From the NCBI GenBank assembly GCA_963680875.1, contig OY804580.1, forward strand, positions 93,649,353 to 93,713,352: a stretch of 64,000 nucleotides of DNA, read 5' to 3'. Below, in pieces: positions 1 through 64,000 of this stretch (position 1 is the first letter of the stretch; every line of letters starts with the position of its first letter). The notes beneath the pieces were generated by a model. It had not been told where the DNA came from. It did not search any database and saw nothing but the letters and a program-made list of their open reading frames with translations. Made by a program: the position numbers and the translations under genes. Origin of the DNA: Bathymodiolus brooksi (lineage: Eukaryota; Mollusca; Bivalvia; Mytilida; Modiolidae).

Positions 1-284
1 TTTTTCATTTTTTTGTTCAAAATCATAAATGGCTACCCTTTTTTGTCAATAAAACCTGTAACTGGCTTTGGTGAAATCCAGCAAAATTTGATTTTAAAGT
101 GGAATAGAAAAAAATTGTGGCAATGAATTTTTTTTTAAAAGATATATCACATTACTTATATCCATGCTACATATCATTAGAAAATAAAGATATTTTTCAG
201 GCAAAAAAAAGTTAGGGGTTTAGAAAGACACCCTGACATATACCCTTTTTTGTCAATTTCATGAAAAATGTCAACATTTTTCAC
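1..284. other. AT-rich sequence, nothing recognised
   Basis: A and T homopolymer runs; no coding potential, hairpin or known repeat was recognised before the element starting near 285. Confidence 0.5.
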
Positions 285-2103
285 TTTTAGCTCACCTGGC
301 CACCTTTTGTCATGGGTAAGTGTTCGTCGTCCGTCCGTTAGCTTTTCACATTTAAATCTTCTTCTCTGAAACTGCGGAACAGATTTCAACCAAACTTACC
401 AGAAATGTTCATTGGATGGTTCTCTACCAGATTGTGTTTTTGGTGCTAATTTGAAATCCAACATGGCTGCCAGGGTCCATAATGTGTTCTCATTGGCTGA
501 AATTTTAAAAATCTTCTTGTCAGACACCACCAAGCCAATTGAATTGTGACTTTGCAGGAATGATCATTGGGTGGTCCTGTACTAAATTTGTGAATCGTTT
601 GCAGATCGGAAATTCAAGATGGCCACCATGACTCGACTTAGTTTAACATTGGACCCTATGGGAATTTCACATTTTCATCTTTTTTTCTGAAACCACAAAA
701 CAGATTTGAACCAAACTTGGCAGAAATGTTCATTGGATGGTCATATACAAGATGTTTGTTTTTGGCGCTGATCGGAAATCCAACATGGCTGCCAGGGTCC
801 ATAATGTGTTCTCATTGGCTGAAATTTTAAAAATCTTCTTGTCAGAAACCACCAAGCCAATTGAATTGTGACTTTGCAGGAATGATCATTGGGTGGTCCT
901 GTACTAAATTTGTGAATCGTTTGCCGATTGGAAATTCAAGATGGCCGCCATGACTCGACTTAGTTTAACATTGGACCCTATGGGAATTTCACATTTTCAT
1001 CTTTTTTTCTGAAACCACAAAACAAATTTGAACCAAACTTGGCAGAAATGTTCATTTGATGGTCATATACAAGATGTTTGTTTTTGGCGCTGATCGGAAA
1101 TCCAACATGGCTGCCAGGGCCCATAATGTGTTCTGATTGGTCGAAATTTTAAAAATCTTCTTGTCAGAAACCACTAAGCCAATTGAATTGTGACTTTACA
1201 GGAATGATCATTGGGTGGTCCTGTACTAAACTTGTGAATCGTTTGCCGATCGGAAATTCAAGATGGTCGCCATGACTCGACTTAGGTTAACATTGGAACC
1301 TATGGGAATTTCACATTTTCATCTTTTTTTCTGAAACCACTAAACAGATTTGAACCAAACTTGGCAGAAATGTTCATTGGATGGTCATATACATTGTACA
1401 AGATTTTTGTTTTTGGCGCTGATCGGAAATCCAACATGGCTGCCAGGGCCTATAATGTGTTCTGATTGGTCGAAATTTTAAAAATCTTCTTGTTAGAAAC
1501 CACTAAGCCAATTGAATTGTGACTTCAAAATGCAGGAATGATCATTGGGTGGTCCTGTACTAAACTTGTGAATCGTTTGCCGATCGGAAATTATATCCAG
1601 TGACCCAAACCTCCATCCAAGATGGCCACTATCAGCGGACATAGTTTTAACATAGGACCCTATGGGAAATATGTTTAAAAATCTTCTCCTCTGAAACCAG
1701 TAAGCCAATATAGCAAACATGTCATCGATGGTCCTTAGGTGGTCAACTTCCAAAATTGTGTTCAGTGATCCCGATCTCGGTTCAAAATGGCCGCCGTCAG
1801 CGGACATAGTTTTAACATAGGGCCCTATGGGAAAATTGTTTAAAAGTCTTCTCTTCTGAAACCAGTCAGCCAATTTAAAGCAAACATGGCATGGATGGTC
1901 CTTGGGTAGTATACTTTCAAAATTGTGTCTGGTGACCACGACCTCCATCCAAGATGGCTGCCATGAGCAGACATAGTTTTAACATAGAACCCTATGGCAG
2001 TATGGGATTTGAATAGTAACTTAGATGTATTCGGCATGCAGACATTCTTAAGAGGACTTAATAATGTCAGGTGAGCGATACAGTCTCACCTGAGCCTCTA
2101 GTC
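285..2103 (+). mobile_element. HINE-like element with internal tandem repeats
   Basis: Starts with CTTTTAGCTCACCTGGCC and a GTCGTCCGTCCGTTAGC stretch, and ends with CAGGTGAGCGATACAG followed by GAGCCTCTAGT. The 5' AGCTCACCTG is the inverse of the CAGGTGAGC near the 3' end. In between are about four units of about 320 bp (marker AACATGGCTGCCAGGG near 459, 783, 1103 and 1434), then shorter units of about 165 bp from 1610. Subterminal inverted repeats, a central tandem array and no coding capacity fit non-autonomous Helentrons (HINE; the bivalve pearl elements are of this kind). The 3' hairpin is altered here (GTCTCACCTGAGCC). Confidence 0.7.
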
Positions 2104-3220
2104 TTAATAAGACATTGAATAAATGAAAATAAAGCAGGCAAAGATAATGTTTGTAAGGGAAAGCTTTCCTTTCTAGGTGACATAATTAGCAAATTAAGCT
2201 GTCTACAGGGCAGGAAAAGTACATTTTTAGAGCTAACTTTGCACTCTTTAAGATAGAGACTCACATTTCATACTAAAATAATTTGTCATTGAATTTCCTT
2301 AAAACTGGCCAGATTTATTGCTTTTGTGGCAGACTTTAAGGAATTTAATTAAAAAATATAGGTCACCAGACTAATTTTCAAGATATAAAGCATTTAATTC
2401 TTCAACTTTTATAATGCATTGTATGTGAAATGTATAAATTCTCCTCAAAATTCTTGAATAGCGAAAAATCCTGTCATTTAAAATTTCAAAATTTTTGATA
2501 TAATATGGTGCATTTTGTTTTATTTTCAGAAGTGTAAGGGAAGTCTGGGGTCATAATATTAAAAACTTGAATATTTAACAAAAACATGAAAAACTCATCA
2601 TATTCTAATATCATTTGAGACCTGATTACCTCCCTTGACGAAATGTTTCATATAGCATTTTACACACATAATGTACTATTGCCAAGAAATTACTGTATTA
2701 CATTTGTATTTCAGTTTAATTTGAGAACTTGCACAAATCATATGTAGAAAATTCAAAAAACAAAATACCTCGTAAGAAATACTGCAAACATAATTAATAA
2801 TTAATTACTACATTTTATTCAATATTCTTAAAAGTCATGTGACTAGTGTCAGTCTCTACCTTAATATTATGTATTGCTTCACTCTTTGTTTGACATCTGA
2901 TTAAATTGATACTATTTTAGCATTTGATGTGTAATTCATTAAAAAAGAGGTTATTTGCGCACTTGTACAGCATCTTAGTCATTTCATGCACTTTTGCGTT
3001 GGTACAAAACAAAAACAACCTTTTTACTGTTCTTGTGTGGTTTTTTGTAAATTTTGCAAGAAAAGTTTCGCTGGAGATCTTTGACAAAAGTAAACCAAAA
3101 TGAATGAATTATTATTATTTTTTGTATGTACAACTAATAAATAAATATTTAAAGTAGACCAAAAGGAATGAATTTTTTTTTTTTTTGCATACTAATAAAT
3201 AAATAATTACTAAAAAATTG
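2104..3220. other. AT-rich intergenic sequence
   Basis: No exon, TIR or known repeat recognised. At 3085-3215 a stretch of about 70 bp containing AATGAATT and ACTAATAAATAAATA occurs twice, an imperfect short duplication. Confidence 0.5.
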
Positions 3221-3224
3221 TCGA

Positions 3225-3500
3225 AAAAGACTTCATCTATTATAGTATAATAGCGGTTAAGTGGGGCGAATCGACTCACTTTCCGGGGCGAATCGACCCG
3301 GGGCGAACAGGTAATCGGGGCGAAACGACCCGGATTCACTGTACTGTGTATCAGTTTATCACAGTGTAATGAAATTGTCCCAGACCTGAGAAGGTTATTT
3401 TTTCTCTCTCTTTCTGAACTTTGGTGGCTCGAACTTGCGATAAGTCTAATACATTTAACAGTCCCTTGGAGTTCGAGCCAACGAAGTTCTACTGTATATA
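3225..3500. repeat. GC-rich short repeats and inverted arms, MITE-like remnant
   Basis: Three to four copies of a GGGGCGAATCGACCC-like word lie at 3262-3335, out of character with the AT-rich surroundings. They are followed by inverted arms TGGCTCGAACT (3424) and AGTTCGAGCCA (3470) and by ACGAAGTTCTACTGTA. Similar words end small DNA elements in bivalve genomes (recalled, not searched). Element limits are not resolved. Confidence 0.4.
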
Positions 3501-3956
3501 AAAGGTGCTAAATGAGTTTTTGTGCTGGGAATTGTTTTATTTCAATTTGATTTTGATGTAGTTTTTTCGTTGACTTTGTCTTCATGAAACCTTTCATTTG
3601 AGTTTACATGTTTTCCTCTATCTTTTAAATTTTTTGAGATAAATGGTGTAGAAAATTGGCAAAGATCAATTTTTTTAGTGATTTTTATATGACTGCTCAC
3701 AAGTGTAGTTGTATAATGGTATGGGTCTGTAGTTGTCTGTAAAGATTTGTGTCTGGACTGTAGTTTTAGTTTCCCTTTCCTCTTCATTGTTAGAGACAAT
3801 GTTGCTATGGACAAAAGGAAGACCATTAAGTTTGATTTTTGGATCGTTTTCGAAATAGGGGCCAAAATATAAAGTTGATTTAAAAAAAGGGTTGTTGTAT
3901 ATAAAAGAATCAATAGAAAGAGACATATTACACCCATAGACTTGAAACACACAAAC
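3501..3956. other. no gene recognised
   Basis: A 138-codon minus-strand open frame covers 3542-3958 but is low-complexity and similar to nothing I recognise; an overlapping second minus frame makes chance likely. Confidence 0.45.
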
Positions 3957-4488
3957 ATAGAACCTGTTTACAAGTCAGAAAATTACAGATCCATATCACG
4001 CACATGTATCTGTTGCAAACTAATGGAACACATCATCAACAAGCATATCATAAACCATCTTGAACAAAGTAACTTGTTATACGACCTTCAGCATGGATTC
4101 TGTCAATGGAGGTCATGTGAAACACACCTCATCTTTCGTATAAGAACTTGAATCCAACAACAACAACGATACTCAAATTATAAATTCAATGTTGTCGGCC
4201 TTTTATACGCACATAAGGATTCTGTCATTGATGGTGGCATTATTTGTAATCATATATGTTTAATATTTTGCATGGTGAAAGTGTATTAGTAACTTGTAGC
4301 TGTTCTATGTACTGTTTTAATCTGACTTAAGAACTCATAAAAACCACAAGTATTCATACACACATTTCATCTTATAAAGTCACCTACAAATGTTCTTTTT
4401 TTCCTGTTTACACTATAATGCAATAGAACTTCCATCATACATTGTTTCATCCACAACAGTTGAAACATTCAAGGACAGCTCAGATCGG
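3957..4488 (+). pseudogene. LINE reverse-transcriptase relic, internally deleted
   Basis: Residues read from 3957-4145 (EPVYKSENYRSIS, CCKLMEHIINKHI, then LQHGFCQWRSCETHL) match the first conserved blocks of non-LTR retrotransposon RTs of the Jockey/CR1 type, where PxNYRPISLT, CCKxxE and QHGFRxxRSCET are diagnostic. At 4420-4488 a second stretch (IELPSYIVSSTTVETFKDS) matches the extreme C-terminus of the same ORF2 type. The catalytic middle is missing and the first piece ends in a stop, so this is a dead, deleted copy on the + strand. Confidence 0.75.
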
Positions 4489-5578
4489 TAATATCATATA
4501 CAGTGGAAGCCTCAGGAAAATCTTATAACCTTTATTATGTAATCGTTGTTGCCGGTATTTATACCTATGGGATTGCTTTATCGGTTTGTTCAGAAATCCC
4601 TCAATTTATCCATGGAAATCTCGTAAATATTGATCATATCCAACAATATGTGACATTTAAGGGAAAATGCAATTTCTGCAATAATCATCATAATGTTGAG
4701 TACTGTCCCCCATCTTAATAAATCTATTTCCATAACAGTTATGCTTTATAGAGCTAATGGAGGTAGACAGAATATAATGACTGGATTATTCGGGTTATGA
4801 ACACCTTTAACTAGTTAAATTACTACATCATAAAATTTGTAACTTTTTTCAATTTGTTTAACTTTTCAATTTGTATACATGTTTAAAAATAGTGAGGTGA
4901 TCAAAATATTTGCTTCAAAAACTGACAGAAAAATTATTTAGGAGTAAATTTTGAAAATTATATCCAACAAAAACTTGTCACAAATGACGAGGTAAACCAG
5001 ATATAAGTTAACATGCTATCTTTTTAACATTTGAAGGAAATTTACATATCAAATAGAATGAATCGACACTAATTATTGAATTAATTTTTTTTTCTCATGA
5101 TTGGACATGTACATTGTACATTCGATGTGAGATTCATGCATCACAAAGAAAAAAATGTTGCATCACAATGTGTAAGTGTAAAATGTTAACTTTTGATATT
5201 TTATTGGTGAAGTACAAAATACTAGTATTTCATGTCTGTGTCAAAAGTATTTTCTCAAAACTATCTTGCAATTTTCACTAGGGCGAAACAATTTTTACAA
5301 GATTAAGATTGGGCTTTAGGGGTAGTTTTGGCACAAACTAGTGATGGAAACTATAAAGTTCTAATATATATCTTGTATATTGCAGATTTATTGACTTAAG
5401 ATGTGTTGAGATGAAGCATATGAGATGGTCCATCTAATTCTGATATGGTGATATATTTACAAGAAATATTTCCTCCTTTGAGGGGAAAAGTAGCTATATG
5501 TCTGTCTAGGAGATGAATGTCAAAGTTAACCAGGGTTATTTTGAATATTAAATGTGAGATTGTCTTGGCTATTTTGAT
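4489..5578. other. upstream region of the HEPN-Roc gene
   Basis: AT-rich. A 71-codon frame at 4503-4718 is not recognised. No convincing TATA/initiator pair or 5' UTR exon could be assigned before the ATG at 5579. The promoter is therefore unplaced. Confidence 0.4.
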
Positions 5579-6182
5579 ATGGCAACATATGCAGAAGATA
5601 TTTCCTCCTGTGCTAAAACTAACTATGCTCGTCTAGGCCATGCATCTCAAAGTTTAATACCAAAGTTGTTGCAGCAATTGCTTCTATTTTATGAGCCAAC
5701 AAATAAAATTACAAATGATTGTTTAAGCAATAGTTATTTGTCGAACAAATTGAATGCAAATGAGTGGATTAATATCCGTAAGGCTAACACAGATGGTTAT
5801 GCAGATTTTGATATACCATTGATTTATAAGCTACTAAGAAACCTCAAACTTATTCCACCACCAACAAGAGGATGGGAACCACCGGGAGGTCCAAAGTTAA
5901 CAGAAACAACAATTGGTGATGACCTTGAGAGATTTCGAAAATCACGAAATGAAATATTACATAGAGGAAATATAAATGTTTCAGACCGAGAGCTGACAGA
6001 ATATTTCACACAATTCAAAGGCATAGCACAAAGATTAGAATTGACGTTGCATAAGAAGAAAAATGAATTGGTCTTTGAATTTCAAAATCTAGAAACCTGC
6101 TGTATGGATGGCATTTCTGAAAAAATTCTTGAAAATCTTGCTAAGAAAGAAAAAGAGTTCACACTACTAAATCGAATATCAG
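5579..6182 (+). CDS. exon 1: DZIP3-type HEPN domain
   Basis: This exon encodes residues 1-201 and ends at a clean donor (TCAG/GTAAAG) in phase 1. The protein begins [20 protein letters not shown] and has the features of the DZIP3/hRUL138-like HEPN family: an NYARL segment near the start, [13 protein letters not shown], then PPTRGW. The hallmark RNEILH follows at residues 123-128 (R123, H128), matching the Rx4-6H catalytic motif of HEPN nucleases. A charged, probably helical tail (about 150-195) leads to the splice site. There is no hydrophobic leader, so the start is cytosolic. The ATG at 5579 is the first in frame and gives a complete domain; an upstream non-coding exon cannot be excluded. 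HEPN members may be RNases or only oligomerisation modules, so activity is inferred from the intact motif. Confidence 0.88.
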
Positions 6183-9100
6183 GTAAAGTTGTAATTATTA
6201 ATGAATGTTATAGATGGATCATTTTCACATTGGTATCAATATTCATAGAATGATAACCACATCGGTGGCATAATCGTTAGCGTTCTCGTCTGGAGTGCAG
6301 TACATTGTGGGTTAGAGCCCTGGTCGGGTCAAACCAAAGACTAAAATTAATATTTGTTGCTTCTCTGCTAAGCACACAACATTAAGGAGAAAGAGCAAAG
6401 ACTCGTTGGCTCGGAATCAGGATAATGTGTCTGAGTGGGGCGACGTGTCTATTCACGGACTGTTGTTTCAGTGAACTAGCACTATACAAATCCAACTCAG
6501 CATGTTGGTCTAGTACAAAGCAGACCTCATCATCATCTCATTGAAAATTAACTTGTTCTCGCCATGATATACCGGTACATGTAGCTGAAAATTGCTGAGT
6601 TGGCATTAAACAACAATCACTTACTCACTCATAAAATGAAAAAAACATCAGATACAAAATGTACCAGTAACAATTGTAATTGATTGTCACTTAAGCATGT
6701 TAAATTTAACAAATGTAATTTGAACTTTAAGATACAGAGAATTTCATGATTTATGGGCAGTAATAAAACTCACCACTTTATATTAATTATTGGTGATAGG
6801 CAGTTAGGCACTGATTACCTAAATAGATGTAAATCTCTTACTACTTGTACCATAGGTTCATGTCCATGATGTGATTTTGTGATTTTGTTGAAACTATGCC
6901 AGTGAAAACCACAAAATTAAATGTATTATTGAATAAATATGATGTGATTTTCAGTACCCAATTGTGGAATTTTCTTTATGGAGAATTTGACTTGTTTAAC
7001 GTGGTACATTATCAAATATTTGGCTTATCACAGACTAAGAAATACCAGTAGATAGAAACTACCTTCTTATACAGGGTCCTGAGCTTTGGATGAAAATCAC
7101 TGAAATATTCATACATATGAACATTGTCATTGAAGTAACCATATTACAGACTTGGAGATTGTCTGAAAAAATTGTATTGTTTTTACATTTGTATTTAAAT
7201 CTACAGGTACAGCAACCCCTGGATTTTTTTCAATAGAGATTACCAAAAATTGATGTCAGATGGGAATTAATGTACATGTAGGGAAACTAATCTGATTGGT
7301 TTCCAAGACAAACTTAGTTTAATGATTTAGGGAAAAACATTAAAATGTATATGTGCACATATGTGTAAATGAAGGATAGATTTTTATAGATGTTAAATGT
7401 TATTGTTAGAAATATAATAATATTCTCCCTTTAAATTTCAGAATATTTGATATCCCTTATAAGAAAAGCAATGTCCACAGTTTCAAGAAGTAAGTGAGAT
7501 TTAATTCTTCTTAATTTTCATCAGCCTAACATTATACTTAAGATGTAGTAAGAATATGAACTTAAGATGTTTATGTTTTATTGGTGTTAGCCACTTGGAT
7601 TCTCTTTCCAGATATTTGCCTTTTCCATATAAAATGGATTTGATGATTTAGAGGAGGATTGGGTAAGGGTTATAGTGTTAATGCCACGTTCAACAATATT
7701 TCAGTTATATCGTGGTGGTCAGTTGTATTGGTGGAGGAAACCGGAGTACATGTACCTGGAGAAAACCACTGACCTATCGCAAGTCACAAACTATCACATA
7801 ATGTTGTACGAGTACACCTAGCCAAGAACGGGATTTGAACTCGCAACTTTAGTGGTGATAGGTACTGATTGCACAGGTAGATGTACATTTTAAGTCCAAC
7901 TACCATGCGAAATGTCAGCTCTTGTTTCAGTGAAGATTGAAATTGTTTATATTTATATTCTTCAGTCTTGATAAAGAAACCACTGCAAGATGTTTGTTGT
8001 GTTGAGGGAGAGATTGCTTGCTTGTCCTGCGAAATTATCAAGGATGAAACTGCTGTAACTTGGTATAAAGATGATGTTGAGATACTCCCTTCTACTGATA
8101 TTATTCTGAAAATGCATGGTAAAATTCATGAGCTGTCAATACCAAGAACAGAAATTAAAGATGGAGGAAGGTACTCGATAAAAGTAAAACAAAGTACTAG
8201 TGAGGCCAAATTGACAGTAAAAGGTAAATATTTTTAGCTCATCTGAGTCAGATGCTGAAGTGAGCTTTTCTGATATAAAAGTCTGTCTGTCTATCCATCC
8301 ATCTTTGGGGGGTCTGTCCATCCATATTTATGTTTAGACTTTTCACAATTCTAACGTCTTTAGAACCACTGCATACCCAGACACCAAACGTACATCAAAG
8401 GTTCTTTTCTAGGAGGTCCTAAAGAAGTCTCGTTTCTTTTAAGAGTGATTTAAAGTCCAAGATGATAGCCCTACCCTCCAATTGGTAGTGACATTTTAGA
8501 CTTCTTCTCTTGATGGAATCAATTGAAACTGGCTGTCCCAGCCTTTGATTTGCTGTAACATTTTCGGCTTGTTCTCCAGAAATATTGTATTTCAAGTCAT
8601 CCAACTTGCCTCTAGTGCTTTTTAAGAAGTAGTGTTACTTTGAGGAGTCATTTGAAATTCATGATTGCAGACTTTGCCTCTGATTGACTGAGACATTTAT
8701 GATGTTTTCTCCAGAATGAGTGCATGACAAATCACCAGACCTACAAAAAATTTCCTCTTGGGATCCCCAAGAAGAATTGCTACAGAGCAACTCTGTATTC
8801 AAGATGGCTGCCCTGGTCTCTGGTTGACTGAAGCGTTATTGATTTCTGCTTCACAACAACTACATGCCAAGTCACCAAAGTAGCCAGAAATGTTATCTTG
8901 GGAATCTCTCAGTGATATTCGTCCTTTCAGGTCAATTTTAATTCCAATTTGGCTGACGTAGATCGAAAAATAAAATAGATATTATAGTGTACATGTAAAT
9001 TGATTATCTTTGAAGTGACATGAAAGAATTATTTTTTTGTTTTATTTTACCAGCTTTAATCAGTAGTCACCTTGTTGATACAACATGTTTGGAAGGCAGC

Positions 9101-12100
9101 ACCATTGTATTGAATTGTGAAGTTTCTGTAGAAGACCTAGGTGGTAATTGGTACAAAGATGACTCTGTAGTGGTTCAGTCTAGTCAAATATATCCTACTG
9201 TAAACAGCAGAATACATCAACTTAATATATTCCAAAGTGAAATTAAAGATGGTGGAAAATATGTCTTCAAGATAAGAGACAAAATTAGTTCAGCCATATT
9301 GACTGTGAAAGGTACAACAAGTTATTGTTGTCATTTTGTTTATTACAGAGATGGAAATATTTCCTCTGCTCGGGTATTTCCTCTTTTTTTGAAAAAAAAT
9401 ATTTGGAAATAAATGTGTCAGCTAGAAAATGAAGGTATTAGGGCACTGTATAGTGAGTTTCCTGTTATTTTTTCATCAGTCAACACTTTCATCTCTGCTC
9501 TTACTTTTAACTAAAACAAATCTTTCATTTGGTTTCATTTCAATGAATCAGATCTTCTTTTACATAAAGTTTTCCTGGAAATTCTTGATTTGGGTGTTCC
9601 TAATTTATATCTAACAGCCTATTAAAACTTCTGGAAAGGCATTGTAGTTATATGCCAGTAGACCACTTGCAGATTTTCAACTTTGATTCTCTAATTATGC
9701 ACTTTTCAGGAGTTATTTCCATTTACAGTGGTACCATACACTTCAGGTAAAATTTGATCTGCTCGTTTAATTTTCTTATTTTTTTGGCAGTGTGTTTGAA
9801 TATATCCACTGTAATAAATATCAAAATTTTAGCAAATTCCAACCAACAGATTCAGAGCTATGAATTCACTAGCCACATAGCAGTTTTTCTCTCTGTGGTT
9901 TTGATCACCGAGATGCTTGAAATCTGCATACAAACATCATATGATCAAAACTTTCAACTGATTTTAAAGAGTTATCTCACTGTAGAGTATGGTACCCCCG
10001 TAAACAGACAAAAGGATCCCCTATCTTTCATGCAAAGTTCAATGAAATTAAGATATATTTCCCCCCATAATAAATTCATAATTTTAATGCTGTGACAACT
10101 TGTGAATTTTCTATTTGATATCAAATTATCCCCTGATTTTTTTAAGGGTTCAAATATCTACAAATTATGAGAGAATTACACTCAGATTTGTTGTCCTTCC
10201 ATTGTTCTTGCTAGAATGGGTACCGTTTTGCCAATCGTAAGGGAAATAATTTGTATAAAAAACATATAAATTTTAGATTCAAATCGAGAATGTGTAAAAG
10301 ATCTAATAGCTACATCATATAAGCTTACAGGGAATATATGTTAGATGACAGTTTTATTTTTATATTTGTATATGTTTTATTTTAAACAGCTGTGATTACA
10401 AAACACCTTGAAAATGTAACATGTATTGAGGATCAGAGCTTATCTTTAGTTTGTGAACTTGCTGAGAAGGACATATCTGTCACCTGGCTAAAAGATGAAA
10501 AAGTTATTGAAGCATCCAAAAACATCGTCCTAGAGATTCATAACAATGCTCATATTTTGAAATTTAAGAAATTGAGCAAAAATGATGGTGGAAAATATGC
10601 ACTGACGGCTAGCGGAAAGAAAACTGAAGCAGTTGTACTTGTTAAAGGTTTGTTTTTACATTTGAACTCCAGTAGCTCAAACTTGGATGACTTTAACATC
10701 ATAGATCTCTCAATCTATGTTTTAGTTCTGCCAGCTTTGTAGTTAATTTTCATTAAGCAAAGCCCTGATTTATATAAAAGTATAGATGCCAACCATTACG
10801 ATTTTTCCGTAATTTTTACGAATTTCGGGCCAAAATTACGGTGTTACGGTCAACAGTCTACTTGTTACGGATTTCCGATTATTGCCGGCCCGGAACCGTT
10901 CCCATTTAAATATCATTGTGATCATTTAGACACTTCATTTTCTGTTAAAATCGCATAATGATAAGCGCTTGAGGGATTCCGATTATTAAATACTTTTGGG
11001 TTTCTCTGGACTTTCTATAGTAGAAAGCGATCTATCCATTTTTTGTTCGATCCCTAGTAGTTAATGAACACAACACGTTTTTGTCAATTTCACGATGTCT
11101 GAGGGAACGAGTGAAGCTTCTGCAGGAAAGAAAAGGAAACTGGGACAATTAATATTGTATTGAGTTCCCTTGCCTTATGAAATTGACACAGGAACATTAT
11201 GGCCTATTGCAAATATTGCAAACAGGACTTTTCCATTCACGACGGTGCCACAATGTAGTACGATTATGGTAAAATTTTATGAAAAATTATTATTACTGAA
11301 AAAAATCACAAATTACTGACATCTCAAATTGTTCTTACTGATTGCACCAAAAAGGGGTTGGCATCTATGTAAAAGTCAAATAATCCATATGTTCTTGTAG
11401 TAATAAATCAGTCCATTTTAAACTCCAACACCAATTCATATGGAAGTGTCAATTATTAAATAAATTACTGAAACAGAAAAAAACAATTGAAACGGTAACA
11501 TGGTCAGATGTTTACCATCATAGTTAACAGTATTAAAATAAAATTTGAATTAGTTATTACATAAGTTAATGTCTTTTTAGCTCACCTGACCGAAAGCCAT
11601 ATGAGCTTTTGACATCACTTGGCATCCGTCGTCTGTTTATTTTTCACATTTTAATCTTCTCCTCTGAAACTGCATGGCCAAATGAACCAAAACTCGGTAG
11701 GAAGCATCTATGGAAGGTCCTCTATAAGATTACCTCATTTCATCCTGTTTGGACAAAAACATGGTCGGTATGGGGAATTCATGTTTCTGATTGGCCAATT
11801 AAAAAAAGTCTCCTCTAAAACCATTTTGCCAAGTAAATTGAAATTTGGTAGGAAGCACCTATGGATAAAGTTTCATCAAAACAAAATGACAGATCCTCTA
11901 GTTATTTTATAGTTTTTTTATACCGGAGTTGAATAAAATCAAAATAAAAAACTGCTATCAAGGTTGATTTTGCAAAAAATCTTTTGGTCAATAGAAATGC
12001 AGGTGAGGCACATTTTATTGGTTAGAATTGTAGAATATGTGTGACTTCTTTCATTTAGCTAAATCAACAATACCAGGCCAGATTTTACAGATGAATGAGA

Positions 12101-15100
12101 AAGACAAAGAGATGTATTTAGATATAATTAAGTCTGGAACTGAACGGAGATACTACATACGACTGATGATTGTTGGTGAGAATGGTGTTGGAAAAACTTG
12201 TTTGATGCAACGACTTTTAGGAGAAGACATTGATGATGTCACTAGTACTGATGGGATTGATGTCGTAATCCGTAAATGCAAAATCAGACTTAGTGATGGA
12301 AAATGGATACTCAATGAAGGTATTTTTCATATACAGTTTGACAGTATATGTTTTGTGTTTATATTTGGGAAATATAACTTTTCATCATTATAGCCCCCAC
12401 AACGAAGTTGTAGGGGGGTATACTGGTTTCACCATGTCCGTCCGTCTGTAGACAAATCCTATGTGGTACGATAACTTGAGTTGTGTTTCTTAGAATCTTT
12501 TAAAATTTTATCAGCTGCTTACTGGTGAAGAGAGGAGGATCCCTTTCTTTTTTGACGATTTTCACTTTTGCCGTTCCAGAGTTATTGGACTTGATATGAC
12601 GGAAAATAGGATTTTTACCCTATGTCGTATGATAACTTGAGTAGTCTTTCTTTCATTTTTGGTCAGAACAATCAGTAATGTTTTGGTTATGGAAATAGGT
12701 TGGACAGATGTGGGGAGCGGGGGTATATCTTAGTGAGCTGTGCTCACAGTAATACTAGTTATTACTGTAATTTCACAAATTAATATCTACATATATTATT
12801 AAAGGGAAATTTCGTGATTTTTTACATGTTAGCTAAATATGTTCCTGGTGATATAAAATACATATTCACAAAGTTTTATCGACATATTTCCACAAATAAC
12901 GAAGCAAATCGCAAATTTGTAATTTTAATTTCAAATTTTTCAACCAGGCTGTGACGTTTTAAACTAAAAATGCATTGTGGGATTAAAATTTTAAGTCTGG
13001 GTCGCTGATGTTAAATTCGCTTCATTTAAAGCGCTCAGAGGACTGTAATTTAAATCTAATAACCGTTGGAAAATTAAATACTGAAGTGAACAGCTACGTA
13101 CCTTTTTGACAAACAACTATTTTAAATGAACAAAATGTTTCATTTCCTTTATATTTACAATGGAAAGAGTGTTTTACAACAGTCACCTATATTCGCTATA
13201 TATCGGATCCCTTTGATCGTAAGCTATATTGAATTGTTCATTTTTATCTTGATTTTTTTTTGTGCCCCATCAGAATGATGTAACAACAACCAAAATTATG
13301 AAATAAAGCAGGGTGAACAGGGCAGGGTAGAAATTCTTCTTGCAAAATAGACAAAAAACCATTCGTATGCAATTTTTCCTTATAGAAATAGAAATTAAAA
13401 TAAGTTTATTAACCAAATCAGGGCCCCAGGAGGGCATATACAAATAACAATTATGATTGATACACAACAACAATACATCAAACTAAATATTCGCGGTGAA
13501 ATATCAATAATTGTGATGAACAAATTTTTTAGGACTATTCTGAGATTAATCAGAAGGGTCCGCCAGTTCGAAAGACGTGATTAAAATAAACAAAATATGT
13601 TACGCTTTGTTTTTGTATAATAAACTTTAAAAGTATTTATAATACTCATCGTCTGTAATTGTCAAATGAAATCTATTACAAATTATATGTTTACATAATC
13701 CTCTCAATTATATGGCTTCCTACCCTGTAACTTTCTGTGCTTTTAGCTTATGTGTATCTTTATTGTAGCGCATGCACGATCGATTACAAAGTATGATCTT
13801 ACTGAATAATGTCATTAAAACAATTTTGCCCCGTAGTATAGGCCTTTTTGGATTTTTTTTTAGCGAATTCAGGGCATTGTTACGATGTCCGTTCTTTTTT
13901 TAGCTTAATTTTGTAGTTCTTCAATTTTGGAAAAAAATCTTTTGTAAATGTGTCTCATTAAAGACGAACCTTTCCCCCGATTCATTTGTTTTGCCATAAT
14001 CTATAGAAGCAAAACGTAAATCTGCAAAAAGTGATTGTGTAATAAATTCATATATTTAGAATAATAAGAAAAATAAAAAGAATTACCATCAAGTTAAACA
14101 ACCGTACGCCTGACAAGCCATATCAACACTGAATGAGGACCCTGGTTTGTCACACTTGTTTTGGGGCGTGGTGGTATTTAGATGTCACGAGATACTTGGT
14201 ATTGAGATGCTATCAAAATGGCGACTTCCATGTATCGTTGACAGAATTTTAAAATCGATTTCATTCCCTTATCCAACATAATAAAACGCTAATATACATA
14301 TAAACATCCATATTTATACATCAGGAAAAACATATAAAAACATATTTTTTTTGTGAAGTTTCCCTTTAATTGATAATTTTACGGTAATTTGATTTGTTCA
14401 ATACCCATCACGTGGTGTTCTGTATTTTGGCAGGTTGACTTTTGCGGATTGCACGGCTACTAAAAATAGATTAAAAAATTCCAATATTTTCATGACGTTT
14501 AACGATTGAACATGATTCTGGTACTGCATTTGGCAACTCATTTGAACTTCAAGCACTGTCAAGTTCGCAGACAGAGACTGTATTTAATGATCTGTTACCT
14601 GACAATGATGGTGTAGATGACTTTCTTAAATCTCATGATATTCCTGCACAAGAAACATGTAGTAATGTACCCATTTCTTAGTCTATGTGTCAATTTCCAG
14701 TACCAATAATTACTAACTGTCAAAATATCACCATAAACTATAACATTTTCCCTAGGAAATGATTATCATTCATGTCACTACATACATTTTTGTTTTGTTG
14801 TTATTCCTGTTGAATAGATTGTTTGTTGTTAAAGTTTGGGTCTTATATTATTTTTATACGACCGCAAAATTTTTGGGTCGTATTATGGTATGGCGCGGTC
14901 GTCGTCGTCTGTACACATTTTGTTTCCGTTGTCTTACTTTAGTTATAGTTTCCAGTAGTAAGTACACCTAGTCCCGGATGAATATCCATTTGTAGATCTT
15001 CTGTTTCATGTTTTGCGTGGCAATTAATAATATAAAAAATATGTGATGGGCATTGAACAAATCAAATGACAGTAAAATTATCAATTAATAATATAAAAAA

Positions 15101-18100
15101 TACAGCCTTTCTATTCAGTCGATGCAAGTTGTATATCGACCTTGGACTACGTCCTCGGTCGATATACATCTCTTAGGTCGATATAAACTTGTATCGACTT
15201 CATAGAAAGGCTGTATTTGTATAATATCCATCAGCAAAGAAGTCAAGTTAAAATGTAATTATCATCAATGTTAAGTAATTCTTAGAGGCACAAGACACAA
15301 GGTAATTATAAATCAAGAGGGCTGTCGTGGCCGTGATCATATGGCAGTTTGATTTACAACTACCTATGCAATCAGATCCTATCACCACTAATGTTGTGAG
15401 TTCGAATCTCGATCAGGGCGAGAAGTACAACATTATGTGATAAAGTTTGTCAGTGACTTGCGGTGGTTATCTCAGGTTCCTCCGGTTTCCTCCACCAAAA
15501 AAACTGACCGCCACGATATAACTGAAATTTGTTGAAAGTGGCGTTAAACATCATCAAACAAACAAACATTATAAATCATAATTTGATCATTTATTTTAGA
15601 GGAAACAGTAGAACAAGACAGAAATGTCAGAATGAAGAGAGCACTTACAGATAAAGACACAATATTACGAGAAGCAAAGAGAAAAGATAACCGAGCAGAA
15701 CCTCTCCTTCAAGATGTTCCCATGGAAACTACTGGTGTGTGCACATACATGATTTTGACAACATGTCCTGTCAGTAGTGCTGAACTACCATGCCATTTTT
15801 AGCTCACCTAGCCAATGACAGTGCGAGCTTTTGCCATCACTGAGGACCTTTGTCCTCTGTACACTTACTTTCACATATTTATCTTCTTCTGCAAAACTCC
15901 TCAACCAATTTGAACAAAGCTTGGCAGGGAAGGTCTTTGAGAAGAGGATATTCAGATTTGTATGAATAAAATTTTGGTGATCCCCCCAAATCATCTGGGG
16001 AGGGGTATTAGGAAGCCTAAAATGGGGAAATTAAAAGAAATTAAAATAGACATGTTACAATTTTTACTGTGGAGTATCATTATGATATGTAGATTTAGGA
16101 CTGATTGAAATTGGCTCTGAATCAGGATAATATGACTGATTGGAGTGACATGTTTACTAGTAGACTGTTGTTTCAGTGAGCTAGCACTATTAGAATCGAA
16201 CTTAGCATGTTGATGTAGTACAAAGTGGACATTATTATGTTTCCCCTTCGAACGAAGGGAGACATATTGTTTTAGTCTGATTTTTTCTTCCCCTTCTGCT
16301 TCTTCTCAGCGAAGCTTGTCTGGACCATAATTTGTTTGTCCTTCCAGATAAGTCAATTATATTTGGTATGTGGGTGCATGACCATAAGGTGGTGTGTCGC
16401 ATACCATAATGACCTTTGTGGGACCTTGACCTTTGACCTGAAGGTCAAATAATTGTTTTTTAGATAATATTTCCTTGTCCGGGCTATAACATTTTTATCT
16501 TTCAAGATAAGTCAATGATATTTGGTATGTGGGTGCATGACCATAAAGCTGTGTGTCACGTACTGTAATGACCTTCGTGGGACCTTGACCTTTGACCTCA
16601 AGGTCAACTAATTGTTTCTTTCGAGATGGGTCAATGATATTTGGTATGTGGGTGCATGACCATAAGATGGTGTGTCGCATACCGTAATGACCTACGTTGG
16701 ACCTTGACCTTTGACCTCAAAGTCAAATAATTGTTTTTTAAATAGTATTTCCTTGTCCGGGCCATAACATTTTTGTCTTTTGAGATAGGTCAATGATATT
16801 TGATATGTGGGTGCATGACCATAAGGCGGTGTGTCACATACCATAATGACCTTCGTTGGACCTTGACCTTTGACCTCAAGATCAAATAATTGTTTCTTTA
16901 GAGATAGGTCAATGATATTTGGTATGTGGATGCATGACCATAAGGCAGTGTGTCGCATACCGTAATGACCTTCGTTGGACTTTGACCGTTGACCTCAAGG
17001 TCAAATAATTGTTTTTTAAATAGTATTTTCTTGTCCAGTGTGTCGCATACCGTAATAACCTTCGTTGGACCTTGACCGTTGACCTCAAGGTCAAATAATT
17101 GTTTTTTAAATAGTATTTTCTTGTCCGGGCCAGAACATTTTTGTCTTTCGTGATAGGTCAATGATATTTGGTATGTGGGTGCATAACCATAAGGTGGTGT
17201 GTCACGTACCATACTGACCTTCGTGGGACCTTGACCTTTGACCTCAAGGTCAAATAGTGTTTTTTTTTTAATAATATTTTCTTGTCCGGGCCATAACATA
17301 TTTGTTGTACAGATGGCCGCATTGAGAGGAGACATAAGTTTTAGGTATCTGAAACAGTTCTTCCTAGTTGTCATTGAAATGTAACTTGTTCTCACCATGA
17401 TATAGCTTAAAAATTCCTCTCTTGACATTGAACATTAATCACTCATAAGTACTTGTATAGGCACAATCTAATATATTTTATCAATTTTGAAAGTGCTATT
17501 GATATTTATTTCTAAATAAAATTGTTGTAGTGGTAAGACCATTGTACTGTCAGTCATACAGGAGATACTAGCAACATGTTTAGATGTACACTATATCATG
17601 GATGCCATGTATTGACTTGTGGATTGAACACTTTTCATGCTATGTTTTTTACTCGCTTGACCTAAGTGAGTTTTTGCCATCAGGTCAGCTGTTGTTAGCT
17701 TTGCATTTTTACTCTAGGACTAAGATTATTCATTGATATTATTGACATTTTACCATTGCATGTAATTGTAAAAATAGGTGGGTAATGGTGTTTAATGCCA
17801 CTTTCAAAAATATTTCAGCTATATCGTGGTGGTCAGTTTTACTGGTGGAGGAAACCAGAGTACCCGGAATAAAACCACCAGCCTGTTGCAAGTCGCTAAC
17901 AAACTTTATCACATAATGTTGTATTGAGTACAGTTCGTCTGAGCAGGATTTGAACTCATAACATTAGTGGTGATAGGCACTATTTGCATAGGTAGTTGTA
18001 AATCCAGCAACCATGCGATCATGACCACAACAGCGCCGTACAAATACGTGCTTGTAACATTACAGATATAGCTGAATTGTGAGGATTCTTAAAAAATCAT

Positions 18101-21100
18101 TTTTCTAAATAAAAGGATGTTTCTTCACACTTAAAAACTTTAAAAAAGGCTTAAATCATTTTTTTTTGTCTAAAGCAGGAATTCTTTAAGATAATAAATG
18201 CTGGAAATAGGTCTTCATGGTGCAAGTGTGACTAGTGTGATTTTTTTTTCTACTGCAAAGAAAGCCACAAAACCAATCCTTTTATACAAGAGCAGCCAGT
18301 GGACATAAGTGAATTCGTTATAACCATCAATCTTTGTACATACAAAGAGAACAAGTTCCATTAATCTTTCATTAAAATATGGTGACCACATGTTTTTTTA
18401 ACGTATTTTTTAATGGATTTTATGATAAAGTTTTTTTTAGACAAAAAATGAAGAAATTCTATCATGAATAATAAAATAGGGATTGTACCCATTGAACTTA
18501 ATGAATATACTGTCACTCAGTTTGCTTTAATTGTAAGCGATAGAATAATACCATGAACCTCTAGGTACCATTTCTGTTTGTAGTTACACCATTTGGAAAT
18601 GTTAAAGGTGAAGAAATTAAGAATGTAACTGAAATGAAAGACATCTACACTGAAAAAGTGATGGATCAGAAAAAAGACGTGGACATGCAATCCACTTACG
18701 AATTGAAGGAATCTATAGCTGAATCAGTGCCACTTCATACAGACAAAGACGTCGCTCTTAAAAGTGAAAAGCGTGTAGTGCTATCAGACACTTTGTCTGA
18801 TGTAATGAATGTTGAATTGCCAAAAGAAGTTTTTGCAGACTGTGCTATTTGGGACTTCGCTGGACAGAAAGAGTTTTATGCCACACATCAAACATTCCTA
18901 ACAAACTCTGCAATTTATCTATTAACAGCAGATCTATCTAAGGAACTTTCATCTCAAGGGCTGACAAAAATATATGATGTGGACTTTGATAAAGTAGGAT
19001 GTAAGTATATACTGTTACTTGATTATAGTTTTATGGTGTTTAATGCCACTTTCAACAATATTTCTGTTATATCGTGGCGTTGAGTTTATTGGTGGAGGAA
19101 ACCAGAGTATCCAGAGAAAACCACTGACCTGTCGCAAGTCACTGACAATCTTTATCACATAATTTTGTATGGAGTACACCTCGCCATGAACGGGGTTCAA
19201 ACTCACAACTTTAGTGGTGATAGGCACTAATTGCACTGGTAATTGTAAATTCAACTACCATACGATCACGACCACAACCATGACGGCCCCTTACTTAGTT
19301 GTCAGTATTGGGTTAAACATTTCTTATAGTCAATGGATTTCAGTTCAACCTTGTTAAGTCAATTGTACTTTCTGTTTCTATTTTAAGGCTTCTACATTAA
19401 CATATATTTCAACCTGTCCCTTCGGACAACTAACTAAAAAAAGTATTTGTCCGACTCAATCTTTTAGTTGTCTGAAAAAATTAATAAAAATTACAAAAAC
19501 TAGAGAATAATTATTCAGGGCTCCCACTACTTTCAAATTAGAGGGAGAAGTGACTTCTCTTTAAGAGAGCTCACAGGGAGAAGTGGGAGACAACAGAGAG
19601 AAGTGGGGAGACTTCTGGGAGAAGTCAATTGCGATTAATCGAAACATTGTTTCGCAACCCCTCTGACGTTACCCTGCCCAGATTTAGTAAATAGTTAAAG
19701 CTGTCTGAACTGATTTGATCTGGGTTTTTTTTATTCATAACTACCTTAAGGACATATATTCAATGTCACATTTTTATTTCTGTCTACCTTGATTGGAGTC
19801 TTGCATACCAGTGATTTTTATATGTACCCCCCACCCCCTTTTTCCTTTTGAAATATTACTGTTGTGATCCAATACCACACAAATTGTAATAACTCATATT
19901 TGTGTTATATAAATCCTTGTTTCTGGTAAAAAAAATTATACCTAGATACTATATATACCAGTATCTAGGTATATTTTTTTTACCAGAAACAAGTGCCTGT
20001 GATATAAATAAAGCAAAGTATTTTATTTAAATTCACAGAGAAATAAAAATTTTAGTGGATCTTTTCAACCAGATCAGGAAAAAGCTTGTAATATTTGTCC
20101 AATTCAAAGGTTTCAATATTTCCCAAAAGCCTAAATCAAGTCCTCTATCGTATTTTGCACGAAAGACGAGTTTAAATTGGGTGCCAAATTGATATCCGAT
20201 AATCTTTACGTGTCCGTTCCGGAGTGATTCTTGTTCTTATATTTCACATATTGATATTTCCGTTCCTTAAAGCGTTTCTGAGATTGCAATGTCAATGTCC
20301 TTGTACTTCATCAAAGATAGGGGGAACGATAAATCAATAAAAGAGTTTTGACCTGGCGTTTCACTTTAGTTTAAATCAAAATAAATTATGGACAAATTGG
20401 AGATCAAACAGGGTTCTTTTATACAACAAACCCAGTATTTTATACCAGTGGAAATAGATTTGTCCGTCGTACCGGCACGTTTGAGAATCTCTTGATTTTT
20501 TTCACTTGTCCCGTTGGACAACCGTAATACAAGATCTACTTATCCGACGTAAGTTTTCACTGGTATCGGACAAATGTTAATGTCTAGGCCTGATTTTGCA
20601 TGTGGAGATTTTATTTTTCAACCACTTTTGATCATTTTTAGTTCACCTGGCCCAAAGGGCCATGTGAGGTATTGCCATCACTTGGCGTCCATCGTACGTC
20701 GTAAACTTTTTCAAAGATATTCTCCTCTGAAACTAACAGACCAATTGGAACCAAACTTGGTCTGAATCATCACTAGGGTTTCTAGTTTCAAAATTGTGTC
20801 CGATGATGCCGTGCACCAATCAACATGGCCACTGTTACTTAAAATAGAACATATGGTAAAATTGCAGGTTTTGGGTAATAACTCAAAAAACGTTAATATA
20901 TCAGAAATCTGACAAGGTAAAAATGACCAGCACAGCAAGATCTAACTACCCTGCAATTTTGAAGAAAATCTGATTACCCATCTTGGAGTAATTGCCCTTT
21001 TTAGCTCACCTGGCCTTTAGGCCATGTGAGCTATTGTCATCACTTTTCGTCCGTCGTCTGTCGTCCGTCGTCCGTCAACATTTCACATTTTAATCTTCTC

Positions 21101-24100
21101 CTCGGAAACCACTGAACCAATTGCAACCAAACTTTGGTGGAATGGTCCTTGGATGGCCCCCTTTCAAATTTGTGTTCGGTGATCCCGACTTGCAACCAAG
21201 ATGGCCGCCAAGCTAAAAATAGAAAAAGGGGGGATGAAATTTTAATTGTCCATTGCTGCTTTAGTGTAAGTCAAAATGAGTGCAAATTTTAACTGCAGCT
21301 ACATAGCAAGGAGTAGTTTAACATATATTCCGGATTTTTCTGTGAAATTTTTCTTTCAGCCGATATATACCGATTATGCAAATTAGGCATATTTTGATAA
21401 AAGATCACATTTAAATCTTCTCTGAAACCGCTGAACCAAATTAAACCAAACCTGGCAGGGATGGTCCCTGGGTGGGTCCCTTTCAAAATTGTTTCCGACA
21501 GCCCCGCCCTCCATTCAAGATGGCCACTGTTACTAAAAATAGAAATTTCTTCAAATGGCCAAAACTGCTCTATTTTAAGCCAGAATGTGCCCAAATTTGA
21601 ACTGTGTAAGCATATTGATGAGCTTTTTAGCATATATTACAGGATTTTTTATGAACTTTGAACTTTTGCCGATTTTGACCGATTATGCAAATTAGAAAAA
21701 AGGGGGGATGAAATTTAAAAAAAATCTTCTCCTCGGAAACTACTGAGCCAATATCAACCAAATTTTGCTGAAATGATTCTTGGATGGCCCCCTTTCAAAA
21801 TTGTGTCCGTTGATCCCGACTTCCAACCAAGATGGTCGCCAAGCTAAAAATAGAAAAGGGGGGATGAAATTTTAATTGTCCATTGCTGCTTTAGTGTAAG
21901 TCAAAATGAGTCCAAATTTTAACTGCAGCTACATGGCAAGGAGTAGTTTAACATATACCGTATTCCGGGCTTTTCTGTGAAATTTTTCTTTCAGCCGATA
22001 TATACCGATTATGCAAATTAGGTATATTTTGATAAAAGATCACATTTAAATCTTCTCCTCTGAAACTGCTGAACCAAATTAAACTAAACCTGGCAGGAAT
22101 GGTCCCTAGGTGGGTCCCTTTCAAAATTGTGTCCGACAGCCCCACCCTCCATTCAAGATGGCCACTGTTACTAAAAATAGAAATTTCTTCAAATGGCCAA
22201 AACTGCTCTATTTTAAGCCAGAATGTGCCCAAATTTGAACTGTGTAAGCATAATGATGAGCTTTTTAGCATATATTACAGGATTTTTTATGAACTTTGAA
22301 CTTTTGCCGATTTTGACCGATTATGCAAATTGAAAAAAGGGGGGATGAAATTTAAAAAAAATCTTCTCCTCGGAAACTACTGAGCCAATATCAACCAAAC
22401 TTTGCTGAAATGATTCTTGGATGGCCCCCTTCCAAAAATGTGTCCGTTGATCCAGACTTCCAACCAAGATGGCCCCCAAGCTCAAAATAGAAAAAAGGGG
22501 GGATGAAATTTTAATTGTCCATTGCTGCTTTAGTGTAAGTCAAACTGAGCTCAAATTTTAACTGCAGCTACATGGCAAGGAATAGTTTAACATATATTCC
22601 GGGGTTTTTCTGTGAAATTTTTCTTTCAGCCGATATATACCGATTATGCAAATTAGGCATATTTTGATAAAAGATCACATTTAAATCATCTCCTCTGAAA
22701 CCGCTGAACCAAATTAAACCAAACCTGGCAGGGATGGTCCCTGGGTGGGTCCCTTTCAAAATTGTGTCCGACAGCCCCGCCCTCCATTCAAGATGGCCAC
22801 TGTTACTAAAAATAGAAATTTCTTCAAATGGCCAAAACTGCTCTATTTTAAGCCAGAATGTGCCCAAATTTGAACTGTATAAGCATAATGATGAGCTTTT
22901 CAGCATGTGTGACAGGATTTTTTATGAACTTTGAACTTTTGCCGATTTTGACAGATTATGCAAATTAGAAAAAAGGGGGGATGAAATTTAAAAAAAATCT
23001 TCTCCTCGGAAACTACTGAGCCAATATCAACCAAACTTTGCTGAAATGATTCTTGGATGGCCCCCTTCCTAAAATGTGTCCGTTGATCCCGACTTCCAAC
23101 CAAGATGGCTGCCAAGCTCAAAATAGAAAAAAGGGGGGATGAAATTGTAATTGTCCATTGCTGCTTTAGTGTAAGTCAAAATGAGCTCAAATTTTAACTG
23201 CAGCTACATGGCAAGGAATAGTTTAACATATATTCCGGGGTTTTTCTGTGAAATTTTTCTTTCAGCCGATATATACCGATTATGCAAATTAGGCATATTT
23301 TGATAAAAGATCACATTTAAATCATCTCCTCTGAAACCGCTGAACCAAATTAAACCAAACCTGGCAGGGATGGTCCCTGGGTGGGTCCCTTTCAAAATTG
23401 TGTCCGACAGCCCCGCCCTCCATTCAAGATGGCCACTGTTACTAAAAATAGAAATTTCTTCAAATGGCCAAAACTGCTCTATTTTAAGCCAGAATGTGCC
23501 CAAATTTGAACTGTATAAGCATAATGATGAGCTTTTCAGCATGTGTGACAGGATTTTTTATGAACTTTGAACTTTTGCCGATTTTGACCGATTATGCAAA
23601 TTAGAAAAAAGGGGGGATGAAATTTAAAAAAAATCTTCTCCTCGAAAACTACTGAGCCAATATCAACCAAATTTTGCTGAAATGATTCTTGGATGGCCCC
23701 CTTCCAAAATTATTGTGTCCGTTGATCCTGATTTCAACCAAGATGGCCGCCAAGCTCAAAATAGAAAAAAGGAGGGATGAAATTTTAATTGTCCATTGCT
23801 GCTTTAGTGTAAGTCAAAATGAGTGCAAATATTAACTGCAGCTACATGGCAAGGAGTAGTTTAACATATATTCCGGTTTTTCTGTGAAATTTTTCTTTCA
23901 GCCGATATATACCGATTATGCAAATTAGGTATATTTTGATAAAAGATCACATTTAAATCTTCTCCTCTGAAACTGCTGAACCAAATTAAACCAAACCTGG
24001 CAGGGATGGTCCCTGGGTGGGTCCCTTTCAAAATTGTGTCCGACAGCCCCGCCCTCCATTCAAGATGGCCACTGTTACAAAAAATAGAAATTTCTTCAAA

Positions 24101-27100
24101 TGGCCAAAACTGCTCTATTTTAAGCCAGAATGTGCCCAAATTTGAACTGTGTAAGCATAATGATGAGCTTTTTAGCATATATTACAGGATTTTTTATGAA
24201 CTTTGAACTTTTGCCGATTTTGACAGATTATGCAAATTAGAAAAAAGGGGGGATGAAATTTAAAAAAAATCTTCTCCTCGGAAACTACTGAGCCAATATC
24301 AACCAAACTTTGCTGAAATGATTCTTAGATGGCCCCCTTCCTAAAATGTGTCCGTTGATCCCGACTTCCAACCAAGATGGCTGCCAAGCTCAAAATAGAA
24401 AAAAGGGGGGATGAAATTGTAATTGTCCATTGCTGCTTTAGTGTAAGTCAAAATGAGCTCAAATTTTAACTGCAGCTACATGGCAAGGAATAGTTTAACA
24501 TATATTCCGGGGTTTTTCTGTGAAATTTTTATTTCAGCCGATATATACCGATTATGCAAATTAGGCATATTTTGATAAAAGAACACATTTAAATATTCTC
24601 CTCTGAAACCGCTGAACCAAATTAAACCAAACCTGGCAGGGATGGTCCCTGGGTGGGTCCCTTTCAAAATTGTGTTCGACAGCCCCGCCCTCCATTCAAG
24701 ATGGCCGCTGTTACTAAAAATAGGAATTTCTTCAAATGGCCAAAACTGCTCTATTTTAAGCCAGAATGTGCCCAAATTTGAACTGTATTAGCATAATGAT
24801 GAGCTTTTCAGCATGTGTGACAGGATTTTTTATGAACTTTGAACTTTTGCTGATTTTGACCGATTATGGAAATTAGAAAAAAGGGGGGATGAAATTTAAA
24901 AAAAATCTTCTCCTCTGAAACTACTGAGCCAATCTCAACCAAACTTTGCTGAAATGATTCTTGGATGGCTCCCTTCCAAAATTGTGTCCGTTGATCCCGA
25001 CTTCCAACCAAGATGGCCACCAAGCTCAAAATAGAAAAAAGGGTGGATGAAATTTTAATTGTCCATTGCTGCTTTAGTGTAAGTTAAAATGAGCTCAAAT
25101 TTTAACTGCAGCTACATGGCAAGGAATAGTTTAACATATATTCCGGGGTTTTTCTGTGAAATTTTTCTTTCAGCCGATATATACCGATTATGCAAATTAG
25201 GTATATTTTGATAAAAGATCACATTTAAATCTTTTCCTCTGAAACTGCTGAACCAAATTAAACCAAACCTGGCAGGGATGGTACCTGGGTGGGTCCCTTT
25301 CAAAATTGTGTCCGACAGCCCCGCCCTCCATTCAAGATGGTCACTGTTACTAAAAATAGAAATTTCTTCAAATGGCCAAAACTGCTCTATTTTAAGGCAG
25401 AATGTGCCCAAATTTGAACTGTATAAGCATAATGATGAGCTTTTCAGCATGTGTGACAGGATTTTTTATGAACTTTGAACTTTTGCTGATTTTGACCGAT
25501 TATGCAAATTAGAAAAAAGGGGGGATGAAATTTTAAAAAAATGTTCTCCTCAGAAACTACTGAGCCAATATCAACCAAACTTTGCTGAAATGATTCTTGG
25601 ATGGCCCCCTTCCAAAAATGTGTCCGTTGATCCCGACTTCCAACCAAGATGGCCGCCAAGCTCAAAATAGAAAAAAATGTGGATGAAATTGTAATTGTCC
25701 ATTGCTGCTTTAGTGTAAGTCAAAATGAGCTCAAATTTTAACTGCAGCTACATGGCAAGGAATAGTTTAACATATATTCCGGGGTTTTTATGTGAAATTT
25801 TTCTTTCAGCCGATATATACCGATTATGCAAATTAGGCATATTTTGATAAAAGATCACATTTAAATCATCTCCTCTGAAACCGCTGAACCAAATTAAACC
25901 AAACCTGGCAGGCATGGTCCCTGGGTGGGTCCCTTTCAAAAATGTGTCCGACAGCCCTGCCCTCCATTCAAGATGGCCGCTGTTACTAAAAATAGAAATT
26001 TCTTCAAATGGCCAAAACTGCTCTACTTTAAGCCAGAATGTGCCCAAATTTGAACTGTATTAGCATAATGATGAGCTTTTCAGCATGTGTGACAGGATTT
26101 TTTATGAACTTTGAACTTTTGCTGATTTTGACCGATTATGCAAATTAGAAAAAAGGGGGGATGAAATTTAAAAAAAATCTTCTCCTCTGAAACTACTGAG
26201 CCAATCTCAACCAAACTTTGCTGAAATGATTCTTGGATGGCTCCCTTCCAAAATTGTGTCCGTTGATCCCGACTTCCAACCAAGATGGCCACCAAGCTCA
26301 AAATAGAAAAAAGGGTGGATGAAATTTTAATTGTCCATTGCTGCTTTAGTGTAAGTCAAAATGAGCTCAAATTTTAACTGCAGCTACATGGCAAGGAATA
26401 GTTTAACATATATTCCGGGGTTTTTCTGTGAAATTTTTATTTCAGCCGATATATACCGATTATGCAAATTAGGCATATTTTGATAAAAGAACACATTTAA
26501 ATATTCTCCTCTGAAACCGCTGAACCAAATTAAACCAAACCTGGCAGGGATGGTCCCTGGGTGGGTCCCTTTCAAAATTGTGTCCGACAGCCCCGCCCTC
26601 CATTCAAGATGGCCGATGTTACAAAAAATAGAAATTTCTTCAAATGGCCAAAACTGCTCTATTTTAAGCAGAATGTGCCCAAATTTGAAGTATGTAAGCA
26701 TAATGATGAGCTTTTTAGCATATATTACAGGATTTTTAATGAACTTTGAACTTTTGCCGATTATGCAAATTAGAAAAAAAAGGGGGGATGAAATTAAAAA
26801 AAATCTTCTCCTCTGAAACTACTGAGCCAATCTCAACCAAACTTTGCTGAAATGATTCTTGGATGGCCCCCTTCCAAAATTGTGTCCGGTGATCCCGACT
26901 TCCAGCCAAGATGGCCACCAAGCTCAAAATAGAAAAAGGGGGGATGAAATTTTAATTGTCCATTGCTGCTTTAGTGTAAGTCAAAATGAGCTCAAATTTT
27001 AACTGCAGCTACATGGCAAGGAATAGTTTAACATGTTTTCTGGGTTTTTCTGTGTAATTTTTCTTTCAGCAGATATATACAGATTATGCAAATTAGGCAT

Positions 27101-30100
27101 ATTTTGATAAAAGATCGCATTTAAATCTTTTCCTCTGAAACCGCTGAACCAAATTAAACCAAACCTGGCAGGGATGGTCCCTGGGTGGGTCCTTTTCAAA
27201 ATTGTGTCCGACAGCCCCGCCCTCCATTCAAGATGGCCGCTGTTATTAAAAATAGAATTTTTTTCAAATGGCCAAAACTGCTCTATTTTAAGCCAGAATG
27301 TGCCCAAATTTGAACTGTATAAGCATAATGATGAGCTTTTCAGCATGTGTGAGAGGATTTTTTATGAACTTTGAACTTTTCCTGATTTTGACCAATTATG
27401 CAAATTAGAAAAAAGGGGGGATGAAATTTTTAAAAAATCTTCTCCTCGGAAACTACTGAGCCAATATCAACCAAATTTTGCTGAAATGATTCTTGGATGG
27501 CCCCCTTCCAAAATTGTGTCCTTTGATCCCGACTTCCAACCAAGATGGCCGCCAAGCTAAAAATAGAAAAGGGGGGATGAAATTTTAATTGTCCATTGCT
27601 GCTTTAGTGTAAGTCAAAATGAGTGCAAATTTTAACTGCAGCTACATGGCAAGGATTAGTTTAACATATATTCCGGGGTTTTTCTGTGAAATTTTTCTTT
27701 CAGCCGATATATACCGATTATGCAAATTAGGTATATTTTGATAAAAGATCACATTTAAATCTTCTCCTCTGAAACTGCTGAACCAAATTAAACCAAACCT
27801 GGCAGGGATGGTCCCTGGGTGGGTCCATTTCAAAATTGTGTCCGACAGCTCCGCCCTCCATTCAAGATGGTCACTGTTACTAAAAATAGAAATTTCTTCA
27901 AATGGCCAAAACTGCTCTATTTTAAGCCAGAATGTGCCCAAATTTGAACTGTATAAGCATAATAATGAGCTTTTCAGCATGTGTGACAGGATTTTTTTAT
28001 GAACTTTGAACTTTTGCCGATTTTGACCGATTATGCAAATTAGAAAAAAGGGGAGATGAAATTTAAAAAAAATCTTCTCCTCTGAAACTACAGAGACAAT
28101 CTCAACCAAACTTTGCTGAAATGATTCTTGGGTGGTCCACTTCCAAAATTGTGTCCGGTGATCCCGACTTCCAACCAAGATGGCCACCAAGCTCAAAATA
28201 GAAAAAAGGGGGGATGAAATTGTAATTGTCCATTGCTGCTTTAGTGTAAGTCAAAATGAACTGAAATTTTAACTGCAGCTACATGGCAAGAAGTAGTTTA
28301 GCCTATATTCCTGATTTTTCTGTGAAATTTTTCTTTCAGCCGATATATACAGATTATGCAAATTAGGCATATTTTGATAAAAGATCGCATTTAAATCTTC
28401 TCCTCTGAAACCGCTGAACCAAATTAAACCAAACCTGGCAGTGATGGTCCCTGGGTGGGTCCCTTTCAAAATTGTGTCCGACAGCCCCGCCCTCCATTCA
28501 AGATGGCCGCTGTTACTAAAAATAGAAATTTCTTCAAATGGCCAAAACTGCTCTACTTTAAGCCAGAATGTGCCCAAATTTGAACTGTATTAGCATAATG
28601 ATGAGCTTTTCAGCATGTGTGACAGGATTTTTTATGAACTTTGAACTTTTGCTGATTTTGACCGATTATGGAAATTAGAAAAAAGGGGGGATGAAATTTA
28701 AAAAAAATCTTCTCCTCTGAAACTACTGAGCCAATCTCAACCAAACTTTGCTGAAATGATTCTTGGATGGCTCCCTTCCAAAATTGTGTCCGTTGATCCC
28801 GACTTCCAACCAAGATGGCCACCAAGCTCAAAATAGAAAAAAGGGTGGATGAAATTTTAATTGTCCATTGCTGCTTTAGTGTAAGTCAAAATGAGCTCAA
28901 ATTTTAACTGCAGCTACATGGCAAGGAATAGTTTAACATATATTCAGGGGTTTTTCTGTGAAATTTTTCTTTCAGCCGATATATACCGATTATGCAAATT
29001 AGGTATATTTTGATAAAAGATCACATTTAAATCTTTTCCTCTGAAACTGCTGAACCAAATTAAACCAAACCTGGCAGGGATGGTACCTGGGTGGGTCCCT
29101 TTCAAAATTGTGTCCGACAGGCCCGCCCTCCATTCAAGATGGTCACTGTTACTAAAAATAGAAATTTCTTCAAATGGCCAAAACTGCTCTATTTTAAGGC
29201 AGAATGTGCCCAAATTTGAACTGTATAAGCATAATGATGAGCTTTTCAGCATGTGTGACAGGATTTTTTATGAACTTTGAACTTTTGCTGATTTTGACCG
29301 ATTATGCAAATTAGAAAAAAGGGGGGATGAAATTTTAAAAAAATGTTCTCCTCGGAAACTACTGAGCCAATATCAACCAAACTTTGCTGAAATGATTCTT
29401 GGATGGCCCCCTTCCAAAAATGTGTCCGTTGATCCCGACTTCCAACCAAGATGGCCGCCAAGCTCAAAATAGAAAAAAATGTGGATGAAATTGTAATTGT
29501 CCATTGCTGCTTTAGTGTAAGTCAAAATGAGCTCAAATTTTAACTGCAGCTACATGGCAAGGAATAGTTTAACATATATTCCGGGGTTTTTATGTGAAAT
29601 TTTTCTTTCAGCCGATATATACCGATTATGCAAATTAGGCATATTTTGATAAAAGATCACATTTAAATCATCTCCTCTGAAACCGCTGAACCAAATTAAA
29701 CCAAACCTGGCAGGCATGGTCCCTGGGTGGGTCCCTTTCAAAAATGTGTCCGACAGCCCCGCCCTCCATTCAAGATGGCCGCTGTTACTAAAAATAGAAA
29801 TTTCTTCAAATGGCCAAAACTGCTCTACTTTAAGCCAGAATGTGCCCAAATTTGAACTGTATTAGCATAATGATGAGCTTTTCAGCATGTGTGACAGGAT
29901 TTTTTATGAACTTTGAACTTTTGCTGATTTTGACCGATTATGCAAATTAGAAAAAAGGGGGGATGAAATTTAAAAAAAATCTTCTCCTCTGAAACTACTG
30001 AGCCAATCTCAACCAAACTTTGCTGAAATGATTCTTGGATGGCTCCCTTCCAAAATTGTGTCCGTTGATCCCGACTTCCAACCAAGATGGCCACCAAGCT

Positions 30101-33100
30101 CAAAATAGAAAAAAGGGTGGATGAAATTTTAATTGTCCATTGCTGCTTTAGTGTAAGTCAAAATGAGCTCAAATTTTAACTGCAGCTACATGGCAAGGAA
30201 TAGTTTAACATATATTCCGGGGTTTTTCTGTGAAATTTTTATTTCAGCCGATATATACCGATTATGCAAATTAGGCATATTTTGATAAAAGAACACATTT
30301 AAATATTCTCCTCTGAAACCGCTGAACCAAATTAAACCAAACCTGGCAGGGATGGTCCCTGGGTGGGTCCCTTTCAAAATTGTGTCCGACAGCCCCGCCC
30401 TCCATTCAAGATGGCCGATGTTACAAAAAATAGAAATTTCTTCAAATGGCCAAAACTGCTCTATTTTAAGCAGAATGTGCCCAAATTTGAAGTATGTAAG
30501 CATAATGATGAGCTTTTTAGCATATATTACAGGATTTTTAATGAACTTTGAACTTTTGCCGATTATGCAAATTAGAAAAAAAAGGGGGGATGAAATTAAA
30601 AAAAATCTTCTCCTCTGAAACTACTGAGCCAATCTCAACCAAACTTTGCTGAAATGATTCTTGGATGGCCCCCTTCCAAAATTGTGTCCGGTGATCCCGA
30701 CTTCCAGCCAAGATGGCCACCAAGCTCAAAATAGAAAAAGGGGGGATGAAATTTTAATTGTCCATTGCTGCTTTAGTGTAAGTCAAAATGAGCTCAAATT
30801 TTAACTGCAGCTACATGGCAAGGAATAGTTTAACATGTTTTCTGGGTTTTTCTGTGTAATTTTTCTTTCAGCAGATATATACAGATTATGCAAATTAGGC
30901 ATATTTTGATAAAAGATCGCATTTAAATCTTTTCCTCTGAAACCGCTGAACCAAATTAAACCAAACCTGGCAGGGATGGTCCCTGGGTGGGTCCTTTTCA
31001 AAATTGTGTCCGACAGCCCCGCCCTCCATTCAAGATGGCCGCTGTTATTAAAAATAGAATTTTTTTCAAATGGCCAAAACTGCTCTATTTTAAGCCAGAA
31101 TGTGCCCAAATTTGAACTGTATAAGCATAATGATGAGCTTTTCAGCATGTGTGAGAGGATTTTTTATGAACTTTGAACTTTTCCTGATTTTGACCAATTA
31201 TGCAAATTAGAAAAAAGGGGGGATGAAATTTTTAAAAAATCTTCTCCTCGGAAACTACTGAGCCAATATCAACCAAATTTTGCTGAAATGATTCTTGGAT
31301 GGCCCCCTTCCAAAATTGTGTCCTTTGATCCCGACTTCCAACCAAGATGGCCGCCAAGCTAAAAATAGAAAAGGGGGGATGAAATTTTAATTGTCCATTG
31401 CTGCTTTAGTGTAAGTCAAAATGAGTGCAAATTTTAACTGCAGCTACATGGCAAGGATTAGTTTAACATATATTCCGGGGTTTTTCTGTGAAATTTTTCT
31501 TTCAGCCGATATATACCGATTATGCAAATTAGGTATATTTTGATAAAAGATCACATTTAAATCTTCTCCTCTGAAACTGCTGAACCAAATTAAACCAAAC
31601 CTGGCAGGGATGGTCCCTGGGTGGGTCCATTTCAAAATTGTGTCCGACAGCTCCGCCCTCCATTCAAGATGATCACTGTTACTAAAAATAGAAATTTCTT
31701 CAAATGGCCAAAACTGCTCTATTTTAAGCCAGAATGTGCCCAAATTTGAACTGTATAAGCATAATAATGAGCTTTTCAGCATGTGTGACAGGATTTTTTT
31801 ATGAACTTTGAACTTTTGCCGATTTTGACCGATTATGCAAATTAGAAAAAAGGGGAGATGAAATTTAAAAAAAATCTTCTCCTCTGAAACTACAGAGACA
31901 ATCTCAACCAAACTTTGCTGAAATGATTCTTGGGTGGTCCACTTCCAAAATTGTGTCCGGTGATCCCGACTTCCAACCAAGATGGCCACCAAGCTCAAAA
32001 TAGAAAAAAGGGGGGATGAAATTGTAATTGTCCATTGCTGCTTTAGTGTAAGTCAAAATGAACTGAAATTTTAACTGCAGCTACATGGCAAGAAGTAGTT
32101 TAGCCTATATTCCTGATTTTTCTGTGAAATTTTTCTTTCAGCCGATATATACAGATTATGCAAATTAGGCATATTTTGATAAAAGATCGCATTTAAATCT
32201 TCTCCTCTGAAACCGCTGAACCAAATTAAACCAAACCTGGCAGTGATGGTCCCTGGGTGGGTCCCTTTCAAAATTGTGTCCGACAGCCCCGCCCTCCATT
32301 CAAGATGGCCGCTGTTACTAAAAATAGAAATTTCTTCAAATGGCCAAAACTGCTCTACTTTAAGCCAGAATGTGCCCAAATTTGAACTGTGTAAGCATAA
32401 TGATGAGCTTTTTAGCATATATTACAGGATTTTTTATGAACTTTGAACTTTTGCCGATTTTGACCGATTATGCAAATTAGAAAAAAGGGGGGATGAAATT
32501 AAAAAAAAATCTTCTCCTCGGAAACTACGGAGCCAATATCAACCAAACTTTGCTGAAATGATTCTTGGATGGCCCCCTTCCTAAAATGTGTCCGTTGATC
32601 CCGACTTCCAACCAAGATGGCCGCCAAGCTCAAAATAGAAAAAAGGGGGGATGAAATTTTTAATTGTTCATTGCTGCTTTAGTATAAGTCAAAATGAGCT
32701 CAAATTTTAACTATAGCTACATGGCAAGGAGTAGTTTAACATATATTCCCGATTTTTCTGTGAAATTTTTCTTTCAGCCGATATATACCGATTATGCAAA
32801 TTAGGCATATTTTGATAAAAGATCACATTTAAATCTTCTCCTCTGAAACTGCTGAACCAAATTAAACCAAACCTGGCAGGGATGGTCCCTGGGTGGGTCC
32901 CTTTCAAAATTGTGTGCGACAGCCCCGCCCTCCATTCAAGATGGCCGCTGTTACTAAAAAGAAAAATTTCTTGAAATGGCCAAAACTGCTCTATTTTATG
33001 CCAGAATGTGCCCAAATTTGAACTGTATAAGCATGATGATGAGCTTTTCAGCATGTGTGACAGGATTTTTTATGAACTTTGAACTTTTGCCGATTTTGAC

Positions 33101-36100
33101 CGATTATGCAAATTAGAAAAAAGGGGGGATGAAATTTAAAAAAAATCTTCTCCTCTGAAACTACAGAGACAATCTCAACCAAACTTTGCTGAAATGATTC
33201 TTGGGTGGTCCCCTTCCAAAATTGTGTCCGTTGATCCCGACTTCCAACCAAGATGGCCGCCAAGCTCAAAATAGAAAAAAGGGGGGATGAAATTTTAATT
33301 GTCCATTGCTGCTTTAGTGTAAGTCAAAATGAACTGAAATTTTAACTGCAGCTACATGGCAAGAAGTAGTTTAGCCTATATTCCGGGGTTTTTCTGTGTA
33401 ATTTTTCTTTCAGCCGATATATACCGATTATGCAAATTAGGCATATTTTGATAAAAGATCGCATTTAAATCTTCTCCTCTGAAACCGCTGAACCAAATTA
33501 AACCAAACCTGGCAGGGATGGTCCCTGGGTGGGTCCCTTTCAAAATTGTGTCCGACAGCCCCGCCCTCCATTCAAGATGGCCGCTGTTATTAAAAATAGA
33601 AATTTTTTCAAATGGCCAAAACTGCTCTATTTTAAGCCAGAATGTGCCCAAATTTGAACTGTATAAGCATAATGATGAGCTTTTCAGCATGTGTGAGAGG
33701 ATTTTTTATGAACTTTGAACTTTTGCTGATTTTGACCAATTATGCAAATTAGAAAAAAGGGGGGATGAAATTTTTAAAAAATCTTCTCCTCGGAAACTAC
33801 TGAGCCAATATCAACCAAACTTTGCTGAAATGATTCTTGGATGGCCCCCTTCCAAAATTGTGTCCTTTGATCCCGACTTCCAACCAAGATGGCCGCCAAG
33901 CTAAAAATAGAAAAAGGGGGGATGAAATTTTAATTGTCCATTGCTGCTTTAGTGTAAGTCAAAATGAGTGCAAATTTTAACTGCAGCTACATGGCAAGGA
34001 TTAGTTTAACATATATTCCGGGGTTTTTCTGTGAAATTTTTCTTTCAGCCGATATATACCGATTATGCAAATTAGGTATATTTTGATAAAAGATCACATT
34101 TAAATCTTCTCCTCTGAAACTGCTGAACCAAATTAAACCAAACCTGGCAGGGATGGTCCCTGGGTGGGTCCATTTCAAAATTGTGTCCGACAGCTCCGCC
34201 CTCCATTCAAGATGGTCACTGTTACTAAAAATAGAAATTTCTTCAAATGGCCAAAACTGCTCTATTTTAAGGCAGAATGTGCCCAAATTTGAACTGTATA
34301 AGCATAATGATGAGCTTTTCAGCATGTGTGACAGGATTTTTTATGAACTTTGAACTTTTGCCGATTTTGACCGATTATGCAAATTAGAAAAAAGGGGGGA
34401 TGAAATTTAAAAAAAATCTTCTCCTCGGAAACTACTGAGCCAATATCAACCAAACTTTGCTGAAATGATTCTTGGATGGCCCCCTTCCAAAATTGTGTCC
34501 GTTGATCCCGACTTCCAACCAAGATGGCCGCCAAGCTCAAAATAGAAAAAAGGGTGGATGAAATTTTAATTGTCCATTGCTGCTTTAGTGTAAGTCAAAA
34601 TGAGCTCAAATTTTAACTGAAGCTACATGGCAAGGAATAGTTTAACATATATTCCTGGGCTTTTCTGTGAAATTTTTCTTTCAGCCGATATATACAGATT
34701 ATGCAAATTAGGCATATTTTGAAAAAATATCGCATTTAAATCTTCTCCTCTGAAACCGCTGAACCAAATTAAACCAAACCTGGCAGGGATGGTCCCTGGG
34801 TGGGTCCCTTTTAAAATTGTGTGTCCGACAGCCCCGCCCTCCATTCAAGATGGCCACTGTTACTAAAAATAGAAATTTCTTCAAATGGCCAAAACTGCTC
34901 TATTTTAAGCCAGAATGTGCCCAAATTTGAACTGTATAAGCATAATAATGAGCTTTTCAGCATGTGTGACAGGATTTTTTATGAACTTTGAACTTTTGCC
35001 GATTTTGACCGATTATGCAAATTAGAAAAAAGGGGAGATGAAATTTTAAAAAAATCTTCTCCTCTGAAACTACAGAGACAATCTCAACCAAACTTTGCTG
35101 AAATGATTCTTGGGTGGTCCACTTCCAAAATTGTGTCCGGTGATCCCGACTTCCAACCAAGATGGCCACCAAGCTCAAAATAGAAAAAAGGGGGGATGAA
35201 ATTGTAATTGTCCATTGCTGCTTTAGTGTAAGTCAAAATGAACTGAAATTTTAACTGCAGCTACATGGCAAGAAGTAGTTTAGCCTATATTCCTGATTTT
35301 TCTGTGAAATTTTTCTTTCAGCCGATATATACAGATTATGCAAATTAGGCATATTTTGATAAAAGATCGCATTTAAATCTTCTCCTCTGAAACCGCTGAA
35401 CCAAATTAAACCAAACCTGGCAGTGATGGTCCCTGGGTGGGTCCCTTTCAAAATTGTGTCCGACAGCCCCGCCCTCCATTCAAGATGGCCGCTGTTACTA
35501 AAAATAGAAATTTCTTCAAATGGCCAAAACTGCTCTATTTTAAGCCAGAATGTGCCCAAATTTGAACTGTATAAGCATAATGATGAGCTTTTTAGCACAT
35601 ATTACATGAAATTTAAAAAAAATCTTCTCCTCGGAAACTACTGAGCCAATATCAACCAAACTTTGCTGAAATGATTCTTGGATGGCCCCCTTCCTAAAAT
35701 GTGTCCGTTGATCCCGACTTCCAACCAAGATGGCCGCCAAGCTCAAAATAGAAAAAAGGGGGGATGAAATTTTTAATTGTTCATTGCTGCTTTAGTATAA
35801 GTCAAAATGAGCTCAAATTTTAACTACAGCTACATGGCAAGGAGTAGTTTAACATATATTCCCGATTTTTCTGTGAAATTTTTCTTTCAGCCGATATATA
35901 CCGATTATGCAAATTAGGCATATTTTGATAAAAGATCACATTTAAATCTTCTCCTCTGAAACTGCTGAACCAAATTAAACCAAACCTGGCAGGGATGGTC
36001 CCTGGGTGGGTCCCTTTCAAAATTGTGTGCGACAGCCCCGCCCTCCATTCAAGATGGCCGCTGTTACTAAAAAGAAAAATTTCTTCAAATGGCCAAAACT

Positions 36101-39100
36101 GCTCTATTTTATGCCAGAATGTGCCCAAATTTGAACTGTATAAGCATGATGATGAGCTTTTCAGCATGTGTGACAGGATTTTTTATGAACTTTGAACTTT
36201 TGCCGATTTTGACCGATTATGCAAATTAGAAAAAAGGGGGGATGAAATTAAAAAAAAATCTTCTCCTCTGAAACTACAGAGACAATCTCAACCAAACTTT
36301 GCTGAAATGATTCTTGGGTGGTCCCCTTCCAAAATTGTGTCCGTTGATCCCGACTTCCAACCAAGATGGCCGCCAAGCTCAAAATAGAAAAAAGGGGGGA
36401 TGAAATTTTAATTGTCCATTGCTGCTTTAGTGTAAGTCAAAATGAACTGAAATTTTAACTGCAGCTACATGGCAAGAAGTAGTTTAGCCTATATTCCGGG
36501 GTTTTTCTGTGAAATTTTTCTTTCAGCCGATATATACCGATTATGCAAATTAGGCATATTTTGATAAAAGATCGCATTTAAATCTTCTCCTCTGAAACCG
36601 CTGAACCAAATTAAACCAAACCTGGCAGGGATGGTCCCTGGGTGGGTCCCTTTCAAAATTGTGTCCGACAGCCCCGCCCTCCATTCAAGAAATAATTTTT
36701 GGCCGCTGTTACTAAAAATAGAAATTTCTTCAAATGGCCAAAACTGCTCTATTTTAAGCCAGAATGTGCCCAAATTTGAACTCTATAAGCATAATGATGA
36801 GCTTTTTAGCTCACCTGACCCGCTATTGTCACCACTGAGCGTCCGTCGTCCGTCCGTCCGTCCGTTAACTTTTCACATTTTAATCAACTCCTCTAAAACC
36901 ACTGGGCCAATTTGAACCAAACTTTGGTGGAATGGTCCATGGATGGCCCCCTTCCAAAATTGTGTCCGGTGATCCCGACTTCCAACCAAGATGGCCGCCA
37001 AGCTAAAAATAGAAAAAAGGGGGGATGAAATTTTTAATTGTTCATTGCTGCTTTAGTATAAGTCAAAATGAGCTCAAATTTTAACTACAGCTACATGGCA
37101 AGGAGTAGTTTAACATATATTCCCGATTTTTCGGTGAAATTTTTCTTTCAGCCAATATATACCGATTATGCAAATTAGGCATATTTTGATAAAAGATCAC
37201 ATTTAAATCTTCTCCTCTGAAACTGCTGAACCAAATTAAACCAAACCTGGCAGGGATGGTCCCTGGGTGGGTCCCTTTCAAAATTGTGTCCGACAGTCCC
37301 GCCCTCCATTCAGGATGGCTGCTGTTACTAAAAATAGAAATTTCTTCAATTGTCCATTGCTGCTTTAGTATAAGTCAAAATGAGCTCAAATTTTAACTGC
37401 AGCTACATGGTAAGGAGTAGTTTAACATATATTCCGGGTTTTTCTGTGTAATTTTTCTTTCAGCCGATCTATACCGATTATACAAATTAGGTATATTGTG
37501 ATAAAAGATCACATTTAAATCTTCTCCTCTGAAACCGCTGAAACAAATTACACTAAACCTGGCAGGGATGGTCCCTAGGTGGGTCCCTTTCAAAATTGTG
37601 TCCGACAGCCCCGCCCTCCATTCAAGATGGCTGCTGTTACTTAAAATAGAAATTTCTTCAATTGTCCATTGCTGCTTTAGTATAAGTCAAAATGAGCTCA
37701 AATTTTAACTGCATCTACATGGTAAGGAGTAGTTTAACATATATTCTGTGTTTTTCTGTGAAATTTTTCTTTCAGCCGATTTATACCGATTATGCAAATT
37801 AGGCATATTTTCATAAAGGATCACATTTAAATCTTCTCCTCTGAAACCGCTGAACCAAGTTACACTAAACCTGGCAGGGATGGTCCTTGGGTGGGTCCCT
37901 TTCAAAATTGTGTCTGACAGCCCCACCTTCCATTCAAGATGGCTACTGTTACTAAAAATAGAAATTTCTTCTATTGTCCTTTGCTGCTTTAGTATAAACC
38001 AAAATGAGCTCAAATTTTAACTGCAGCTACATGGCAATGAGTAGTTTAGCATATATATATTCCGGGGTTTTCTGTGAAATTTTTCTTTCAGCCGATTTAT
38101 ACCGATTATGCAAATTAGGCATATTTTGATAAAAGATCACATTTAAATCTTTTCCTCTGAAACCGCTGTACCAAATTAAACTAAACCTGGCAGGGATAGT
38201 CCTTGGGTAGTCCCATTTCAAAATTGTGTCCGACAGCTCCACCCTCCATTCAAGATGGCTGCTGTTACTAAGAATATAAATTTCTTCAATTGTCCATTGC
38301 TGCTTTATTATCAATCAAAATGAGCTCAAATTTTAGCTGCAGCTACATGACAATGAGTAGATTAACATATATTCTGGGTTTTTACGTGAATTTTTTTCTT
38401 CAACCGATTTATACTGATTATACAAATTAGACATATTTTGATAAAAGATTACATTTAAATCTTTTCCTCTGAAACCGCTGAACCAAATTAAACCAAACCT
38501 GGCAGGGATAGTCCTTGGGTAGTCCCATTTAAAAATTGTGTCCGACAGCTCCACCCTCCATTCAAGATGGCTGCTGTTACTAAAAGTAGAAATTTCTTTA
38601 GTTGTCAATTTCCACTCTATTACAAATCAAAATGAACTCAAATTTTAATTGCAGCTATATGGCAATGAGTAGTTTAACATATATTCTGGGTTTTTCTTTG
38701 AGATTTTTTCAGCCAGTTTATTTCGTTTAGGAATATTATGTGATAAAAATCACATCAAAATCTTTTGCTCAGAAATTTGAGTTGAAATGATCTTTGGGTG
38801 GCCCACTTTCAAAATTATGTGTAACACCCCCATTTTCTATCAACATTAGATGTCAAATTGAAAACCAGGTGAGCGATTACAGGCTCCTGGGAGCCTCTAG
38901 TTAACATGTATTACAGGATTTTTTATGAACTTTTGCCGATTTTGACCCATTATGCAAATTAGAAAAAAGGGGGGATGAAATTTAAAAAAATCTTCTCCTC
39001 TGAAACTACTGAGACAATCTCAACCAAACTTTGCTGAAATGATTCTTGGGTGGTCTCCTTCCAAAATTGTGTCCGGTGATCCCGACTTCCAACCAAGATG

Positions 39101-42100
39101 GCCGCCAAGCTCAAAATAGAAAAAAGGGTGGATGAAATTTTAATTGTCCATTGCTGCTTTAGTGTAAGTCAAAATGAACTGAAATTTTAACTGCAGCTAC
39201 ATGGCAAGAAGTAGTTTAGCCTATATTCCGGGGTTTTTCTGTGAAATTTTTCTTTCAGCCGATATATACCGATTATGCAAATTAGGCATATTTTGATAAA
39301 AGATCGCATTTAAATCTTCTCCTCTGAAACTGCTGAACCAAATTAAACCAAACCTGGCAGGGATGGTCCCTGGGTGGTTCCCTTTCAAAATTGTGTCCGA
39401 CAGCCCCGCCCTCCATTCAAGATGGCTGCTGTTACTAAAAATAGAAATTTCTTCAATTGTCCATTGCTGCTTTAGTATAAGTCAAAATGAGCTCAAATTT
39501 AAACTGCAGCTACATGGCAAAGAGTAGTTTAGCATATGTTCAGGTTTTTTTTTCTGAAATTTTCTTTCAGCCGATTTATACCGATTATTCAAATTAGGCA
39601 TATTTTGATAAAAGATCACATTTAAATCTCCTCCTCTGAAACCGCTGTACTTAGTTTAACATAGGACCCTATGGGAAATTCACATAAAAACCATCTTGTC
39701 TGGAACCAGTAGCTCAATTAAAACCAAACTTTGATGGAATAGTCATTGGATGGTCCTCTTCCAAAATGGTGTCTGGCAGTTGCGCTCTCCCGCCAAGATG
39801 GCCGCCACAGTGCTGTTGCGTTGTTATTGAAAGCAGCTTTGATCCAGGTGAGCGATTACAGGCTCCTGGGAGCCTCTGGTTTCATCAAATTTTCAAAATT
39901 TTAATATTTTTCGTCTTATATTTTGATAGCTATAAGAGATAGAGGTTAAGTTTAATTGCAAACATGTTCAGCATTTCAAGATCTACCTACCCTGCAATTT
40001 TGAAGTAAATCCGAGTACCCATTTTAGAGTTATTGTCCTTTTTTCATTAGATTTTCAAAATGTTAATACTTGTCATCCTTTATTACAAAAACTATTAGAG
40101 GTAGATGTTAAGTTTAAACTGCAAACATGTTCAGCATGTCAAGATCTACCTACCCTGCAATTTTGAAGTAAATCTGATTACCCAACTTGGATTTTTTGCC
40201 CTTTGTTATCAAATTTTTTAAGATTTTGATACTTTTCGTCTTATATTTCCAAAACTATATGAGATAAAGGTTAAGTTTAAATTGCAAAAATGTGCAGCAT
40301 GTCAAGAACTACCTACTCTGCAATTTTTAAGTAAATCACATTACCCATTTTGGAGTTATTGCCCTTTTTTCATAAAATGTTCTAAATTTTAATACTTTCA
40401 TCTTATATCTCAATAACTATTCCTCCATATTCCGTTTGCTAACAAAGGAATCGATGCTATTAACATCAGCAACATTCTTAATAGAAAAGAGGTCGTAAAA
40501 GAAATTCCACCATATTTTAAAAATCAATCTGTTCCCATTGTCTCCTATAGCTACACTAACGGCATTGGCCGTAAAATTTTCAACTACAAAGAAGCATTGC
40601 AAGATATTAGCATAGAAGAGTACCTTAAGAACCCTCTGACTTGTGACTGCTCCCACTCTCCTTTTCAATACAATACATCTGGACATGTAATCACTGGTGA
40701 TCTGAATATCATTCAACATGAGAGTCTCCGAAAGGTGATTTCTCATGGTCCTAAATTCAGAGAACCTCAACACATCAATTGGAAACATAATTTCAAGATA
40801 ATTATGGATGCTGTTGAAGATTATGCCAGAAGGTGGATAAAGAGAGAAGTATGCCAAGATCCTGAGTTAGAGTCCTTGTCAGACTAGGTTAGAACAATTA
40901 GGTCTCTAGTACAAGGTCGGATTCACAAACTCAAAAATTGTGTTAATAGTCGACCTAAGTCTATATTTAAAGACCAAGAAGCTGTTAAGTGTCTTTCCTC
41001 TCTTCATGACAAATATGTTATCGTTCCTGCGGACAAGGCTTCCAACAATATCGTGTTTGTATGTAAATCATATTACTTTGAATGCCTAATCAAGGAATTG
41101 GGCATAAATAACAACACCTCTAGTAATACCACATACAAACCTACTTCGTTCGACAAAGATGAAATCCTAGCTAACCACAGATCATTCATGACCTCTTTAA
41201 ACATTCCCTCTGGTAAAGAGTTTGAGGATTTACCCTATTTATATTGGATACCTAAACTCCATAAGACACCATACAAAGAAAGGTACATAGCGGGATCATC
41301 AACTTGTTCGACGAAAGATTCTGTCTGCAGTAAAAGAGGGACAACAGAAATATTGTGAAACTGTTTACTCGCGTAGTAGCATAAATTACATGTGGATTTT
41401 GAAAAACTCTGAGATCTTTCTCTCAGGTATCCTCCATCAAAACTTTTGATTTTTCAACTCTATATACCACCCTACCGCATGACAAATTAAAAACCCGCTT
41501 AAAAGAAACAATTCACAAAGCTTTCAGTCATAGAAACTATGGCTTAAAATTTGTTGTGTTAGGCTACAATTCCACACATTTTTCAAACAAAATTCAAAAA
41601 GGTAAAACATGCTACTCTGAGAAACAAGTGATCAGTATGCTGGAGTTCCTCATCGATAACATATTTGTCTCCTTTGGAGGGATACTGTTTCAGCAGGTCG
41701 TCGGTATACCAATGGGTACGAATTGTGCCCCTCTTCTAGCCGATTTATTTTTTACTCGTACGAGTCGGAGTTTCTTCAAAAGCTTGTAAAAGATAAGAAG
41801 ATTCATGAGGCTAGAGCCTTTAATTTCACATACAGGTATATTGATGACGTTTTATCTATCAATAATTCTAGATTTGCAGAATTTCTTCCATTGATATATC
41901 CTCCAGAGCTGGAAGTTAAAGAGACCACAGATACCGCTTCATCGCATCATTTTTGGACTTATACCTCGAATTTGACGACAGTGGTCAAATCAGTACTAAA
42001 ATATATGATAAACGGGACGACTTCAATTTTAAAATCATAAATTTTCCAAATATGTGCAGCAATATACCAGCTTCTCCTGCATATGGTGTTTACATCTCGC

Positions 42101-45100
42101 AATTGATTCGTTATGCAAGGGCCAGTAGCAATTATTCTGATTTCCTGAAACGTCATCTTCATCTGAGAAACAGGCTACTGGACCAGGGCTATAAAAAGAT
42201 TTGCCTTATTCGATCTCTTAAAAAGTTTATATTCCGATACCAAGATCTTGTCGAAATATATTCCGTCTCTGCAGAAAAGATTATAAACGATGGATTTTCA
42301 TATAGTGAAAATGTATAAAGATAAGTGGTCAAAAACAAAAATGTCAAAAATATTTTTTTATCAATGTGTGATGTAAAAATGTTTTTAACATTCACTTCAC
42401 TGAGTTTGGTGCTGTTATGACAACTGTTTTACCTGTTTTGTTCAAGTATTGTTATAAATACTGTTATAGTGACAGCCGGAAACTTTGAGCCGTAATGAAA
42501 GGGGGAGGTTTGGCGCTTTAAAATCTGATTCAACCCACCATTTCTTTGGAAATGCCTGTACCAAGTCAGGGTCATTACGGTTTTCACAGTTTTCCGGTTA
42601 TTGACTGATTTTGTCTGTTTATATACTTATGAGTTTTGTCTTTCCCTTTGTAAGATTGCTCGGAGTTCAGTAATTTTGTTATTACCCTTATTTAGAGAGA
42701 GGGAAAGTTAAATCTGCAAAAATGTTCAGCATATCAAGATCTACAAAAAAGTTCTCACAGTTGAAAATGTCCGACAACTGTGTGAAGAGTTATTCCTCTT
42801 GAAATGCCTTTTTTTGTTGACTTTCACTGCTTTTGGTTACTCAAATAATCAAAGGGAAGCAACTCTATTACATAATGTGAAGTAGCAAAAGCTAAATTTT
42901 GTGAATCGCTGATATTTATGTTTTTTTTACAGCAATGATGATAACTTACATTAAAGGGGAGCCCCTGCCCAAATATTTTTGGAGAGGGGGTCTGCAATGA
43001 CGAGGGCTACATTTGTTAATTTTTGACCGAAGTTATCAAGTTTTATTGACATGCTATTATACCCAGGTGAACTATACAGGCTTCTAGGAGCCTCTAGTTT
43101 TTCTTGTTTCTTCTCTTCCTTATACATTTTTTTTTAGTTTGCTAACAGATTTTCAATGGCTTTTACTGTTTTCAAGATGTTAGGGCATCAAAATGAGACC
43201 GGCAACAAATTTTGAATTTTTGTTGTTAAAGATTTGACTTGTCTTTTCTGGTTTCGAAGATAAAACCATTCAAATGGAGCCAAAATGGACCTTCACCAAA
43301 AAGGATAAGTTTTTAATTTTAAGCCTTATCTATAAGTGTTTTTTTTCCATTGAATTCATTGCTGTAGCTCTTACTGTTAACAACCAAACTTTTTAATTAT
43401 ATTTTAAGTCTGATTTTAATGATATGCTTTCCCTTAATTGATGACTTTTGCAGGATAATATTAGTTTTCAGTAGACTGGTGGTTGCAAATTCCTTGTTAA
43501 CTTGCTGCGGTCGTATCATGCTGCACCAGGTGTATCTCTTTATTAATATAACTTTTGATATCTTGCATATAATCTTGTTCGCGTCCTGAATATAGCTGAA
43601 AATTATTTAAATATTGCTCACTTGATGTTATTAAACAATTTATTATCGATGATTTATACATTTTCTCTTTGATAATATCGAACACACGATGATATCGAAT
43701 ATCAAGCAACTAGCGTGATATGAACATAATATTGCTGTTTTCTAATATCATGTTATTAAAACGTCATGTCCTTGATAAACATACTATCATTGACATTGAT
43801 ATGTTTTGCTCTAAATGGACTTCTCATCGCATCACATATCTCGGGCTTTGATGCGAGATTGCTCTGAGAAATCCATTCTCGTAAAACACATTAACGATAG
43901 TATATATATATGTCTGATCATCCTGAATATAAATGATTTTTTTTTTTTATTTGATTTTTAGTTCACCTGTCGTCTGTCGTCTGTAAACTTTGCACATTTC
44001 AAGCTTCTTCTCCGAAACCACTGGGCCGATTGGAACCAAACTTAGCAGGAATGTTCCTTGGATGGTCCTCTACAAAGTTACTGTTTTTCGTTCCAGCCGG
44101 ATATTCAATATGGCTGCCAAGGCCAATAATATGCTCTGATTGGCTGAAATTTCAAAGATCTTCTTCTCTGAAACTAATGAACTGACTGAACCTAAACTGT
44201 ACATGAATGATCATTGGAAGGTCCTCTACAAAGTTACTGTTTTTTATGCCGATCGGAAATCCAAGATGGCCACCATCGCAGGACATAGATTAACATTGGA
44301 CCCTATGGGAAAATATTCAAATGCCTTCTTCTCAGAAACTACAAATATGATTAAAGCCAAACTGTACATGAATGTTCATTGGATGGTCCTCTACAATCTT
44401 AAGGTTTTTTGTTCCGATATGAAATTCAAAATGGCGGCTACGGCAGGACTTAGTTTAACATTGGACCCTATGGGAAAAATGTTTCAAAATGCTTCTTCTC
44501 TGAAACCACTTGGACAGTTGAAACCAAACTGCCCAGGAATGATCATTGGAAGGTCCTCTACAAAGTTTCTGTTTTTTATGCCGATCGGAAATCCAAGATG
44601 GCCGCCACCGCAATACATAGATTAACATTGGACCCTATGGGAAAATATTCAAATGCCTTCTTCTCAGAAACTACAAATATGATTAAAGCCAAACTGTACA
44701 TGAATGTTCATTGGATGGTCCTCTACAATCTTAAGGTTTTTTGTTCCGATATGAAATTGAAAATGGCGGCTACGGCAGGACTTAGTTTAACATTGGACCC
44801 TATGGGAAAAATGTTTCAAAATGCTTCTTCTCTGAAACCACTTGGACAGTTGAAACCAAACTGTCCAGGAATGATCATTGGAAGGTCCTCTACAAAATTT
44901 CTGTTTTTTATGCCGATCGGAAATCCAAGATGGCTGCCACCGCAGGACATAGATTAACATTGGACCCTATGGGAAAATATTCAAATGCCTTCTTCTCAGA
45001 AACTACAAATATGATTAAAGCCAAACTGTACATGAATGTTCATTGGATGGCCCTCTACAAACTTTACGTTTTTTGTTCCGGTATGAAATTCAAAATGGCG

Positions 45101-48100
45101 GCTACGGCAGGACTTAGTTTAACATTGGACCCTATGGGAAAAATGTTTCAAAATGCTTCTTCTCTGAAACCACTTGGACAGTTGAAACCAAACTGCCCAG
45201 GAATGATCATTGGAAGGTCCTCTACAAAGTTTCTGTTTTTCATGCCGATCGGAAATCCAAGATGGCCGCCACCGCAGGACATAGATTAACATTGGACCCT
45301 ATGGGAAAATATTCAAATGCCTTCTTTTCAGAAACTACAAATATGATTAAAGCCAAACTGTACATGAATGTTCATTGGATGGTCCTCTACAATCTTAAGG
45401 TTTTTTGTTCCGATATGAAATTCAAAATGGCGGCTACGGCAGGACTTAGTTGAACATTGGACCCTATGGGAAAAATGTTTCAAAATGCTTCTTCTCTGAA
45501 ACCACTTGGACAGTTGAAACCAAACTGCCCAGGAATGATCATTGGAAGGTCCTCTACAAATTTTCTGTTTTTTATGCCGATCGGAAATCCAAGATGGCCG
45601 CCACCGCAATACATAGATTAACATTGGACCCTATGGGAAAATATTCAAATGCCTTCTTCTCAGAAACTACAAATATGATTAAAGCCAAACTGTACATGAA
45701 TGTTCATTGGATGGTCCTCTACAATCTTAAGGTTTTTTGTTCCGATATGAAATTCAAAATGGCAGCTACGGCAGGACTTAGTTTAACATTGGACCCTATG
45801 GGAAAAATGTTTCAAAATGCTTCTTCTCTGAAACCACTTGGACAGTTGAAACCAAACTGCCCAGGTATGATCATTGGAAGGTCCTCTACAAGGTTTCTGT
45901 TTTTTATGCCGATCGGAAATCCAAGATGGCCACCACCGCAGGACATAGATTAACATTGGACCCTATGGGAAAATATTCAAATGCCTTCTTCTCAGAAACT
46001 ACAAATATGATTAAAGCCAAACTGTACATGAATGTTCATTAGATGGCCCTCTACAAACTTTACGTTTTTTGTTCCGGTATGAAATTCAAAATGGCGGCTA
46101 CGGCAGGACTTAGTTTAACATTGGACCCTATGGGAAAAATGTTTCAAAATGCTTCTTCTCTGAAACCACTTGGACAGTTGAAACCAAACTGCCCAGGAAT
46201 GATCATTGGAAGGTCCTCTACAAAGTTTCTGTTTTTCATGCCGATCGGAAATCCAAGATGGCCGCCACCGCAGGACATAGATTAACATTGGACCCTATGG
46301 GAAAATATTCAAATGCCTTCTTCTCAGAAACTACAAATATGATTAAAGCCAAACTGTACATGAATGTTCATTGGATGGTCCTCTACAATCTTAAGGTTTT
46401 TTGTTCCGATATGAAATTCAAAATGGCGGCTACGGCAGGACTTAGTTTAACATTGGACCCTATGGGAAAAATGTTTCAAAATGCTTCTTCTCTGAAACCA
46501 CTTGGACAGTTGAAACCAAACTGCCCAGGAATGATCATTGGAAGGTCCTCTACAAATTTCTGTTTTTTATGCCGATCGGAAATCCAAGATGGCCACCACC
46601 ACAGGACATAGATTAACATTGGACCCTATGGGAAAATATTCAAATGCCTTCTTCTCAGAAACTACAAATATGATTAAAGCCAAACTGTACATGAATGTTC
46701 ATTAGATGGCCCTCTACAAACTTTACGTTTTTTGTTCAGGTATGAAATACAAAATGGCGGCTACGGCAGGACTTAGTTTAACATTGGACCCTATGGGAAA
46801 AATGTTTCAAAATGCTTCTTCTCTGAAACCACTTGGACAGTTGAAACCAAACTGCCCAGGAATGATCATTGGAAGGTCCTCTACAAAATTTCTGTTTTTT
46901 ATGCCGATCGGAAATCCAAGATGGCTGCCACCGCAGGACATAGATTAACATTGGACCCTATGGGAAAATATTCAAATGCCTTCTTCTCAGAAACTACAAA
47001 TATGATTAAAGCCAAACTGTACATGAATGTTCATTGGATGGTCCTCTACAATCTTAAGGTTTTTTGTTCCGATATGAAATTCAAAATGGCAGCTACGGCA
47101 GGACTTAGTTTAACATTGGACCCTATGGGAAAAATGTTTCAAAATGCTTCTTCTCTGAAACCACTTGGACAGTTGAAACCAAACTTCCCAGGAATGATCA
47201 TTGGAAGGTCCTCTACAAATTTTTTGTTTTTTATGCCGATCGGAAATACAAGATGGCTGCCACCGCAGGACATAGATTAACATTGGACCCTATGGGAAAA
47301 TATTCAAATGCCTTCTTCTCAGAAACTACAAATATGATTAAAGCCAAACTGTACATGAATGTTCATTGGATGGTCCTCTACAATCTTAAGGTTTTTTGTT
47401 CCGATATGAAATTCAAAATGGCGGCTACGGCAGGACTTAGTTTAACATTGGACCCTATGGGAAAAATGTTTCAAAATGCTTCTTCTCTGAAACCACTTGG
47501 ACAGTTGAAACCAAACTGCCCAGGAATGATCATTGGAAGGTCCTCTACAAATTTCTGTTTTTTATGCCGGTCGGAAATCCAAGATGGCCACCACCACAGG
47601 ACATAGATTAACATTGGACCCTATGGGAAAATATTCAAATGCCTTCTTCTCAGAAACTACAAATATGATTAAAGCCAAACTGTACATGAATGTTCATTAG
47701 ATGGCCCTCTACAAACTTTAGGTTTTTTGTTCCGGTATGAAATACAAAATGGCGGCTACGGCAGGACTTAGTTTAACATTGGACCCTATGGGAAAAATGT
47801 TTCAAAATGCTTCTTCTCTGAAACCACTTGGACAGTTGAAACTAAACTGCCCAGGAATGATCATTGGAAGGTCCTCTACAAAATTTCTGTTTTTTATGCC
47901 GATCGGAAATCCAAGATGGCTGCCACCGCAGGACATAGATTAACATTGGACCCTATGGGAAAATATTCAAATGCCTTCTTCTCAGAAACTACAAATATGA
48001 TTAAAGCCAAACTGTACATGAATGTTCATTGGATGGTCCTCTACAATCTTAAGGTTTTTTGTTCCGATATGAAATTCAAAATGGCAGCTACGGCAGGACT

Positions 48101-51100
48101 TAGTTTAACATTGGACCCTATGGGAAAAATGTTTCAAAATGCTTCTTCTCTGAAACCACTTGGACAGTTGAAACCAAACTGCCCAGGAATGATCATTGGA
48201 AGGTCCTCTACAAAATTTTTGTTTTTTATGCCGATCGGAAATCCAAGATGGCCGCCACCACAGGACATAGATTAACATTGGACCCTATGGGAAAATATTC
48301 AAATGCCTTCTTCTCAGAAACTACAAATATGATTAAAGCCAAACTGTACATGAATGTTCATTGGATGGTCCTCTACAATCTTAAGGTTTTTTGTTCCGAT
48401 ATGAAATTCAAAATGGCGGCTACGGCAGTACTTAGTTTAACATTGGACCCTATGGGAAAAATGTTTCAAAATGCTTCTTCTCTGAAACCACTTGGACAGT
48501 TGAAACCAAACTGCCCAGGAATGATCATTGGAAGGTCCTCTACAAAATTTTTGTTTTTTATGCCGATCGGAAATCCAAGATGGCCGCCACCGCAGGACAT
48601 AGATTAACATTGGACCCTATGGGAAAATATTCAAATGCCTTCTTCTCAGAAACTACAAATATGATTAAAGCCAAACTGTACATGAATGTTCATTGGATGG
48701 TCCTCTACAATCTTAAGGTTTTTTGTTCCGATATGAAATTGAAAATGGCGGCTACGGCAGGACTTAGTTTAACATTGGACCCTATGGGAAAAATGTTTCA
48801 AAATGCTTCTTCTCTGAAACCACTTGGACAGTTGAAACCAAACTGCCCAGGAATGATCATTGGAAGGTCCTCTACAAAATTTCTGTTTTTTATGCCGATC
48901 GGAAATCCAAGATGGCCACCACCGCAGGACATAGATTAACATTGGACCCTATGGGAAAATATTCAAATGCCTTCTTCTCAGAAACTACAAATATGATTAA
49001 AGCCAAACTGTACATGAATGTTCATTGGATGGTCCTCTACAATCTTAAGGTTTTTTGTTCCGATATGAAATTCAAAATGGCGGCTACGGCAGGACTTAGT
49101 TTAACATTGGACCCTATGGGAAAAATGTTTCAAAATGCTTCTTCTCTGAAACCACTTGGACAGTTGAAACCAAACTGCCCAGGAATGATCATTGGAAGGT
49201 CCTCTACAAATTTCTGTTTTTTATGCCGGTCGGAAATCCAAGATGGCCACCACCACAGGACATAGATTAACATTGGACCCTATGGGAAAATATTCAAATG
49301 CCTTCTTCTCAGAAACTACAAATATGATTAAAGCCAAACTGTACATGAATGTTCATTAGATGGCCCTCTACAAACTTTAGGTTTTTTGTTCCGGTATGAA
49401 ATACAAAATGGCGGCTACGGCAGGACTTAGTTTAACATTGGACCCTATGGGAAAAATGTTTCAAAATGCTTCTTCTCTGAAACCACTTGGACAGTTGAAA
49501 CTAAACTGCCCAGGAATGATCATTGGAAGGTCCTCTACAAAATTTCTGTTTTTTATGCCGATCGGAAATCCAAGATGGCTGCCACCGCAGGACATAGATT
49601 AACATTGGACCCTATGGGAAAATATTCAAATGCCTTCTTCTCAGAAACTACAAATATGATTAAAGCCAAACTGTACATGAATGTTCATTGGATGGTCCTC
49701 TACAATCTTAAGGTTTTTTGTTCCGATATGAAATTCAAAATGGCAGCTACGGCAGGACTTAGTTTAACATTGGACCCTATGGGAAAAATGTTTCAAAATG
49801 CTTCTTCTCTGAAACCACTTGGACAGTTGAAACCAAACTGCCCAGGAATGATCATTGGAAGGTCCTCTACAAAATTTTTGTTTTTTATGCCGATCGGAAA
49901 TCCAAGATGGCCGCCACCACAGGACATAGATTAACATTGGACCCTATGGGAAAATATTCAAATGCCTTCTTCTCAGAAACTACAAATATGATTAAAGCCA
50001 AACTGTACATGAATGTTCATTGGATGGTCCTCTACAATCTTAAGGTTTTTTGTTCCGATATGAAATTCAAAATGGCGGCTACGGCAGTACTTAGTTTAAC
50101 ATTGGACCCTATGGGAAAAATGTTTCAAAATGCTTCTTCTCTGAAACCACTTGGACAGTTGAAACCAAACTGCCCAGGAATGATCATTGGAAGGTCCTCT
50201 ACAAAATTTTTGTTTTTTATGCCGATCGGAAATCCAAGATGGCCGCCACCGCAGGACATAGATTAACATTGGACCCTATGGGAAAATATTCAAATGCCTT
50301 CTTCTCAGAAACTACAAATATGATTAAAGCCAAACTGTACATGAATGTTCATTGGATGGTCCTCTACAATCTTAAGGTTTTTTGTTCCGATATGAAATTG
50401 AAAATGGCGGCTACGGCAGGACTTAGTTTAACATTGGACCCTATGGGAAAAATGTTTCAAAATGCTTCTTCTCTGAAACCACTTGGACAGTTGAAACCAA
50501 ACTGCCCAGGAATGATCATTGGAAGGTCCTCTACAAAATTTCTGTTTTTTATGCCGATCGGAAATCCAAGATGGCCACCACCGCAGGACATAGATTAACA
50601 TTGGACCCTATGGGAAAATATTCAAATGCCTTCTTCTCAGAAACTACAAATATGATTAAAGCCAAACTGTACATGAATGTTCATTGGATGGTCCTCTACA
50701 ATCTTAAGGTTTTTTGTTCCGATATGAAATTCAAAATGGCGGCTACGGCAGGACTTAGTTTAACATTGGACCCTATGGGAAAAATGTTTCAAAATGCTTC
50801 TTCTCTGAAACCACTTGGACAGTTGAAACCAAACTGCCCAAGAATGATCATTGGAAGGTCCTCTACAAAATTTCTGTTTTTTATGCCGATCGGAAATCCA
50901 AGATGGCTGCCACCACAGGACATAGATTAACATTGGACCCTATGGGAAAATATTCAAATGCCTTCTTCTCAGAAACTACAAATATTATTAAAGCCAAACT
51001 GTACATGAATGTTCATTGGATGGTCCTCTACAATCTTAAGGTTTTTTGTTCCGATATGAAATTCAAAATGGCGGCTACGGCAGGACTTAGTTTAACATTG

Positions 51101-54100
51101 GACCCTATGGGAAAAATGTTTCAAAATGCTTCTTCTCTGAAACCACTTGGACAGTTGAAACCAAACTGCCCAGGAATGATCATTGGAAGGTCCTCTACAA
51201 AATTTCTGTTTTTTATGCCGATCGGAAATCCAAGATGGCCACCACCGCAGGACATAGATTAACATTGGACCCTATGGGAAAATATTCAAATGCCTTCTTC
51301 TCAGAAACTACAAATATGATTAAAGCCAAACTGTACATGAATGTTCATTGGATGGTCCTCTACAATCTTAAGGTTTTTTGTTCCGATATGAAATTCAAAA
51401 TGGCGGCTACGGCAGGACTTAGTTTAACATTGGACCCTATGGGAAAAATGTTTCAAAATGCTTCTTCTCTGAAACCACTTGGACAGTTGAAACCAAACTG
51501 CCCAGGAATGATCATTGGAAGGTCCTCTACAAAATTTCTGTTTTTTATGCCGATCGGAAATCCAAGATGGCCACCACTGCAGGACATAGATTAACATTGG
51601 ACCCTATGGGAAAATATTCAAATGCCTTCTTCTCAGAAACTACAAATATGATTAAAACCAAACTGTACATGAATGTTCATTGGATGGTCCTCTACAATCT
51701 TAAGTTTTTTTGTTCCGATATGAAATTCAAAATGGCGGCTACGGCAGGACTTAGTTTAACATTGGACCCTATGGGAAAAATGTTTCAAAATGCTTCTTCT
51801 CTGAAACCACTTGGACAGTTGAAACCAAACTGCCCAAGAATGATCATTGGAAGGTCCTCTACAAAATTTCTGTTTTTTATGCCGATCGGAAATCCAAGAT
51901 GGCTGCCACCACAGGACATAGATTAACATTGGACCCTATGGGAAAATATTCAAATGCCTTCTTCTCAGAAACTACAAATATGATTAAAGCCAAACTGTAC
52001 ATGAATGTTCATTGGATTGTCCTCTACAATCTTAAGGTTTTTTGTTCCGATATGAAATTCAAAATGGCGGCTACGGCAGGACTTAGTTTAACATTGGACC
52101 CTATGGGAAAAATGTTTCAAAATGCTTCTTCTCTGAAACCACTTGGACAGTTGAAACCAAACTGCCCAGGAATGATCATTGGAAGGTCCTCTACAAAATT
52201 TCTGTTTTTTATGCCGATCGGAAATCCAAGATGGCTGCCACCGCAGGACATAGATTAACATTGGACCCTATGGGAAAATATTCAAATGCCTTCTTCTCAG
52301 AAACTACAAATATGATTAAAGCCAAACTGTACATGAATGTTCATTGGATGGTCCTCTACAATCTTAAGGTTTTTTGTTCCGATATGAAATTCAAAATGGC
52401 AGCTACGGCAGGACTTAGTTTAACATTGGACCCTATGGGGAAAATGTTTCAAAATGCTTCTTCTCTGAAACCACTTGGACAGTTGAAACCAAACTGCCCA
52501 GGAATGATCATTGGAAGGTCCTCTACAAAATTTTTGTTTTTTATGCCGATCGGAAATCCAAGATGGCCGCCACCGCAGGACATAGATTAACATTGGACCC
52601 TATGGGAAAATATTCAAATGCCTTCTTCTCAGAAACTACAAATATGATTAAAGCCAAACTGTACATGTATGTTCATTGGATGGTCCTCTACAATCTTAAG
52701 GTTTTTTGTTCCGATATGAAATTCAAAATGGCGGCTACGGCAGGACTTAGTTTAACATTGGACCCTATGGGAAAAATGTTTCAAAATGCTTCTTCTCTGA
52801 AACCACTTGGACAGTTGAAACCAAACTGCCCAGGAATGATCATTGGAAGGTCCTCTACAAAATTTCTGTTTTTTATGCCGATCGGAAATCCAAGATGGCC
52901 ACCAACGCAGGACATAGATTAACATTGGACCCTATGGGAAAATATTCAAATGCCTTCTTCTCAGAAACTACAAATATGATTAAAGCCAAACTGTACATGA
53001 ATGTTCATTGGATGGTCCTCTACAATCTTAAGGTTTTTTGTTCCGATATGAAATTCAAAATGGCGGCTACGGCAGGACTTAGTTTAACATTGGACCCTAT
53101 GGGAAAAATGTTTCAAAATGCTTCTTCTCTGAAACCACTTGGACAGTTGAAACCAAACTGCCCAGGAATGATCATTGGAAGGTCCTCTACAAAATTTCTG
53201 TTTTTTATGTCGATCGGAAATCCAAGATGGCTGCCACCACAGGACATAGATTAACATTGGACCCTATGGGAAAATATTCAAATGCCTTCTTCTCAGAAAC
53301 TACAAATATTATTAAAGCCAAACTGTACATGAATGTTCATTGGATGGTCCTCTACAAACTTTACGTTTTTTGTTCCGATATGAAATTCAAAATGGCAGCT
53401 ACGGCAGGACTTAGTTTAACATTGGACCCTATGGGAAAAATGTTTCAAAACGCTTCTTCTCTGAAACCACTTGGACAATTGAAACCAAACTGCCCAGGAA
53501 TGATCATTGGAAGGTCCTCTACAAAGTTTGTTTTTTTATGCCGATCGAAAATTCAAGATGGCCACCACCGCAGGACATAGATTAACATTGGACCCTATGG
53601 GAAAATGTTCAAATGCCTTCTTCTCAGAAACTACAAATATGATTAAAGCCAAACTGTACATGAATGTTCATTGAATGGTCCTCTACAAACTTTACGTTTT
53701 TTATTCCGATATGAAATTCAAAATGGCGGCTACGGCAGGACTTAGTTTAACATTGAACCATATGGGAAAAATGTTTCAAAACGCTTCTTCTCTGAAACCA
53801 CTTGGATAATTGAAACCAAACTGCCCAGGAATGATCATTGGAAGGTCCTCTACAAGGTGTGTGTTTTTTATGCCGATCGGAAATCTAAGATGGCCACCAC
53901 CGCAATACATAGATTAACATTGGACCCTATGGGAAAATATTCAAATGCCTTCTACTCAGAAACTACAAATATGATTAAAGCCAAACTGTACATGAATGTT
54001 CATTGGAAAGGTCCTCTACAAATTTTACGTTTTTTGTTCTGATATGAAATTCAAAATGGCGGCTACGGCAGGACTTAGTTTAACATTGGACCCTATGGGA

Positions 54101-57100
54101 AAAATGTTTCAAAACGCTTCTTCTCTGAAACCACTAGGACAGTTGAAACCAAACTGCCCAGGAATGATCATTGGAAGGTCCTCTACAAAGTTTCTGTTTT
54201 TTATGCCGATCGGAAATCCAAGATGGCTGCCACCACAGGTCATAGTATTAACACAGTGGAAAATACAGAAATATATTCTTCTCTGAAGCTATTGCACTGA
54301 TTGAACCTAAATTGTGCATCAATCATTGGAAGGTCCTTTACAAACTTTGTGTTTTTTATGTTGATCGTAATTCCAAGATGACTACCACTGCAGGACATAG
54401 TTTTTACATAGGACCAATTGTTTTTTTTTATAACCAGGTGAACGATACAGGCTCTTGAGAGCCTCTGGTTGGTGTTTAGCGCCACTTTCAGCAATATTTC
54501 AGCTATATCATGGCGACCAGTTTTAGTGGTGGAAGAAGCCGGAGTACCCGGAGAGAACCACCGACCATGGGCAAGCAACTGGTAAGCTTTATCACTTGAG
54601 GCTGCGAGTCAAGTGCACCTTTTTTAGTTCACCTGGACCAATATTGCATTCACTTGGCGTTCGTCGTCTGTAAAGTTTTCACATTTAAAGCTTCTTCTCC
54701 GAAACGACTGGGCCAATTGGAACCAAATTTAGCAGGAATGTTCCTTGGATGGTCCTCTACAAAGTTTTGTTTTTCGTTCCAGTCAGATATTCAACATGGC
54801 TGCCAGGGCCAATAATATGCTCTGATTGGCTGAAATTTCAAAGATCTTCTTCTCTGAAACTAATGAACTGACTGAACCCAAACTGTAAGTGAATGATTAT
54901 TGAAATGTCCTTTACCAAGTTACTGTTTTTTATGCCGATCGGAAATCCATGATGGCCACTACCGCAGGACATAGATTAACATTGGACCCTATGGGAAAAT
55001 GTTCCAATGCCTTCTTCTCAGAAACTACAAATATGATCAAAGCTAAACTCTACATGAATGTTCATTGGATGGTCCTCTACAAACTTTATGTTTTTTGTTT
55101 CGATATGAAATTCAAAATGGCGGCTACGGCAGGACTTAGTTTAACATTGGACCATATGGGAATTTTTTTTCAAAACGCTTCTTCTCTGAAACCACTTGGA
55201 CAATTGAAACCAAACGATCAGAAATCCAAGATGGCTGCCACCGCAGGACATAGATTAACATTGGACCCTATGGGAAAATGTTCAAATGCCTTCTTCTCAG
55301 AAACTACAAATATGATCAAAGCTAAACTGTACATGAATGTTCATTGGATGGTCCTCTACAAACTTTAGGTGTTTTGTTCCGATATGAAATTCAAAATAGC
55401 CTCTACGGCAGGACTTAGTTTAACATTGAACCCTATAGGAAAAATGTTTCAAAACGCCTCTTCTCTGAAACCACTTGGACAATTGAAACCAAACTGCCCA
55501 GGAATGATCATTGGAAGGTCCTCTACAAACTTTCTGTTTTTTATGCCGATCAGAAATCCAAGATGGCCACCACCGCAGGACATAGATTAACATTGGACCC
55601 TATGGGAAAATGTTCAAATGCCTTCTTCTCAGAAACTACAAATATGATCAAGGCTAAATTGTAAATGAATGTTCATTGGATGGTAAAGCACTTGGAAAAA
55701 TGAAACCAAACTGCTCAAGAATGATCATTGGAAGGTCCTCTACAAAATTTAAGTTTTTTATGCTGATCGGAAATCCAAGATGGCCACCACTGCAGGACAT
55801 AGATTAACATTGGACCCTATGGAAAAATGTTCAAATGCCTTCTTCTCAGAAACTTCAAATATGATTAAAGCCAAACTGTACATGAATGTTCATTGGATGG
55901 TCCTCTACAAACTTTAGGTTTTTTGTTCCGATATGAAATTCAAAATGGCGGCTACAGCAAGACTAAGTTTAACATTGGACCCTATGGGAAAAATTTTTCA
56001 AAACGCTTCTTCTCTGAAACCACACGGACAATTGAAACCAAACTGCCCAGGAATAATCATTTGAAGGTCCTCTAAAATGTTTGGGTTTTTTATGCCGATC
56101 TGAAATTCAAGATGGCTGCCACCACAGGTCATAGTATTAACACAGGACCATATGGGGAAAATAAAGAAATATGTTCTTCTCTGAAGCTATTGCACTGATT
56201 GAACCTAAACTGTGCATCAATCATTGGAAGGTCCTTTTCGAACTTTGTGTTTTTTATGTTGATCGGAATTCCAAGATGACTAGTCACTACCACTGCAGGA
56301 CATAGTTTTTACATAGGACCAATTGGTTCTTTTTATAACCAGGTGAATGATACAGGCTCTTGAGAGCCTCTGGTTTGTAATTTACAAAGCCGGGCACGAA
56401 CCCACACCGTATTGGTGATAGGCTTGTATGAGTTGTTAGGTAATCCAGCTACCTAACTCATTGAGCCACCCTGGCCCTACTCCTGAAATATAAGTGAAAT
56501 ATTGCTTGCCATATGTTATTAGCAACAGTCAAGGCATTATGATATTTGTAGGATTTAACAAGGTCTCTATCAGCTATATAAAATATATACCGTTTATTGT
56601 TTTTTCTGATTTCTTTAGGTTACATTGACTTTTGGTTAGACACAATTCATTGTTATGCTACTACAGAATCACCTGATCAGTCTGTTGATGAACCAACGTT
56701 GGACAAGTTAGAACCCCCAATCATTATAGTTTGTACAGGGACTGATAAAGTTGAGGTAATCAACTGTGATTGTCTATGCATAGTAATTTAAGCCTTCATT
56801 GTACATGGCGGCCGTCTTGGTCGTGATCGTATGGTAGTTGGATTTACAACTACATATGAAATCAGTGCCTATCACCACTGATGTTGTTAGTTCGAATCTC
56901 GATTAGGGCGAGGTGTACAACATTATGTGATAAAGTTTGTCAGTGACTTGCGACAGACTGGTGGTTTTCTCCGGGTCCTCTGGTTTCCTCCACCAATAAA
57001 ACTGACCGCCACGTTATAACTGAAATATTGTTGAAAGTAGTGTTAAACACCATCAAACAAACAAACAAACAAACATCATTGCACATGTATTACCATCTGT

Positions 57101-60100
57101 TTGTTGTAATAGAGAGAATAACAGTTATGCCTCAGAAGTCATGACAATTATGATGATTGTCAATATTGCTATGGAAACCTTTTCAATCATCATTAGTAGT
57201 ATTTTTGACCATACTGATTGTCAGAAATTTCAAGGTGTCAAAAATACTTTTGTATTGTAAATTGTTTTCACAATGATACAAAAAACAACACTAAGAACAT
57301 AACATAATGATCATAATTGTGAAATTATTACAGTTTCTATATTTAAGTAATAATACATGGAAGCCTTAATTTGTTGGAGATTTTAACGTAGATTACATTA
57401 ATATCATAGGAATTTTATCACGAGGGATAAGGGGCCTTGATGGCCGAGTGGTTATGGTTGTTGATGTATGACCACAAGTATATCACCTGTGACATGGGTT
57501 TGTGTCTCGATACTAACCTCAGATGTCAAGTTTCCAGACAACTACCTAAGACTAGAAGGCTTACTAGTCGGTTTTTATAATCTGTAGAAAAATTAGAAGA
57601 TACCGAAAGGGTAATCAGAAGCAGTAAATCAAAGGACAGACAACACAAAAGAAAAAGGACAAAAGGACAAACAATGATCTACAAAACATTACACAGAAAA
57701 TTAAAGGTCAAGTAACTTGAATCCCTTTAAAAACTGGGGGTGAACTAAGGTGGCTTTGGAAAGGTAATCAGTTACTGCTCTACATGTGGCACCCGTCATG
57801 TAAGGGCTTTTATCCCTTGATAAGTCTAGTAGTCATGATATACCTGAAAAGAGCTGAAAATGATGAAAACTCCAATAACCAATTACAATACAATTGTTTG
57901 ACATTGTCAATGTCATTTACTAATAAAAGTTTGACATTGTCAATGTCTTTTACTGATAAAAGTTTGACAATGTCAATGTCTTTTACTAATAAAAGTTTGA
58001 CATTGTCAATGTCTTTTACTAATAAAAGTTTTACAATGTCAATGTCTTTTACAAATAAAAGTTTGACAATGTCAGTGTCTTTTACTGATAAAAGTTTGAC
58101 AATGTCAATGTCTTTTACTAATAAAAGTTTGACAATATCAGTGTCTTTTACTAATAAAAGTTTGACAATGTCAATGTCTTTTACTGATAAAAGTTTGACA
58201 ATGTCAATGTCTTTTTAGCTCACCTTGCCAAAGGCAATGTGAGCTTTTGCCATCACTTGGCATCTGTCATCCGTTAACTTTTCACATTTTAATCTTCTCC
58301 TCTGAAACCCATCTGCCAAATGAACTGAAACTTGGTAGGAAGCATCTATGGAATATCCTTAATAAAGATTGCTCATTTTGTCCCGATCCATTAACAAACA
58401 TGGACGCCACAGGCAATTCTTGTTTCTGATTGGCTGATTTAAAAAAATCTTCTTCTCTGAAACCGCTTGGCCAAATGAACCGAAACTTGGTAAGAAGCAT
58501 CTATGGAAGGTCCTCTATAAAGATTGCGCATTTCGTCCCGATCCGTTAACAAACATGGCCACCACAGGCCATTCTTGTTTCTGATTGGTTGATTTCTAAA
58601 AAATCTTCTCCTCTGAAACCGCCTGGCAAAATCAACCGAAACTTTGTAGAAAGCATCTATCACCGCGTCCAACGGAGCATTCAGGGTGATTGCTATGTGA
58701 AGCGTGGGGTGTCCGTTTCGAAGCGGTTGGTTTGCGAACATGGTAAGTTCATTTGCATTTGTAGTAATAAAGGGACCGAGTCTGATCAAAATTATTAGTG
58801 CACGGAATCAAGACATTATCATGGTTTATGAAGTTGTGATTAAAGTAGATATATACGGTGTAGGTTTAGCAAACACTCGCGCCCAACTCTAATATCGGGT
58901 GCAAATTAACAACATCACTCCTTTTAGGCCGATAACTTGCAACCAAAAGCTTATGTTCAGAAAATTACTGATCCTAAACTTTCAAAATTATAAGACAAAC
59001 CAAACTCTACAGGTTTTGGCACCAAAGACACCATAAACAAAGCGTCAGTCTCGAAAATTAGATGTAGAGTATGAGGTGTTAACTTTGTGTTCCTTATATG
59101 GTGTAGGCTCTCGTTTTATGAACATATTTACAATCACCTCAACTTGGAAATATAATAAGAACATAAGAGTTATGTTGTCTAGAAAAAGGCGGACACTCCA
59201 CTTAACAAATTTTGCATATATATGTTGTTTTATTGTAGACAAAACAAGATCACACAACACCAAAAACATGTCACAATTTTTGTTTTGTTTTCGTTTTCCT
59301 TTGTTTGCTTGTTTTGTTTTTCATTTGTAAATATTTTTAAGGTAAAACTTGTAGTTAGCTTTTGTTATCTTTCTGTGATTTCGGAGGACACATATCCCAT
59401 ATCCCTAAAAATAAAATGGCAAATATCCCGTATCCCAATATACCCTATCCAAGGCTCAGTTGTTGGTGGGTACTCAACTTATTTTGTGACAAAAGATACC
59501 AAATCACTTTCAAAATACAAGACAACGATATTTACAAGATGCTTAATTTTTTAATCTACAACATATTTGTCCAATGTGGTGGTCATGTGCTTCAACACTT
59601 GATCTGCATTAAAATAGGAACTGTGCGTCCTACTCACCGACATGTTTCCTCACTTTTACAAGGTCGACTTAATAGATCTTGTCAAGATGAAAGAACGGCA
59701 TCTGGCCAGGTCATTTAATCTCACTTTCCGCTATATAGATGTTGTATTGTCACTGAGCAATCCTCGATTCGGTGACTATCTCCGTTGTATCTATCCCAAA
59801 AGAACTTGAATTAAATGACACCACAGACCCTGTTAGGTTTTCCTCGTATCTTGACCTACTATTCGAAATGACTTATTACTAAGCTCTATGACAAACATGA
59901 TGACGTTTTATTCCGTATTATCAATTTCCCGTTGGTCTGTGGTAACTCTCCATCCGCTCCTGAAGGCATCACCTCAAAGGTTCTACGGTCGTCATATTGA
60001 ATCCGTTGACAAATATAGTGTGTCCATCTTTACTGGTGCACCTGGTCCTTGCTCCCGTTTTTTGAGGAGTTCGTGTTGCTCATTTACTTTTAGTTTGTGT

Positions 60101-63100
60101 GTATTTTCTTTTATTTCATATGTGCTTCTCGTTGTATTTGTCTCCGTTTTCATTGCTTCGTCTTTGTCCCTTGACTCATGAGTTTGGGATTTTGCTTTAA
60201 CCGTGATTACCCTTGATTTTACTTTCACTTAGTAACTACATAAGCGCCTACTGTAGATTTGGAATTCATTTTTCACTTTGATGGTTCATCATATAGCATT
60301 GATATTTGTGTAAACATTTGACATGTTTCGTGTCCCTGATTCATTGAATGTGATTTCCTCTATTTTTGTTTATATATATATATATATGTGAAATTAAAGG
60401 GGTGTTCTTTGCAATGACCAATAACATTTAAGTTTTGCTTTATTTATTTCGAGCACAAATTTCTAGTAATTTATTGGGCATAATCTATGGAAAAAAACAA
60501 GAACCTACACCCCGTAAGGAACACAAAGTTAACACCCCATTCTCCACATCTCATTTTCGAGACTGACGCTTTGTTCATGGTATCTTCTCTGGCGTAGCTT
60601 GTAGAATTTGGTTTGTCTTATAATTTTGAAAGTTTAGGATCAGTAATTTTCTGAAGATAAGCTTTTGTTGCAAGTAATCGGCCCAAAAGGAGTGATGTTG
60701 TGAATTTTTGCATCCGATATTAGAGTTGGGCGAGAGTGTTTGCTAAACCTACACCGTATATATCTACTTTAATCAAAGCTTCATAAACCATGATAATGTC
60801 TTGATTCCGTACACTAATAATTTGGATAAACTCGGTCCCTTTATTACTACAAATGCAAATGAACTTACCATGTTTGCAAATCAACCTCTTCGAAACAGAC
60901 AACCCACGCATCACATAGCAATCACCCCGAATGCTCCGTTGGATGCGGTGATCTATGGTCGGTCCTCTATAAAGATTGCTCATTTTGTCCCGATTGGTTA
61001 ACAAACATGGCCGCCACAGGTAATTCTTGTTTTTGATTGGTCGATTTCTAAAAATCTTCTCTGAAACCGCTTTGCCAAATGATCCGAAACTTGGTAGGAA
61101 GCATCTATGGAAGGTCCTCTATAAAGATTGCTCATTCCATCCCGATCCGTTAACAAACATGACCACCACAGGCAATTCTTTTTTCTGATTGGCTGATTTT
61201 TTAGATTCATCTGCTCTGAAACCGTTTGGCAAAATGAGCCGAAACATGGTAGGAAGCATCTATGGAAGGTTCTCTGTTGCAATTGCTCATTTCGTCTCGA
61301 TCTATTGTCAAACATGGCCACCACAGACAATTCTTGTTTCTGATTGGTTGATTTCTAAGCAAATTTCTTCTCTGAAACCACTTGTCTAAATGAATCGAAA
61401 CTTGGTAGGATGTATCTATGGGCGGTCCTATATAAAGATTGCTCATTTGATCCCGATCCATTAACAAACATGACCACCACAGGCAATTCTTGTTTCTGAT
61501 TAGTCGATTTCTAAAAATCTTCTACTCTGAAACAGCTTGGCCAAATGGACTGAAACGTGGTAGGAAGCATCTATGGAAGGTCCTCTATGGGAATTGCTCA
61601 TTCCATTTTGATCCGTAAGCAAACATGGCCGTCATAGGCAATTATTGTTTCTTATTGGTCGATTTCTAAAACAGCTTTTCCTCTGAAACCGCTTGGCCAA
61701 ATGATCCGAAACTTGGTATGAAGCATCTATGGAAGGTCCTCTATAAAGATTGCTCATTCCGTCCCAATCCGTTAACAAACATGGCCACCACAGGCAATTC
61801 TTTTTTCTGATTGGCTGATTTTTTAGATTCATCTGCTCTGAAACCGTTTGGCAAAATGAACCGAAACATGGTAGGAAGCATCTATGGAAGGTTCTCTGTT
61901 GCAATTGCTCATTTCGTCTCGATCTATTGTCAAACATGGCCACCACAGACAATTCTTGTTTCTGATTGGTTGATTTCTAAGCAAATTTCTTCTCTGAAAC
62001 CACTTGTCCAAATGAATCGAAACTTGGTAGGATGTATCTATGGGCGGTCCTATATAAAGATTGCTCATTTGATCCCGATCCATTAACAAACATGACCACC
62101 ACAGGCAATTCTTGTTTCTGATTAGTCGATTTCTAAAAATCTTCTACTCTGAAACAGCTTGGCCAAATGGACTGAAACGTGGTAGGAAGCATCTATGGAA
62201 GGTCCTCTATGGGAATTGCTCATTCCATTTTGATCCGTAAGCAAACATGGCCGTCATAGGCAATTATTGTTTCTTATTGGTAGATTTCTAAAACAGCTTT
62301 TCTTCTGAAACCGCTTGGCCAAATGATCCGAAACTTGGTATGAAGCATCTATGGAAGGTCCTCTATAAAGATTGCTCATTCCGTCCCAATCCGTTAACAA
62401 ACATGGCCACCACAGGCAATTCTTTTTTCTGATTGGCTGATTTTTTAGATTCATCTGCTCTGAAACCGTTTGGCAAAATGAGCCGAAACATGGTAGGAAG
62501 CATCTATGGAAGGTTCTCTGTTGCAATTGCTCATTTCGTCTCGATCTATTGTCAAACATGGCCACCACAGACAATTCTTATTTCTGATTGGTTGATTTCT
62601 AAGCAAATTTCTTCTCTGAAACCACTTGTCTAAATGAATCGAAACTTGGTAGGATGTATCTATGGGCGGTCCTATATAAAGATTGCTCATTTGATCCCGA
62701 TCCATTAACAAACATGACCACCACAGGCAATTCTTGTTTCTGATTAGTCGATTTCTAAAAATCTTCTACTCTGAAACAGCTTGGCCAAATGGACTGAAAC
62801 GTGGTAGGAAGCATCTATGGAAGGTCCTCTATGGGAATTGCTCATTCCATTTTGATCCGTAAGCAAACATGGCCGTCATAGACAATTATTGTTTCTTATT
62901 GGTCGATTTCTAAAACAGCTTTTCCTCTGAAACCGCTTGGCCAAATGATATGAAACTTGGTATGAAGCATCTATGGAAGATCTTCTATGGAGAATGCTCA
63001 TTTCGTTTTGATCCATTAACAAACATGGCTGCCACAGGCAATTCTTGTTTTAGATTGGTCGATTCCTAAAAATTCTTCTCTGAAACTGCTTTGCCAAAAT

Positions 63101-64000
63101 GAACCGAAATTGGTGGGAAGCACTATGGAAGGTTCTGTATTAAGATTCCTTAAAGCAGAATGAAAGGTGAGCAACACAGGCTCAGCCCACTGAGCCTCTA
63201 GTACTAATAAAAGTTTGACAATGTCAATGTCTTTTACTAATAAAAGTTTGACAATGTCAATGTCTTTTACTAATAAAAGTTGACAATGTCAATGTCTTTT
63301 ACTAATAAAAGTTTGACAATGTCAATGTCTTTTACTAATAAAAGTTTGACAATGTCAATGTCTTTTACTAATAAAAATTTGACAATGTCAGTGTCTTTTT
63401 TACTAATAAAAGTTTGTCAATGTCAATGCCTATTATGGATGCAGAGTTAAGCTTCTTGAAAATGAATTTTATTTACACATATTGACTTCTAGATAATACG
63501 TAAGTTATTATATTTCCAATATTTTTATATGCAGAGATTTATTTATATTTCTGTATATGTTTTTTTTACTTTTTAGGGGGAACTCAGTGAACAAAAATCT
63601 TTGTTTGTCAGAGATCTGAATTCAATCTTAAAAAGGCAGAGTAAACGTAAACATATAAGGAACATCCAATATTTATCAAACAAAGAGCCTTTACAAAAAG
63701 ATCTTTTAAAATTGCAGTCGGCTATATTTAAAACAGCAACTGAGATGTCAAGTTGGGGTAAAGAACTGCCGTTAAGGTGGATTCATTTGGAAACTACATT
63801 GGACGGTGAACGTGATGCTGGATCTAACATACTACCATTCCATCTTGTTGTTAAGTTAGCTAAGGATAGCTCCCTACCTACATCTGATAATGAGGAAATT
63901 ATTTTATTTCTAAGATATCAGCATGAATGTGGACATGTGATATTTTTCAAAGATCTGCCTGATTATATTATACTGAATCCAAGATGGCTGATTGATGCCT
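5579..64000 (+). CDS. HEPN-Ig-Ig-Ig-Roc-COR protein gene, 3' partial
   Basis: Gene-level entry for ten exons: 5579-6182, 7442-7489, 7966-8223, 9054-9311, 10390-10647, 12059-12319, 15600-15734, 18584-19000, 56619-56755 and 63577-64000. Every join has AG/GT borders and keeps one frame; introns 1-8 are all phase 1 and intron 9 is phase 0. The 933 codons seen give HEPN (about 1-200), Ig domains (218-303, 304-389, 390-475), a Roc GTPase with P-loop at 515-522, DFAGQ at 698-702 and TGTDK at 786-790, then COR from about 793. The gene continues beyond the window, so C-terminal domains are unknown. Family knowledge: Roc-COR modules are GTP-dependent dimerising switches; HEPN domains with Rx4-6H are often RNases. 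I infer a cytosolic, nucleotide-regulated sensor or effector, possibly immune. No 5' UTR exon or promoter could be identified. No gene name is recognised. Confidence 0.85.
6258..6640 (+). mobile_element. tRNA-derived SINE, type 2, full length
   Basis: The head looks like tRNA: GTGGCATAATCGTTAGCG (A-box region) and GGGTTAGAGCCCTGG (B-box region). The body includes GGAATCAGGATAATGTG and GACTGTTGTTTCAGTGA. The tail is GAGTTGGCATTAAACAACA followed by ATCACTTACTCACTCA. This head, body and tail set is typical of a SINE family abundant in bivalves. It lies in intron 1 just after exon 1. Its body and tail serve as the reference for the split copy at 16096/17370. It is not a functional tRNA gene. Confidence 0.75.
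6641..7441. other. intron 1 remainder
   Basis: AT-rich intron sequence; no repeat or exon recognised besides the acceptor of exon 2. Confidence 0.5.
7442..7489 (+). CDS. exon 2: 48-nt linker exon
   Basis: This 16-codon exon is too short to be found as an open frame by itself. A good acceptor (CCCTTTAAATTTCAG) precedes it and a strong donor (GTAAGTG) follows. It enters and leaves in phase 1 and translates to [16 protein letters not shown], joining the HEPN exon to the first Ig exon without a stop. Skipping it would also keep the frame, because its length is a multiple of three. It is therefore either a constitutive linker or a cassette exon. Confidence 0.65.
7666..7913 (-). mobile_element. 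tRNA-derived SINE, type 1 (RUDI/MetaSINE-like)
   Basis: On the + strand it reads from the tail inwards: TTAATGCCACGTTCAACAAT, ATTTCAGTTATATCGTGG, GGTGGAGGAAACCGG, then the B-box complement GGGATTTGAACTCGCAAC and finally CCAACTACCATGCG of the tRNA-like head. The central core (TTCCTCCACCA on the SINE strand) and the GTTAAACACCA-type tail are conserved in bivalve SINEs described as RUDI or MetaSINEs; which family applies is from memory. It ends about 50 bp before the exon 3 acceptor. Confidence 0.75.
7966..8223 (+). CDS. exon 3: immunoglobulin domain 1
   Basis: The exon is exactly 258 nt (86 codons), phase 1-1, and encodes one I-set-like Ig domain. Visible landmarks are the B-strand cysteine (LSCEI), the C-strand tryptophan (VTWYKDD), KIHELSI and the DGGRYSIKV turn before the F strand. 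The F-strand position that normally holds the second disulfide cysteine is not a cysteine. An extra cysteine pair (VCCVEG) sits near the A' strand. This pattern resembles intracellular titin/obscurin-type Ig domains rather than secreted receptors. Acceptor TTCTTCAG and donor AAAG/GTAAAT are clear. A bivalve SINE ends about 50 bp upstream of the acceptor, and a HINE-like element begins 7 bp after the donor. Confidence 0.88.
8231..8965 (+). mobile_element. decayed HINE-like element
   Basis: Begins TTTTTAGCTCATCTGAG with a partner AAGTGAGCT forming a 5' stem, followed by a GTCTGTCTGTC stretch. The body has about four decayed units of about 170-180 bp (ACATCAAAGGTTC, AAATTTCCTCTTGGGATC, AAATGTTATCTTGGGAATC). 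No 3' hairpin is left. It starts only 7 bp after the exon 3 donor and fills most of intron 3. Confidence 0.5.
9054..9311 (+). CDS. exon 4: immunoglobulin domain 2
   Basis: Again exactly 258 nt and phase 1-1, so this is a duplicate of the neighbouring Ig exons. It has LNCEV (B strand), GNWYKDD (C strand, tryptophan kept), RIHQLNI and DGGKYVFKI (F strand, cysteine absent), ending ILTVKG. A cysteine is kept in the A' region (TTCLEG), as in domains 1 and 3. The acceptor is TTTTATTTTACCAG and the donor AAAG/GTACAA. An ATG at 9020 opens the same frame upstream of the acceptor, but the homology starts only at the splice site, so the exon start is used. Confidence 0.87.
9312..10389. other. intron 4
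   Basis: AT-rich, no repeat family recognised. A 113-codon frame at 9754-10095 is not similar to anything I know and is probably chance. Confidence 0.5.
10390..10647 (+). CDS. exon 5: immunoglobulin domain 3
   Basis: Third 258-nt, phase 1-1 Ig exon. Landmarks: VTCIED (A' cysteine), LSLVCEL (B-strand cysteine), VTWLKDE (C strand), AHILKFKKL and DGGKYALTA (F strand without cysteine), ending VVLVKG. The A' cysteine, the B-strand cysteine, the W-x-K-D pattern and the DGG-x-Y turn are shared by all three domains. The acceptor is TTTTATTTTAAACAG and the donor AAAG/GTTTGT. The next exon begins the GTPase domain, so the three Ig domains form a spacer between HEPN and the switch. Confidence 0.87.
10782..11369. 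mobile_element. hAT-like deletion derivative
   Basis: Ends are inverted (ATAGATGCCAACC at the left, GGTTGGCATCTAT at the right) and are flanked by the same 7-mer TAAAAGT at 10775-10781 and 11370-11376. Inside, on the + strand, a start [15 protein letters not shown] (11095 on) is followed in another frame by [13 protein letters not shown], a CxxC zinc-finger signature like the N-terminal BED-type fingers of hAT transposases. Only 588 bp remain, so the copy is non-autonomous. hAT elements usually make 8-bp duplications; the 7-mer may have lost one base. Confidence 0.65.
11574..11902 (+). mobile_element. short HINE-like element
   Basis: Starts CTTTTTAGCTCACCTGACC with TGAGCT as 5' stem partner and GGCATCCGTCGTCTG, and ends CCTCTAGTT. 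Inside are two units with CTCCTCTGAAACTGC and TCTAAAACCATTTTGCC. The 3' hairpin has been lost, but both termini remain recognisable. Confidence 0.6.
12059..12319 (+). CDS. exon 6: Roc GTPase, P-loop and switch I
   Basis: The 261-nt exon (phase 1-1) encodes residues 476-562. After a short helical linker ([14 protein letters not shown]) comes the first beta strand (YYIRLMIVG) and a textbook Walker A/G1 motif GENGVGKT at 515-522, then CLMQRLL. Switch I follows as TSTDGIDV, with the likely Mg-binding threonine T539; STxGIDV is typical of Roc domains of ROCO proteins. The acceptor is TTCTTTCATTTAG and the donor GAAG/GTATTT. The Roc fold continues in exons 8 and 9. STAND-like ATPases are less likely because of the later DFAGQ and TGTDK motifs. 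Confidence 0.9.
12391..12760 (+). mobile_element. HINE-like element, family 2
   Basis: The 5' end is a hairpin: CCCCCACAAC, GAA, GTTGTAGGGGG, followed by GTCCGTCCGTCTG. The 3' end is GTGAGCTGTGCTCAC (hairpin) followed by AGTAATACTAGTT. Two internal units share TATG-TCGTA/GGTACGATAACTTGAG (near 12463 and 12628). Sequence differs from the AGCTCACC family, but the plan (5' hairpin, GTCCGTC, internal repeats, 3' hairpin, CTAGTT) is the same. Confidence 0.6.
12799..14369. mobile_element. TTAA-flanked inverted-repeat element, non-autonomous
   Basis: The left end TTAAAGGGAAATTTCGTGA and right end TGTGAAGTTTCCCTTTAA are inverted copies, and similarity continues for about 60 bp (ATATGTTCCTGGTGATATAA against ATATGTTTTTCCTGATGTAT, read inwards on opposite strands). 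TTAA at both borders suggests a TTAA target, as used by piggyBac-like elements; the superfamily is not certain. The 1.57-kb interior has no transposase-like frame. It fills about half of intron 6. Confidence 0.65.
14487..14681 (+). other. orphan open stretch in intron 6
   Basis: A 65-codon open run ([20 protein letters not shown] at the start, then an acidic segment with [15 protein letters not shown]) has a coding look with balanced composition and ends in TAG. No clear splice acceptor in phase 1 precedes it. It may be a fragment of a retroposed gene, or an alternative terminal exon. I do not recognise the protein. Confidence 0.3.
14849..14990 (+). mobile_element. 5' end of another HINE-like family
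   Basis: TTTTTATACGACCGC and GGGTCGTATTATGG form a 5' hairpin (ATACGACC with GGGTCGTAT), followed by CGCGGTCGTCGTCGTC. I recall this terminus as a very abundant repeat in mussel DNA. Only the 5' part is seen; no 3' end was found. Confidence 0.5.
15099..15218. repeat. long imperfect palindrome (foldback/MITE)
   Basis: Left arm AATACAGCCTTTCTATTCAG and right arm CATAGAAAGGCTGTATT are inverted and extend through GTCGATGCAAGTT / AACTTGTATCGAC. Inside is a second, perfect palindrome, GTATATCGACC with GGTCGATATAC (15131-15166). The whole 120 bp can fold into one hairpin. Confidence 0.65.
15319..15568 (+). mobile_element. tRNA-derived SINE, type 1
   Basis: Same family as the copy at 7666 but on the + strand: GTGATCATATGGCAGTTTG (A-box side), GTGAGTTCGAATCTCGATC (B box), CCTCCGGTTTCCTCCACCA, GAAAGTGGCGTTAAACATCA and an AAAC-type tail. 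The tail ends about 31 bp before exon 7, so the branch point of intron 6 must lie in or next to SINE-derived sequence. Confidence 0.8.
15600..15734 (+). CDS. exon 7: charged insertion in the Roc domain
   Basis: A 135-nt phase 1-1 exon encodes residues 563-607: highly charged, no recognisable fold ([20 protein letters not shown] at the start, [11 protein letters not shown] at the end). Borders are TTATTTTAG and ACTG/GTGTGT. It lies between switch I and the DFAGQ motif, where a normal Roc domain has only a few tens of residues, so it is part of a long inserted loop. Being a multiple of three and symmetric, it could be skipped without frame loss. A SINE tail ends about 31 bp upstream of the acceptor. 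Confidence 0.75.
15797..15965 (+). mobile_element. HINE-like 5' fragment
   Basis: Begins TTTTTAGCTCACCTAGCC with partner GCGAGCTTTTGCCATCAC, then decayed satellite sequence (CTCAACCAATTTGAACAAAG). No recognisable 3' end; the right limit is approximate. Confidence 0.5.
16096..16239 (+). mobile_element. SINE type 2, 5'-truncated, left half of split copy
   Basis: Matches the SINE at 6258 from GGCTCTGAATCAGGATAAT through GTTGATGTAGTACAAAG and stops abruptly at ACATTATTATG where the next element begins. The missing tail reappears at 17370. Confidence 0.75.
16240..17369 (+). mobile_element. HINE-like element, family 3, inserted in a SINE
   Basis: Begins with a hairpin (CCCCTTCG, AACGAAGGG, then AGACATATTGT) and ends TTCCTAGTT. 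It splits a type 2 SINE, so both ends are fixed by comparison with the intact copy at 6258. The core is a tandem array (16330-17270). No coding frame. The 3' hexamer CTAGTT and the 5' hairpin are shared with the other HINE-like families of the window. Confidence 0.65.
16330..17270 (+). repeat. tandem units rich in nuclear-receptor half-sites
   Basis: Seven units of variable length (about 90-160 bp) share GGTCAATGATATTTGGTATG, GTGGGTGCATGACCATAAG and CTTGACCTTTGACCTCAAGG. The last word contains TGACCTTTGACCT, a perfect DR1, in five of seven units (near 16430, 16586, 16705, 16865, 17232); the two at about 16985 and 17075 read TGACCGTTGACCT. Confidence 0.8.
17370..17448 (+). mobile_element. SINE type 2, right half of split copy
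   Basis: GTCATTGAAATGTAACTTGT, CTCACCATGATATAGC and a decayed ACATTGAACATTAATCACTC tail continue the SINE interrupted at 16239. Confidence 0.7.
17449..17781. other. intron 7 spacer
   Basis: AT-rich, no gene. ACTCGCTTGACCTAAGTGAG near 17651 is a short hairpin-like word, possibly another decayed element end. Confidence 0.4.
17782..18037 (-). mobile_element. tRNA-derived SINE, type 1
   Basis: Tail side GGTGTTTAATGCCACTTTCA, core GGTGGAGGAAACCAGAG, B-box complement GGATTTGAACTCATAAC, head complement CCATGCGATCATGACC. Same family as 7666 and 15319, minus orientation, in intron 7. Confidence 0.8.
18038..18583. other. intron 7, 3' part
   Basis: AT-rich with T runs; no repeat or exon recognised. 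Confidence 0.5.
18584..19000 (+). CDS. exon 8: insertion end plus Roc G3 (DFAGQ)
   Basis: The 417-nt exon encodes residues 608-746. Its first two thirds (to about 690) are acidic/basic low-homology sequence continuing the insertion of exon 7. The last third returns to the GTPase: [20 protein letters not shown] with G3 motif DFAGQ at 698-702, then [18 protein letters not shown], the strand and helix after switch II seen in ROCO proteins. The acceptor is TTTCTGTTTGTAG and the donor GGAT/GTAAGT. The following intron is 37.6 kb, so the GTPase fold is interrupted by the largest intron of the window. A SINE starts about 30 bp after the donor. Confidence 0.88.
19031..19290 (-). mobile_element. tRNA-derived SINE, type 1
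   Basis: Tail side TGGTGTTTAATGCCACTTTC, core TTGGTGGAGGAAACCAGAG, B-box complement GGGGTTCAAACTCACAAC, head complement CATACGATCACGACC and TGACGGCCCC. It begins about 30 bp after the exon 8 donor. Confidence 0.8.
19391..20583. mobile_element. possible inverted-repeat element
   Basis: ACATTAACATATATTTC near 19394 is partly mirrored by GGACAAATGTTAATGT near 20570, and GTCC-rich words (TTCGGACAACTA, GTTGGACAACCG) recur inverted inside both ends. A purine-rich GGGAGAAGT repeat (19545-19630) and a long palindrome (19916) lie inside. Ends and class are uncertain. Confidence 0.35.
19916..19993. repeat. near-perfect palindrome
   Basis: Arms of about 34 bp: CTTGTTTCTGGTAAAAAAAA, then TATACCTAGATACT at the left, inverted as AGTATCTAGGTATA and TTTTTTTTACCAGAAACAAG at the right, with one single-base difference and a loop of under 10 nt. 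Likely a fixed foldback element. Confidence 0.8.
21040..36803 (+). repeat. satellite array, about 636-bp unit, about 25 copies
   Basis: The word GGTCCCTGGGTGGGTCC or a close variant recurs near 21464, 22102, 22737, 23373, 24009, 25281, 26553, 27177, 27811 and onward, at 620-640 bp. Each unit is a composite of two related sub-blocks, each with CCTCTGAAAC or CCTCGGAAAC, an AACCAAAC word and CAAGATGG. One unit near 35600 has lost about 65 bp and one near 36690 carries a small insertion (AAATAATTTTT). The many frames in both strands are by-products of the repeat. Confidence 0.9.
24700..32300 (+). repeat. two near-identical 3.8-kb higher-order copies
   Basis: A block of six units is present twice with a constant offset of 3802 bp: 24808/28610, 25444/29246, 25748/29550, 26384/30186, 26999/30801 and 27642/31444 start the same private variants. 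Only scattered base differences were seen (for example GCCCTGCC at about 25955 against GCCCCGCC at 29757, and GATGGTCAC at 27868 against GATGATCAC at 31670). Private changes such as the shortened GCCGATTATGCAAATT near 26756/30558 are in both copies. Confidence 0.85.
36804..38902 (+). mobile_element. inner HINE-like element
   Basis: Starts TTTTTAGCTCACCTGACCC with CGTCCGTCCGTCCGTCCGTT and ends CCAGGTGAGCGATTACAGG, GGGAGCCTCTAGTT. Left flank GCATAATGATGAGC and right flank AACATGTATTACAGGATTTT are consecutive in an intact satellite unit of the middle element, so this copy inserted into that array. Its own units are about 310 bp (AGCTCAAATTTTAACTGCAG near 37070, 37385, 37700, 38005). Confidence 0.7.
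38903..39881 (+). repeat. middle element continued after the inner insertion
   Basis: Resumes the 636-bp satellite at ACATGTATTACAGG and runs one and a half units, then a different block (CTTAGTTTAACATAGGACCC, AGATGGCCGCCACAG) leads to the 3' hairpin. Confidence 0.7.
39890..40420 (+). repeat. about 170-bp tandem units of the outer element
   Basis: Three units share CAAGATCTACCTACCCTGC or a close variant, GTAAATC-[CT]GA-TACCCA and TTTTCGTCTTATAT. The array is cut at CTCAATAACTAT by the reverse-transcriptase element and resumes near 42690. Confidence 0.75.
40421..42690 (+). pseudogene. Penelope-like reverse transcriptase, broken
   Basis: Read across stops and frameshifts, the + strand gives an RT protein. 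In order it has an N-terminal part with [35 protein letters not shown] and [12 protein letters not shown] (40424-40887), [13 protein letters not shown] (about 41025), [12 protein letters not shown] (41239), [18 protein letters not shown] (41697) and the catalytic YIDDVLS (about 41836). A thumb-like region to the stop at 42318 includes [18 protein letters not shown]. The PADK and [10 protein letters not shown] blocks favour a Penelope-like element, though the clade is uncertain. No GIY-YIG endonuclease follows. In-frame stops at 40885 and near 41357 and frameshifts near 41750 and 41945 disable it. The 3' part (GCCTGTACCAAGTCAGGG at 42555, CTCGGAGTTCAGTA) resembles a tail I recall from mussel repeats. 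It interrupts the outer element. Confidence 0.75.
43100..43955. other. spacer between two HINE-like elements
   Basis: AT-rich intron sequence. A 70-codon minus frame at 43497-43709 is not recognised. It contains the small hairpin element at 43781. Confidence 0.45.
43781..43904. repeat. imperfect hairpin element of about 124 bp
   Basis: ATACTATCATTGACATTG and AATGGACTTCTCATCGCATCA split into the left arm (43781-43832) are mirrored by TTGATGCGAGATT, GAGAAATCCATT and ACGATAGTAT at the right. Loop of about 15 nt. Likely a tiny MITE or foldback. Confidence 0.55.
44265..54235 (+). repeat. satellite array, 332-bp unit, about 30 copies
   Basis: Each unit holds two related halves of about 166 bp: one with CCAAGATGGCCGCCACCGC and ACATAGATTAACATTGGACC, the other with TTCAAAATGGCGGCTACGGC and GGACTTAGTTTAACATTGG. 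Both contain TTGGACCCTATGGGAAAA. Unit starts are near 44598, 44930, 45262, 46258, 46921, 47253, 47916 and onward. Copies are nearly identical in the middle and more diverged at both ends, as expected from unequal crossing-over. The 119-codon frames overlap from unit to unit because 332 is not a multiple of three; they are not genes. Confidence 0.93.
47250..50570 (+). repeat. 1659-bp higher-order duplication within the 332-bp array
   Basis: Five successive units recur with offset 1659: variants starting at 47737, 47916, 48248, 48580 and 48912 reappear at 49396, 49575, 49907, 50239 and 50571. Shared private changes include ATGGCCCTCTACAAACTTTA with GTTCATTAG before it, AAACTAAACTGCC and GCAGTACTTAG. 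Confidence 0.85.
54471..54620 (-). mobile_element. SINE, left half, split by a HINE-like element
   Basis: Reads GGTGTTTAGCGCCACTTTCA, GCTATATCATGGCGACCAG, GAAGCCGGAGTACCCGG, GAGTCAAGTGCACC and stops where TTTTTAGTTCACC begins. Related to the type 1 SINEs but a distinct subfamily. Confidence 0.75.
54621..56375 (+). mobile_element. HINE-like element inserted in a SINE
   Basis: Starts TTTTTAGTTCACCTGGACC and ends AACCAGGTGAATGATACAGG, CTTGAGAGCCTCTGGTT. It contains about five diverged units of the same 332-bp type as the neighbouring large array (ACATAGATTAACATTGGACC recurs; one unit near 55215 has a deletion joining AACCAAAC to GATCAGAAATCC). It resembles a low-copy version of the 43956 element. 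Confidence 0.75.
56376..56478 (-). mobile_element. SINE, right half (tRNA-like head)
   Basis: GTAATTTACAAAGCCGGGCA, B-box complement CGGGCACGAACCCACACC, then AGCTACCTAACTCATTGAGC and CACCCTGGCC. Joined to 54471-54620 it gives one complete SINE. Confidence 0.75.
56619..56755 (+). CDS. exon 9: Roc G4 region
   Basis: The 137-nt exon joins exon 8 in phase 1 and leaves in phase 0, the first change of phase in the gene. It encodes residues 747-792: [14 protein letters not shown], a polar stretch, then [24 protein letters not shown] occupies the place of the G4 base-recognition strand; Roc domains usually read VGTHxDK there, and here the motif is TGTDK, so the canonical aspartate spacing is altered. 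The acceptor is TTTCTGATTTCTTTAG and the donor TTGAG/GTAATC. The exon is isolated between two very long repeat-filled introns. Confidence 0.85.
56807..57075 (+). mobile_element. tRNA-derived SINE, type 1, best preserved
   Basis: GGCGGCCGTCTTGGTCGTGA, GTATGGTAGTTGGATT, B box TAGTTCGAATCTCGATTAG, CTGGTGGTTTTCTCCGGG, GGTTTCCTCCACCAATAAAA, GTGTTAAACACCATC and an (AAAC)n tail. It is the clearest copy of the family and lies about 50 bp after exon 9. Confidence 0.85.
57433..57560 (+). mobile_element. SINE head with Ser/Leu-tRNA-like A box
   Basis: GGCCTTGATGGCCGAGTGG, TTATGGTTG and a decayed B box (GGGTTTGTGTCTCGATAC). TGGCCGAGTGGTTA is a classical class II tRNA start, but the structure is decayed. 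A SINE fragment, not a tRNA gene. Confidence 0.5.
57600..57860. repeat. dispersed repeat recalled from mussels
   Basis: Contains ACCGAAAGGGTAATCAGA, AAAAACTGGGGGTGAAC, GGTAATCAGTTACTGCTC and CTACATGTGGCACCCGTC. I recall near-identical words as a very common Mytilus genomic repeat. Recognition is from memory only. Confidence 0.5.
57897..58213. repeat. 33-bp minisatellite, left part
   Basis: About 9.6 copies of a unit reading TTTGACAATGTCAATGTC then TTTTACTAATAAAAG. Because 33 is a multiple of three the array is open in one frame ([11 protein letters not shown] repeats, 57784-58218), which does not show it is coding. The array is cut by a HINE-like element and resumes at 63204. Confidence 0.92.
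58661..59117 (+). repeat. left arm of inverted-repeat element
   Basis: Contains GGTGTAGGTTTAGCAAACAC and AACATCACTCCTTTTAGGCC, ends at GTGTTCCTTATATGG. The arms look above 90% identical in inverse orientation by eye. Confidence 0.85.
59360..60010 (+). pseudogene. Penelope-like RT relic, heavily decayed
   Basis: Fragments in shifting frames match the element at 40421: [15 protein letters not shown] (compare [15 protein letters not shown]), [19 protein letters not shown] (compare [19 protein letters not shown]), [31 protein letters not shown]. The catalytic YIDD has become YIDV, and stops and frameshifts are frequent. It is bracketed by the 456-bp inverted arms. Confidence 0.7.
60495..60950 (-). 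repeat. right arm of inverted-repeat element
   Basis: Inverse of 58661-59117: GAACCTACACCCCGTAAGG, GGCCCAAAAGGAGTGATGTT, TTTGCTAAACCTACACCG, ending GTTGGATGCGGTG. Confidence 0.85.
61021..63160 (+). repeat. 622-bp tandem units, about 3.4 copies
   Basis: The same stretch (TGATTTTTTAGATTCATCTG) recurs at 61193, 61815 and 62437, a period of 622 bp. Each long unit contains about four sub-blocks with CTCTGAAACCGCTTGG, AAACTTGGTAGGAAGC, ATCTATGGAAGGTCCTCTAT and AAACATGGCC. Confidence 0.9.
63204..63432. repeat. 33-bp minisatellite, right part
   Basis: About seven further copies of the unit interrupted at 58213, with one base lost in the third copy and one gained near 63395, so no long frame survives on this side. 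Confidence 0.9.
63577..64000 (+). CDS. exon 10: COR domain start, cut by window end
   Basis: The exon opens after TTACTTTTTAG in phase 0 and stays open to the edge (141 full codons, residues 793-933). It reads [20 protein letters not shown], then a helical region, PLRWIHLE, and [20 protein letters not shown] followed by [15 protein letters not shown]. The last part is the conserved COR pattern in which a helix ending in G-x-[IV]-x-[FY]-F is followed by a strand with ILNPxWL. In ROCO proteins COR follows Roc directly and mediates dimerisation. The rest of COR and any C-terminal domain lie to the right. Confidence 0.87.

Follow-up and report, generated by a model that had tools for sequence, protein, structure and literature searches.

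A predicted gene joining a DZIP3-type HEPN domain, three Ig domains and a Roc-COR GTPase in Bathymodiolus brooksi

Does a single gene of the bivalve Bathymodiolus brooksi join a HEPN domain to a Roc-COR GTPase across a run of Ig domains, and if so, what might its product do? This question is raised by a 64,000-nucleotide stretch of contig OY804580.1, referred to here as the window. Exon reconstruction on the + strand gave ten exons between 5579 and 64000 that join into one open frame of 933 codons. All nine introns have GT...AG ends, with phase 1 for introns 1 to 8 and phase 0 for intron 9, which bears out the ten exons with consistent splice phases and single frame proposed in the sequence-only reading. 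The first methionine in frame after a stop is the ATG at 5579, whose position matches the starts of Mytilus HEPN proteins. At the other end, the limit of the window (64000) truncates exon 10 inside COR, and the C-terminal, dimer-forming half of COR would lie past it. The DNA is AT-rich (GC 32.5–39.4% in 4-kb steps) and holds many satellite arrays. The features of the gene are as follows.

5579..6182, + strand: exon 1, carrying the start codon and a HEPN domain of DZIP3 type (aa 1–201) with the active-site-type motif RNEILH at aa 123–128
7442..7489, + strand: exon 2, linker of 16 codons joining HEPN to Ig1, with an in-frame ATG, placed by splice sites and frame only
7966..8223, + strand: exon 3, I-set Ig domain 1, 86 codons, phase 1-1 (Pfam PF07679, tblastn)
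9054..9311, + strand: exon 4, I-set Ig domain 2, 86 codons, phase 1-1 (Pfam, tblastn)
10390..10647, + strand: exon 5, I-set Ig domain 3, 86 codons, phase 1-1 (Pfam, tblastn)
12059..12319, + strand: exon 6, first part of the Roc GTPase with the P-loop GENGVGKT (G1) and an STDG segment (tblastn)
15600..15734, + strand: exon 7, 45-codon insert within Roc, placed by splice sites and frame only
18584..19000, + strand: exon 8, Roc G3/switch II (tblastn, DxxG conservation)
19001..56618, + strand: intron 8, 37.6 kb, occupied in part by two large satellite arrays and by what looks like the remnant of a reverse transcriptase
56619..56755, + strand: exon 9, Roc G4-type segment TGTDK, entered in phase 1 and left in phase 0 (tblastn)
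63577..64000, + strand: exon 10, truncated by the window end, end of Roc and first half of COR-A (tblastn, Pfam PF16095)

We analyzed the joined protein with Pfam, which recognized I-set in three stretches (3.4e-31), Roc (PF08477; 8.3e-15, 55.5 bits against a cut-off of 27) and HEPN_DZIP3 (PF18738; 1.2e-10, 41.8 bits against a curated cut-off of 27). COR-A (PF16095; 2.2e-6) scored 28.1 bits, below its cut-off of 35.3, over profile positions 1–77 of 143, where the window ends. NCBIfam returned no match above cut-off. By sequence, the Ig part came closest in the PDB to titin (7.7e-25) and Roc to LRRK2 (2.7e-9). The best 60 of 111 PDB matches at E≤0.01 were Ig entries (titin, obscurin, myosin-binding protein C and others) and small-GTPase or Roco entries, and no entry named HEPN was among these 60.

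When 142 relatives were compared with the unspliced window by tblastn, eight of the ten exons were matched, in order and all on the + strand. Best E values were 5e-56 for exon 1 (10 proteins); 1e-13, 1.6e-10 and 9e-11 for Ig exons 3, 4 and 5 (40, 27 and 30 proteins); 1e-31 and 2.4e-20 for exons 6 and 8 (109 and 118); and 1e-9 and 1e-29 for exons 9 and 10 (93 and 96 of the 142). Since the relatives had been found using the joined protein, this check is free of the chosen splice sites and not of the query. The background at E≤0.01 consisted of just three single HSPs on the - strand, in satellites, at E 0.004–0.005, and we rejected chance exons as an explanation for matches of 5e-56 to 1e-9. The domain order HEPN-Ig-Ig-Ig-Roc-start of COR, as first read from the letters, is thus recovered both by Pfam and by the order of the exons, with COR-A under its cut-off. 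Exons 2 and 7 drew no match from the 142 relatives; both are phase 1-1, so omitting either leaves the frame of the fusion intact. Exon 9 was first selected by motif among 83 phase-compatible candidate segments, and its homology support (93 proteins, best E 1e-9) came afterwards. As a predicted gene, the ten-exon HEPN-Ig3-Roc-COR model is well supported.

The same DNA could be read as two neighbouring genes or as alternative transcripts, one giving a HEPN protein from exon 1, perhaps as far as the stop codon at 6253, the other an Ig-Roc-COR protein that begins at the exon 2 ATG or in an unseen exon. Exon 1 read past its donor does stay open until 6253, an in-frame ATG lies within exon 2, and intron 1 has AATAAA at positions 6762 and 6932, although this hexamer is common here, with 11 copies in introns 1–5. 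Of 118 Roc-region hits, 25 have Ig, all of them without HEPN; on the other hand, the HEPN-Ig junction is found in a Mytilus edulis protein (P0003) and in published oyster proteins (PMC8195603, in the text consulted), and the GT donor of exon 1 is in the phase shared with the Ig exons that follow. Outside the eight matched exons, the tblastn comparison of the 142 relatives with the window gave no cluster on the + strand at E≤0.01, and no sign of an exon for an ectodomain or a transmembrane segment. We consider separate genes or transcripts improbable. A Mytilus-type ectodomain/transmembrane first exon, tried as the start of a second gene, was rejected on that tblastn result. Junction-spanning BLASTP alignments of the joined protein, a loose count that includes repeat-driven alignments, above all on the HEPN side, were obtained for junction 1/2 in five proteins (among them P0016 and P0028, which are without HEPN), for junction 2/3 in 10 proteins (P0003 alone having both HEPN and Ig), and for the Ig3-Roc junction in 33 of the 142 relatives (20 carry Ig by our own profile and Pfam Roc). 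P0003 is the sole true counterpart of the HEPN-Ig junction in the 142-protein set.

Intron 8 invites a different doubt about the single gene, namely that the assembly went wrong in the satellites of introns 8 and 9 and that exons 9 and 10 belong to a paralogue. Using TRF, we found in this intron a 312-bp unit at 21416–35606 and 35766–38708 and a 332-bp unit at 44150–54253. The arrays (21416–38708 and 44150–54253) hold identical runs of 1911 and 1922 bp at offsets of 3802 and 1659, and long identical satellite runs are where assemblies tend to collapse or be misjoined. Exons 8, 9 and 10 are nevertheless correct in order, strand and phase, and by the same BLASTP count 95 and 68 of the 142 relatives span junctions 8/9 and 9/10, a check that a paralogue from the same family would pass too. 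A misjoined Roc half is very unlikely in our judgement, and we give hardly any credence to a decaying or silent copy of the family, which is expanded, given 933 codons over ten exons without a stop or frameshift and intact catalytic motifs.

The HEPN domain of the single predicted gene keeps the Rx4H motif as RNEILH (aa 123–128), with Asn directly after Arg, in the conserved surroundings GDDxERxRxxRNxxxHRGN. R123 and H128 are invariant across an 11-row HEPN alignment. Of 12 HEPN copies, 11 have the pattern RxxxxH. The 12 are the window copy and 11 copies in 10 proteins, with P0137 counted twice, P0142 lacking the first part of the domain and the weaker second matches of P0138 and P0139 excluded; the exception is the first copy in P0137, RHEIIN, in which the histidine is lost. 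The HEPN profile strongly matched ten proteins (P0001, P0003, P0004, P0008 and P0137–P0142), all of them from Mytilus, and the Mytilus HEPNs are ~30–57% identical to that of the window. An AlphaFold2 model of the window HEPN had a mean pLDDT of 80 and a pTM of 0.72. Foldseek of this model against the PDB gave 30 matches, none at E≤0.001 and none to HEPN, and VIA-align ranked HEPN toxins at the top, but weakly and level with unrelated chains. HEPN RNases such as RNase L, Ire1 and Csm6 work in pairs, with a composite active site. Judged by its motif, the window HEPN may have RNase activity.

The text of PMC9646362 that we consulted reports Rx4-6H kept in 194 of 202 pearl-oyster DZIP3-HEPN proteins and large expansions of HEPN and HEPN-NACHT proteins in that animal, and passages of PMC10236652 describe DZIP3-type HEPN as frequent in coral NLR-like proteins. 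Fusions of the DZIP3/hRUL138 HEPN to TPR, Zn-ribbon, RING, ankyrin, CARD, NACHT, DEATH and LRR were reported by Anantharaman in 2013 (PMC3710099), with Ig and Roc not listed in the text consulted.

We examined the Roc part for its nucleotide-binding motifs and found G1 as GENGVGKT, G3 as DxxG and a family-type G4 as TGTDK. Among 92 aligned relatives (those of the 142 that passed a coverage filter), 88 retained the P-loop, 87 DxxG and 86 the TxxD of G4. At the P-loop of the window protein, where Roc is found instead, NACHT reached just E 0.12 and 12.6 bits (cut-off 26.7), and we do not class the protein with the NLR/STAND ATPases. No hydrophobic segment rose above threshold in the window protein, so that no transmembrane segment is predicted, and the protein may be cytosolic. 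In the Roc-COR tree the window fell within a node of 45 of 90 sequences (five with Ig), and as support for the four nearest nodes was 0.82, 0.44, 0.41 and 0.17, we make no claim on its Roc-COR group of origin.

The Ig exons 3–5 are each 258 bp long and phase 1-1, and pairwise 28–35 of their 86 residues are identical. In the Ig trees, Ig1 and Ig2 lay nearest Ig domains of Mytilus Ig-Roc-COR proteins (supports 0.27–0.64), and Ig3 was placed elsewhere, beside an Ig of a Styela obscurin-like protein (0.60). Because the HEPN exon ends in phase 1, it is spliceable ahead of any phase 1-1 Ig exon, and exon shuffling would offer a simple route to HEPN-Ig-RLR, HEPN-Ig-TRADD-N and HEPN-Ig-Roc-COR alike.

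How far is this arrangement shared? Homologue searches returned 18 hits for the whole protein, many of them Ig proteins from other animals, 118 for the Roc-COR part, and nine for the HEPN part among 1314 candidates. Scoring in the whole-protein and Roc-COR searches covered the 7989 and 7996 candidates, respectively, that had the most words in common with the query, at lengths 0.55–1.75 times that of the query. The best 91 Roc-region hits (P0019–P0109) were all from Mytilus; after these came Lingula, coral and bacterial proteins, entries without a name and a handful of others from Mytilus. The nearest relatives are thus Mytilus gene models, in keeping with the bivalve family suggested earlier. 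Our own Ig profile matched 25 of the 118 Roc-COR hits and CARD (PF00619) was listed for 10, while PF18738 was found in none of the 118, the 25 with Ig included. The order HEPN-Ig3-Roc-COR occurred in none of the homologue hits, which is weak evidence of absence given candidates chosen by shared words and limited in length. Neither HEPN-Ig-Roc-COR nor HEPN-Roc-COR was seen among the open-licence papers listed or in the text consulted from them.

The HEPN search, and no other, brought up two proteins with HEPN ahead of a diverged Roc-COR and no Ig, LOC127708924 of M. californianus (P0137, with two HEPN copies) and LOC143044801 of M. galloprovincialis (P0142). Pfam Roc gave E 0.003–0.005 in the two, under its cut-off. 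Our own Roc-COR profile, built from 19 relatives and the window, matched them at E 4e-63 and 1.3e-58 over profile positions 7–605 and 7–604, respectively, in the 142-protein database. An AlphaFold2 model of P0142 had a mean pLDDT of 54 overall and was fair in Roc-COR, the only part for which we used it. Foldseek with this model gave 26 hits at E≤0.001, all Roco (CtRoco, LRRK1, LRRK2 and archaeal Roco), a result that may be helped by the Roc-COR relatives contained in the model's alignment. By profile and model, then, HEPN ahead of Roc-COR, without Ig, exists in gene models of two Mytilus species. Both proteins resemble the window protein in having an N-terminal DZIP3-type HEPN with Roc-COR behind it in one gene model, and differ from it in their lack of Ig and in their strongly diverged Roc-COR. 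Their C-terminus looks Death-like by eye, and Pfam lists no Death there at E≤0.01.

The other pairs of neighbouring domains have counterparts as well. Mytilus Ig-Roc-COR proteins (e.g. P0028, P0038 and P0046) share with the window I-set domains leading into Roc-COR and align across the Ig-Roc junction, but they are without HEPN, and six of the 25 Ig-bearing Roc relatives (P0028, P0058, P0065, P0071, P0101 and P0115) have a predicted transmembrane segment, which the other 19 do not. In those six it lies ahead of the Ig run, an arrangement that would leave both Ig and Roc-COR in the cytosol. The six may be described as receptor-like Roco proteins of Mytilus. A similar Cys-rich N-terminal stretch occurs in P0046, P0047, P0053, P0071 and P0114, of which P0071 alone passes the transmembrane threshold. 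The Mytilus edulis protein P0003 likewise begins with HEPN (2–208) followed by I-set (223–311), but it has one Ig, and a RIG-I-type helicase and RIG-I C-terminal domain take the place of Roc-COR. P0003 is in itself a putative RNA sensor bearing its own RNase-type domain.

Published HEPN-Ig-DED-TRADD-N proteins of the oyster Crassostrea gigas, as the text of PMC8195603 describes them, also have an N-terminal HEPN, then Ig repeats, and form an expanded bivalve immune-type family. They go on with DED-TRADD-N and WD40 or cGAS-like domains, whereas the window protein goes on with Roc-COR. DED and TRADD, as far as Pfam-A models them, were absent from its matches at E≤0.05, and it is Roc that follows Ig3. 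Pearl-oyster HEPN-NACHT proteins are alike in placing a DZIP3-type HEPN N-terminal to a nucleotide-driven oligomerization switch, but this is a NACHT ATPase where the window protein has a Roc-COR GTPase (PMC9646362, text consulted). With Roco proteins such as LRRK2, DAPK1 and CtRoco the window protein shares the P-loop, DxxG and TxxD and, with COR-A under its cut-off, apparently the Roc-COR tandem; the part seen in the window is without LRR, kinase and ankyrin by Pfam and has HEPN and Ig.

The remark in the sequence-only reading that no described protein was known with this order needs qualifying: HEPN-Ig (published, and in P0003), Ig-Roc-COR (25 of 118) and HEPN-Roc-COR (P0137 and P0142) all exist. 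Each neighbouring domain pair has precedent, and only the three-part order is new to the searches made. The likeness to other defence sensors drawn in that reading agrees with the DZIP3-HEPN fusions to NACHT, CARD and DEATH (PMC3710099) and the oyster HEPN-Ig-DED-TRADD-N proteins (PMC8195603), both as given in the text consulted, and with the Mytilus HEPN-Roc-COR models.

What could such a protein do? The chances seem to us evenly balanced that the locus is a single gene for a cytosolic multidomain immune sensor or effector in which the dimer state of Roc-COR controls a paired HEPN, possibly an RNase. The Ig tract, the C-terminus beyond the window, or both would bind a partner or ligand, and nucleotide binding or hydrolysis by Roc would alter the monomer-dimer state of Roc-COR, with the direction of the nucleotide effect left open. 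Binding of the partner or ligand would push Roc-COR towards the dimer, and this dimer would place two HEPNs side by side, creating a composite Rx4H active site, so that the paired HEPNs could then cut host or invader RNA. We infer the dimer coupling, the trigger and the immune role. The sequence-only reading had likewise proposed that Roc-COR dimerization could govern the HEPN, with the Ig tract as a spacer, a role that the tract may have. The sequence-only reading had called Roc-COR a GTP-dependent dimer switch; the nucleotide-dependent state stands, but the direction may be the reverse, as a Roco review proposes, in the text consulted, that the GTP-bound form is monomeric and the GDP-bound form dimeric (PMC6337361).

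A narrower proposal, which we put forward tentatively and with clearly lower confidence, is a GTPase-gated animal HEPN ribonuclease, in which the nucleotide state or dimerization of Roc-COR switches on RNA cleavage and a swappable Ig tract serves as recognition arm. If this were true, Roc-COR would fill the place that NACHT, ankyrin/2-5A or CARF sensing has in other HEPN systems, and HEPN would be a Roco effector class alongside kinase and Death domains.

A competing reading accepts the fusion and takes HEPN as a non-catalytic platform for dimerization or RNA binding, with a C-terminal Death/CARD-type domain past the window that signals and Roc-COR as a nucleotide-gated oligomerizer. CARD (PF00619) in 10 of the 118 Roc-region hits, C-terminal in the five scanned, fits this reading, as do a motif-less HEPN-like stretch between COR and CARD in P0061 and P0074 and the one P0137 HEPN copy without histidine. 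The window protein, however, retains RNEILH and its surroundings GDDxERxRxxRNxxxHRGN, and the motif is kept in 11 of 12 copies here and in 194 of 202 pearl-oyster proteins in the text consulted of PMC9646362. Overall we regard a non-catalytic HEPN as somewhat unlikely. The five scanned Roc relatives whose best CARD stretch is C-terminal are P0061, P0066, P0074, P0077 and P0107. The HEPN-like matches in P0061 and P0074 are degenerate, with no R/H motif (E 1e-4 and 3e-9).

For the favoured reading of a Roc-COR-controlled HEPN, the literature consulted, in the portions of text covered, does not establish how a DZIP3-type HEPN is switched. The occurrence of HEPN before Roc-COR with Ig (the window) and without it (P0137 and P0142) suggests a second kind of HEPN switch in molluscs, the Roco GTPases, and a recurrent one. 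What is new is the combination; the kind, modular bivalve immune sensors, is known, and the wider point would be Roc-COR as a recurrent partner of HEPN. Aplysia TLR- and MyD88-like proteins also bear Roc-COR (PMC9334734, text consulted). PMC8195603 describes the bacterial AP-GTPase-COR (Roco) proteins as conflict switches whose variable position takes any of at least 24 exchangeable domains, including TIR and caspase, and HEPN is not named among these in the text of its section 15. Through the window protein, the Roco family, familiar mostly through LRRK2, would be tied to immune switches that bear effectors, such as these bacterial conflict proteins (PMC8195603, in the same text).

We also noted repeats and other elements around the exons. 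Within intron 8, the block 25100–32700 repeats at an offset of 3802, with 98.6% identity over 25101–28900 and an unbroken run of 1911 bp, and the block 47260–50840 repeats at an offset of 1659 with an unbroken run of 1922 bp. The two blocks could reflect either very recent duplication or an assembly artefact. An ORF chain at 40417–42318 on the + strand includes a YIDD-type segment and looks like a decayed Penelope-like reverse transcriptase; three tested pieces of the chain had no Pfam match. Across five ORF pieces lying away from the exons, Pfam found nothing at E≤0.01. Just upstream of exon 10, a 311/156-bp satellite array (60951–63147) aligns with itself over 1573 bp at 95% identity and an offset of ~618 bp. 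Upstream of the gene lies a further tandem array, at 344–1592, with 3.8 copies of a 322-bp unit.
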